DNA of 64,000 nt from Arenicola marina (taxonomy: Eukaryota > Annelida > Polychaeta > Arenicolidae), in NCBI GenBank assembly GCA_964019135.1, contig OZ025248.1, positions 13,895,574 to 13,959,573 on the forward strand, given 5' to 3'. A program made the translations under genes and the position numbers. Below are positions 1 through 64,000 of this stretch, in pieces (positions within the stretch are counted from its first letter, which is position 1; every line of letters begins with the position of its first letter). The notes under the pieces are model-generated. The model made no database searches and was not told where the DNA came from. It saw only the letters and a program-made list of their open reading frames with translations.

Positions 1-246
1 TGTGCTACAATATCGGCCTGTGAGAGAGGAATACAATCGAGATGACGTGAACAACCATTTTGCAAAACTTGAACAAAAAAGCCACATTCACATATTTCTT
101 AACACCATAATAAGGCTTACACACATAACAATGGCTAGTTGAATGATGTGAATACAGATAAATATGTATTACATGTTCAGAAAATAAATGAATAATTAAA
201 TATCAGCCATTGGTGGGACGCCACCAAGGTCAGGTGAAGGACGCAC

Positions 247-3200
247 CTTTCGTATCCTGTCCAGAGAAGCCTCCATGTTGGCGTTCCGTGTCTTTCCGGA
301 GACTCGTTCAATCAACTCGTTGGCGAACTTACAGAACCGGAGGTATTCCATTCGTTTGTCCTGTAGCACCGCCTCCCGCATCAAGACTGAAACCATTGCC
401 GGCGGCTTAAAGGCATGCCTACATCGCAGTCACATCGCGCCACTGGGCAAGGCCGAGGCCAGAGAGGAGCCATGTCCCCGGAGATAACCCCTACTCTTTT
501 CTTAGGTCATCCTTACATTATAATCAAAATGGACTTCACTTCACAGAGCGCCAAGATCAACCAATCGTGGGGCGTGTATTATTCGTAACTTGACATGCGG
601 GCAAGGACAAAATGTGTGTGTAAGAAAATGTCGATGACAGGTTTGGTCGTTATATTAACCACAACAAATAGCTATCACTTACATTGCAGTTCTCCGTTGT
701 TGAAGAGCGGCAGTTTGCTGATGATCTGTTTGACGGTGTCGCTTCGAGCCAGCCCGACCAGCGCCTGTCAACAGCAAACCACGTGACACCAGTGACAGGG
801 TTCAGCCCATGATAGCCAGGGCACCACGAGATATTACTGTTGTAAACCGCCAGTCATACAGTCATACCTTTGATTCTGTGGTAATATCATTCACATAAAA
901 TGCAGAAATTGACAGCCTTATAGACTTACAGACTATAAGTGCCGTAAAATCCCAATCAAAATCTAGTAAGATACCGTTAGAACGAGTAGATATTATGCAT
1001 ATATTACAAAAACGGTAAACGTTGTTGTTGTTGATACATACGTAGAAAATTATATACTTTCCATATATTCACTGTAATGATTAAACTGTAATAATACTTT
1101 GTGGACTCGGTACACACCTTGCAGGCCATGGCCCGGATACAGTCGGCCTCAGTGATGGGAGTCTTGACCGACAGAAGTTTGAGTAGCACCTGGAGATGAA
1201 AACCACGTGGTCAGTAACGATAAAACAGGCGCTGTGACAAGATCATATCAAAGGTTGCCCACGTCAAACGCGTGTTCCAAGTGGCGCATGCCGTCTGTCG
1301 ATCACCTGAATCACAGGGGCGCCATACTGAACTCTAATAAAAGTAGAGAATGCTTCATTTGACAGAAGATGGGTTAACAACAGCCTCGTTGCTTCAAATC
1401 TCACCATGATCCCATTGTTAGCGCGTACAGCCTCCCACATCTCACCATGATCCCATTGTTAGCGCGTACAGCCTCCCACATCTCACCATGATCCCATTGT
1501 TAGCGCCTACAGCCTCCCACATCTCACCATGATCCCATTGTTAGCGCCTACAGCCTCCCACATCTCACCATGATCCCATTGTTAGCGCGTACAGCCTCCC
1601 ACATCTCACCATGATCCCATTGTTAGCGCGTACAGCCTCCCACATCTTGCTCAGCAGGTCCTCGCCGTTCTTGAGCGTCACTTTCTTCTTGGTGCTGCCG
1701 CCCACGATGCGACCCAGGTTGGCCCCCAGGCGCGCCACCGGGCCACCCACACAGTTATTGATGACGTTGAGCGCAGACTTCTGGACGTCAGCGTCCGCCA
1801 ACAGCTCGCCTTCAGCCAGACCCAACAGCACGCTGCGACCGGAGGCGGAACCGACATGCTACTATCACAAGCAAGTCAATAACTAAGCAATATTGGTGGA
1901 GCACCAGGAACACATTGCTGGATTACTTACAAGCTCAAATAACATGGCTTGAACACCGCACTCAAATCCACAATTGCCATGTTTTGCTCATATGTTCGTT
2001 TATTGGTAGCGTGTGGTATGTGACGGACCTACCTGGTGGCCGGAATGGATCCGCTCTCGGGCAGAGACACCGTCTCGCACAGTGACATCTGGGTCTTGGG
2101 CGTCACGGAGCACACAAATAACACATCCAGCGCCGACCGGATCGTCTCGCCCCTGGACAGGCATCAGAGAGAAATACGTGAGCTATACGGGAGATATGCC
2201 GGATGCACCCGAGAAATACACACATAGTATACTACAAAGTATTGAGCTATACGTTCTGATCATTAAAATTCTCATCATTAAGATTTTGGCTTACATGTTG
2301 TTAGCAATGCAGTCTTAGAATCTAGGTTTGTATCGTTGCAGTCTTTGTCTTCACATCTACGATTTTAAGCCATAAAAATACGCCCCCCCCCCCTGTCCAC
2401 CCACACCCACGTTGCCATCACTTCAAGACACTCCCAGTCCAGCCTTCCTGTACCCCCATGTGGCCTTTAACACCCACGTTTCCCTTAAATAACTCAGTAA
2501 CACAGTAACCTCGTGGTGTGTTACACCGACACTAACAAGAGCCAATCATGGACGACCCACTCACTTCCCGGTATAGGCACCCCACTCCATCGCCATGGCG
2601 ACCAGTTGCATGAGCAGAGTGATGCCGCCCAGCTTGATGAGTCGCTGGACTGGTTCCCACTTTATCCGGTAGGGCAGGCACTCCAGGAGCAGCTCGATGT
2701 TGTCCGCGATCACCTCGGCCGGCTGTTTGTAGGCCTGCCATGGAAGGGAACGGAAAGGACATGGTCGGTTGGTTGGCTGTATATTCAGGACGCTTTAATC
2801 ATTTGTGGTCATATCGTGTGAATGTCAATCATCAAAGGAAGGGAGAGTGGAGCCATGTCCGCGGGGGTACCCCCTACTCTTTGCGAAGAAGAACATGGAA
2901 TCTTTATCCTGCGACCACAGAGACATGGCCACAGCAGGGCTCGAACCACCGATCCACGTGTCGTTAGGCTCTCAGGTGGCTACGGCACTCAAGGCGAGTG
3001 CTCTAACCCACTGAGCTACCGGGCCGGGGCGTTGTGTTAAAAAGGGAGCTTGGCGCAGAGGTCCAGCCAGGATCACGTACCTTGTAAGCGGGCATCTCGG
3101 CGATGGGGGAGCCACCTTCGTTCCTCATGTGGGAGCGCCTGATCTGGTCAGCCTTGATGGCCAGGTGGGCCTCGAAATACTTCTTGAGGGCCACACAGAC

Positions 3201-6200
3201 GTGGCGCGCCGCCTGGCGGCTGGTGAACACCTCATCGTCGCTGAAGATTGAACTGTTGTCCTCCTCAATGTTGAGAATGGCTAGCGTGCTGATCTGAAGC
3301 CAAACCAATTGCCAAAGCAGAAATTAACATCGCTATTTTTTATGATTTATAAACTCACGTGTGAACGGGGTTCCTCCGGCAGAACCATTTTTAATGCCGC
3401 CATCTCTTTCAAAGAGAAATCTAAGAACCACGAGAAGGTACGAGGTCGATATAACGTTGGCACACATGGATGTGTACACATGGATTAAACCGCCGGGTAC
3501 ACGTACCACGTTGTAGAGCTTCCGGAATCCGTCCTGGGCGTCAAACAGCTCCAGGATGATCCGGAAGGGGAAGGAGTGCCCGAAGAACATGGTGGCGTGA
3601 CATCGTCCTGACTCGTGCGAACACTCCAACAGCCACAGGACGTAGCTGCCCGGGAGAGACGTTGGTTGGTGGTAAGTGGGAAACTCTGTAGGTCATATCG
3701 CGCCAAGGGCAAGGGTCAAGGCAGAGAGGAGCCATGTACATCTCCGGGAGTAACCCCCTACTCTTTGCAGAAAGAAAGATATGGGATCTTTATCCTGCTC
3801 AAACATTTGCACAAATGTGATTCCCTCAAGCTAACATGGCGCCAATCTATCCAAACGATAAGAACAACCCCGAGTCGCTCCAAGACAATATATTGTTAAT
3901 ACTCTTGTTTAATTATTAGCGTCCCCTTCTACCAGTGTTGGATCACTTACCTCACAAGGTTGGATAATACTGAAGGCGGTAGCATGCAAACCTGAAATAA
4001 ATAAAAATACATCTAAATATCGAACCTTTGGGTATTAACAGTTATAAATAAATGAATTTTGTATAATTATCCCACATTGAAGATCCCATTAGAAAATCCA
4101 CACTTCATCGTCATGTTTAAGAGTCCTTTGTAACCTTTTGGGTTAGCCCAACAGTACCAGATTTGTCCCCCCCTTCCCCCTCACACACCCACCCTCTCCA
4201 TGGCGTCCTCGAAGTAGGACAGGTAGTACAGACACATGGAGACCCCCGTGGGGGCCACAGACGGCCGGTACACATCCAACATCCCCCCCCCCTCCAACCC
4301 CCACACACACAGGGACACCCAACCTCTCCATGGCGTCCTCGAAGTAGGACAGGTAGTACAGACACATGGAGACCCCCGTGGCGGGCACAGACGGCCGGTA
4401 CACATCCAACATCCCCCCTCCCCTCCCACCCCCACACACACAGGGACACCCACCCTCTCCATGGCGTCCTCGAAGTAGGACAGGTAGTACAGACACATGG
4501 AGACCCCCGTGGCGGCCACAGACGGCCGGTACACATCCAACATCCGCTCCACGCCGCCGCGACTGATGAACTGGATAGCGAACCGCTTGTGGCACAGCAA
4601 CGCTCCCAAATACTATGGGTCGGGAAGACACAAAGTTCTCTAGTTAGCTATATTATACGTCATCATATAATACTTTTAAAACGGGCACGGCGTGCAAATG
4701 TCCAGCATTTTAATCCGTATGATACGTTATTGAAATTACTATCTTCAAAACAAAAACAAACATTGGCGTCCTTCATATGTCATGATAAATTAGCTTCATA
4801 CACGTACGTGGGGCAAACAGTGTATCAGCCGTTTAGTAAGGGATATTATTGTGTGCAGCAGATTATTTAGTCGGACGTTGGGCGTAATGTTACACCCATA
4901 CTATGTTCTATATACTGCTATCCACGCATGTGGAACACATCAAGACGCTTTACGTACGCCGGCGTCTCACTGACCTTGAGGGCCTCAAAGGCTAATCGGA
5001 CGTCCGTGTTCTGGGACAGGTCCATGAGGTAAAAAATCAGGTCAATCGCGTGCTGCTCAAACACGTGACTCAGAAGCTGAAACCCCAGAAACAATTGTTC
5101 AGTAAGTCACAAATACTACAGCACAACTTTTTAAGGTATCGGTTCTCACTTTCTGGGTGGTAGGTATATGTAACGCGTTCGACATGTGAACGGGATTTTT
5201 CCCTTCGGAGACAGCAGACTGGCCCAAGGGTCCCTCTTCCATGTCAGAGCCCACTGAATAGGTTATTGCGCTCGGTTTGATTAGCGAGCTCTGTATAAAC
5301 AATGGCTCGCGCTAACATGGAAGAACGACCGATTCAAGTCGCGCCTTCGCTCCACCATCATTGCAGCATACCAACGTCGTGACTTTCGTCCGCGGCCCGG
5401 GGTGTCATTCAGGGATGTCACCCAGGGGTGTCACCCAGGGGTATCACCCAGAGGTATCACCAAGGGATGTCACCTAGGGATGTCACCCAGGAGATATAAA
5501 TACACGAGAAGCCACACCAACTTTTACCTCCTGATATTCGCCGACTGGCGTGAGATACTGAACGATGAGCCTCATCTGCATCTCTGGACTGAGTGGGAGG
5601 AGACTGTAGGATCCGATGACGTAACGCTCGATGTCCGCCCAGCTACTGTTGCTGCAATCAAGCGCTGAAAACAATGGCAAGATACACTGATAAGGACGCA
5701 CATACATTAAGGGTTCTAAAAGAATAGCCACCACAGAGGACACTGAAATGTCTTGTCAGATGCTTGCCCATGTTATAGTCCATACAATAAAACTGGGATT
5801 AACACTTTCGGCGACGTTATGACTCGCCCATCAATTGCGGTATGTCTTCTAAACATTCCCTACACTGACAAAGTTATCAACAATATTACGCTCGCGGCAA
5901 ATATTTAGTGTTGCGCACGCGGTGCTGGCTTTGTACATCAGATCATCACCACAAATCCGCCATTAGATTAAACCAAGGGTTACCCGCTGTAGGCTTTGTC
6001 ACTTTGAGCTCGGCCGGCTTGACAAGCGGCTGGTGAATCTTGGATGTCAACTTATAGTGTCCGTTCTTCATGGCGTCCCTTGGCCCCCGAGAAGGTCGGA
6101 GCCGCGGGTTTCGGTGTTTTCCCTTTGTGTGTCTCTCTCTCCTTATCGGTGTCCGCTCGATGTCGCTTCGACGGCGGCGACTTGTCTTCCGCTGTCGACG

Positions 6201-9200
6201 TCCTGTCGGCCTTGGCGGCCCCAGGCTTGGCGGCCGCTGCCGACGTCCTGTCGGCCTTGGCGGCCCCAGGCTTGGCGGCCGCTGTCGACGTCTCGGTCAA
6301 GGCGTCGCCCTTGACCTGACTAGAGTTTGTTTGTGACTGAGGCGGCGTCCCGCTGGAGGTCCCCTCAGACGCCGCGGTCTGGATCGTTTTACTGCGACTG
6401 CCACGCGACGTCTCCAGCTTGTTGGCCTGCTGCGACAGACGGAAGGCCAGGCTGCCTTGTCCGATGTTGGCGAAAGGTCGATCGAACTTCTCGTTTCCCG
6501 ACGCCGATGATTCCTCTCGCTTCTGGGTTATCAGGTGGTTAAGGCGTTTAAGAAGTAAGGGCACCTAAAGCGAGGAAACAGAACGAAGATTCAAAGGTTT
6601 ACACGAAAATTGTAAGTATCGCTACACAAACCCAGCATATGCAATCGTCGCTAAACATCATCATTGTACTGCCCCTGCCCTCCATCCACCAGTGGTACAC
6701 GCACCAGCAGAGCATTCTGCCCCCCCCCCCTCCCTCCACCAGTGGTACACGCACCAGCAGAGCATTCTGCCCCCCCTCCTCCACCAGTGGTACACGCACC
6801 AGCAGAGCATTCTGCCCCCCCCCCCGCCCCCCACCTCCACCAGTGGTACACGCACCAGCAGAGCATTCTGCCCCCCCCCCCCTCCACCAGTGGTACACTC
6901 ACCAGCAGAGCATTCTGCCCCCCCCCCCACCTCCACCAGTGGTACACTCACCAGCAGAGCATTCTGCCCCCCCCCTCCACCAGTGGTACACTCACCAGCA
7001 GAGCATTCTGCCCCCCCGCCACCTCCACCAGTGGTACACTCACCAGCAAGGCGTTCTGCCTCTGCCCACCCCACCTCCACACGTGGTACACTCACCAGCA
7101 GGGCATTCTGCCCCCCCCCCCCCCACCTCCACCAGTGGTACACGCACCAGCAAGGCGTTCTGCCCCCCCCCCTCCACAAGTGGTACACTCACCAGCAAGG
7201 CGTTCTGCCTCTGCCCCCCCCCTCCCCCAGTGGTACACTTATCAGCAAGGCGTTCTGCCTCTGCCCCCCCCCTCCCCCAGTGGTACACTTACCAGCAAGG
7301 CGTTCTGCTCCTTGAAGTTCCCGGCCAGGTCCTGGACCTCCATGGCTGCGGCCAGCAGACCCACCGAGTACGATCGAAGCGGTTCCTCCTCTGTCTGCGC
7401 CCACTGAATCAGCTTCAACACCAGCGCATCCTACCCGGACACACAACCAAGCCATGAGAAACACACCCTGGGGTTAAAGCAATATGCTTACATGCGCCAT
7501 CTTAGATTTTTTACATTTTAGAATCAAGACTAAAAGTATCTAAAAATGTGTGACGCATATGTTTTATATCTCTTTGAGTCTGTAAAACAAACCTTTCAAC
7601 ATAAAACTGTGCGGTTTATTTATAACGCGTGCGGACGTGATAGCGAGCCGCGGTCGACATCACACACAAAATAGCGAACTGCGAACAGGCGCGAGGGATA
7701 TAAAGCCGGCCACCAACTTCTGCTCGGTTGACCACAATGCTTCTCTCCAGATAGCCCGCAGGCTTTCAGGATTTAAATTCAAAACAGAATGTACTTATTT
7801 GACATGGAGAAGAGGTTGGTAATACAAAACATTACGGAATATATTGCCTTAACGTTTTCCAATAGCGAGCAACTCCTGGACATAATTATCTCACGAACGA
7901 GCATGTGGCACTTCCAACAGGATATACAACACAAGGTGAATGTATTGAGGCCAGATTAAATGTATATTGAATCTGAAGGTTAGGTGAAGATTAGAACATT
8001 AGTCAATAAGATGTCCGCAGCAGAAATGAGTGAAACGAAATTAAGTTATGGTGTTCAGGCCGCTTTTGTGCGTGTACAGCCTAAATTGGGCCAAGTAACC
8101 TGTCACAGATGCAGGTTCAAGGGTTCGTACCGACGACCTGTTGATCTGTATCTAAGCCTGTTTACCAACTAAGTTAGGGAGTTTCCCAAAGAAATGAGTG
8201 ATGTGATAAACTAAATTATACATTGGTAGATAACGTAATATGTACATATCATATAGAGCATGGGAATTAATATCATAACGTCATCATCCACGTCCTTTAC
8301 AATTATCGGGACACCTGCGCATCAATGTTTGAATTTTCTTGTCTTTGAAGGCCAGATTTTTTACTGTCTGCCCTAGATTTTCGGGAAACAAGGATTAAAA
8401 ACAGCAGGCCAATCAGCCTTGTGAGCATCTTTGCCATCTTCAACCACAACTTAAACTCTGATCGTGATTTGCAGAAGCACTAACTAACATTGTCTGCGAA
8501 GATGATGGTCGTCTCCAGCCCAGGCATGACATCAAGAAAGAGTCGACATGCCACTGTTTGGATGTCACATGTGTCTCTTGGTCCCAAGGGATATGAGCTC
8601 ACCAACTGAAAGACAAGAGAGGCTGTAACAGTGACCTACCCCTTCATATCACAAGTCACCAACAGTTTGTGCTATCATACTGTATGACACATTATGTTCA
8701 GCATCTATTCTATACAAATAATGGGATAAATACATGTACCATACAACCCAGACACAACATTGATTGTTTTGCAAGATTTAAAATTACTTAAAAAACTTTT
8801 ATGGAAGGACCAGATACCAGGTATATGTAACGGCAGAACATTCTGATGTTTACAAAGAGTATTAGAACAAATATATAGGAAACATAAAGTCGAGTAAGAC
8901 CCCATACATTTAGGTGGCTGATATATCTCCCACTCAGACACAGGATCTCCCTGATAACAAGTTTTACCTCCTCTGCTCTAATAATTTTTTCCTTGAACAG
9001 TTTTTATGCTGGAATTAGATTTGATGTTCATCCATTTATCAGTATCTTCCGAAGATCTGTGACTTACATTCTACCAAAGACAGCTGTTACAAGCAGCTTA
9101 CTGTCAACACATACAGCATACAAGTTAGATAAATCTAAAATAAGAAGTCCTTAAGATCCTCACCTTATTAAGGAAGTTATCATTTTTAAAGATGGCTTGC

Positions 9201-10499
9201 AGTACATGACCCAGTGTACAAGTTGGGTCAGCTCGTCCTGCAGAGAAAGACTCATGTAATTTGGAGTTTTAGGATCATTCAGCAGGAGTCCTATCAACCT
9301 TGCAATACATAGTAAACAGGTCAACAGTCAATTGAAACCCCTATAGCATTGCCAAAACATCATCATCAAGAAAACAATCTTTATCCTGTACAAATACTGT
9401 TGACATTATAGATGGTTTGCAACACCATAAATCAGCTATAAAGGCTCTTCTAAATGAATCTTAACCTGCACAAATATCATATCGACAGTAAAGTGCTTAA
9501 AATGCCCCAATCTGGTGTAATGGCTGTTATAATATGTCAGACTACATATTTATCTACCATTTTCTGACTTATAGTTTACCTGGATGTCTGTCATCAAATG
9601 GATCTGGATCCATCTTATACCATGCCTCTGTCTCTCCTTCCACTATTTCTGCCATTCTGCAATAAAAGTAGTATTATAGGTTACAGAAATGTAAGCACTC
9701 TATCAGATATGTAACATTAATTACCAACTAATAAGAAATTGGAAAGTTGGATAAAGTTAGATCAAGTATCTATTTGACAAAGTTATATCCACATATGTCA
9801 AAGCCTCTTTCTGACATGACCTGTCACTTAAATGTGGTATGTCGGGAATCTCATTTACGCCATAAAATCTTAATCCTGTGGTTGCTAGCTGTATGCCGTT
9901 AATCCATATCCCCACTCTTAACCCATTTGCATTTAATCCAATCCCTTTCCCGGCTCCATACCTAAACTCAGCTGCCCTGGCTTTATCTACCCCTATACCC
10001 AAGCTGGCAGCCACTGGCGTAAGATTTCGAGATATACATGAGATTTTAGCATACAGGTGACAGGTTATTTCAGAAAGAGGTCACGATATAAATATAACTT
10101 TATCAAATAGATATTTCATTTGCTAGATTATTATTCATGGCTAGGAATCGGTTATATCTTTCATATAATATTGATTGAATATATATATATATATTACCAT
10201 ATATATAGTTTACTACTAGATTATGTCATTATCCAGTTGTCCATATGACTTTCCATAGTTATATATATATAAGACAGTTGGTAATAGACGACAAGTCACT
10301 TGTCGTCTAATACCAACTGTCTTACAACAGTCAGGTCTTGTTTTCAGTCCAAATAAGCTATTGAATATTGTGGAGCCACAAAAATTTACCTTGTCAAAAT
10401 AGGGACAGCATCCCTGACTGGCCCATTTCCTGTGCCACATTCCCGATCCCATTGTTCTAACAGGGACGTTATTTCTGTAACTGCGTCGATGGCTGACAT
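247..10499 (-). CDS. DCAF1: DCAF1 (VprBP), 5' part, 18 coding exons, continues beyond left edge
   Basis: DCAF1 is the substrate receptor that joins client proteins to the CUL4-DDB1 ubiquitin ligase, mainly in the nucleus. Exons in order: 10390-10499 (ATG at 10499), 9580-9656, 9164-9237, 8489-8605, 7293-7430, 5984-6564, 5528-5664, 4975-5076, 4454-4612, 3951-3991, 3507-3645, 3081-3293, 2565-2734, 2033-2152, 1610-1832, 1118-1189, 683-764, 247-386. All have GT-AG borders and matching phases, except a one-base discrepancy inside exon 6. Recognition rests on diagnostic stretches: [10 protein letters not shown] (exon 2), [13 protein letters not shown] (exon 9), [15 protein letters not shown] (exon 11), [10 protein letters not shown] (exon 12), LQDKR and ELIERVSGK (exon 18). 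The exons give about 898 residues: the N-terminal armadillo-like half, with a disordered insert at residues 173-365. LisH, WD40 and the acidic tail must lie left of the window. Family identity is near certain. Confidence 0.96.
412..515 (-). mobile_element. SINE body fragment (no tRNA-like head)
   Basis: The segment shares with the full SINE copies the block containing GAGCCATGTCC and CCCCTACTCTTT, in DCAF1 intron 17. The polymerase III boxes are absent, so this is a truncated copy. Confidence 0.55.
1399..1640 (-). repeat. 41-bp minisatellite copying the DCAF1 exon 15 end and splice donor
   Basis: Six units start at 1399, 1440, 1481, 1522, 1563 and 1604. On the minus strand each unit is GTG followed by a copy of about the last 38 bases of exon 15 (ending NNGIM, ATC ATG) and then again GTGAGA. 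The true exon border is at 1610. Units are almost identical, differing by GCG versus GCC. The unit is not a multiple of three, and read-through meets a stop within about 15 codons. Confidence 0.93.
2767..3030 (-). mobile_element. tRNA-derived SINE, near full length, in DCAF1 intron 12
   Basis: On the minus strand a tRNA-like head carries an A-box (TAGCTCAGTGG) and a B-box (GGTTCGAGCCC). A body with AAAGAGTAGGGGGTACCCC follows, then a tail with GATATGACC. The copy at 23190-23450 has the same order and near-identical sequence. Confidence 0.85.
3688..3795 (-). mobile_element. SINE body fragment in DCAF1 intron 10
   Basis: It shares the AAAGAGTAGGGGGTTAC-type block, the GGCTCC block and the AGGATAAAGATCC-type block with the full SINE, but lacks the tRNA-like head. 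Confidence 0.6.
4193..4545 (-). repeat. 130-131-bp minisatellite copying 90 bases of DCAF1 exon 9 plus its donor
   Basis: Units start (plus strand, CCTCTCCATGG) at 4193, 4323 and 4454. The copy at 4454 is the real exon end. On the minus strand each unit has about 90 bases of exon (MLDVYRPS to EDAMER), the donor GTGGGTGTCC, and a C/A-rich intron stretch of about 40 bases. Encoded differences are SVAATG, SVPATG and SVAPTG. The minus strand stays open through all three copies. Confidence 0.93.
5411..5490. repeat. 13-bp minisatellite in DCAF1 intron 7
   Basis: About six units of the type GGGTGTCACCCAG run head to tail. The array lies about 40 bp from the exon 7 donor and contains no exon sequence. 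Confidence 0.8.
5984..6564 (-). CDS. DCAF1: DCAF1 exon 6 with a reading-frame discontinuity
   Basis: The exon enters in phase 0 ([11 protein letters not shown]) and stays open to a TAA near 6053-6055. The next exon (5528-5664, beginning ALDCSNSSW) needs the exon to end in the +1 frame. That frame is open near the 3' end and reads [18 protein letters not shown] up to a good donor at 5984. The length of 581 bp leaves remainder 2 where 1 is required. The frames overlap as open sequence from roughly 6060 to 6400, so the break cannot be placed. Possible causes are a one-base insertion (assembly error in GC-rich sequence or a real allele) or an undetected small intron. The exon encodes low-complexity Ala/Lys/Ser sequence, with a 45-bp unit present twice. 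Confidence 0.8.
6190..6300 (-). repeat. In-frame 45-bp duplication in DCAF1 exon 6
   Basis: Two near-identical 45-bp units encode a 15-residue Ala/Lys-rich block ([13 protein letters not shown]) twice in a row. The unit is a multiple of three, so the frame is kept across it. Confidence 0.75.
6685..7293 (-). repeat. 45-51-bp minisatellite copying the DCAF1 exon 5 end and splice donor
   Basis: Twelve intronic units follow the true border at 7293. On the minus strand each has a poly-G run, about 16 bases of exon 5 (GCAGAACGCCTTGCTG or GCAGAATGCTCTGCTG), a donor, and TGTACCACTGG. Donor cores change with distance from the exon: GTAAGT at the true border, ATAAGT (GT lost) in the next copy, then mostly GTGAGT, then GTGCGT in the four most distant copies. 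Confidence 0.93.
7474..7852. mobile_element. TTAA-flanked MITE, copy 1 (DCAF1 intron 4)
   Basis: The 379-bp element starts TTAAAGCAATATG and ends ATATTGCCTTAA, giving about 12-bp inverted ends with TTAA at both edges. It has no coding capacity. The interior (GCGAGCCGCGGTCGACATCA and TTATTTGACATGGAGAAGAG) recurs at 40033-40316 and 54864-55237. TTAA targeting is characteristic of piggyBac-type transposition. Confidence 0.85.
10271..10323. repeat. Near-perfect palindrome in DCAF1 intron 1
   Basis: Arms of about 26 bp (AAGACAGTTGGTAATAGACG... and its complement) meet with almost no loop, next to an (AT)n tract. This could form a cruciform or be a very small inverted-repeat element. Confidence 0.8.
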
Positions 10500-11114
10500 A
10501 TTGTCAGTGATGGCGGCGGACCCGGTTGGACAGAGCAAATCTTAATTGCACAGCTGCAATGGGCGTCTGCAATGTGCCAATGCCAATGGCAATGTTGCGA
10601 AACGAGTGTCTGGACCCAAAAAAAATGCTCCTTTTTGCGATAGAGCAACGAAGAGATCCAGCTTCCTTTCGCCCGTTCAAGTCAACGACTTATAACAACA
10701 TGCTCAGATGAACGATCTCACATCTACATCTACGATGTCACGTTTACTCAAGTCAATATTCTAAAACTTTAAGTTGCTGAACATTTGTTTTGAAACTACA
10801 GGAGAGCATGAGGTTTCCGCGCCATGTTTGTCTGTTGTGTGTATGTTTAAAGCTCGGATACTGTTACTCGGATGTAAAGGTTATACACCAACGACTACTA
10901 CTGGGTCTTTCTTGGTGAGAAGCAGACAATGAACAGATGAAGGCAAGGATGCAGCCTAGGGGACCCAGAACACTAACTGACCCCACTAAATTAACAGAAC
11001 ACCTAACTTTAAATCAGGAGAACTAGCCTGCGGTATGAATACATTTACATAACAACTTTAGCTACCATGTTTTAAAGATCTTTCTCAGCGAGGCCATATG
11101 CTTCTCTGAAGAAG

Positions 11115-11460
11115 TCTATATAGTTTCTTTAGTCTCGAGAAACCCTGGGCGGTTTCTTCGCCGAAAATCCCGGTTTCGTGACAGGAAACTAGAACTCTTG
11201 GCGAGAAAGTCGGTTTTTAGCACTAAAATTGATGCTTTAGCCAGAAAATCGGTTCCCACAGACAATTCCCTAGTTTTAGCGAGAACCCTAGTTTTCTCAG
11301 CGCCAAATGTATTAAATATAATGTCTAAATTAACCCCCATTCTTGGTCAAGAAACCGGCTTTCTTGCCCCCAAATCCCACTCTTTCGCCAAGAAACTAGG
11401 ATTCCATCTCAAAACCCCAAGTTTTCCCGTCGAGAAACCATGTTTCTTCGTTGCCAACGT
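11115..11460. repeat. Degenerate interspersed repeats
   Basis: Variants of words such as GAGAAACCCTGG, GGTTTCTTCGCC, TTGGCGAGAAAGTCGG and CCAAGAAACTAGG recur in both orientations every 20-40 bp. A similar stretch lies at 12300-12510. There is no fixed unit length. Confidence 0.4.
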
Positions 11461-11589
11461 CAGTATATCTAGGATATTTTTGAGATCTTTGGCAGAGTGA
11501 GTCCGAACAGTCCCGCGTTTCTTCTGGCTCTGCTGGCAGGCAAAGGGCGCGATGTATGGAATACCAGGGCCCGTAAGTTCGAAACGCCA

Positions 11590-11609
11590 GGGGTAAAATA
11601 TTTTACCCC
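11590..11609. repeat. Perfect 20-bp palindrome
   Basis: GGGGTAAAATATTTTACCCC is fully self-complementary. A near copy (GGGGCGAAATATTTTACCCC) lies about 45 bp downstream. Function unknown. Confidence 0.9.
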
Positions 11610-14600
11610 AGAATTGGACATTAGCTTGGAGCGGGGCGAAATATTTTACCCCGGCCGTTATAGCGGGTCTTATTGGACTGTGCGGATGTTGAAAAGAATA
11701 TTTTCCTTTTCTTTTATGGAGTCATATTAAATAAATAAAATATACCGATATAAATTAAATTGTGGCGATGAAGGTAAACAAAGGCAACGTGATCCTGCAG
11801 GGAAATCACACTCCCCAATGACAGTATAGACAAGTCGGCCGTAATACCAACTCGGCCGTACGGGTTATGGTGGGTGGTGTGGCGGCTAGTAAGGGGGTGA
11901 GAAGAGGGGTGTTCCAGCGGCGGAATGCTTGGATTAATTAGTGATGCGTGCAAACAATCATGGGGCAATCAAGACCGACGACTTGATGATAACGGTTGTT
12001 TGATAACAAATTGTCAACGCAATTGACGCACCAATCAAATTATAAGATTCATATGAAATGCACTATACCGATCTGTCTTAAGCCAAATGGTATGGTCAGC
12101 AGCATTAGGTTATAGGATTCATATGAGGATCACTTCAATATTTTAATAATTCGCAAATCACCATACGAGCCGAGTACGGCCGAATTATCTATAGGTCATT
12201 CAAGATTTCCCCGGAAATTATCGCCGTCACTCATATGCGCGCCCTTATTGGCTAAATGTGCGACTACGTTCGCGAAGTGTGACGATCACGAATCCTAGAT
12301 ACTATAGAACCGGTTTTTTGACACAGAGTGCGGCTTATATGCATTATGATGCATTCGGCCTTATAATAACTAGGTTTCTCGCTAAAGCTAAAGTTATAGC
12401 TCTGGAAACCGGGTTTCTGCCTATAACCCTAATTTCGGCGAAGAAAAGAAGAAAACAGGCTTTCTCGAGCAAACAATACGAGAAACTAGGTTTCTTGTCG
12501 AGAGTCATGCGGTTGTCGCCTATCTGTATAGAGGTGGGGTGGGGGGGAGCAAGGGGGGTCGTGTTCACAGATCCCGAAAAATAAATGTCTTTATTCTTCG
12601 GTCATGATGAATTAAAAGGAGAACTCTCCGCGTACAAAGAAAGAGCAGATGCATGATATAAATTGGCGAATGCCCGATGCACAGTTACTTAATATTAAAA
12701 TTCCCTGATCATGAATAACGAAACTCCTTGATTAAACACGACGGTCGGCTAATACCCAATTCCCAGTTCACAAAGAATTATTTCACTCGTCACTTCATTG
12801 AATGAGTTAGCGTTCAAGTTCTCTTTACTAAACACTGATCATTGTCAGGTAATGAAATGACCTGCCCTCTCCTTAGAAAGCGGCTAAAAGGTCATCAACC
12901 GACGCGAACAATCGTTGTCATCAACCTATTGCATTGCATCTGCATTGAGTGAAATATCCAAAGCGATGCAGTAGGGCTAATCCCGGAACCCAAATATGAC
13001 ATAAGCTCTGCCGTGAATGGTTAGACTCCGAGCTAATTTTCGGGCTGCTTCCTTTTCTTTAGTGGATAGAACGCTAATGATCCTGTAATCGTTTGGCCGT
13101 TCAAGAGCTGGTATGTCAGGCTGAAGTATCACGTAATTGTATGTATATGCTGAAAAGGCGTTGAACTTAAGTTTAATATGGCGGAAGAAAGCTAATTAAT
13201 TCAAACCTATATTTTAATCCAAATGTTACGAATATAAAAGTTATATACAAAATCCATTTTGGCGACAGATTAGTGCCGATTAATTGGGCGCTTAAATTTG
13301 AACCTAAGTTAATTGGGTGTGATATCAGTGGTATCAGTGATAAATGAGAGGCCGTCTTTGTGAGGATGGAATTCGGCTATTATATGAAGCAAAAAAGAAA
13401 TGAGACGGGTTTTCAATTCAAAATGATTCAAGTGCGAGTTGTCTCTCCTTCCAGGTTACGCGACAACCAATGGCGTCCTCATAATAAGTCATAGAAATCT
13501 CCCAATTTGCAATAATGTAATGATATGGCTGCCACAGAAATCGTATGAAGAAATTGTCACTAGTGTTTCGCATGCAATCACGCACTGATTCAACTAGGCC
13601 CACCCCGGTGTCATCACACATAATAAGCCGCACACACCGCGGCTATCACCAAGTCGGCCTTCACCCTAAATCACGCAACTGCTCAGCATACCATAACCCA
13701 GCCGAACAAGCGACCGTCCCCGTCACAGAAAACAGATCGCACACCGCAGACCATTAACACTTTTAACTATTACTTGATAAACCGTTGAACATTTTTAACA
13801 AGAAAAACAGAGCTGTGTATTCCGGCACCCGCTCCTATTTTAAGACTTTTGCCGCGAACAAGCGACGCCCGGCCCGATCGCTGGACCGACACGCTAGTTC
13901 GGTTGCTTACTCTTGTACTTATCCCGCCAGCAATTCAGCCGATATAATACATACTACTTCAAGTTCAAAAGACCCAGACAGACCATGCGAAGCCGCTGGT
14001 GATGTGGCCAACCGCATCATCTGATCATACACTCACAACAACCCCACGAAGGATTACATACCTTCATTAAGTAGCGAAAGTAAGCAGACGTATTTGGGAT
14101 ACATGTAGTTCCTTTTGTTGGCGTGTGTAAATTTGAGCCTGTCCGTTGTCAGGCTGCAGCTGAGCGCGCATCGAGAGTCGGGATATGCCAGGTCTGGGTA
14201 AGGGAAGCAGTATGGTTGACAAAGAGAGACAGAACGAACATTTGAGACAGAGTAAAGACGAGCTTGGGCAAAACGAAGAAACTGTTTTTACGCGAGCCAC
14301 AAATACAAAGCATTATTATAGGCATCATTTGTTGGTGTGTAACCTGTATACATGTTTGGTCGACCGAGTACCAAAATCCGAGTTAGTCTAGTAGATAATA
14401 GGTTCCGCAGAGAAAATATACGACAACGCGATTCGTCCAAAATAAGCGGTCGATCTCCAATCCGCCCTGGTGGCCAACGATGGAACTAGTGAAGATGAAG
14501 CGAAGCTGTTAAAATTTATTCTGTATATTTATTGTGTCTTTAAAAACCACTTTTGGCAACGTAAGTAAAGTCAATTGTTATTTGTTACCCTCTTATGATT

Positions 14601-15479
14601 TCAGGGCTATTGTGTTACCTGTTTGTAACGGTTTTCAAGAATTTTATTGTTCTGATTTACTGGAATTTTTCCACTAAAATTTACTAATATTGTTGTCAGC
14701 CGCTTGGCTTTGGGTTCGCTTGGTGGGAGGCCGGTGTTTGACTCGGTATTGTACTCTTCTCCGATCACCGTGGGTCAAACTAAGCTATAGAATGTACCTG
14801 TATGCCATTATCTTAACCCAAATTGATGTGAACAGCCGCTGTTTATATACAATAACATTATGATAGAGGAAGTGTTGCACTCAAAACATCTTTTTTTACA
14901 GTTTTCCTGAGCCACTGCTTGATATTTATCTTGCAAGATGTTGGCAATCAGTTGATACTGATACTGATATGGTTTGTGCAGTGAGGTTATGCAGCATGTT
15001 TTATTGTTTGTGAGCACAAAAATAAATCTATTTTATCTGTTAGCTCTAGTTCATTTTTGCTTCGTAAGTTTGATAATTGTTGCCAGGAGTACTGGTCAAT
15101 AAAGTTAGAACTTATATAATTATTTGTGGTATTGTAATGTAGCAATAGCATAGTTGAGACAAGAGGGTGCCGGCAAATATAATGAACAGATAAGTGGGCT
15201 GTTCCGCAAGGGTTCATTCATGTTAATAATATTAATAATTTGTAATAACATGATACAAAATTAATAAAATATAAATATAAGAACTTGATTCCAATGATTA
15301 GTAACAAAGACTTCTAGCAGTAACCTGGAAAAGACAACATGATTACTTAAAAAAAGAAACAATGAAACAAAAAATTATGCAATATTCAAACTGTTTGCTC
15401 TTAATGATAACAGATCAGTTCTGAATTAGGAACTATATTCACTGATTTTAGGACAATGTTATATACAATTACTCTATTT

Positions 15480-16350
15480 TTAACTCTTTGCCTACCCCAA
15501 CCACTTTCCGGGCTGGCTGCCAGCACAGCTCTCCAGCCCACATACCACACACAGCTGTGGGCTTAAATACCAGAGCAGGGCTGCAGCCCAGCTCTGCCGC
15601 ATGGCTGCATACACAGGTTTATGGGCAATACGCTTACTGCAGCTACTAAGATTATTTAAACGGAGGAACCCACCTTTGAAATATCTCCCAGTATAATACA
15701 CATTGATAAATTCGTATCCAACCTGCATCAGTTTAATCTACAGGCACTCAGATCAGTTGATAGGAAGTCCGCCTGCCAAACATAAATACGTGATGCAGGC
15801 GGGCTTTGTATCAACTGATCTGAGCGCCTGTGGTTTAATCCAAGCAGGATCTAAGTCCTGATCAAAACCATCAAAAGATTCACCAGGGTCACTCTCCGAA
15901 GGATTTACTGCAGCCATTTTGCCAGCTAAGTCAGCAAGTGATGCTATATTTCCCGCCCCAAGCCCTCTCAGCCCTGGATCCAAGCCCATGATCCAGACAG
16001 GCACAACCACAAAACCACACAACCATATGGGCCCCTTGGGAAAACCCTGATCTGTTGTGGTTCATTTGCATCTAATTTGCATACTGAAATCTGCATAAGT
16101 TAGAGTACACATGTGTGTCATGGAATTCCATTGGAAGACTAAGTTGGCGAGCTTCAACTTGTATCCAATCACGATGAAGTTTGCAAACGCACATATGCGT
16201 CTGTAAGTATTCAGCACTGTTGCCGGGCCGCGCATGTGTGAGACAGCGGGGTTTCGCATGCACTCACTGGCAGCGCTTATATGCGTCTTGCGGGCTGCGT
16301 GGGTGGGATTCGGGAGCGCATCAATGCGTCAATGGTAGGCAAAGAGTTAA
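15480..16350. mobile_element. piggyBac-like non-autonomous DNA element, 871 bp
   Basis: The ends are perfect 17-bp inverted repeats: TTAACTCTTTGCCTACC on the left and its complement ending GAGTTAA on the right. TTAA doubles as the probable target site. No transposase-like frame was seen inside. A long internal hairpin lies at 15740-15831. Confidence 0.85.
15740..15831. repeat. 37-bp-arm hairpin inside the 15480-16350 element
   Basis: The left arm (ACAGGCACTCAGATCAGTTG...) and right arm (...CAACTGATCTGAGCGCCTGT) pair with few mismatches around an 18-base loop. Confidence 0.85.
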
Positions 16351-18218
16351 TATGAGGTAGTTAATTCTCAAATGAAGCAGCAGCAAATTATTTATTATAA
16401 CAAAGTCCAAAAATTGTCTATCATCAAAAATACTACTTTAAAACCAGTATCGATATCCCTAGGATGTGAAAGTTTTTATTCAGTTTAATGCATGAATCAA
16501 TATAAATGCTTAATTTTACAAAGAGCACCATATTATCAACTTAAGTATGAAGTAGAACAAGATCAGAATCCCATAAGACAATGCCTAAAATTGACTTAAC
16601 ACTGATAGTTGGTAAATACTCAATTATGGAGATTCCTCATCCATAATATAATATAAGTGAGATATCCTGATAACTATACTATTATGTAAATTCCTCATCT
16701 ATAATATAAGATAATAATGAAATATTCTAAGGGGGTGAATCACAATTGAGGTCAAAACTCAAAAATAACACTGTTACATGATATTAAAAATATTTTACAA
16801 TATACAAAATAAAACTTTAGGGTAAAATATTTATTGGACTACTTAAGTACATGAAATAACTTTTTTTTTATTCAAATCTAAAAAAATTTGACAAAATTAC
16901 AGTTATTTTATGACTGTAAAATTCCATTGTTACAAGTGTTCATTTTAAATATCTTCATGTTTAATCTGTATATTCTTAAGTGAATATTTATGTGATAGTG
17001 TAATAATGATTTTTATTTATCTAATAATACATTAAGTTCATTTCTTATAGGCTACAGTGAATGGGTGTTGGGTCTTTTATTTGTTATAACATTATTGACA
17101 AAATATCCATTTGTTACGAAACTGTCTATTTACCCCAATGATTTGTAATTGGCGATATCCATATAATGACAACTTTGTATTAAAGAAAGAAATAATCCAA
17201 ATCATAAATTACAGGCAAAATAACAATAATAAATGACTAATATTAAGCTAAGTCTTCAGTAATATGAAAATCCAATTGGACGAAAAGGCCCAAATATGCT
17301 TAAAATTATGTAGTGTACGTAGCCCCCACCTGAATTCACAAAATAAATGAAGGATTATTTATTGTATTATGGCCTCTGCTTTATTCTGTAATAATGTTAT
17401 TATCCATGAAAAAGATTGAGTGCAATATTGCTATTTCCTTGATATGCAACCATGAATTTTGATTGTAGTGTACATATCCCCATGTAGTGTACGTACCCCC
17501 AAGTTTAAACAGTATTCAATTAATTAAATCATACCAAATAGGCTAAGGATTCTGGGACAAAATTGTTGTTCCATCTACCTATCTATGATGAAGTATTCAT
17601 TTAACTGATGTCTTTGAAAGACAGATGATTGGTTAATATTTAAAGGCTATGACTATAGATTGTAGTGTATGTATCCCTGCCTACCCTTCAAGCCATGGTA
17701 AAATATGTATTTTTTACCCATACATGTTTGTGCCATAAAAATACAGATTCTAAACTCTGGACTGACATGTTGTAACATAGTAAAATTTTAATGGGATACA
17801 ACAAGTTTCATTTTTCATCATATGTGACTGCTAATAATCACCTTGATTGTGATTCACCCGAAAGTGATATGATTTCACTCACCAGATCTCCAGTGGATGT
17901 TTATATGAAAGTTTACAACAGCAGCAGGTTGCTTCACTACAGCTCTGTAAACATTTGTACTACACCATGTGAAATACCATAAGCATATATCATGTTGGGA
18001 CAGGATTACCTTGGCACCATACTCCCAAGGATAAAGCAGCATTCATAAGTTTGATAATACGCACAGAGCAAAATACAAATACATAAACCCAAAATACCAT
18101 TTGTCATGGTAACCACTAGTCTGTAATTCAATACAAATTACAAGGAACTAACAAGTGATGACTATAGCAAGGTCTATGCATTGACAACAAGTGTTAACTC
18201 AATAGTTTCAAAGTCATA
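16351..18218. other. AT-rich intergenic stretch; nothing recognised
   Basis: A long AT-rich segment without open frames of coding character. The word GTAGTGTACGTA and close variants recur four times around 17310-17680, too dispersed to call a tandem array. Confidence 0.5.
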
Positions 18219-19114
18219 TACCGTAAACTGCCTATTTGAAGCCACGGCTTATATTAGGAAGTTGGAGTCCACTTTCCTGGTTTGAGTCGCAAGTCAGGGT
18301 GCAGCTTTAAATAGGGCCTTTTGCCGATTAAAAGTGAGCGTGGCGAGACAAGCCAGGGGTGGGGGGGGGGGGGTAATACGAAAATTACGGGTGTTGCCAA
18401 AATAATGTATTGCATCATAACGTCATACAAGTCAACAAGTCGGGAGATAATACAACTTAGAAGCTGCGTCGTAGGATGTTCTTTTCCCCGGCATTGTGTT
18501 ACCGTGGCAATCAAGACTGACAATGAGCTACTTACGGTTGTGTTATTTATTACCTATTGTAGACCAATGATCAGAGGCCAGGTTTCAGGTGGTGTAAATT
18601 GATACAGCTGCCGCCGGGCTGGCACCAAATGCAATAAGTTAATTGTGCCAGACAGAAACTTGATACTGTGTAGGTATGACAGTGATTCATAAACATGCAG
18701 TAAGAGCCACACACTGGTGTGACACTTGATAAGAGCTGCGATCAGAGAGGGAGAGGTAAATGTTGTTAGTAGTCGCTACTGCTTGTATAAACAATTAATT
18801 GGCTTGGTAGGGGCCAGGAGAGCTAGCCACTGGGGTGACACCTGAAAAGAGGTGCGATCGGAGAGGAAAGGGTGAATGTTGTTAGTATAATCGCGACTGC
18901 TTGTATAAACAATTAATTGGTTTCGTTGGCGGGACAGGATTAAGCATGGATACAGTGTGGGGGGCGGGGGGAGTCGAGAGGCCAAAGTCTGGGTGCGGCT
19001 TATAATATGTAGTTTTCCGGAAATGGTTCTGCGTACCTGCCAACCCGGTTTTGAGGCCAAAGTTGGGGTGCGGCTTCTAATATGTATGCGGCTTCAAATA
19101 GGCAGTTTACGGTA
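18219..19114. mobile_element. DNA element with 25-bp inverted ends and TA flanks
   Basis: The left end TACCGTAAACTGCCTATTTG and the right end CAAATAGGCAGTTTACGGTA are perfect inverted copies extending to about 25 bp. TA dinucleotides at both borders fit a Tc1/mariner-type target. Inside, a segment of about 100 bp is present twice (roughly 18710-18805 and 18815-18925). No transposase frame was seen. Confidence 0.8.
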
Positions 19115-20355
19115 TTACTTTAAAAATATTAAATTTTAATCACAAGTCACTCTGTGTAGTAAGTATCAAGTATCAAAAGAGTGTGACTGATATTCGTGGC
19201 AAAACTGGACAAACTGGCTTTTGGATAATATTTATGAATAATAGCCTTACAGTTTTCACTCTCCCTTTATGTTACATATAAATACAATATGTAAATAATC
19301 AGCAGCAGCATATAAAGCATATGATTTTCTTTTAGACCTCATGACCAAAAGGGTTTTTTTGGGGGCTGGAAAACAGCAGTGGAGTGCCTACCCATTCGCA
19401 GGTCTTTGGCTAATACCAGTAGCTGGTTGCAGGCCATTTAGTGATATGTAACTTGACTGTGAGAATATTCTAAATGGCTTCACAGGTGCCTCACCGATTT
19501 GGTTGAGTTGAGGATACACCGATGAAGGTGGCAGCTTGTGTGGCTGTCATTTCCTTGATGCTGACACATAGACATTACAGGGTATATATGTATATGTGAA
19601 CTGCAGGCAAAGTGTCCAGGGAGAGATTTAAGGCAGGAAAGGGATGAGAATATGGCATACTTTTACAGTGACTTCTGCCAAGCCAAACAGACTGTATGAC
19701 AAGGACACACATTATTACACCAGTGTCTTAACAGCCAGTCAGATTACACAAGCTGTTTGCTCAGAGGCAATCAGGTGTGACTCGACAGCCTAACAATGGG
19801 ATTGGACTATGTGCCAGGCATGTAACAGGTCCAAATGTTGGTTTTAAGTTGCATTAACGAGGGAGTCCCATAATAAAGGGGCTTTAACATCGAGGGCCTG
19901 TGTAATGCAGGGACCACTGTAATGCACTAATCACAATAATTTGGCCTTCTATTTTTTTTCCTATCTTTTGTGCAGTGCAGCATTATCATCACACTCTTTT
20001 GCAGGGTATAAAAGAGATATTTTATCTTCCTTATACCGGTATTTATTATATTTGGGCCTTAGGAGGATAAACTGTTGATGAACTGAAACAGACTTTATGA
20101 CTCTTGCCTCACATACAGCTAACTGATTCAGTATACTTTCGTTCGTTGTAGACATCACTATTGTAGTGCATATTTTTGAATTAAAATTTTCACGCAAGAA
20201 GTAACCCTTGATGAGCTTGCACTTCTTATCAGCTGATCCTTGAGGTATATGTTATTGCCCTGCCCTAATGAAAGCTTATAGTGGCAACATTCAGTTAATG
20301 AAAATCTTGTACCTGCTCCCAACAGATCCAATGCAGTTTCATTCTCACACTACAG
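19115..20355. other. Intergenic stretch before the AT-hook gene; only a transposon-end fragment seen
   Basis: No coding exon recognised. Around 19885-19920 a short GCAGGGACCACTGTA word matches the end of the pogo/Tigger-like element at 21992-22853. Any noncoding first exon of the AT-hook gene would lie in or before this stretch. Confidence 0.4.
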
Positions 20356-23300
20356 ATGGCACAGCTGGAAGTGACCCTCGCTGCTATGAAGCACGACCAC
20401 CTCTCGTCGGAAAATGGTAACAACAGCTGGTCTGATTCTCGTGGACGAAAACGAAAGAATCCATCTCCTGAGAAGGTTTGTTTTTTAAAAAAACGTTTCA
20501 TTGGTCCTTTTCATATGCATGGATTTCAGTAAATTCCGGCTTTGGCGTCGGTGTATGAGGATGACAGAGTTCCATGTTATGTCATAAACCTACACATGTT
20601 TTGGTTAAGCTAGCACGTTTCAATATCTCTTACTTTACAAAGTAGCACTGTACCTAATGCCAGGACGAGATGAAATGACAAGACAAGATATGAATTCCGC
20701 CTCCCTATTGATGTTAGCAGTACTCCTAACAGGGTATGATGTATGGTTTATGCTGTGTCGTCGTCTGCTTCAGCTGTACCACAGCGCCAGAGAGGAGGCG
20801 CCCCCTACCATGTACCTGGAATGTGATGAAGATGATGATGATGGGGATAACGAGGCTGAAAACGATGATGACCTGGATGATGACGATGAAGATGAACAGG
20901 TATACACAACTTTTACTCCCAGTAGCTCCAGGTATCTTCAAAGTAGTTCTTCTGGTATTATTTTAAAAAATTTGAACCATTTATCAGTGCAGTTTGCCAA
21001 CTAAAGTTTCCCTTTATCATGTTTCGGGGATATTTTCATGCTTTTTTCTTGGCAAATCTTGGCATATGTAGCAATAAACTACATTAAAATAACAAGTAAA
21101 TTAAAAAAATAAAAGATGCGTCTCTCTACTGACTCAGGTCTTATTCTCTATCTCATTTATCTTTATCAAAATATTCTGATGCATAATTTGTGTTTATATA
21201 CAGGTGGCCTCGGTGGATATATCCAACATATCAGCCGATTACTACAATGATCTGCCAGAGATAACTCGGGCCCATCAGGATATGCCAGAATTCATGCCCA
21301 TCGGTCCTAGTCTCACACAGGGCAAGAAATCTCGGAAATCGGTAATGGACAACATTGACTGCATCTTTATATGCAATAATGTCCTAATTATTTCAGTATT
21401 GTGCAATGTAACGCTGTAAGCGCTATGCCAACCAACACGACGCGTTAAAACAAATTTCGAGGTGTCTGTAGTTTGCGCCCTTGTCACCGTGCCGCTAGTA
21501 TTGTCTTATAGTTTCATACGTATCTCTTTGCGTTTGTGTTGTGGAAGTACTACAAGCCGACTGGGAACCCCCGAGGTCGCCCAAAGAAGGCTGGTGACGG
21601 CGAAGTTGTCCAACCCGGCAACAGTCCATCCAAAAAGACACGCAAGTCGGTAAGTGAAGGCTTTATAGTTTATAATTCACCGAGCATACCCGGTAATTTA
21701 TTTTTTCAAAAGTAAGGTGTGCATGTTTAAAACGATAATCTGTTGGCGTTTAGCACGTTGCTACACAAGTTCCTATTGGTTGATGCTGTCACCGCTGCGC
21801 CTCAATGTGGCTCCTCTCACGGCATCGGGGCTCACCCCGTGACCTAGTTGGCAGCGTATGTTAGTGCAGTATAAAGATCTCATGTCTGCCTTCGCAAAGA
21901 GTAGGGGGTTACCCTGGGCACGTGGCTCCACTCTTCCATTCCTTCTCTCATCGATGCGATATGACCAGAATTAGTTAAAGCGCCCACAGTACAGTGGTCC
22001 CTTATTATACGGTCCCTCTATTATACGACTCCCTCCGTTATCCGGTCTTTTCTCTGTGCACGGAACACTTTTACATGTTAAAGCTCCTTTATTATGCGAC
22101 TCGCTAACGCGACTTACTTACTACATTTCGGCTCGTTATGCGACCGGCACACAATTTAATCCCTTTGTTAACTCGCTGCGTGGCGGCGCGGCGTGGCAGT
22201 CGACCCGATTGGCTCTGAACAAACAACACATTGCGCTAATCTGACTGGTTGTCAATGAGCAGACGTCTTAGAGCGCATCATTGTTAGTCACACCTTTTGT
22301 GTACATGCAGACAATGACCGGGAGGACTCAATCAAAATGCTGATCTTAGGATCAGGTTGTCGATGCAAGTTAACGGCACAGAGCTGGAGAAACCATAATT
22401 AGCATATAAGCTTAGCAACTTTGTTAGACTGAATGCTGATGCTATCCTGGATAAGAGGAAAGAGCAGCCAGAGCTACATCAAAGACTGAATCTTAGGAAG
22501 ATATTGTACGATGAGGTTCAGACTGACGTTTGACTGCTTTAGCACAGCACGGTACAACAACATTCCTTTGATGGCAAAGCTATTACATTGCTCTTCTCAT
22601 TGGACCTAGGCTTAGCGGATTTCTCCGCTATCAATAAATGCACTTGCGTGTTGCACGGTTTTCAGCGACGCCACTATAATAAAGCATCAGTGTTGAGTGG
22701 ATAGTCAACTGAAGTTAACCCGGAGACGGTTGCTGATTGGTGTTCGCGATACTTGGCAAAAACTGCCCATCTCGGGGCATCTCTCTATTATACGACTCCC
22801 TCCGTTATGCGGTCTTTTCGCAAAACAGAAGTCGTATAACGCAGGGACCCCTGTATACAACCAACCAACTTGAGGTTGCCTTCCTGCCATGAGGAATGTT
22901 ATGACTTCAGTACTACGTGCCGACGGGGCGTCCACGCGGGCGACCCCCCAGGAGCCACTCCCTGCCCGCCACCCCCGCCACGGGCGCCGTACCCATCATG
23001 CCCAGGACGCCAGACCTCGCCGACGAGCTGGAAGACGAACAGGGACCCAGCTCCTCGCCGGAAGTGCGCAGGACACCAGGCTTTGTAATGGTGAGCGTAA
23101 CTTCACTGGTACATCGACATGTACTTTAGTTCTTTACAATATTCTAGCGTCTTTTTGTGCAACGGAAGACCATTATTCACACGTCAAACAGGGCCGCACC
23201 GATAGCTCAGTGGGTTAGAGCGCTCGCATTGAGTGTTCTGGCCACCTGAGAGCCTAACGGCACGTGGATCGGTGGTTCGAGCCCCGCTCTGGCCATGTCT

Positions 23301-26300
23301 GTGTGGTCGCAGGATAAAGATCCCATGTCCTTCTTCGTAAAGAGTAGGGGGTTACCCCCGGGGACATGGCTCCATTCTCCCTTCCTTCTCCAATTGTCGC
23401 GATATGACCAAAAGTGGTTAAATCGTCTTGAATAGACAACCAACCACACGTCAGACTATATATATCTTATAAAATAAAATAATTAAGAGGATGATTATAT
23501 GTAAGATTATAAAGTAAGATTTTTATTGAACAAAACATCATAGAAAAATCCCCATCTTCCTTTAAATGAATAATGTTAGTTTACGGTAAGACGCCATGTT
23601 TGATTAAAAAGACGGTGCGTGGTGTACTTGTCCTTGTCTGAAGCACGTGGTGTGGCCTTTCACCCAATGTTTACATACGGGTAACACTGCTCCCCAGCGC
23701 CTGAAGGACCCGCTGGAATCGAAGCCCAAGAAGCCGATGGGGCGGCCCCGGGGCAGCGAGGGGTCATCCAGCAAGCTACAGGCGCTGGTCAATGAACTCC
23801 TGCCTAAGCGACCACGTGGCAGACCGCGTATACACCCCAAGAAAGAAGTGGTCAGTATATACATCCCCACTCACTCACTGTCATCATCTCCTCGTAACCA
23901 CCCCTGTCCTTACATCTTATCACTATACTACTGTCCCTAATGTTCATCACTGAGGCAGCTCTACTTGTCATCACCGGATTTCTCCTCCTTACTGATCGAC
24001 CACTGGGTAGATATCTGTTATGAGACAGAATCTGTAAAATGACTGGTCTGTTTTGTCCGAAGCGATGCTGCTGTCCCTTCCAATGTCCACCAATTACAGG
24101 CAATCATATTTCTATATGGAACACAGAACACTACTTGTTTTACTAAATATATCGTCTGACTGGTACGTGTGCCACATGTACGGCTGCCGGTTGGTATTGA
24201 CTGCCCGAGTTCTTTTAACGATCTGTATAACGATCATATGTGCCGTAGCGTGTCGTTTTGGCCCATATTTTCCACGATTTTGTCGCGATCGCTCTGAAAA
24301 TCACTGACGTGAGAAAGCAACACCGTGCAATTTTAATGATACCAAACTTACGTGCGCACTGCGATGTTATCCTTTTTTAAAGTTACATGTAGAGCTGACC
24401 GTTGCAACGGCTGTACCAAAATAAACATAAACAGGAAATGTTACCTTTGACCACAAGCAGTGTCAACGGCCACCGCCAAAGAAAAAGTGGCGCTCTGGAC
24501 GCTTCTATTTTTTCATATAATTTAGCCCTTGGGCCCCCTGTCGGTGGCACCGGTAAACGACTTGTGTACACACGTTTATGACGTTTCAAATCAGCACAAG
24601 TTTTCATTTTTGTGACGGACAATTCATGAATTTGAAATGTTTTGCTCATTGGCAGATAATTGGTGAGCGATATGGTAGGTGTTTATTGTCTGTTATGAAC
24701 CTTAAGGCCTTAGGTTTGTGTTCTTATACGCAAATTTGGCATTCAAAAACAGCTCCACATGCAACTTTAAGACACACATAATATTTCTCCATGCTGACAC
24801 TCCATTAGCACCAAACGCAGTTCCGCAAATATACTAAAGCACACGTCATAAGATGACGTAGTTGCCATGGCGCCGAACGTGCTCCGAACAATACATGCTC
24901 TATATTTGTACAAGCCACGCGCGCCATGGCAACTGTAGAGCATTTCATTGTCTGTGATTTGTGTCTTAAAAAAGGATAACCTCGCAGTACACACGTAAGT
25001 TTGGTATCATTAAAATTGCACGGTGTTGCTTTCTCACGTCAGTGATTATGACTTTGACTTTAGATACTTAGTAAATTTACTCATACAGAAATATTTGCCA
25101 TCAGAGACTTTAAAAAGGTTTTGGATGGAAATGAAGTCTTAAGGTCTGAAAGTGTATAAGAACTCACTTGTGTGCAATCAATAATAGGCATGTTGTTTGA
25201 GAAAACTAGCATCTTGTATGAGAAAGTGTGGCTTTTTAGCGCACTATACTAAGTATACAATACAGCCTCAAAGCTGCAATCCGTTGTACATTATTTACCT
25301 CAATCTTCCAGACGCCGAAGAAACCTCGCGGACGTCCTAGAGTACGACCAGTGGTAAGCTGTTCCCTGATTGGTCGAGGGTGGGGTAATGGGAGTTTATA
25401 CCAGTGGTTAGCTGTTCCCTGATTGGTCGATGGTGGGGGAAGGGGAGTTTATACGAGCTGTTAGCTGTTCCCTGATTGGTCGAGGGTGGGGGTAGGGAAG
25501 TTTATACCAATGGTACCGGGTCAGCTTTTCCCTGATTGATCGAGGGTGGGGGTAGGGAAGTTTATACCAGTGGTACCGGGTCAGCTTTTCCCTGATTGAT
25601 CGAGGGTGGGGGTAGGGAAGTTTATACCAGTGGTACCGGGTCAGCTTTTCCCTGATTGATCGAGGGTGGGGGTAGGGAAGTTTATACCAGTGGTACCGGG
25701 TCAGCTTTTCCCTGATTGATCGAGGGTAGGGGTAGGGAAGTTTATACCAATGGTACCGGGTCAGCTTTTCCCTGATTGGTCGGGGTGGGGGAGGGACAGT
25801 TTGTACCAGTTGTTAGCTGTTCCGTGGTGGGTCGAGGGTGGGGGAGGGTAAGTTCATACCAGTGGTTAGCTGTTCCTGATTTGTCGAGGGTTGGGGAAGG
25901 TTATACCTGTGGTAAATTGTGCCTTCATTAATCGAGGGTGACGGGTGGGGGGAGGGGTCACTGACAAAAACTCTGACAAGTGACATATCTGTTGTTTCAG
26001 GACGAGGGTGCGGTGAAGCGCCGACAGAGTAAAGTGGCCGAGATCCACCGCCTGAAGGAGATCGTGGCTGACCAGGTACGGACTGACCACGGAACGAGTG
26101 TCGTGTCCTTGTCACTGCTTCAGGAAACCCAGCCACAAATTTACATAATTCGAAATAATGCTGCGTTACATATAGTTCCATATTGATAACTTGCAAACCC
26201 CATTTTAACCGGAAGAATTCATTTCTTAACTTGATACGTTTTTATAAATTATGCTTCAACATATATCAACCAACCAGTGATTTTATTTCGGTGTGCATCT

Positions 26301-27797
26301 TGTTCTTGTCGTTGTCCAGTTCTCTTTATCTTCGTAAATATGTTGCGCAACATACTTTATCCCATACTAATCCACCACTATGCCCCATACTAATCCACCA
26401 CTCTATATCCTCAGGACAAGATAATCACGCTGTTGATGAACTTGGTCCATGACAACGGCCTTGAACTGACTCCGGAGCTCCAGGTATGGCTGCCATGAAC
26501 TAACACAATGCGACTTTCGTTTCAACAGATGTTATTTTTATTGTAACGAATGAAAACGTAAAAAATTAAGGCCCATGTGATGTTTACTTCAATTATAATT
26601 ATTTCCTCTATTTATTCTGTCACACCCAACTTGCAAGTTTGGGGTTGTTTTAGTGTGAGTGAGGGTTGTTACTGTGGTATGGTGTGTGGGTTGACAGTGT
26701 GTTTTAGTGTGAGTGAGAGCTGTGTTTCTGTGGTATGGTGCGTGGGTTGACAGTGTGTTTTAGTGTGAGTGAGAGCTGTGTTACTTTGGTATGGTGTGTG
26801 GGTTGACAGTGTGTTTTAGTGTGAGTGAGGGTTGTTACTGTGGTATGGTGTGTGGGTTGACAGTGTGTTTTAGTGTGAGTGAGGGTTGTTACTGTGGTAT
26901 GGTGTGTGGGTTGACAGTGTGTTTTAGTGTGAGTGAGGGTTGTTACTGTGGTAATGTGTGTGGGTTGACAGTGTGTTTTAGTGTGAGTGAGAGCTGTGTT
27001 ACTGTGGTATGGTGCGTGGGTTGACAGTGCAATGTGCTGTGTTACTGTGGTATGGTGCCTGGGTTGACAGTGCAATGTGCTGTGTTACTGTGGTATGGTG
27101 TGTGGGTTGACAGTGTGTTTTAGTGTGAGTGAGAGCTGTGTTACTGTGGTATGGTGCGTGGGTTGACAGTGCAATGTGCTGTGTTACTGTGGTATGGTGC
27201 CTGGGTTGACAGTGCAATGTGTATGTTCCACAGCTGAAGCTGCAGTCGCGAGAGCCGCTGCCGGACCAGAGGTTCGTCTTCCTCAACTCTGACGGCTCCA
27301 TCCGGCAGTCTGACCAGGAGAACAGCTCCTTCATCTCCCTGGGCGACAGCTTCGTCTTCCGCAACGGCGACGGCTCGCCCATCACGTCCACGGCGCCCAC
27401 CATGTCCCCCACTATGTCGCCCACAGTCGCCGCCTGCGCCACCGCGACGCCCACGCCAACGTCCAGAGGCCCCCCCACCTCGGGGCTCCCCGCCTCGGGG
27501 CCTCCGGTCGCGGGACCCCCCTCGTTCGCCCCCCTCCCGGGCCCCGCCACCGCCCACCTCTTGGACGGCTTCTCCCCAGAACAATTCTCCCTCTCGGCCT
27601 CGCCGCCCGGCGTCGGCATGGGCGGGGGCGGGGGCGGGGGGGGTCACATGACCGGTGGATCATCCGGGTCCTCATCGTCGCTCTCGTCGCCCACGACGCC
27701 ATCTTTCTTCAGCGGCGTCAACGAGCGGCAGTTCGGACCGCTGCCCTCGGTGGAGGCCTTCAGGCACCATGCGCCGCTCGGCCAACCCACCTTGTAG
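20356..27797 (+). CDS. Multi-AT-hook nuclear protein of unrecognised family, 10 exons, 519 residues
   Basis: Exons: 20356-20475, 20774-20899, 21204-21341, 21557-21649, 22911-23090, 23698-23850, 25312-25353, 26001-26075, 26415-26483, 27234-27797 (TAG stop). Every intron is GT-AG and phase 0. The ATG at 20356 (MAQLEVTLAAMKHDH) directly follows an acceptor-like CAG, so coding could begin in an unseen upstream exon. AT-hook cores, which bind the minor groove of AT-rich DNA, are RGRKRK, NPRGRPKK, GRPRGRPP, GRPRG, KRPRGRPR and KKPRGRPR. Exon 2 is strongly acidic (DEDDDDGDNEAENDDD). Exons 8-9 form a short amphipathic stretch (HRLKEIVADQDKIITLLMNL) that may dimerise. The last exon is Pro/Ser/Gly-rich and disordered after RFVFLNSDGSIRQS. 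HMGA-like architecture is visible, but homology is not claimed. Confidence 0.85.
21868..21985 (+). mobile_element. SINE body and tail fragment in AT-hook gene intron 4
   Basis: It matches the body (AAAGAGTAGGGGGTTACCC) and tail (GCGATATGACCAGAA) of the SINE at 23190-23450, without the tRNA-like head. Confidence 0.65.
21992..22853. mobile_element. pogo/Tigger-like DNA element, about 862 bp, TA-flanked
   Basis: The left end is CAGTGGTCCCTTATTATACG and the right end reads CAGGGGTCCCTGCGTTATAC in reverse complement, flanked by TA on both sides. Ends of the CAGNGGTCCC...TATACG type are usual for Tigger/pogo elements. Subterminal TTATACGACTCCCTCCGTTA recurs at both ends. No intact transposase was seen. 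Confidence 0.75.
23190..23450 (+). mobile_element. tRNA-derived SINE, near full length, in AT-hook gene intron 5
   Basis: The tRNA-like head has A-box TAGCTCAGTGG and B-box GGTTCGAGCCC. The body contains AAAGAGTAGGGGGTTACCCC and the tail GTCGCGATATGACCAAAAG. Same family as 2767-3030 (opposite orientation). Confidence 0.87.
24299..25047. mobile_element. Long-inverted-repeat element (fold-back), 749 bp, in AT-hook gene intron 6
   Basis: Arms of about 78 bp are nearly perfect inverted copies. The left begins AATCACTGACGTGAGAAAGC and runs to GGATAACATCGC-type sequence; the right ends GCTTTCTCACGTCAGTGATT. The interior of about 590 bp has no transposase-like frame. Superfamily not determined. Confidence 0.85.
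25345..25920 (+). repeat. 54-60-bp minisatellite beginning at the donor of AT-hook exon 7
   Basis: Exon 7 ends ACCAGTG before GTAAGCTGTTCCCTGATTGG. Ten or so following units repeat ACCAGTGGT plus the start of the intron. The first carry GTTAGCTG and the middle, exactly 60-bp units carry GTACCGGG. The exon contribution is only about 7-9 bases. Confidence 0.85.
26640..27225 (+). repeat. GT-rich minisatellite before the last AT-hook exon
   Basis: Units of about 56-58 bp contain GTGGGTTGACAGTGTG, TTTTAGTGTGAGTGAG and TACTGTGGTATGGTG. Shorter variants of about 44 bp lie near the end. The array stops about 10 bp before the acceptor at 27233 and does not include exon sequence. Confidence 0.85.
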
Positions 27798-27925
27798 CAG
27801 CAGATCTCAGTGCCTCACACCGCCAGGAGCAACCTCACCCGGGCTACGCTATACACACACATCTAATAGTCATATATGTTATATATACAGTGTATCCTGA
27901 CGTCATCTCTAAACATTGACATATA

Positions 27926-27966
27926 TATATATATATATTTTCATATACACATATATATATATATGT
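27926..27966. repeat. (AT)n microsatellite in the presumed 3' UTR of the AT-hook gene
   Basis: Two ATATAT tracts separated by a short CATATACAC spacer lie 130 bp after the stop codon. Confidence 0.8.
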
Positions 27967-28664
27967 ATGGTATATACGTATGAGATTCTTCTTAGCAAAG
28001 GACACTTCTTTGTGTTTGAATTAGCATCGTGCCCTTGAACTGACCTTCATCGTCGTGTGGCGCGCGCTCCAGGGCGCTCGGAGCGGAAGCGGGATCGCAG
28101 TGGATCCTGGGAGAATGGCAGCGTGGCGTGGTCCCCCCACACGTGGGGTCGACGAGACTTCGGTCGCGACGCCCTTTGAGTATCGAGTCGCGTTATTTGT
28201 GGCTCGCGGGACTAGTGTGTGCTGTGGTCGTACACCTGTAGATAGTAGAGACTCCCTTCCTCGTCCTCTCCAGAAATCGTCAGTCTTGTGTGTGTACGTT
28301 CTCATCATTTGTCTTATGTCCTGTCGATTCCAGGGTTTCATCTCTTTATAATATCATGGCTGATTTATTTATATGAGCTTTTTATCTTATATCTGAATTA
28401 TCATGAACAGAAAGTGGAGGAGCCCGATATATTTGATACGTTCTGGTTTTATGGTGCGTGTTATAGTATGTTATCAGTAGCCAGTGTGGATTTTATTTCA
28501 GTATTATATATTATACTATGAACACGCTTTTCCCGTGTCACATTGCGGTGGCCGCACGGCTCTACGTTAGCATATGTGTAGCAGTTATACTCTCTACATA
28601 GTATCCAACATGGTCGTTTGTGGAACTATTTTTTTACGAACCGCGGCGTTTTCCCCAATATTAT

Positions 28665-29130
28665 AGGGCCACCTGAGGAGTCTGGAGCCGCTCCGGAGGT
28701 CTGGAGCCGCCTCATGGGTCTCGGGCCGCCCTGGGGGTCTAGAGCCGCTCAGGAGTCTAGAGCCGCCCGGGGGTCTAGAGCCGCCCGGGGGCCTAGGGCC
28801 GCCTCATGGGCCTAGGCCGCCCGGGGGCCTAGGGTCGCCCGGGGGTCTAGAGCCGCCCGGGGGTCTAGAGCCGCCCGGGGGTCTAGAGCCGCCTGGGGGT
28901 CTAGAGCCGCCCGGGGGCCTAGGGCCGCCTCATGGGCCTAGGGCCGCCTCATGGGTCTTGGGCCGCCCTGGGGGTCAAGGGCCGCCCTGGGGGTCTAGAG
29001 CTGCTCCCGGGGCCTAGGGCCGCCTCATGGGTCTTGGGCCGCCCTGAGGGTCTAGGGCCGCCCTGGGGGTCTAGAGCCGCCCCAGGGGGTCTAACGCCAT
29101 TCCGGGGGTCTAGGGCCGACTCTAGGCCCC
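28665..29130. repeat. 18-bp GC-rich minisatellite
   Basis: About 25 units of the type GGGGGTCTAGAGCCGCCC, with variants carrying CTAGGGCCGCC and TCATGGG. No gene is recognised at this position. Confidence 0.9.
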
Positions 29131-30062
29131 TGCCATGTAAATTATAGCATAGCTACGCACTTTGCGCCCCTTCACCCCTTACACCCCTAACGCTACACTC
29201 CTTCGCGATTACAGCTTCCAGAAAAACGCTTTAGATGCTATACCCAAAGATATTGACTCAGCGGTCAATCGTGTCGCCACACGATCGACAGAACGCAGGA
29301 ATACACAGGTTAGACCCGGGCGAGGCGGGTGGACATGGTGATAAATAAGGGTGAACATTTAGTCCTGGCTGTGTGTAGGAGTGGCTGGCGCGGTCGGTAC
29401 GACGTGACCCGGGGATAACGGTTAGGGGTACCCACCCTGGGGGCCACCCGCCCCCCCCCCTCCCTTGTGGCCGCCAGATGGTGCGGCGGGTGACCTGGTT
29501 ATCACATGCAATGCTTCCGCTCCCGTCTTCTGGCTGAGAGGATAAATTAACGTTAGTGCGGAGAAGTCCAGATATAGAACTCTTCTTTGCGCATCGGAGC
29601 CTATACTATTGTCACTAAAGCTCTCTATTTTTAGAAGACTGCGTCAAAGTTATATTTCTTGTATTTGATCGTTCGTGTCTGCTTCACCCGGAGGGTGTAC
29701 CACAATTAATTCATGTTGGGTAATGTCATATGCTGCATTAATTTTATCATTAAGCGTATGTACCCTTAACCAGTGGTAGAATACTGTTTAGAGATAATGC
29801 GGGTGTTTTTTTTTTTTCTCTTTGAGATGATATATTACACCATGTGCGATGAGAATCTTTAATATGTGTAGCATAGGGATCTAGTAGAATTCGTGTGTCC
29901 TCTTCTTTGTTAGCAAGTACGGTTTACGTAGTTCGCCCTTGTTCACAACCTAGTCAAGGCCTGGTGTTTTGTGGGTAATCACCCGTACCTCTTTAGAAGA
30001 ACTCCAGTAACGTTGGTAATGTAAGGTTCTATATACATGTGCAGACCTGGGAACAAATGGCG
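29131..30062. other. Unique intergenic DNA; no gene recognised
   Basis: The stretch between the 18-bp and 38-bp arrays has a short C-run near 29450 and a T-run near 29807. No exon with coding character was found. Confidence 0.5.
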
Positions 30063-30074
30063 TTTAGGACAACT

Positions 30075-31752
30075 GCGCCAGAGTGGACGACTGGCCTGGT
30101 GGGTCTTCCATTCAACCAGAGTCGACGACTGGCCTGGTGGGTCATCCATTCAACCAGAGTCCACGACTGGCCTGGTGGGTCATCCATTTAACCAGAGTCC
30201 ACGACTGGTCTAGTGGATTATCCATTCAACCAGAGTCCACGACTGGCCTGGTGCGTCATCCATTTAACCAGAGTCCACGACTGGCCTGGTGCGTCATCCA
30301 TTTAACCAGAGTCCACGACTGGCCTGGTGGGTCATCTATTTAACCAGAGTCGACGACTGGCCTGGTGGGTCATCCATTTAACCAGAGTCGACGAATAGCC
30401 TGGTGGGTCATCCATTTAACCAGAGTCGACGACTGGCCTGGTGGGTCATCTATTTAACCAGAGTCGACGACTGGCCTGGTGGGTCATCCATTTAACCAGA
30501 GTCGACGAATAGCCTGGTGGGTCATCCATTTAACCAGAGTCCACGACTGGCCTGGTGGGTCATCTATTTAACCAGAGTCGACGACTGGCCTGGTGGGTCA
30601 TCCATTTAACCAGAGTCGACGAATAGCCTGGTGGGTCATCCATTTAACCAGAGTCGACGACTGGCCTGGTGGGTCATCTATTTAACCAGAGTCGACGACT
30701 GGCCTGGTGGGTCATCCATTTAACCAGAGTCGACGAATAGCCTGGTGGGTCATCCATTTAACCAGAGTCCACGACTGGCCTGGTGGGTCATCTATTTAAC
30801 CAGAGTCGACGACTGGCCTGGTGGGTCATCCATTTAACCAGAGTCGACGAATAGCCTGGTGGGTCATCCATTTAACCAGAGTCGACGAATAGCCTGGTGA
30901 GTCATCCATTTAACCAGAGTCGACGACTGGCCTGGTGGGTCATCCATTTAACCAGAGTCCACGACTGGCCTGGTACGTCATCCATTTAACCAGAGTCCAC
31001 GACTGGCCTGGTGCGTCATCCATTTAACCAGAGTCCACGACTGGCCTGGTGGGTCATCTATTTAACCAGAGTCGACGACTGGCCTGGTGGGTCATCCATT
31101 TAACCAGAGTCGACGAATAGCCTGGTGGGTCATCCATTTAACCAGAGTCGACGACTGGCCTGGTGGGTCATCCATTTAACCAGAGTCGACGACTGGCCTG
31201 GTGGGTCATCCATTCAACCAGAGTCGACGAATAGCCTGGTGGGTCATCCATTTAACCAGAGTCGACGAATAGCCTGGTGAGTCATCCATTCAACCAGAGT
31301 CGACGAATAGCCTGGTGGGTCATCCATTTAACCAGAGTCGACGACTGGCCTGGTGGGTCATCCATTTAACCAGAGTCGACGACTGGCCTGGTGAGTCATC
31401 CATTCAACCAGAGTCGACGAATAGCCTGGTGGGTCACCCATTCAACCAGAGTGGACGACTGGCCTGGTGGGTCATCCATTCAACCAGAGTCGACGACTGG
31501 CCTGGTGAGTCATCCATTCAACCAGAGTCGACGAATAGCCTGGTGGGTCACCCATTCAACCAGAGTCCACGACTGGCCTGGTGGGTCATCCATTCAACCA
31601 GAGTCGACGACTGGCCTGGTGGGTCATCCATTCAACCAGAGTCGACGACTGGCCTGGTGGGTCATCCATTCAACCAGAGTCCACGACTGGCCTGGTGGGT
31701 CATCCATTCAACCAGAGTCGACGACTGGCCTGGTGGGTCATCCATTCCTTGT
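30075..31752. repeat. 38-bp minisatellite, about 44 copies, with a three-unit higher-order pattern
   Basis: The unit contains ACCAGAGTCGACGACTGGCC and TGGTGGGTCATCCATT. From about 30340 to 30900 variants with CATCTATTTA, CATCCATTTA and GACGAATAG follow one another in a fixed order, about every 114 bp. Units after 31200 more often have CATTCAACC. Open frames across it are by-products. Confidence 0.93.
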
Positions 31753-34700
31753 CCTCAAAGTTCTCGGTCGGTTTTTTTCCATATCATCGTCCTTTCATTT
31801 ATTTATTGTCTGTGTGTAATGTGATTTTAATGAAATATTACCCACTACACGTGGCAGATTACAGAGTTATCTTGCGTCGTATCGGGATATGTGTCTGTGC
31901 GAGTCTGGTTGTTACCTCGCACTGCACGGCCTCCTTACCCCAAGGGGTGGCCGGCCTGTCATGGCACACCAGTGCGCTCTCGAGGGACAGTGTACATCTT
32001 TGATCCCCTTCTCCAACAGCACGTTTTGCTGCTCTCAAATATCGCTCACTCGCACGGTGTGATGGTGTTGTCATGGCAACAAAATGGCTTCCGTTAGGTT
32101 ACCGTCAACGAGTGGGCGATAATTGGAACCATGGCTTCTGTTAGGTTACCGTCAACGAGTGGGCGATAATTGGAACCATGAACCTTAATAGTTTTAGGTT
32201 TTAAGTTTTAAAGAATTTCTTTCAGGTTCGATATGTAAAGATGTATGACTGCGGTATGTTTGGACTAGCTGTGTGGTCCGGTGGACCGGTACTCTCTTGC
32301 TTGCGACGCACGCGACCAGCGCCCTCTTGTGTCTTGTGACTGGATGCTGCGTGTTGCTAGGCTAGATGTAGACCCCTATGTGTGATATGTTGATTTTACT
32401 GCAGTTACGGTACGACAGATGACAACGCTGCACTTTATATAGTCATGCTTTGTTCCAAGTTATCAGCAGGAATGGAAAACCATACCATGTGGGATTGTCA
32501 GTCTGTATGACACGCTCCAGGTTTGGCTCTTGAACAAAATAGCCACAATATTCACTGCATCTATATTATTATACAAAGGGCGTGTCTCTACATTGAAAGC
32601 GAAGAAAGAGATATAATTATATCTATGTGATATATAGAGATTTTATCCACATTATATGCATACTGAATTACATAATTTCGGTCACAAGAACGTTATTTTA
32701 AAAGCTCGCATCATAGCGGCTTAGTTTAGGCCCCCGCAGTGGTTGCCACGATCACGTTGTGATGTCTCGCGCCACTGCGGGATTTGTTGTTTCACTTCGG
32801 CTAAAGGGTCTTCAACAGTAACGGCCTTGTGTTAGAGAGTGTGCGCTTGTATTATCAACCAGAAAGGAGTCTGGACAATTAACACTTGGCGCCACTGCGC
32901 TACATCCACAGAGCTGATTGGAATGTCCAGAGGCACCGCATTATATATATCCCATTGTGAGCTGGGGCGTCATTATCCTCTTACAAAGTGAATTTAAAAT
33001 AATTTTGTCGCGGTCGTAGATACTTATTTGATATTTGTGTTTGTTTAAAGTTATTAATTTGACAATGTACTTTGTCCTCAACAATATAGTTTGTTTAATA
33101 ATCGATCTAATATGGTGAGGGACTGGGCAGGCCAGTTTTGACAATCCACTTGAATGGACCACTTCGCAAATCATGGTTCAGATTATTCTACTGTGAGGCG
33201 CCACTGCATGTGCAATGCATTCTGGATATTATTTTGGTTCTTGCAATATGTCAATCTGGTGTCATCGCATGACAACGTATTCTGTAAACATACGATATTG
33301 TCATCTATGTAAAGGAAAAGCTATGTAATCTGGATGTAATTTAAACAGGCTCATTAATTTTTTACATGCCTTGCCTGGAAATGTGGTATTTATCTCTTTA
33401 GCAGAATCAGGAGAACACCAAATTATTTCCCAGAACTATTTGTGTCAGTCGCGCTTTTTCTATGATGGCGTTTTATTGCGAAGTCGTGTCTTGTAACAAG
33501 ATTGTAACAATTGTTTAGGCTACAGCGCTGGTTTGTCAGTGTTCAGCGCCAAAACTGTTAGATTTTACTACTTTGCTCTGGTGCTAGACCTGAGTGTGTC
33601 CTCCGCCACGGTTCATGCTCTTGTGCTAGACCGGAGTGTCATCCTCCAGGGTTTATGCTCCTGTGCTAGACCGGAGTGTCCTCCTCCACGGTTCATGCTC
33701 TTGTGCTAGACCTGGGTGTACTCCGTCACGGTTCATGCTCTTGTGCTAGACCTGAGTGTCCCCCGCCGTGTTTCATGTTGTCTGTCTGTCAGGATATTTA
33801 GCGCAATCTGCCTGCCATTTTCTTCATCTTGTTGTAAACAATCCTGTAAATCGTGTATTAAATCCTTGGCTGTTTGTTACAATTCCTTCTGGCAGCTAAA
33901 TCGTCTCAACAGCTTGGATTAGCTGTGAAACCAGTTCCTTTCTTCACCGTTGTGAAGTCCTCGACTCCGCCAACATGCCGTAGAACTGATGTGTCCCCAA
34001 TACAGATAAGAACTGCTTGTTCTAAACCAGGTCTCATCTGTGGTGTAGTGGTGCGGTGATGCTAGGACCAAATCAGAGACCTCCATAAGCGTGAAAAGCA
34101 CCATTGGATGAGCAGAGCTATCTGAATGCCTCGCCCCCCCCCCCACCACCCCCTACCTGCCACTACTGATACTAACCGTTCCACGCGCCTGGTCGGGACT
34201 GATGCCTACCCCTCAGCTGCACTTATTTTCTTAAAGCTGCTCGTTCTCGTGGAGGTAGGTACGTTATACCGTATATTGTATCTCGAGTTTTGTTTCTGTA
34301 GATGTGAGCTCATGGATACAGCGATGTACAAGCTTTAGCGAAATTGTATCAGTCGGAGATAATGTAGTCTATGTATTCCTCATTTGTGTTTCATATGTAC
34401 AGACGTGTACACAACTGCTGTATGGTATATGTATGTGCCCAGAAAAAAAGTGAACCAAAATGCGTGTTTTATAGTCATTTCTGTTCAAACTTTAACATTT
34501 CATGTCGGATACTTCGATCAACAGCTTCAGGCGGGTTTAGTCCGAAGCAATTTTTGAAATGGCCCGCCAAATTGTGAAAACTAATCGCTGTTAAATGAGA
34601 TAGCTTCCTTTGGAATTAATCACTTCCACCCATGTGGTATTATAAATCTTTTTTTGGTGGACAATTCCGCATGTACTAAAACAACGAGCTGGAGTGCATT

Positions 34701-35585
34701 CGCCAAAATAAATCAAGAGACACGAAAGCGTCGAGTGGTTTATTTGGGGAATGCACGACAGCAACACGGCGTTGAAACAAGGCGTTAGTTCTGCTCATGA
34801 TTTGCGCGGTTCATTTGCCATGATTGGGCACAAGAAATCGACAGCGTTAGGGAAATAGCGGTTTGCTCTAATATAAATGAACTACCGATCAACTAATGCA
34901 CCAGTCAATGTGAAGCCCCAGGAGGAAGGCAGAGGGAAGTGGATATTTTGAAAATCTGAAAATGGGCAAGTGGTCCCGTCGCACTTACCTGAAAACAACT
35001 CCCCCCTGATAAGCAGTATAAGGGAATACACTCAGCTCGGCTTGTTTGAGGACACAGCGGAGTCAATGTTAACAACTGTTCATTATCAAGATACTGCACA
35101 GTTGTTCCGTTCATTATTATAATAATGCACAGTTGTTCCGTTCATTATTATAATAATGCACAGTTGTGTCGTTCTTTATTTAAATAATGCACACTTACGT
35201 TAATAAAACACGGCTAGGTATCTTTCGATGCATTATTCTAGATAATGCACACTTAAGACAAAGGCGTGACGTCACACAATTTTTTAACCGTTGTTATAAA
35301 ATTGCATAGTTTGGGTATTTATGGTCCAGATATTTCAAAGTGTGCACATTTTGGGTTATTTTTTCGCTTTTTCCATTGATAAGTTCTTCGGTATTCTATT
35401 AAAAGTAATAATTGCCTGTAGTTCGGCAGTATGCAATGTTATGGCAATGGACACGTGAAGATATCATGAGCGTACATAGAACAAAACCGCTTTAAGCTTT
35501 ACTACTATATTGATATTCTTGCAGTCCAATGCAGGCGTCGGGTGAACTGGTGCTGGGGGGGGGGGGGGGTCACTGGCAATTCGTA
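31753..35585. other. Intergenic DNA with small repeats; no gene recognised
   Basis: No credible exon was found. It includes a 47-bp tandem duplication (about 32085-32180), a 40-bp array (about 33575-33775), an inverted repeat near 34695-34760 (TGCATTCGCCAAAATAAA against TTTATTTGGGGAATGCA) and a 30-bp triplicate at 35095-35170. Confidence 0.5.
33575..33775. repeat. 40-bp minisatellite, about five copies
   Basis: Units contain TGTGCTAGACCTGAGTGTCC, then a CCACGGTTCATGCTC stretch. Copies differ at several sites. Confidence 0.8.
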
Positions 35586-35589
35586 TCTG

Positions 35590-38495
35590 GTACAGCACCT
35601 CATCACATTACATTACATCAGGGGGTTGGCCAGCTATCTGGTACAGGCACTGAGTCATATCAGGGGGTTGGCCCGCCGACACTCCCTATCTGGTACAGGC
35701 ACCCCGTCACATCAGGGGGTAGGCCCGCCGACACTGCCTATCTGGTACAGGCACCCAGTCACATCAGGGGGTTGGCCCGCCGGCACTCCCTATCTGGTAC
35801 AGGCACCCAGTCACATCAGGGGGTTGGCCCGCCGGCACTCCCTATCTGGTACAGGCACCCAGTCACATCAGGGGGCTGGCCCGCCGGCACTCCCTATCTG
35901 GTACAGGCACCGAGTCACATCAGGGGGTAGGCCCGCCGACACTCCCTACCTGGTACAGGCACCCCGTCACATCAGGGGGTTGGCCCGCCGGCACTCCCTA
36001 TCTGGTACAGGCACCCAGTAACATCAGGGGGTTGGCCCGCCGGCACTCCCTATCTGGTACAGGCACCCAGTCACATCAGGGGGTTGGCCCGCCGGCACTC
36101 CCTATCTGGTACAGGCACTGAGTCACATCAGGGGGTAGGCCCGCCGGCACTCCCTATCTGGTACAGGCACTGAGTCACATCAGGGGGTTGGCCTGCCGGC
36201 ACTCCCTATCTGGTACAGGCACTGAGTCACATCAGGGGGTAGGCCCGCCGGCACTCCCTATCTGGTACAGGCACTGAGTCACATCAGGGGGTTGGCCCGC
36301 CGGCACTCCCTATCTGGTACAGGCACTGAGTCACATCAGGGGGTAGGCCCGCCGGTACTCCCTATCTGGTACAGGCACCCAGTCACATCAGGGGGTTGGC
36401 CCGCCGGCACTCCCTATCTGGTACAGGCACTGAGTCACATCAGGGGGTAGGCCCGCCGGTACTCCCTATCTGGTACAGGCACCCAGTCACATCAGGGGGT
36501 TGGCCCGCCGGCACTCCCTATCTGGTACAGGCACTGAGTCACATCAGGGGGTAGGCCCGCCGACACTCCCTATCTGGTACAGGCACTGAGTCACATCAGG
36601 GGGTTGGCCCGCCGGCACTCCCTATCTGGTACAGGCACCCAGTCACATCAGGGGATAGGCCCGCCGACACTCCCTACCTGGTACAGGCACCCCGTCACAT
36701 CAGGGGATAGGCCCGCCGACACTCCCTACCTGGTACAGGCACCCCGTCACATCAGGGGGTTGGCCCGCCGGCACTCCCTATCTGGTACAGGCACCCAGTC
36801 ACATCAGGGGGTTGGCCCGCCGACACTCCCTATCTGGTACAGGCACCCCGTCACATCAGGGGATAGGCCCGCCGACACTCCCTACCTGGTACAGGCACCC
36901 CGTCACATCAGGGGGTTGGCCCGCCGGCACTCCCTATCTGGTACAGGCACCCAGTCACATCAGGGGATAGGCCCGCCGACACTCCCTACCTGGTACAGGC
37001 ACCCCGTCACATCAGGGGATAGGCCCGCCGACACTCCCTACCTGGTACAGGCACCCCGTCACATCAGGGGGTTGGCCCGCCGGCACTCCCTATCTGGTAC
37101 AGGCACCCAGTCACATCAGGGGGTTGGCCCGCCGACACTCCCTATCTGGTACAGGCACCCCGTCACATCAGGGGGTTGGACCGCCGGCACTTGCTATCTG
37201 GTACAATCACCCCGTCACATCAGGGGGTTGGCGCGCCGGCACTTCCTATCTGGTACAGGCACCCAGTCACACCAGAGGGTTGGACCGCCGGCACTCCCTA
37301 TCTGGTACAGGCACCCAGTCACATCAGAGGGTTGGACCGCCGGCACTCCCCATCTGGTACAGGCACCCAGTCACATCAGGGGGTTGGCCCGCCGGCACTC
37401 CCCATCTGGCACAGGCACCCAGTCACATCAGGGGGTTGGCCCGCCGGCACTCCCTATCTGGTACAGGCACCCAGTAACATCAGGGGGTTGGCCCGCCGGC
37501 ACTCCCTATCTGGTACAGGCACCCAGTCACATCAGGGGGTTGGACCGCCGGCACTCCCTATCTGGTACAGGCACCCAGTCACATCAGGGGGTTGGCCCGA
37601 CGGCACTCCCTATCTCGTACAGGTACCCAGTCACATCAAGGGGTTGGCCCGCCGGCACTTGCTATCTAGTACAAGCACCCAGTCACATCAGGGGGTTGGC
37701 CCGCCGACACTTGCTATCTAGTACAAGCACCCAGTCACATCAGGGGGTTGGCCCGCCGACACTTGCTGCCTGGTACAGGCACCCAGTCACATCAGGGGGT
37801 TGGCCCGCCCGCACTCCGCCTGGTACAGGCACCCAGTCACATCAGGGGGTTGGCCCGCCGACACTTGCTATCTAGTACAAGCACCCAGTCACATCAGGGG
37901 GTTGGCCCGCCGACACTTGCTATCTAGTACAAGCACCCAGTCACATCAGGGGGTGCCCGCCGACACTTGCTATCTAGTACAAGCACCCAGTCACATCAGG
38001 GGGTTGGCCCGCCGACACTTGCTATCTAGGACTGGCACCCAGTCACATCAGGGGGTTGGCCCGCCGGCACTTGCTATCTAGTACCAGCACCCAGTCACAT
38101 CAGGGGGTTGGCCCGCCGACACTTGCGATCTAGTAAAAGCACCCAGTCACATCAGGGGGTTGGCCCGCCGACACTTGCTATCTGGTACAAGCACCCAGTC
38201 ACATCAGAGGGTAGGCTCGCCGGCACTCCCTATCTGGTACAGGCACCCAGTCACATCAGGGGGTTGGCCCGCCGGCACTCCCTATCTGGTACAGGCAACC
38301 GGTCACATCAGAGGGTAGGCTCGCCGGCACTCCCTATCTGGTACAGGCACCCAGTCACATCAGGGGGTTGGGCCGCCGGCACTTGCTATCTAGTACTGGC
38401 ACCCCGTCACATCAGGGGCTTGGCCCGCCGACACTTCCTATCTGGTACAGGCACCCAGTCACATCAAGAGGTTGGCCAGCCGGCATTTTCGTCTT
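35590..38495. repeat. 52-bp minisatellite, about 55 copies
   Basis: The unit contains GTACAGGCACCCAGTCACAT and CAGGGGGTTGGCCCGCCGGC then ACTCCCTATCTG. Variants (CCCAGT/CTGAGT/CCCCGT, CCGGCAC/CCGACAC, ACTCCC/ACTTGC) occur in blocks. The ACTTGCTATCTAGTAC type dominates 37640-38180, implying local spread of units. One copy near 37950 is short. Confidence 0.93.
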
Positions 38496-38658
38496 TTAAG
38501 CCGGACGTCTACAATGTATCCTCCAGTTCCCAAGGGGTTTGACGCAACACCCCTCCCCCCACTAGACCCGCCTCTGCGCCGGCCGCAGCCCAAGTTATCA
38601 TCTGCTCGCGCAGAGATGTGTTCACAGAAGACGCAATTAACAAATTATTTGTGGCATT

Positions 38659-38664
38659 TTTATT
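38659..38664 (-). terminator. Possible poly(A) signal of the TASOR-like gene
   Basis: AATAAA on the minus strand, about 1.2 kb after the stop codon at 39841. It is the first such hexamer I noticed downstream; there is no cleavage evidence. Confidence 0.25.
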
Positions 38665-38837
38665 GTATACATGACAGATTGTCATTGATACATGACAGAT
38701 GTTCGTACAAAATTAAGATACATATATACATTTCTCCACGTTGCGCATTAAACTACAGAACATTTGAGACCGATGACTGCGCAACTGAATGATCACTGAT
38801 CCCCACCAGACGAGCGCATGTCTCGTAAAATGCTGCC

Positions 38838-38884
38838 TTCCGCGGAGGTACACCTTCCGCGGAGGTACACCTTCCGCGGAGGTA
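38838..38884. repeat. 17-bp triplicate
   Basis: CTTCCGCGGAGGTACAC occurs three times head to tail, the last copy diverging into an AT stretch. Confidence 0.85.
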
Positions 38885-39578
38885 TATATATACAAAATCT
38901 CCCTTGACAGGCGACAACGGGAGCCATACACAAGACGCTTACAAAGATCCTGGAAACCATAATATTTAGTTAGTTGCTCGGGTCATGCGGCTTGTCGACA
39001 ATCTCCAATGGTTTATGTACAGCGAGAAGTAATGCCCAAATGTCACTAATTTTGATACATGCAAGCTGAAACAAGTACCAATTACATACACACAATTTGT
39101 AGCAGTTGCACCACAATGAAATTGAAGCACCCATGACGTCAACAAGTAGTCTGTACATAGCAGATAGGGTGATTCTCTATAATGAGATCTACTCTATCCA
39201 CGTTCCTAGTTAAATTACTTCGATGTTTTGTCACTACATAGGTGCCCGTTATAATTGTAGACTAGACAACAAGGGTCACATCCCGCCCCACCGTAACCTC
39301 GGTAAGCGGAGCGCGTTTAATAGTTCTCTACGTCGTCGCATTCATGATGACGTCACCAGGAGCAGTTACATCACCACAATGAGTAACTTCCAATTAGTAC
39401 AATGGGGCGAGTGAGTCACTTCTCGCATTCCCAGGTAATTAATTGAGGTAGTGATACAGCTATGTGAACTGGTTCTTGATAATAAAAAACACTGTTGATC
39501 TATCTCCCAGTAAGACAGGACAGCCGATGTAGATCGAATAGACGCCCTGAAGGACACCAGCCGAAGCAGACTCCTGTG

Positions 39579-39863
39579 GTCAATTCCTGTAGCTGCGGCT
39601 GTGGCCGGTCAATTCCTGTAGCTGCGGTTGTGGCCGGTCAATTCCTGTAGCTGCGGCTGTGGCCGGTCAATTCCTGTAGCTGCGGCTGTGGCCGGTCAAT
39701 TCATGTAGCTGCGGCTGTGGCCGGTCAATTCCTGTAGCTGCGACTGTGGCCGGTCAGTTCCTGTAGCTGCGGCTGTGGCCGGTCAATTCCTGTAGCTGCG
39801 GCTGTGGCCGGTCAATTCCTGTAGCTGCGGCTATGGCCGGTCAATTCCTGTAGCTGCGGCTGT
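39579..39863 (-). repeat. 29-bp minisatellite copying the C-terminal codons and stop of the TASOR-like gene
   Basis: About ten units. On the minus strand the first unit is the coding end itself (AGC CGC AGC TAC AGG AAT TGA), followed by CCGGCCAC. The later nine repeat the same codons and stop in the 3' UTR with one or two changes. The true stop is at 39841-39843. Confidence 0.92.
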
Positions 39864-42800
39864 AAACAATCCGTCCCTCGTTCAGTACCTACAAGTAAAC
39901 GGAAAGCAGATTATCAGAATGATTAGCCCCTTAACGTAGTGGTAATAAGAGCCTCTATTATCATAATCATCAATTAACGTCTACCATGGTGGCACAGGTT
40001 AGCCGCTATTATTATCATAAGTGTTTAACCGCTTAAAGCAGCCTACTTACATGCGCCATCTTAGAGTCTTTACATTTTAGAATCAAGACTAAAAGTAAAA
40101 TTATCATGCATATCTGCTTTATATCTCATTGCGCGGACTAGTTAATCGCGCGCAGACGTCCTAGCGAGCCGCGGTCGACATCACCCAGAATACCGAACAG
40201 CGAACAGAAGTCGTTCTCTCCGTATAGCCCACAGGCATTTAAATTCAAGACAGAATATACTTATTTGACATGGAGAAGAGATTGGTAATATACAAATTAC
40301 AGAACATATTGCTCTAATCATGGGTTCTAATGGTCAGCCAGGTTGTCTTCTGCCGTCGTGGCTGCAAACACCCACCTGCAGCTCGTAGGCCAGCGACCGG
40401 ATGTTCCGGCGCCTGTTCCAATCAGTCTGTTGCATCACCGCCAGGCGAGCCGTCTGCGGATTGCACAACACCCGCTCCACGTCGGGATCATTCTGCAGGA
40501 TTCTGGACACCCTGGGGTCGTCCAGAGTGAGTCGGTAGTCGCTGGGCATGTCCATGAGCACGCCCAGGTAGACCTCCTCCCCCGGGCCTGGCTCATGCTG
40601 CTGCTGCTGGCGCTGGTGGTAGTGGGTACCGGGTCTGGCCCCCGCCCCCGTCCCCGCCGCCGCCACCAGTGTATTGCCGTACCAGGACAGCAGGGGGCTT
40701 CTGCTCCGAGACCTGCTTCCGCCGCTCGGGTTGGCCCTCCGCCGCGACCGGTCTCCCCAATCGTCCTGGGCCGTCCAGCCGTCGCCCGCGCCGTAGCCGC
40801 CGCCCGCGCCGTAGCCGCCGCCCGCGCCGTGGCCGCCTCCCGCGCCGTGGCCGCCTCCCGCGCCGTGGCCGCCTCCCGCGCCGTAGCCGCCGCCCCTCCC
40901 GGCGTTCCTCCACTCACGGCGGGGTGACGGGGGCGGTCGGGGTGTCGCGCGCGGGGTAGCCCCACGTGTCTTTCCGGAGACGTTGGCGCCGGCGTGCCTG
41001 GGCGTCGGCTCCACAGCGGGGGTGTGCCCCGAGTCGCTCACGTCCCCGTCAGCCAGCTCGTCCGTCACGGTCCACACCGCAGAGTCGTCAAGGTAACCGT
41101 CGCTGTCGACAGACTCGCCGCCCGACCGTCGCGCGCAGACGGCCGACCTCGGATCAGATCGGGTCGGGTCGCCGGATCCCGGGGTCGTCTGCGCATGCGC
41201 GCTGCCGCTCTGCGAGGTTGGACCGGACATTGGCCTCGGCTTGGGCGGGGTGGCGGGGCGTCCGTCCGAGGAGAGACGACGACCGCTGTGGGAAGCGTCC
41301 GCGGTGGCCCCGAGCACAGGGGAAGCCTTCTGTGAGGAGATCACAGCTGGGATCCGTTGGAGCTCTTCGCCGTCATGGCTCAACGCGTTGTCCCCGCGGT
41401 CGCCAGGCACACCAGGAGAGACGCTCTTCTCACATCCGGTGACAACGCCAGTAGCATTCTTGTCCCCAACACTTGTACATGTGCTGGGGGACTCTTCTTC
41501 GTCTATTCTTGACTTCAGTGGAGTATTAGCTCCAGGTTTAAGTCCGCCACCGCCAGGAAGGACAACAGTCTTCTTACGGTCGACATTGGCCAGGGCAGAA
41601 AAGCCACAAGCCATACGCTGCACAGATACGAGGGAGGAGCTCTCAGCTTTGATTTTACTTTCGCCTTCCAAGACGACCTCCATCTTTCCCTCGGCGGTGT
41701 CGTTCGTGTCGCCTTTAGACAGGCTGTTAGAACCTGTGGCTGCTTTGTCTTCAACATGTATTGTATTCTCGCTGACATACCTCATCTTGGTCCGTGAGGG
41801 CTCTATGTGACCGCCTTGGTTAGCCTCTTGCTCACTTGTAATGTTTCCCGTGTCTTGGTCAGTAATGGCATGGCTCTTGGTACTTTTGTCAGTATCATTG
41901 CTGTCACATGTAGGCGTGGTTTCCACCTGTTCAGCTGTCTGCCGCCTAAGCTTACCCTCTTCCATGCTCCCATCTACGTTGCTGTCATCTTTGTCGCTGC
42001 CATCTTTCTTGCTGTCATCCTTGCCTTCCTTGTTGGTGCCATCTTTGTCGCTGCCATCTTTCTTAGTCCCAACTTTGTCGCTGCCTTCCTTGTTGGTGCC
42101 ATCTTTGTCGCTGCCATCTTTCTTAGTCCCAACTTTGTCGCTGCCTTCCTTGTTGGAGCCATCTGTGTCGCTGCCATCTTTTTTAGTCTCAACTTTGTCG
42201 CTGCCATCTTTCTTGCTGCCATCCTTGTCGCTGCCATCTTTCTTGCTGCCATCCTTGTCGCTGCCATCTTTCTTAGTCCAAACTTTGTCGCTGCCTTCCT
42301 TGTTGGTGCCATCTTTGTCGCTGCCATCTTTCTTAGTCCCAACTTTGTCGCTGCCTTCCTTGTTGGAGCCATCTGTGTCGCTGCCATCTTTCTTAGTCCA
42401 AACTTTGTCGCTGCCTTCCTTGTTGGTGCCATCTTTGTCGCTGCCATCTTTCTTGCTCCCAACTTTGTCGCTGCCTTCCTTGTTGGTGCCATCTTTGTCG
42501 CTGCCATCTTTCTTAGTCCCAACTTTGTCGCTGCCTTCCTTGTTGGTGCCATCTTTGTCGCTGCCATCTTTCTTAGTCCCAACTTTGTCGCTGCCTTCCT
42601 TCTTGCTGCCATCCTTGTCGCTGCCATCTTTCTTGCTCCCAACTTTGTCGCTGCCATCCTTGTCGCTGCCATCTTTCTTAGTCCCAACTTTGTCGCTGCC
42701 TTCCTTGTTGGAGCCATCTTTGTCGCTGCCATCTTTCTTAGTCCCAACTTTGTCGCTGCCATCTTTCTTGCTGCCATCCTTGTCGCTGCCTTCCTTCTTG

Positions 42801-45800
42801 CTGCCATCCTTGTCGCTGCCATCTTTCTTAGTCCAAACTTTGTCGCTGCCTTCCTTGTTGGTGCCATCTTTGTCGCTGCCATCTTTCTTGCTCCCAACTT
42901 TGTCACTGCCTTCCTTGTTGGTGCCATCTTTGTCGCTGCCATCTTTCTTAGTCCCATCTTTGTCGCTGCCTTCCTTCTTGCTGCCATCCTTGTCGCTGCC
43001 ATCTTTCTTGCTCCCAACTTTGTCGCTGCCATCCTTGTCGCTGCCATCTTTCTTAGTCCCAACTTTGTCGCTGCCTTCCTTGTTGGAGCCATCTTTGTCG
43101 CTGCCATCTTTCTTAGTCCCAACTTTGTCGCTGCCATCTTTCTTGCTGCCATCCTTGTCGCTGCCATCTTTCTTAGTCCAAACTTTGTCGCTGCCTTCCT
43201 TGTTGGTGCCATCTTTGTCGCTGCCATCTTTCTTGCTCCCAACTTTGTCGCTGCCTTCCTTCTTGCTGCCATCCTTGTCGCTGCCATCTTTCTTAGTCCC
43301 AACTTTGTCGCTGCCTTCCTTCTTGCTGCCATCTTTGTCGCTGCCATCTTTCTTACTCCCAACTTTGTCGCTGCCTTCCTTGTTGGTGCCATCTTTGTCG
43401 CTGCCATCTTTCTTAGTCCCAACTTTGTCGCTGCCTTCCTTGTTGGAGCCATCTTTGTCGCTGCCATCTTTCTTGCTGCCATCCTTGTCGCTGCCATCTT
43501 TCTTAATCCAAACTTTGTCGCTGCCTTCCTTGTTGGAGCCATCTTTGTCGCTGCCATCTTTCTTAGTCCCAACTTTGTCGCTGCCATCTTTCTTGCTGCC
43601 ATCCTTGTCGCTGCCATCTTTCTTAATCCAAACTTTGTCGCTGCCTCCCTTGTTGGAGCCATCTTTGTCGCTGCCATCTTTCTTAGTCCCAACTTTGTCG
43701 CTGCCATCTTTCTTGCTGCCATCCTTGTCGCTGCCATCTTTCTTGCTCCCAACTTTGTCACTGCCTTCCTTGTTGGTGCCATCTTTGTCGCTGCCATCTT
43801 TCTTAGTCCCAACTTTGTCGCTGCCTTCCTTCTTGCTGCCATCCTTGTCGCTGCCATCTTTCTTGCTCCCAACTTTGTCGCTGCCATCTTTCTTGCTCTC
43901 AACTTTGCCGCTGCCATCTTTCTTAGTCCCAACTTTGTCGCTGCCTTCCTTCTTGCTGCCATCCTTGTCGCTGCCATCTTTCTTGCTCTCAACTTTGTCG
44001 CTGCCATCTTTCTTGCTCTCAACTTTGTCGCTGCCATCTTTTTTGCTCCCAACTTTGTCGCTGCCATCTTTCTTGCTCCCAACTTTGTCGCTGCCAACTT
44101 TCTTGCTGCCATCCTTGTCGCTGCCATCTTTCTTGCTGCAATCTTTTTTACTATCAACTTTGTTGCTGCCTTCCTTGTTGGTGCCATCTTTGTCGCTGCC
44201 ATCTTTCTTGCTCCCATCTTTGTCGCTGCCATCTTTCTTGCTCTCAACATTGTCGCTGCCATCTTTCTTGCTGTCATCCTTCTCGCTTCCATCCTTCTTG
44301 CTCCAAACTTTGCCGCTGCCACCTTTCTTGCTGTCATCCTTCTCGCTTCCATCCTTCTTGCTCCAAACTTTGTCGCTGCCATCTTTCTTGCTCCCATTGC
44401 TGCCATCTGTCTTGCTCCCATTGCTGCCATCTTTCTTGCTCCCATCGCTGCCATCATTGTTGGTGGCTTCTTTTTTTCTGTCATCCTTATCGCTTCCATC
44501 TTTATTGCTCCAAACTGTTTTGCTGCCACCTCTTTTGCTGCTATAGCTGTTGCTTCCTTCCCGACATCTCTCCTGACGATCCCGGTCCTTGCTGTTGGAA
44601 TCGCCCCCTATTTTCCCGAAACGGTGTTTGTCGGAGCTCACAGCTTCCCTGCCTCCATCTTGATCCCTGGTGTCGATTGTACCATCTCCGTGTCGGGGCA
44701 CGTCCCAATTCGTCACAGTGCTTGACTGTTCATTGCGTCCTCGCCAAATCCCATCCTCAATCTGTTGAAGGTGAACATTAAACTATGATACATTTTAATA
44801 GCGTTGATGTCATACCGCAGAAACGCCACATGGCAGTCTTAAGGTTGCATCAAAAAGACACGCATTCGATTGCGGCATTGAACGAGCCAGCGAATATTCT
44901 TATGTAATCATACAAATGATCCCAAAGATATAACACAATGACAACACCGGTGAAACCAAGCAAACGCCATGGACAAATTCTCTCTTATAATCTGACAACC
45001 ATTGACCAAGAGGGCCCAATCATACAATACAAAGTATGTCTGGTCAGCCGATCCGCCAGGCATATGTTACTCCCGTTGGCACATACATCCACCACGTGCC
45101 CTCCGGGTAGTGCAAAAATATATGTTAGATGGTCGCGATATATGGAACTCCCCTGCCAACAAGAGTAACAGGTGAAATAGTGGTGGTCTGTTTCCTAACT
45201 CTAGTTACCTCATTTTACGTCCAGTTACTTACGCTATGTACATTACACAATATAGAAATACGACAACTTACGGTAACTTTTTGTAGCACTGAGGAGTAAC
45301 TGTCCAGTGTCAGCAGGCGTCCGCGCAGGTAGCCCACCAGTTGTAGCTTCTCCACGTGGTTGCATTCCTTCAGTTGTTCCAGGTAGGTCCTACATAATGA
45401 CACGCAATGATATTGAATTTACAGTAACATTAGCTCTCATTTGCATGAGTGTGAACTGAAATCGGAAAACCTAATTCACGATCATCGAAGCTAATGTCAC
45501 CCCTGTTTGTTTTTTCATCTAATAAACTATGCAGCAACATGACATCAATTCCCCCATATATTTTACACGTTTAACACATAAAACGGTTCGATGCGTTACA
45601 AAACAGTAACGCATAAGAGGCACAATATTGCTCTAACCTGCATTTGTCCATCTTTGCCATCAGTCTGTCAAACAGCATCTTCCTTTGTTGTTCACTCGAT
45701 ATGCATATGATATTGATGAGACGTTTCCGCTCCGTATGAAGCCAGCCCTGTTGATATAGAAGTTGCTTTCGCCGTATTCTTGTGTGGTTGTAATTCTGGT

Positions 45801-48800
45801 ATTGGTTCCTAGTGTCGAGGATTAGCTGCCGGAGCGCCGAGAGCTTCTCGCACCGGTGCTGGGTCAGCAACGTGCAACTCAACAACAGCAAACACCCTTC
45901 AACTGATATAAACAGGCCCTTTTCCTCGGGCAGTCGAAAGTCATCTGGTAGAAATTCCACGCTCTTTGACTTCCAGAAGCACTTGAGGGACTTTAGCTTG
46001 GTGCTGAGAATTTGGTATTGTATTTCCAGCACGGCCACCTCTTCGAGCCCAGACGCCACCTCGGGGTCGGCGTCACGTTGGCGAGCCAGATCAATGCGCG
46101 ATAATTCGGAGGCAATGCGTACCATTTCACTTTCGCATTTAAATTCTGCGACGACTTTGGCGTTAATGAGACCGCTCGACGACATAGTCTCGATGCGGTC
46201 CGCGTCGACACCTCTTGTGCGGTCGGCAAACGTTAAGTTCGCCTCGATGCGATCCTCCTCGTCAGCCAGCTTCTGGTTCATGCACTTATGCAAAGCCGTC
46301 CAGTTTTTGTCTGGGTGAAGCAGAGAGGACATTTGCGAAAGAACCTTGCCCTGGGCCCTTCCATATCGCAACCGCTTGTCTTCAGAGTCTACTTCGAAAA
46401 CGTCGGCGTCGTTCCGGGCAGCACTATTGTGAGCGGCGCTCCCACAGATAATCAGGCTTTCCCCGTGGCTGTCCTCTGCATCACAAACGTCCATATCACT
46501 CGACGTCCTTCTCATGTCGACGTCTTTTGTGAAGGCGGCTCCACTGACATCTCTCATGTCCCGTTGATGCTCGACCGAGTGTGCCATGCGCTGGATGCCC
46601 AAGTACGGCTCATGTGTCTGTCCACGGGCCTCCTCATCACCGGTGTTATTGGCCGCCAGGTCCGACGTATCTGTCCCACGCATTCTATAATCAACGTCCG
46701 ATGATACCAGAAGCGACGCATCTACATCAGGAACGGGATCCAAACTGGAGCCGGTTAAATACGCCGGGGCGTACATGGAGTTGGGCTGCCACACATTCTC
46801 TTGGATGTTTACTGAGGCCGCCGCAGTCGTGCTGTCGTCGGACTTGCTTTCCGCCACTTCCTCACGTCGCGACGGAGTTGTCTTCGGTGTAAACGTCAAT
46901 GGAATTTTCTTGGTGTAGTTCGTTAAGTGTCTCTTCTGCCCTGGTGAACCTAGAGATCGAATTATCCGAGGATCCCGCAAGCCGCCTTGATTGACCCTCT
47001 GTTTGGCGACGGCTATCGCCACCGCCGCAATCTCCTTCGTCGCAGGCGGAACAAGAACCGAATGAAGTTGCTTGCTCCACGCCTCGTCAACCACCGTCGG
47101 GTGTTCCCCCGTACCTCTCCGTCCATGAGACGTGAGGTCGGCGTTAGCCGCATGCGGTGCGGGGCGACTCTTCACCCTTCGCTCGTTAAGGCCACGGTAC
47201 GCTACAGGATTCGAGCCCAGTCTCTCTGGATCTTCAAGGCTGTCATGCCACGAGGCATGTATTTTGTTCTTAGACTGCGTAGTTGGTCCATCAGACGAAT
47301 TGGACGGCGCGCCAGTCGATATCCCATGGGTAGGGTCCGTCTTATGTGCAAGTTCCGTCAGGGTTACCACTACTTGGCTTATCGAGGACACCACGTCTTC
47401 GATAGACGGGGAGGATACCTGTGCTTGACTGCTCCTTGGGGAGGTGATCGACGCAGCGCGAGAAAGCAGTCTGTGCGCGCCTTCTAACCTATCCTTAGAG
47501 TCTCTCCTGACCCCTGCCCTGTGAGCATCATCAGCTTGTAACCGGTCCTTAGAGTCTCTCCTGACCCCTGCCCTGTAGGAATCATCAGCTTGTAACCGGT
47601 CCTTGGAGTCCCTCCTGACCCCAGCCTTGTGAGCATCAGCAGCGTGTAACCTATCCTTGGAGTCCCTCCGGACCCCAGCCTTGTGAGCATCATCAGCGTG
47701 TAGCCTATCCTTGGAGTCCCTCCTGACCCCTGCCCTGTAAGACTCCTCAGCTTGCAACTTGTCCTTGGAGTCTCTTCTCACCCCTGCTCTGTGGGAATCA
47801 TCAGATTTCCTTACATCAGGAGATATATGCCTCCTTGGCACCGCTTTTTCGCTTCTATGCACTCTATCCGACATGGAATATGCTCCCGATTTCGATGGCG
47901 CATTTCCAGCCTTGCCAGTGTCGTCCGTTTGATCTGGTCGACTTAACGACCTTTGTCTCTTTCGTTCACGTGACTGATCGTCCATGGACTCGTTCGTTGC
48001 GTTCATCTCCGCGTTAGAAAATGTTCGCTTTCTGGGAATCGAAATGTCTCGGTTGCCCGAACCACGCCGAGATTTGATTCTTCCAAATGTCTCTGGGCTA
48101 GCTTCCTTGTAAGCCCTCCCGAGCACACTTCGCTCAGCTTCCACGGATCTTCTTTCCTTCCCATCTACGGTCTTCGGCTTATCCACCGGCTTCTTGCTGA
48201 TCCTGGGCAGCATATCCTTATCTCGCTCTTCAGTTTGCTTCTCGGCTTCTTTGTCGCTCTTCTTTGGAATAGCAGGGGTTTTACATACTTCTTTCCGTTT
48301 CGCTGTCCGTCTTAATTCGACTTTTCGTGTCTCTAAGGCTTTTCTTTTGAACTGGTCCTTCTTATTCACGGTAGACGTGTCCCTTCCTTCATTCTGCTTA
48401 CTCTGTGTCGGGTGTTTCTTTATTTCATCCCTGTTACTGCGAACCGTACGCCTATCTTCCTTAGGGTGATGCTTTTGTGTGCTCAACGGTTTGCTTGTAG
48501 TCTCTCGTTTTCCCACATCTGCGCTTTCTAAAACTTTCCTTCGACGCGATTCACTTACGTCTCGACTGAGTCTATTTCCACTGCCGCATTCCATTCCGGT
48601 CTCGCGTCCCTCCGAATCATGAGGAATAGCCTTTGTAATTATATCCTTAAGGTCGCCATTGGCCATTATTTTCTGGACCAGCAATGACACTTCCGCGGTT
48701 GTCATGGGTTTCCCTGGAGACGACATCTGATCGTTAGTTATTGGATAACCTGCGGTCTGTTCGTCCTTCTTCGCGTCGCCGGATTGGCCGGTTGTCGCTG

Positions 48801-51800
48801 CATTGCCCGAGACAAGTTGTGGCGTGCTTGAAGGCGGCGTTGGCATGGCGACTGACGAGGCAGGGGGTCTACTTGCTTTAGGAGACTGACACTTGGTCTT
48901 GATCCTCAGCAGCTGATTCATCCACCGCGATGGGTCTGCTGAGGAAGCTCCGTCAGCGCCATCCTGTTGGTAGCCATCAAATAGCTGCGGTTCGTTGGTC
49001 ACCGTCGAGTCGCACGCCCCGTAGAGCTTTTGACATGTTTTTACCCATTCCTCCGGGTCTTTCTGTGCTATGGATGTATCCTCGGGTGTTGCGGTTTGAC
49101 TGGGGTTCGGTGTATTGACCAATGCATCATTTAATGACAAATCATTGCCAGCTGGTGCAATGTCGCCATGGTTGATGTTATCAGGCGCATCAGCTGGTAC
49201 AACGTCGGTCTGGTCGCCTTTACCATCAGGCGCCCCATCTGATCCATAATCTCCTCTAGCGTCTACCTCTTCCGGCACCATGTCAGGCGAACTGTCGACA
49301 ATAAGATCAAGAGCCGATTGACTTCTTTTTGCCTCTTTGGCAGTATTTAGCTCACGGCGCAGACTCTCGAACCGCAACAACACCTTAGCGGTTTTCGATT
49401 TATCCGTTTCACTTTCCAGCTCCTTAACGATAGAAAGTTGCGTGTCCAAAGACTCGAGCAAAGCTCTATCCAGAGGAGACATCCGGTCTCTCGTCGATGT
49501 GGACAGCGGAGTCGTGCGCCCGCTTCGGTCCGCTTCAGAATCACTCGTCACTGATCGTCTGTCATCAAGCGCTTTCAGCTGCGCCATGATCTTGTTCTTG
49601 ACGTTGAAAAGTCCAACCAAATCTTGCTCGAGTACGTCTGGCCTAGGAGTTTGTTCCTCATCGTCCAGGGACTGTTGAGAGGGCACAGAATCAAGAGAGC
49701 AGTGGTCTGTATCAAGAGATCTCACGATCTTGGGTTTGTCAACAGACATTTTATTTTCTTGATCTGTACTTTGGTGGTCCCGAATTAAACGCGGGGCTAG
49801 GGCATGCGTCTGGGAACTGCCCATATTCCCTTCGACAAACTCTTCCCGTAATTCCGCCGGAGAAAGTTCTTTCTCTCGTCTATTTGTATTCTTCTTACCA
49901 GAATGCCTCTCTCTCTCACTTCCACTTCGTTTCTTTCTTCTTCTCCTTCGTTCCTTCTTTGAGAACTTACATTCTGCATGTTCTGCTCTTTCACTGCTTG
50001 AACCATCCGCAGTCTTACTGCCGCCACCCTGCCCCTCTGCATGATCAGCCGAACACAAATTTTCTTCAGGACCTGGCCCCGACCTCTCAGCGCCTGGTTC
50101 CGTAGTTGCCTCTGTTATAGCACCCTCGACCAGTCCCATTCGTTTTTCGTTCACGACGACACCGGCTTCTTCGGCAGTTGCTATCGATTCTACATGGAGT
50201 GCCCGAACAGAGTCCTTCGATACACCAACAGTCACTTCTTCCGTAAGTGCAGTGGACGTCCCCTCCTCCGTGTCCGTCACAATGTTACCAATTTTCGAAG
50301 CAGACTTCTTTCCATTAGACTTCTTCCCCTTTGACTTCCGCTTCTTTGAACGCTTCTTTCCGGTTAAAGATACTTCCTTCTCCTCCGCGTCGTGCTCACT
50401 GGTACTTACAACGTACTTCTGCCGCCTCGGATCTATCCTCTTGATATTTACACACACCCGCGGTTTGGGTGTCACCGCGTGTGCCTCCAGCTCGGGTGTT
50501 TCCTTCTGCCTCTTTTCCGATTCTGCCTCTACCACGGAGTCAGCGCTATTGAGCACCACAGAGTCCTCGTTTGGCATACCTTCCCACTCCTCCACTGGCG
50601 CGTCTTCTTCCCATAATGACGTCATGTTGGCTAGAGACTGCACACCAGTTATGCATAACTGCAAATCGGGCTCCGGTGACTCGGTCTCGGAGCACTCCAT
50701 AGCGCCAGTCCCCGCCGCATGGTCCGGACGCAGGCTGGCGGCGGCCGTGGAGCTCGTATTGCAGTTGATGTCTCGCAAGACGACACGAGGTTGGTACATT
50801 TTGTCGCGGGCCAAAGACTCCCACCAGAGTTTCGCATCGTGCACTTTCTCGGTGTCAGGCGCAATGAGGCTGGCTGATGTACGTACACACGTACTGGAGC
50901 CCTCAACCCCGGACTCAACGGTCTCATCCATAGTGGGACTACAGGTTAACCCTAGGGGCGTGAGCGGCTGATCGAAGCTGAAGTCATGATATGCCGCCTC
51001 CGTCGGGCTGCAGTTGCCATCATCAACAGGACTGTCGCTTGGGGTGTCCTCCTGTAACAATGGGGTTGACATCCCGACATCTAAGGAATCTTCCAGTGGA
51101 AGGGTAAGAGACATCGGTGTCAGTGACCTCCTCTCCTCTTGAGGAAGGTCCAGCTCCGCCAACAGCTCCAAGGGAATATCCTGGATGCTCTTATCAAACT
51201 CTATTTCAATGGTTACTTGGTTGAGCTTCTCAGAAGGGAGCACTGGGACCAACTCAGCTCTCTCACAATATAACTCTACACTGCCATCGGGACGCACTTT
51301 GAACACGGTCGTCATATTAATATCCACATCCGGTTTGAAACGATACACTTTCAAAGCATTACCTTTGCCAGTATCCTTGTCAGTGTCACTCAATTTCCTT
51401 CGTTTAGACTTAACGCCCAATGTTCTGACTGTGCGCTTCTGCTTCCTGGGCGAAGAACCTTCGTCCTTGTCACTCACGCGGACTTTCGGTGGCCTACCTC
51501 TCCGAGTACTTTTGCCGGGCATTTTCTTGTTCGTGGATGCAATGTCGTCGTCACAATCGACCCCGGCACGAGACTTAGGTCGCTCCGGGGTGTTCGAGCC
51601 ATGAACCGATGCACGTTCCCGAGGTGCGGACCCAGCAGGGTGTTCGTGGTGGGCGTCCTGACCCACCGACGGCGAGGTCCCTCGTGTAGGAGGAGTGGCC
51701 TCGACGACCGGGTTGTTCGCGCTTTGACACGCCTCCACAGGTAAGTCTGAATCCGACACAGGTAAAGGCGGCGTGGAGCATCGCCCTTCTGACGACCCAG

Positions 51801-54800
51801 CGCCACCCTCAGCGCCACCCCGGGCGCCACACGAGGTCACTCCAGGCCCGTCGTCAGGCCTCGATGTGTTGGCGTTCTCTGGCGCCACTTCGACCGCGTG
51901 GGATGGGGTTGACAATGTCGCAAGTAAGGAGGAGGAGGTGGGGGGTAGGGTGGTGGGGTGTTGTGCCGCTGACGTGGGGGGTAGGGTGAAGGAGTGCTGT
52001 GCCGATGACGTCAGTGGTAGGGTGGCGGGGAGCTGTGCCGCTGACGTGGGGGGTAGGGTGGAGGGGAGCTGTGCCGATGACATCAGTGGTAGGGTGGCGG
52101 GGAGCTGTGCCGATGACATCAGTGGTGGGGTGGAGGGGAGCTGTGCTGATGACATCAGTGATGGGGTGGAGGGGAGCTTGGCCGATGACATCAGTGGTAG
52201 GGTGGAGGGGAGCTGTGCCGACGACATCAGTGGTGGGGTGGAGGGGAGCTGTGCCGATGACATCAGTGGTAGGGTTGAGGGGAGCTGTGCCGATGACATC
52301 AGTGGTGGGGTGGAGGGGAGCTGTGCCGATGACATCAGTGGTAGGGTTGAGGGGAGCTGTGCCGATGACATCAGTGGTAGGGTGAAGGGGAACTGTGTCG
52401 ATGACGTGGGGGGTAGGGTGGTGACGTGCTGTGCCGATGACGTAGGGGGTAGGACGGTTGTCTTGGGGGCTTGGGTACCGTCTAAGATGCTGCTCCGGTG
52501 ATTCTCGCTGGTAGTGGGCGATATAAGGTCGGGCTGGAACAAAAGTTGATTACAACATCAGAGACGCATCCATGACAGAAACACATAACATAAACATGAA
52601 AAACGTCGCTAACATGAATCATCCTTGATGCATTGACACACGAACGAGGAGCCCGATATATTACAAATAGGTTTAAAAGATTAAACCAGCACACTAAAAC
52701 AAAATGGGTCAAGTGAATTATTGGGTCAATATTTGATATGGGTGGCGCATTGTGAAATGAAGCCTCACCAGACTTTCCAGAGAGCTGCTCCGACTGGCCA
52801 GCCGGTGTTCCGGTGTAGACAGCGGATCCGGTAGCTCAGGCAAATCCGGCGGATCCAGAGCGATTACCAGATCGCCCTCCTCAAAGGATGCGGTGTAATC
52901 GCCTGAGTGATCCGGACTGTAACCAGGATTCAGAGAAGTCGTTGTTGTCCCCAAGAAAGAAGCAAAGGGCAAGTTCCCGGTGTCAAGCGGAGCGGCGCTG
53001 GTGCCCTGACTGACGCTGGCCGGATCCCTGCTTCCCCCGGTCACACCGGAAGGTGGAGACGAGGGCGGTTGCCGCTGTTCCTGTGGGACACTTCCTTCCG
53101 GACCACTGGGTGTGGGGTCCAAGACGAGGTCATCGCCTGTCAGGATACGCCGCATCAACAAATCCCTGCAAACAAGGCACATCGTTAACGACCTCCGCGC
53201 AATCACAGCGACTCACAGCAGAAGACACTTAACGACAAATCTCAACGATATATTACCATATATCACGATATATTACCATATATCACGATATATTACCATA
53301 TATCACGATATATCATCAGAAAGCTAAACCAATTATAATGTTATAAGCGATCGTACTATGTCTTGCCATATACAGATATATCGAGAATGCGTTGCTTCGT
53401 TTGCGTCCCTATTACATAACGTATTATACACGCCCTACAGGCGTTGGTTGGCCACAAAACTAAGCAGGAAGCTTGATCCTGTCAGGCTATACAACGATAA
53501 TGTGACGATTAGGGTTCCATAGTTTAATGGTAACCACCTACACATGGTTAATAATAGCTTAGCATAGGTCCTGTACAATACTACGCATGTGCAGAGCCGC
53601 GGTATCTACCGCAGCGTGATTGGAACTTGCATACGTACAGGTTGGCCTGCTCCGCTGGCTCCTCCGCGTCGTCGTCAATGACGATCACCTCATCCGTGAC
53701 CCTGTTCCTGCGGGTCGTGGTCCCCGCGTCCGGGAGCTCTTGCTTGGGCACAACAGGCGTAAAGCTCACGGCGTCATGGTAACGGGGTGAAGGTAAAGTC
53801 GTCGACAATCGCGGCACCGACGACAGCTGACTCGGATGGTGCGGAGAACCGACAGGTTGGGCCACTCGCAGTGTCATTCCACCGGATAACGTGTCCATTC
53901 CAGGTCCGCAGTTAACATGTTGGCCCGTCGCAGCCGAGGCCTGAGTCTGGTTCTCAATCGGGTCATATGGCTCTTCAGGCTGTATGACGATGGGCAGCTT
54001 CATGCCCCCCAAGCCACTGTCCATCGGGCCCCTCATGCGGCTGTCCATCGGACCCCCCATGCCCACACCTCCATACGGACAGCCTCCCGCGGCCGATGAA
54101 GCGTCCGTGGTGACGGTGTCGGTCACCGGATGCCGCCTTTGAATAAGTTCGGAGAGAGTATGTTGCCACTGGTGTTGGCCCCCTTGGTGCTGTTCTCCGG
54201 AGGGCTGGCCCCCTTGGTGCTGCCCCCCCTGGTGCTGTTCTCCGGAGGGCTGGCCCCCTTGGTACTGGCCCCCGGGGTGTTGGGCCCCGAGGGCCAGCAC
54301 CCCGGGGGTGGCGGCCGAACCCTGCGCCGAGTACCCGGCCCCCGCGTGCCACTGCTGTCCGTTATTGGCGGGGTACTGCGAAGAATACGACGAAGTGGCT
54401 TGGCTGACGACAGGGTTACTGGGGCGGTAATGGTACGTGGATTGGGTGGTGGGGGGTTCTACGCGATTATCCACCACCCCCTGTGGGGTTAGGTACGTCA
54501 TTTGTTGTCGCAATTGGTCGTGGGACTGCTGAGAGTAGACGTGCGACTGCGCCTGGCCTTGTGGTTGCTGCATGGGGAGTGAGGGCGCCTGGTGGGGCTG
54601 GGGGTACGGCTGCGGGTAAGACTGGAGCTGGGGCAGGGGCAGGGACGGCGATATGGACGGAGCGACGGACGAACCGAGCGGACGCTGGCCGGGCGCCGCG
54701 CGCGAGTAGCAGACGACAGCCACCGGAAGGACGTGGCGCGGATGGGACGACGGCACGTACATACCGTCTCGGCTCGTCAACTCGTAGAAGTACACCTGCA

Positions 54801-57800
54801 ACCAGTGGAAAAACACACACACACATAATTGGTTGGTCGATTAGATGGCTTGCTAACGTCACTTTAAAGCAATATGCTTACATGCGCCATCTTAGATTTT
54901 TTACATTTTAGAATCAAGACTAAAGTATCTAAAAATTTATGATGCATATGTTTTTATATCTCTTCAACAAACAAACATTTCAACATAAAACTGCGCGGTT
55001 TATTTTTATCGCGCGCGGACGTGATAGCGAGCCGCGGTCGACATCACACACAAAATAGCGAACTGCGAACAGGCGCGCAGGGATATAAAGCCGGCCACCA
55101 ACTTCTGCTCCGTTGACCAAAATGGTTCTCTCCGGATAGCCCGCAGGCTTTCAGGATTGAAACTCAAGATAGAATGTACTTATTTGACATGAAGAAGAGG
55201 TTGGTAATACAACAAATTACGGAATATATTGCTTTAAACTATTAAGTTTATCGTATCGAGGTTCAGACAGGATTCCTGGAGTAACCCGAAGATGGGACCT
55301 GTATCCTACGCGAACGTGAGACGTAAGAACGCGAACCACCAATCAAACCTAGCGACAATATCAGCAACCCCCCGCGTCAAGCCCTCTATGAGAAAGGTTC
55401 ACCATATGTCACTTAACAAATTATACATACACATAATAAATAGGCTTGGTATCTGATTCAAAGAAGATACCACTAAAGCAAAAAAATTATTTTTTCTGCA
55501 GAAAACAGCTTTATGAAACCACAAAAATGACAAGACGCAACAGAAATAAGGATTCTTAATGTCTGCGCGTAATGTTGAAGGGGCTGTCGATTATTTATCG
55601 AAGGTAATAAACGACCAAATATACTTCATGGTGCGGGATAATTGAACATCGAGATTATAAACTTCTGACTCATGGCCCGACTCGATATCGAGACCTACCA
55701 TGTCGAGACTCGGGACCCAACAGACCCAGTGGCCTGTTTCCCTAGCGACAACCCACCTGAGCGCGGATGGCCTGTTGCCCTAGCGGCAGTCCTGTGTCCA
55801 CGGGCAGGCTGCTGACGTGCGTGTCATAGCCTGGGGTCGGTGGTATCTCGACTTTATCTCCCTGCGGAAACGTGGGTAACGAACGCCCCACTATTGTCTG
55901 CAGAACGAACACACAAGAATAAATCAACGGAGGTTGTCTTACCATACATGGGTTACATTTAACAGGTCTAAGAATCATTATGGACAAGGATTTTAATGCA
56001 TCGGCACCAAAGCCAAAATCAAGGATATAGGTTCTATTTAGGCATAAATAAACTTTCACTTCATTTAAACTATTTACCCACAATTACGGATAAGGACACT
56101 ATCAATATATGTCAGCATGGCATGGTCTCCCCAACAGCAGGCACGATGACGCCTACTTTATAGAGAATAAGATGGCACTCGAGCTGATGGGTGGACTCGG
56201 CGGCTTTCAGCTGAATGTCTGCGTTTCGACAGAGGTTGACTCCCTTCCTGCTGTCCCCTGTCAACCAATCACCACTGAGTATGTACGACGGGCGTGTTTC
56301 ACCGCATATAGGCGATAAAAGGGGTCCGGTGATAATATTGCGCAATAATTATTTCAGCTGTATAATTAACGTCACGTTTTAGAAATGACAACAATCGTCT
56401 TGCTACAGTTATCCACCTTTTTTTCCATCTTGAACCAAGACATCCCTCCGCCATTTAAGCCTAACATAACCCACCACTGCCCTTAATCTCAGAAACTGTC
56501 TGTTACTCTCTGAATGTGCAGATCCCGACCGTCTGGCAGTCACCTGACCATCGGTCCGTCCCCTACCAATGAAGTTGAAGCTGGAGGGTCGCACGGTCAG
56601 CCCACTGCGGGTGACATGGTAGAGGAGATCCTTGTTCCGGTAGCAGGTGAACAGACAGATCTCCTTCAGCTGTTCGTCAGTACGCTGGCCAGAATTGTGT
56701 AGCTCCAACCGCTTCTCTCTGCGTGGGAACAGACAGGGGACACCACAATCGTGGGAATCGGACAGGAAAAACTGGTCAACCCAGCAACTGGTGAACCAAG
56801 CGAGTGGTAAACCCAGCAACTAATCAACCCAGCAACTGGTCAACCCAGCAACTGGTGAACCGAGCAACTGGTCAACACAGCAACTGGTCAACCCAGCGAC
56901 TGGTCAACCCAGCCACTGGTGAACCGAGAACTCAACTTCCGTGGTCAAAAATTAAGGAAAGTGACGTAAACTTTGGAGGAATGAATGAAAAGTAAAGTAA
57001 CGTCGTTGAAGCTGAGCATACCAGGTATATCATGGATATTTAATCTCAAAAAGTACATTTTTTAGAACCTGCACCAGAAGGTGCAGAAGAATTAATGCAG
57101 TCAATCAAGCTAATGTGCCTCACATGAATGTCAATCCAACACATACATTGCAGAACCACAACACAAAACACACAGTTTATCTATAAACTTCAAGCAGGTG
57201 TATTTAGTAACATAGTAATGAACAAGGCCTTCCAACACCTCTGCTACGTAAAATTGCGTCACCTATTAATAAATTTTTAGGCAGATTCGGCAATCATCAT
57301 AGGTTGGGGTGGGGGGGTAAAATAAGAATGCAAGTCAAGTTACTCACATATCGTTGGCGGGGTGAGAACATTGGAAACTTGACTGATTACAAGTATAAAA
57401 CTTGCTCTGGGATATCAGTCATATCTGCAACAACGCGCATAGCGAATGATATAATGACATGGATGCCTTGAGAACTGTGGCTGAGAGTAATAAATTAAGA
57501 CACCAGGAAGCGCTCATATCAGACTCCACATAACTCACTTTGAGAATCAAGAATTTTCTTCAAGTATTCAATAGTGCGTAGTAATATCATTTATACAGTA
57601 CTAATATACAGGCTATATTACTAATATGGTAAAACTGTACATATCGGAAATTGTACACCTCAACGCAACGCTACATGTAGGCACCGGTACAGAAATAAAA
57701 CTGGTCAATAAAGAACAAAGTAAATGTCGCCAGAAGTGAGACCTTGTCAAAAGATAGATTGTAATGTACAGTGTTATAATCAATAGGACACTTGGAGATG

Positions 57801-59351
57801 ACAGAAATCTTACATTAGCGCTTAACCTCTACCTAAAGTTATGCACGGGTGGGATAATTTGAAAGAAGTTAGAGGTATGCTACATCAGCTGTTTAAAGTT
57901 ATCATAGTTATCATAACTACTACAAGCAACAAGAGCAGGACTAATGCCAGAAACCACTGTACATACAAACGGCAAAAGGCAGGATTTTATCAAATTAAAT
58001 AATGGGGGAACAATGTCTTCAGAACGAGACAAGTTCAAAGCGCATGGTTGAGCAGACCCCTGCATTTACGTCAAACATTTTGGCGATATTCTTGGTTAAG
58101 ATTTGTTCCACTTCTGTTTCCCATGATACCACTGACCTAGTTCCTATCAAACGGACTACATGCTCCCAGTTCTCATGAAACAAGCTATGCTTCCTGTTCC
58201 CAACAGGCTACACTCTCACTCCCATCAAACAAGCCATGCTCCCAGTTCTCATCAAACAAGCATTTCTCTCAGTTCCCATCAAACATAATATAAACTCCTA
58301 GTTCCTATCAAACTTACTACATGCTCCTAGTTCTCATTAAACAAGCTATGCTTCCTATTCCCAACAGCCATCAAACAAGCTATGCTCCCAGTTCCCAAAC
58401 AGGCTACCCCCACTCCCATCAAACAAGCCATGCTCCCAGTTCCGATCAAACAGGCTATGCTCCCAGGGTACATCCAAAGGATGCTCCTAGTGTTCATCCA
58501 AAGGATGCTCCCAGTGTACAAAAACGGATTTTTTCCTCGCTCTACCAATATCCGCCTTTTCCCAAGCAGTACGTCGGTAAACTAATTCGGCTACATTTCA
58601 GGGAAGGCTTAATTAGGATCAATGGCCATGTACAAAGCAGTGGGAGTTGGAAGGCCTTAACAAATATCTATACACAAATAAATACAGGGATTCGTGAACA
58701 AATATGCATTTAAACATCACTGACGGAGTCGGGGGAGCAACTGGAACGTGTGTATACTTGTAGCGCTTGAGCAAGGCGTGGTTCCGGATCAACGCAACAC
58801 TGACGCTCTGCCATCCCGGGTTATAGGAGGCATCCAGGAATGACTTGCGCACAGTCCTCAGAATATCCTCCTTCACCTGTGGGACGGCCTCCCTCACAAC
58901 GACGGCTGCAATTAAGGAAGCCCTTTCATGTATATAACCATGCCAACAATGTCACTACAATGGTCAATACCATAATATGAACCATAATGATATAATTAAG
59001 GAGGCTGATATCCTAATTATATAAGGAAAGCTATTAATACTAGAACATCATATGCTAATGATCATATCAGAATCCTCGTCATACGTTCATGGTAATACCG
59101 GTTTTCAAAAAGTATTATGATAATAATATTATAACCTTAATGAAATAAAGTAAAGTCATTTTTGAACTTAATAAAAATTAATTCATAATAAATAAAATAA
59201 TAACGTCATTTTGATCGACAACTGTACAGCCATATTGATACAGATTGAATTACGTGTCACCACTACTCAACACTCGCCTTAGTATGAATAATTTCACAAA
59301 GGGGTGGGGCGAACGTTAACACTTACCATCGCAGGCGGGTTGGTCCGCCAT
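39841..59351 (-). CDS. TASOR/TASOR2/TEX15-family giant protein, complete 11-exon model, about 4522 residues
   Basis: Exons: 59327-59351 (ATG at 59351, MADQPACD), 58758-58905, 56567-56718, 56157-56257, 55757-55897, 53639-54795, 52769-53165, 45638-52533, 45272-45389, 40376-44761, 39841-39888 (TGA). All borders are GT-AG and all phases agree (13,569 bp). Exons 2-6 encode a DUF3715 domain, about residues 10-215: a NHALLKRYKEKR stretch, GLTVRPSSFNFIGD, RKGVNLCRNADI, a basic GRSLP segment, PPTPGYDTHVS and YFYEL. In vertebrates TASOR is the scaffold of the HUSH complex, which silences transposons and retroelements through H3K9me3; TEX15 acts in germline transposon silencing. An AT-hook (STRRGRPPKV) lies near residue 1050. 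The conserved-looking C-terminal parts are residues 2775-3045 and 4433-4522. Which paralogue it equals is unresolved; human members are 1670-3200 residues, so this one is unusually long. Confidence 0.9.
40033..40316. mobile_element. TTAA-flanked MITE, copy 2, internally deleted (last intron of TASOR-like gene)
   Basis: Same family as 7474-7852 and 54864-55237, but 284 bp. It starts TTAAAGCAGCC and ends CATATTGCTCTAA, so one TTAA edge is mutated. About 90 bp of interior are missing. Confidence 0.8.
40376..44761 (-). CDS. Exon 10 of the TASOR-like gene: 4.4 kb, mostly Lys/Asp/Ser/Gly repeats
   Basis: The exon has 1462 codons (residues 3046-4507). It starts IEDGIWRGRNEQSSTVTNWD after a clean acceptor and is dominated by the decapeptide array at 41990-44420. 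A Ser/Thr/Pro-rich part, a GAGGGH/GAGGGY repeat (40778-40890) and an ordered end (EEVYLGVLMDMPSDYRLTLD, DVERVLCNPQTARLAVMQQT) follow. The end joins exon 11 to give YELQVLNEGRIVYSRSYRN. The ordered end looks conserved and may be the extreme C-terminal domain of the family. Several other frames over the array are also open, an effect of its 30-bp period. Confidence 0.85.
40778..40890 (-). repeat. 18-bp coding repeat (GAGGGH/GAGGGY)
   Basis: Six in-frame units encode Gly/Ala-rich hexapeptides ending in His or Tyr. Confidence 0.9.
41990..44420 (-). repeat. 30-bp coding minisatellite with 60-bp higher-order period
   Basis: About 80 units encode decapeptides such as SKKDGSDKDG, TKKDGSDKVG and TNKEGSDKVG. 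Alternation of unit types gives an obvious 60-bp period over most of the array. The predicted product is a near charge-balanced Lys/Asp chain, certainly disordered. Confidence 0.95.
45638..52533 (-). CDS. Exon 8 of the TASOR-like gene: giant 6.9-kb exon
   Basis: A single open exon of 2298 codons (residues 708-3005). In order: a 12-residue Ser/Pro repeat block; an AT-hook (RRGRPPKVRV) with basic KRR clusters; a conserved-looking patch (DGSVELYCERAELVPVLPS); long Lys/Glu/Ser-rich disorder with many KKRK-type nuclear signals; a 17-residue repeat block at 47484-47800; and, in the last 230 residues, an ordered helical region (NWTALHKCMNQKL, CLLLLSCTLLTQHRCEKL, RIRRKQLLYQQGWLHTERKR). The last region is probably the second conserved domain of the family, but I could not align it. 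Confidence 0.88.
47484..47800 (-). repeat. 51- and 54-bp coding repeat (RRDSKDRLQADDSYRAGV) in exon 8
   Basis: Six or so units encode RAGVRRDSKDRLQADD-type blocks of 17-18 residues, rich in Arg and Asp. Frame is kept in all copies. Confidence 0.9.
51950..52440 (-). repeat. 36-bp coding minisatellite (12-residue repeat) in exon 8
   Basis: About 13 in-frame units encode LPLMSSAQLPST-type dodecamers (variants TPPLMSSAQ, LPPTSAAQ). Changes are mostly single-base; the length is a multiple of three throughout. Confidence 0.9.
53235..53310. repeat. 20-bp AT-rich minisatellite in intron 6 of the TASOR-like gene
   Basis: Three to four units of ATATATTACCATATATCACG-type sequence. Confidence 0.85.
53639..54795 (-). 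CDS. Exon 6 of the TASOR-like gene: end of DUF3715, then Gln/Pro-rich linker
   Basis: The exon opens with VYFYELTSRDGMYVP, the end of DUF3715 (residues 190-215). About 340 residues of Gln/Pro/Gly-rich disorder follow, with GEQHQGGQHQGGQPS-type repeats (54180-54290). Near the end VTDEVIVIDDDAEEP resembles a SUMO-interacting motif (hydrophobic core followed by acids). Two overlapping donors exist (GTACGT and GTATGC). GTACGT at 53639 is chosen because it alone matches the phase of exon 7. Confidence 0.85.
54864..55237. mobile_element. TTAA-flanked MITE, copy 3 (intron 5 of TASOR-like gene)
   Basis: A 374-bp copy with perfect outer ends: TTAAAGCAATAT on the left and ATATTGCTTTAA on the right. 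The interior is close to that of copy 1 (7474-7852), suggesting recent activity. Confidence 0.87.
55757..58905 (-). CDS. Exons 2-5 of the TASOR-like gene: core of the DUF3715 domain
   Basis: Exons 58758-58905, 56567-56718, 56157-56257 and 55757-55897 encode residues 9-189. The acceptor of exon 3 is set at 56718, after a CT-rich tract ending CCCACGCAG, because only this choice keeps the frame (KRYK then EKRLELHNSGQRTDEQLKE). In the known family this fold resembles PARP catalytic domains but lacks activity. The catalytic residues were not assessed here. Confidence 0.88.
56773..56935. repeat. 16-17-bp minisatellite in intron 2 of the TASOR-like gene
   Basis: About nine units of CAACTGGTCAACCCAG type lie 55 bp upstream (in gene sense) of the exon 3 acceptor. 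On the minus strand each contains TTGACCAG, an acceptor-like word; the real acceptor at 56718 is outside the array. Confidence 0.85.
56936..58757. other. Large part of intron 2 of the TASOR-like gene
   Basis: AT-rich intron sequence. A degenerate repeat at about 58150-58520 has units of ATCAAACAAGCTATGCTCCC and CAGTTCCCATCAAACA type. No exon recognised. Confidence 0.55.
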
Positions 59352-59559
59352 GTCGCAATTATGACGTCAACAGTCATAATCAACCCTGAAAATAACGGTA
59401 ACTGTGAAATGGCGACAATAATTGACCATGAAGGTGCAGGAAAAATAAGGCAAAGGGAGCACTCCCCCCCCACCCCACCCCCACCCCCTGGGATATAATT
59501 AAGCGGGGAGGGCGGGGCGCCCCTAATATGAAGTCGCGTGTTTGACCACAAGTCTATGA

Positions 59560-59825
59560 ACCTACTGCAGCATTTCGACCCGGTAATGTCTATTAGGTAT
59601 ATACGGTAATATTCTACCCGCCAATGTCTATTACGTATATACGGTAATGTTCTACCCGGTAATGACTATTACGTATATACGGTAATGTTCTACCTGATAA
59701 TGTCTATTAGGTATATACAGTAATGTTCTACCCGGTAATGTCTATTACGTATATACGGTAATGTTCTACCTGGTAATGTCTTACGTATATACGGTAATGT
59801 TCTACCCGGTAGAACCCGGTAGAAA
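59560..59825. repeat. 37-38-bp minisatellite just upstream of the TASOR-like start codon
   Basis: About seven units contain GGTAATGTTCTACCCGGTAA and TGTCTATTACGTATATAC. It lies 0.2-0.5 kb upstream of the ATG, in the promoter or 5' UTR region. Confidence 0.9.
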
Positions 59826-61448
59826 GATGAACTTTGATTGTTGACGCATTGTACCAAAAGACCTATTCTCTCTCCTCTTTCTCCTCCAGGACTTCACTTT
59901 GATGCACATTAGATGCTAGGCAGACACAGAAGTTGCACAGCCGCTCATTTACAATACACCATCTTTTTAATACATGCAGCACACTATGTCATAATGGGTG
60001 CGTTATGACCTTTGTTATAATACCCCCTCAGTTACAATACAACATACATGGCGCTAGTCCCGTCACGGAAGTGTTGGCGTCCAGTAGTGCCTCTCTCCCT
60101 GCCTGACAATATATTTGCCCAGCATGTAAATTAATACGAAGGACTTGTGGCGTTGTTCTCTTTGATACAACGCCACAAGGTTGGGCCTAATATCGTGCAT
60201 ACAGCACAGTCATGATGGGTGCGTTATGACCAGGTCACCCAACTGCAGACCTGATTTATCAACGCCCCATCGATTGACTTTCAATAAAAAGCGCTCGTGC
60301 CCCGTCAACCGCATCCCACCCCCACCCCCCTACCTCTGCTTGGTCTGTCAATGGGTTAGGAGCGTACCCACTTTAAAATGGGTGCTCTTTTCCAACGGAG
60401 GTTTGCACAAACAAACAAAATCCACATAACTCCTGAGTTGAGACCCGAGGGAGTGCTAGATAACTTAATTAAACTGACGTTTGCAGTGAATGGTTTTACT
60501 AGGCCTGTCTCCAACGCATCACGGGGTGCCGTTAGAGCCAGGCAGCATTTGCTGTCTTTGCGATGTTGCAGCGCATGTTTTCGAGTATAGGGCGCACAGT
60601 TGTTAACTAGCTGACAAAATATGGATCTTTCCAGAATCCTTATGCACTTTACCGACCTGGCGGAAGGAAAATACTTTGATTTATTGTCCTAACTTGCAAT
60701 GTCAGGGCTTTTTCTGGGCACATTTATTCGATCAGCGCCAGCCCGCGCCATTATGCGCTGCCACACCGCAAAGACAGCAAATGCTGCCTGGCTCTAACGG
60801 CACCCCGTAATGCGTTAGAGACAGGCCTGGTAATCAATGGTATTACACCATGTGCAATATTTCTTTGATATTATAAAAAGTAATGAATGCCAAAGAATAA
60901 AACGTAAGGTTGAATGAACTAGGTCATTGTTTTGTTCTTTCCTGTGCGTGGAATTTGTAACAATCGCTGAATGCCAGATGTTGCGACACGAAAGAAACCT
61001 TTCTTCCTTGCGCAAGCGGCATGAGAGTGGGGCGCTGGTGGGATCGCTCGTAGCACAGTTGCGCAACCACGCGAATGCCAAAAAGTCCCTTTCTTGAGTT
61101 CCCCATAGGATAAATTACAAACAATTGCTTCATTGTGTAAACCTAAATGGTATTCACGCACTACGACCAATATGGCATCTGGGTCATGTGGCGGTTCAGC
61201 CCCCCCCCCGCCACCACACACAGCCCACCTCCTTGGTTCCTGACCTAGCGCCACTGGCAATCAGTCTAGTGGCCTTATGACTACTGGCCCAAGACTACTT
61301 GCCTAAAACCACCTACTGTCTGGTCCAAGACTACTGACTTGACACCAACATATCAGTTCTCTGTGAGATTTGAACGCTCTCAGGTATAGGCCGCAATGCG
61401 AGCCGCAATGCGAGCCGCCATCCAGCGCTACTGGGAGCCCCCCTACAG
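59826..61448. other. Intergenic DNA; one transposon and one hairpin
   Basis: No exon seen. It holds a hairpin at 60144-60179 (CTTGTGGCGTTGT and its complement, 10-base loop), a word ATGGGTGCGTTATGACC present twice near 60000 and 60220, and the element at 60496-60833. Confidence 0.5.
60496..60833. mobile_element. Short DNA element with about 75-bp inverted ends (MITE)
   Basis: The left arm starts near AGGCCTGTCTCCAACGCATC; the right arm ends TGCGTTAGAGACAGGCCTGG. The arms match over about 75 bp, including CGGGGTGCCGTTAGAGCCAG. The interior is about 170 bp. Superfamily not determined. Confidence 0.82.
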
Positions 61449-63090
61449 AAGAAGCCCTATGTGTACATGTGCACTATGCCGTTTCACACAGATCTAGATC
61501 AAAAGGGCGAGTCTATCCGGATCGTCGTTACCTTGTCCGCAGCCACGTCATCCTCTCAGCGACTGCTGCAAACGGTACAATTTTTTTACTGGAGCTTTTC
61601 GATCGACCTCTCGGAGATATCTCTAGACGTGGTATCTATTTCGTAGCTTCCCTCACCATGCCGGATACTTGTGTGCCCGATTTTTTGAGGATGCTAAGAC
61701 GTACGTGTACGAATCCTTACCTTCCCAAGACAACCCCCCCCCCCACCCACGCTGCCTCTCCCTGCCCTCCCAACAACCCCGCCCAGCCAGTTTAGAGGGA
61801 GATTTATTAGTCCCCAGCGGCAGGCAGCCAGTGAACGGGACGGGCAGGGTTTACGGTTCAAACCGGAGAACTGGAAAGATTCGGGTAAAATATTATGACA
61901 CCAGACTAGGATCTGTCTATAATGTGTTACCCCTACCCTACCCTACCCTACCCTACCCTCCAAACCGCATGTACTAAATATAGAGAGAGGGCAGTGAGAC
62001 GGAAGGGGTGGGAATAGGACCACACGTATGAGAATCGGCGGTAAACTTTAACTAGATGGTTCGCTGGGTTGCGAGAAATGAAAATTGAGGCAGATGTATT
62101 CTTTAGACAGGCTTGTTCGCGTCACCACTCTTGCGCCTATAACCGCAAAAACTGTGCATGTCAGCTGTCCCACTCACGGCGTAGTATCCCCAGTGTGGTA
62201 AGAGGGGCATGGTACAAATTTGCGACCATATTTACCGCCTTCAGTATGTGAGAACGCCATCCCTTTGTCGTGATCCCCCACCTACCGACAAACACGCACT
62301 GAACCCTTCACGTACCTCCCGCCGTCCGCTATCGCAACCCAGGGACGCTACCCACGCCCGCATACATGATCTATGCTCCTTTGTGTACACTGAGTCTGAG
62401 AGGTGCGTAGAGAGAGCAGACGTGAAGGCACCTGCCCAGGGATCATGTCTGGTTACCCCTGTCTGCCGCGACATGTGAGTGGTGAGACAGATACGTCCCT
62501 TTGTTCGACAAAAGAGCGGGCTAACTGGCTGGCAGCTGTTCCTCTCGGAACAGAACAGACAGGAGGCGGGTAAGGGTTGCGGGGGGGGGGGGGTGGGGGG
62601 GCGGAGCGGTAACTGTTTGGGAGGGGCGCTCCCAGTACGCTGCGGCTACCTTTGCCGCGGCCTTAGTGTCAGAGCCGGGTTTGAGAGACACCACGGCCAG
62701 GTCATTGACGTCACGTTCACCGAGGGACTAGGTTTCCTGCAAGTCACCAGGCTCGTAGCCATGGCAACACACAGGGTACATAATAAAAATATAGTAGACG
62801 ATGGTGGTGAGTGCATGGACTTGGTGGGGGTAAATGTTGCCAGTGTGTTGCGCGCAGTAAAAGTAAGTCAGACTCCCGGGGTCAGAGTCCGGATGCAGCG
62901 GCGTTGCGGTTGCAACCCCCCTAACCCCCCCCCCCCCCTAGATCCGCTACTGGGATGTGTTCTGGAGTTCTGGGGACTAAACACGCAGCCAGTGATAACC
63001 AACTGGGACGGTTCCAACGCCAGACTGACGACCCTCAGCGATATAGGCGTTCAAAAACTGTACTGCCCGGAGATACCCGCCATGAGAGAT
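61449..63090 (+). CDS. Possible exons of an unrecognised plus-strand gene (tentative)
   Basis: Several short stretches between plausible splice sites have coding character. They are 61449-61574 (KKPYVYMCTMPFHTDLDQKG..., CAG acceptor, GTACAA donor), about 61796-61886 (two open frames, undecided), 62513-62570 (SGLTGWQLFLSEQNRQEA, GTAAGG donor), about 62701-62861 (VIDVTFTEGLGFLQVTRL..., GTAAGT donor) and 62941 onward (either IRYWDVFWSSGD then a stop, or the longer LLGCVLEFWGLNTQPVITNW). Splice phases do not all agree and I recognise no family, so exon choice and even the existence of the gene are uncertain. It would be head-to-head with the TASOR-like gene. Confidence 0.25.
61928..61969. repeat. 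(TACCC)n microsatellite
   Basis: Six to seven units of the pentamer. This is not the vertebrate telomere hexamer. Confidence 0.85.
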
Positions 63091-64000
63091 ATTACTGCAC
63101 TGCCCTAGATGACAGCCGGGACAGATATCACCGCACTGCCCTAGATAACAGCCGTGACAGAGATCACTGCACTGCCCTAGATAACAGCCGAGACAGAGAT
63201 CACTGCACTGCCCTAGATAACAGCCGAGACAGAGATCACTGTACTGCCCAAGATAACAGCCGTGAGAGATATCACTCTACTGCCCTAGATAACAACCGTG
63301 ACAGAGATCACCGCACTGCCCTCAGATAACAGCCGCGAGAGATATCACTGTACTGCCCCCAGATAACAGTCGTGAGAGATATCACTGTACTGCCCCTAGA
63401 TAACAGCCGATAGAAATATAACTGTACTGCCCTCAGATAACAGCCGTGAGAGATATCACGGTACTGCCCCTAGATAACAGCCGTGACAAATATCACTGTA
63501 CTGCCCCCAGATAACAGCCGTAAGAGATATCACTGTACTGCCCTAGATAACAGCCGTAAGAGATATCACTGCACTGTCCTAGATAACAGCCGTAAGAAAT
63601 ATCACTGTACTGCCCTAAATAACAGCCGTAAGAGATATCACTGTACTGCCCTAGATAACAACCGTGACAGAGATCACTGCACTGCCCTCAGATAACAGCT
63701 GCGAGAGATATCACGGTACTGCCCCCAGATAACAGTCGTGAGAGATATCACTGTACTGCCCCTAGATAACAGCCGATAGAAATATAACTGTACTGCCCTC
63801 AGATAACAGCCGTGAGAGATATCACTGTACTGCCCCCAGATAACAGCCGATAGAAAAAATATAACTGTACTGCCCTCAGATAACAGCCGCGAGAGATATC
63901 ACGGTATTGCCCCCAGATAACAGTCGTGAGAGATGTCACTGTACTGCCCCTAGATAACAGCCGATAGAAATATAACTGTACTGCCCTCAGATAACAGCCG
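63055..64000 (+). repeat. About 36-bp minisatellite running off the right edge
   Basis: About 25 units of ACTGTACTGCCC, then TAGATAACAGCC, then GTGAGAGATATC. Subtypes carry GTGACAGAGATC, GTAAGAGATATC or GATAGAAATATA. The first, divergent unit (63056-63092) overlaps the end of the open stretch LYCPEIPAMRDI. Most units contain GCC followed by GTGAGA or GTAAGA, a good 5' splice site. Confidence 0.88.

Follow-up and report, generated by a model that had tools for sequence, protein, structure and literature searches.

Minisatellite arrays that copy splice donors in the DCAF1 gene of an annelid-like animal

How do minisatellites come to carry, within their repeat units, an exon end joined to its 5' splice site, and how can a conserved gene bear them? 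The locus that raises this question lies in a 64-kb stretch of DNA, here called the window, in which 34 tandem arrays make up 21.8% of the sequence. An earlier note had singled out five of them as copies of gene boundaries, and TRF recovered all five in place. Three lie on the minus strand in DCAF1 (VPRBP): array 1 at 1398-1647 (41 bp unit, 6.1 copies), array 2 at 4185-4545 (131 bp unit, 2.8 copies) and array 3 at 6678-7308 (unit of about 50 bp, 12.9 copies). Array 4 lies at 25347-25900 on the plus strand in a neighbouring gene for an AT-hook protein (60 bp unit, 9.8 copies, with units of 53-60 bp among them), and array 5, which had been claimed to copy a C-terminus plus stop codon, at 39578-39863 on the minus strand (29 bp unit, 9.9 copies).

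The exons of an internal part of this gene lie at 247-7430 on the minus strand, and translated frames read by eye extend its N-terminal exons to about 10500. The donor of array 1 follows base 1610 at the end of exon 1832-1610 (ATG/GTGAGA, with 6 donors in the array), that of array 2 follows 4454 (AGG/GTGGGT) and that of array 3 follows 7293 (CTG/GTAAGT). Of the exon, 38 bases fall within array 1, 92 within array 2 and 16 within array 3, so that the claim of units joining an exon end to its donor holds for all three. Every one of the 13 copies of array 3 encodes QNALL. Arrays account for 50-84% of each of the three introns.

These exon borders were accepted because homologous proteins align without gaps across them. 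Human DCAF1 does so at all three junctions, and among 120 listed relatives, counted only where at least 80% of the junction peptide was covered, junction 7293 was ungapped in 110 of 110 (10 dropped for coverage), junction 1610 in 118 of 118 (2 dropped) and junction 4454 in 118 of the 120 listed. The array copies thus appear to be kept out of the conserved DCAF1 product, and the encoded protein would be unaffected.

The AT-hook gene (20356-27794, plus strand, 10 exons as modelled) has a distant relative in Lamellibrachia. Its array-associated donor follows 25353 (GTG/GTAAGC), and here too the array spans the boundary, but it shares only 7 exonic bases, which makes the case marginal beside those in DCAF1; its decoy donors are weaker than the authentic one. 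Donor-copying arrays are found in two neighbouring genes. An Rfam scan, a tRNA scan and a search for DCAF1 in viral contigs gave nothing useful.

The stop-codon array fared differently. The gene upstream of it is TASOR-like (40334-56718, minus strand; DUF3715 match just under the curated cut-off), with very large exons that contain in-frame coding arrays, and its exon there runs through the donor at 40376 to a TGA at 40336-40334. Given that this frame stops on its own TGA, and that a protein search with the C-terminus of the TASOR-like gene found no relative, we rejected array 5 as a coding/stop boundary. What supports a putative last exon at array 5 is one AG just before 39859. CACAG precedes seven of the nine later copies and CATAG one more, and therefore, if the exon is real, array 5 would be an acceptor array (CACAG/CC). 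Arrays that we placed in coding exons had TRF periods divisible by 3 in nine of nine cases (45, 15, 18, 30, 54, 15, 36, 24 and 45), as compared with 41, 131, about 50 and 53-60 for the donor arrays, a rule that is partly circular because, in the TASOR-like gene, it was by their open frames that exons were identified.

The copies in DCAF1 leave the splicing machinery with much to choose from. GT is kept in 17 of the 19 decoy donors, 12 of these 17 match or nearly match the authentic donor in strength, and the spliceosome would therefore have to favour the first donor. Array 3 contributes 12 decoys, 11 of them with GT. At decoy 4323 of array 2 the GT is gone from the authentic register, with a GTTGGG persisting one base upstream, while decoy 4193 is intact and, at +261 nt, leaves the reading frame open; use of any of the other 16 decoys with GT would cause a frameshift or run into a stop codon. 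In both array 2 and array 3 it is the nearest decoy that lacks GT at the authentic register. Predicted RNA structure makes the authentic donor of array 2 more exposed than its intact decoy, but for exposure the authentic donor of array 1 ranks second of six and that of array 3 fourth of 13; since these predictions do not consistently favour the first donor across arrays 1-3, we rejected the hiding of decoys by RNA structure as a general explanation.

The internal order of the copies was informative in one array. The four decoys of array 3 that are identical to the exon occupy ranks 1, 2, 3 and 5 of 12 from the exon (P = 0.004), an ordering not seen in arrays 1 and 2. Distal copies of array 3 differ from the exon at three sites, all three synonymous, a pattern with a chance probability of about 0.015 over all changes and 0.10 for transitions only; the reading of distal copies as older depends on three transitions. 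Microhomology is present at the ends of array 1 (AGAT, computed), array 3 (GCAG) and array 2 (GG or GGA), the latter two from flanks read by eye. The earlier note had taken the arrays to have arisen separately, and this is likely given that the units have no clear sequence relationship in a pairwise shuffle test: the best pairs, arrays 2/3 and 3/4, had scores equalled by 12 and 10 of 200 shuffles, and score closest because of shared G runs.

The sense strand of the four donor arrays is rich in G, with a skew of 0.35-0.50, where 23 other introns gave 0.05 +/- 0.16 (p = 0.0007; P = 0.0096 in a unit-level test), and a quadruplex motif occurs in three of the four as against one of those 23 introns. 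Such skew is not confined to donor arrays: of six other intronic arrays, four likewise have an excess of G on the sense strand, with a value of 0.71 in one of them.

Boundary-copying arrays of this kind are known as "mirages" in amphioxus. A DCAF1 tree of 21 rows placed the window in Lophotrochozoa with support of 100/100 and Branchiostoma among the deuterostomes, and amphioxus was thus rejected as the host. The window grouped with annelids at 88/87, under the 95/80 mark. The locus would work like a mirage, yet it is not an amphioxus locus.

On balance we think it probable that these are mirages of the amphioxus type in an annelid-like animal, in which duplications would be tolerated since the first donor keeps its position. 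In a genome that freely makes minisatellites, short tandem duplications would by chance have spanned a 5' splice site, and the ends of three arrays suggest that they were flanked by microhomology. The copy attached to the exon would retain the original donor, and use of that donor would leave the mRNA unchanged, any further copies being intron. The array could then extend into the intron, and in one array the exon boundary has apparently seeded new copies on more than one occasion. Base composition suggests that R-loop or G-quadruplex slippage on the G-rich sense strand may help. Under selection, an array within an exon would persist only where its period is a multiple of three. Splicing takes as acceptor the AG that comes first after the branch point, and arrays spanning an acceptor have probably been lost because such an AG would add sequence to the mRNA. 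A more ambitious version, in which donor-side arrays represent recurrent transcription-linked intron growth in this lineage, with slippage promoted by a G-rich sense strand close to the 5' splice site, re-seeding from the exon, a layered record of earlier synonymous states of that exon, and purging of acceptor-side arrays through the scanning by which splicing finds its acceptor, strikes us as unlikely.

The rival to be taken most seriously is coincidence in a minisatellite-rich genome, with no border mechanism and no selective asymmetry. Arrays overlap 4 of the 29 donors in the window and none of the 31 acceptors, and a separate search for boundary copies at 60 boundaries returned the same four donors and no acceptor; the contrast is borderline (Fisher p = 0.049; p = 0.098 for DCAF1 only). 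Among nulls that were all constructed after the finding was seen, uniform scatter of all 34 arrays put a mean of 4.0 on donors, with at least 4 in 60% of trials, and the donor count alone is therefore not above that chance level; the same scatter put 4.2 on acceptors and left none there in only 0.7% of trials. When the 10 non-coding arrays were instead confined to gene territories, 0.78 donor matches were expected against 4 observed (P = 0.0048), and at least 4 donors plus no acceptor had P = 0.0021. The proposed excess over chance is thus upheld at window scale by the second null and not by the first, and a process aimed at coding/noncoding borders is unsupported in a window that is 22% arrays. 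Likewise, every supported case does sit at a donor, but donor exclusivity cannot be called a rule, given the borderline contrast and the amphioxus cases at both exon-intron boundaries, acceptors included, in the available text of PMC3087553. The absence of arrays on acceptors, the gene-territory null and a sense-strand G skew consistent in all four donor arrays speak against pure coincidence, which we regard as possible but doubtful.

The decoys might instead be regulatory, a distal donor sending a frameshifted mRNA to nonsense-mediated decay or, through 4193, to a DCAF1 longer by 87 residues, so that the arrays tune DCAF1 level. Retention of GT in most decoys, and the frames that follow from their use, would suit this, but decoys of arrays 1 and 2 bear protein-changing differences and the GT losses in the nearest decoys are what a neutral intron predicts; we consider such tuning very unlikely. 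The introns might also have been born by tandem duplication of exonic sequence that provided both splice sites; tandem duplication is a known way for introns to be gained (PMC3443670, in the part available), and the globin paper proposes it for mirages (PMC3087553, likewise). The acceptors at 1189, 3991, 6564 and 26001, however, have no boundary copy within 800 bases upstream, and the arrays therefore enlarge introns and are not the source of both sites; birth of these introns by duplication is highly improbable. That copies were made or multiplied by misassembly is scarcely credible: copies of array 1 are 99% alike, and two amphioxus assemblies disagree on copy number in PGBD5, but the copies here hold ordered variants and unequal unit lengths, and re-examined Sanger and new Illumina data upheld the original PGBD5 arrays (PMC3902484, accessible portion).

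If these are indeed mirages of the amphioxus type, a protostome host is added to a phenomenon described, in the accounts available, mainly in amphioxus, which is thereby widened and not simply repeated. Three introns of a single conserved gene consist of array over at least half of their length, and a route of intron growth becomes visible. The locus also stages a natural contest in which as many as 12 donors, intact and much alike, compete, and hence a direct test of first-donor choice, while the donor/acceptor asymmetry and the younger exon-proximal copies would stand as predictions for an annelid genome with RNA data.

A limited search of partly available literature found no boundary-spanning minisatellite in an annelid or other protostome. 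The first intron of earthworm metallothionein, likewise from an annelid, contains large minisatellite arrays, but unlike here no unit containing exon or splice site is described in the accessible text (PMC12783039). Internal tandem repeats at exon-intron boundaries also alter the structure of human segmental-duplication genes, where the available text has them often retained in an alternative transcript (PMC2812944); ours are read from DNA. As in intron gain by tandem duplication, the duplicated segment bears a splice site, but there the copies give both donor and acceptor (PMC3443670, in part), whereas here the acceptors are not copies and introns are enlarged. The closest comparison is with the amphioxus mirages of the Adh3, globin, troponin C and PGBD5 genes, of which Adh3 and globin are reported to be spliced regularly (PMC3087553 and PMC3902484, as far as available). 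There mRNA and length instability were tested, while the present arrays are known from the genomic sequence alone; there both boundaries are affected, while the supported cases here are at donors only, in a protostome, annelid-like host and with three arrays within one gene. In both, minisatellite-like tandem copies run across an exon-intron boundary with a unit length that differs by gene, and in this the likeness proposed by the earlier note is borne out: the structures match.

Tandem Repeats Finder (TRF) returned 57 rows for the window, which were merged by hand into 34 arrays that make up 21.8% of it. All five arrays that an earlier note had described as copying gene boundaries, four at splice donors and one at a C-terminus with its stop codon, were present. 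Two large arrays, 38 bp x 44 (30078-31746) and 52 bp x 55 (35634-38485), lie in the stretch separating the AT-hook and TASOR-like genes. The window also holds an interspersed repeat of ~280-380 bp in three copies (7474-7852, 40033-40312 and 54864-55237; first and third 92% identical), a dispersed element in inverted copies (2770-3022 and 23199-23446, 85% identical) in introns of two different genes, and two inverted repeats resembling small foldback or MITE-like elements (24299-24380 with 24966-25047, 82 bp, 96% complementary; 60496-60576 with 60753-60833, 81 bp, 94% complementary).

Boundary copying held in three of the five cases. Arrays 1 (1398-1647), 2 (4185-4545) and 3 (6678-7308) are at 5' splice sites of a single minus-strand gene, the joined exons of which matched human DCAF1 (VPRBP) among solved structures (E = 3e-193), and in our exon model the donors follow bases 1610, 4454 and 7293, respectively. 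Each array starts within the exon and extends into the intron, the unit being the exon end fused to GT; by the TRF limits 38, 92 and 16 exonic bases fall inside, and the arrays fill 212 of 420, 269 of 462 and 615 of 728 intron bases. All three junctions aligned to human DCAF1 without a gap. A protein search matched 666 proteins, of which 120 were listed; counting those that cover 80% or more of the respective test peptide, the junction was ungapped in 118 of 118 at 1610, in 118 of 120 at 4454 and in 110 of 110 at 7293. Because the junctions are ungapped in human and in nearly all of these relatives, the conserved protein is predicted to hold one copy of the repeated exon end and nothing of the array's intronic portion. 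In DCAF1 itself, inspection of open reading frames suggested that the long second exon changes frame near its end (~6052-6296, minus strand), for which a sequence error, a small indel or an unrecognised intron could account.

Array 4 (25347-25900, plus strand), at donor 25353 of the AT-hook gene, is a weaker case, with an exon overlap of only 7 bases. It takes up 547 of the 647 bases of its intron, and its internal donors score below the authentic one; the gene itself has a relative in Lamellibrachia, a distant one at 28% identity across 40% of the query. The fifth array (39578-39863, minus strand) could not be upheld as a C-terminus with stop. The gene concerned matched DUF3715 half a bit below the curated cut-off (E = 2.6e-6) and a TASOR chain at E = 0.023, and can on this evidence be called TASOR-like. 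A donor lies at 40376 in its 4.4 kb exon, yet the frame also continues to its own TGA at 40336-40334, the claimed last exon is based on one AG, and a protein search found no relatives of the C-terminal stretch. On the minus strand the unit reads CCGCAGCTACAGGAATTGACCGGCCACAG; were the exon used, its CACAG acceptor would be repeated in seven of nine later copies, with CATAG in one more, contradicting the claim that none lies at an acceptor. The 4.4 kb exon also contains a 2.4 kb in-frame coding minisatellite (41978-44462; 30 bp unit, DGSKKDGSDK-like), whose Pfam match to histone-H1-like HC2 is probably due to composition.

For the supported cases, the claim that every splice case sits at a donor agrees with our boundary list. 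Covering 29 donors and 31 acceptors of the three genes, though not N-terminal exons of DCAF1 or the donor of its long second exon, the list places four donors and no acceptors within arrays (Fisher p = 0.049; DCAF1 alone, 3/13 versus 0/14, p = 0.098). Comparing every boundary with the 800 bases of intron beside it, independently of TRF, recovered the same four donors and no other copied boundary. Intronic arrays at 26646-27221 and 56770-56932 end 12 and 51 bases before an acceptor and, unlike the donor arrays, copy no exon. Two placement nulls, both built after the finding was known, differ on which side is odd. Null A scatters all 34 arrays across the whole window and puts on average 4.0 of them on donors and 4.2 on acceptors; by this null the donor count is ordinary and the absence from acceptors (P = 0.007) is the unusual part. 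Null B, confined to gene territories and to the 10 arrays that are non-coding, gives 0.78 expected donor hits (P = 0.0048 for at least four) and 1.1 acceptor hits (P = 0.31 for zero). Donor overlap thus exceeds chance under null B and equals it under null A, and a fair reading is that the donor preference is modest.

Such a preference could arise through selection on splicing. A tandem duplication across a donor would leave the original donor joined to its exon; one across an acceptor would place a usable AG upstream, and splicing generally prefers whichever AG comes first downstream of the branch point. The nine arrays placed in coding exons have TRF periods of 45, 15, 18, 30, 54, 15, 36, 24 and 45, all divisible by three, a rule that is partly circular because exons of the TASOR-like gene were recognised by open frames; the donor-array periods are 41, 131, about 50 and 53-60. 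The periods suggest that frame is irrelevant to how arrays arise and that selection filters them afterwards. Of the 19 decoys (donor copies beyond the authentic one) in the DCAF1 arrays, 17 have GT at the authentic register; six of these, five of them in array 1 and one in array 2, repeat the authentic donor exactly. By approximate human frequencies, the authentic donor of array 3 scores 10.6, six decoys 10.5 and five 7.1. Decoy use is predicted to cause a frame shift or stop in 16 of 17 cases, the other (4193) adding 87 codons in open frame. RNA pairing predicted for the DCAF1 arrays gave the first donor no consistent advantage in exposure. Splicing would either favour the first donor, through order of synthesis or exon definition, or yield a share of aberrant mRNA; two papers on amphioxus genes of this kind report regular splicing (PMC3087553, PMC3902484).

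Separate origins, as proposed, are likely: the units show no clear kinship, and the scores of the closest pairs, 2/3 and 3/4, are equalled by 12 and 10 of 200 shuffles. Intron birth by duplication was not supported; the acceptors of the four array-bearing introns, searched against 800 bases upstream, are not unit copies, which argues for intron growth instead. Three arrays have short matches between their ends: array 1 by AGAT (computed), array 2 by GG or GGA and array 3 by GCAG (both read by eye from the flanks). Sense-strand G skew is 0.35-0.50 in the four donor arrays versus 0.05 +/- 0.16 in 23 other introns (p = 0.0007; single units against random intronic segments, P = 0.0096), and quadruplex motifs occur in three of the four versus one of the 23. 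From base composition, slippage linked to R-loops or quadruplexes fits as a possible origin; the skew may be a property of intronic arrays rather than of donors, since four of six other intronic arrays share it, one at 0.71.

Every one of the 13 copies in array 3 encodes QNALL, the four decoys with the exon's exact sequence hold ranks 1, 2, 3 and 5 of 12 from it (exact P = 0.004), and the three changes separating distal copies from the exon are all synonymous. The simplest reading is a layered record, in which the exon would have altered under protein constraint and seeded fresh copies beside it while far copies retained the older version. We rank this as a lead because it involves three transitions only, for which all being synonymous has a chance of ~0.10 counting transitions and 0.015 over all changes. 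Decoys of arrays 1 and 2 show three distinct changes, each of which alters the protein, with no order by distance.

These boundary arrays belong to a known kind, the mirages of amphioxus, with which the earlier note compared them; mirages are minisatellites whose units span exon-intron boundaries. Amphioxus as host is ruled out by a 21-row DCAF1 tree, in which the window falls inside Lophotrochozoa (100/100) and with annelids (88/87, below the 95/80 mark), and Branchiostoma among deuterostomes. Identity over aligned parts is 69% to Capitella (74% of the query region), 64% to Lamellibrachia (64%), at most 63% to named molluscs, 57% to Branchiostoma and 56% to Helobdella, a leech, and by these comparisons the host is annelid-like. 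In contrast to the amphioxus cases, the host here is a protostome and three arrays lie within one gene, and to the mirage picture our analysis adds a donor bias worth testing, a G-rich sense strand in common and a hint that the exon re-seeds its array.
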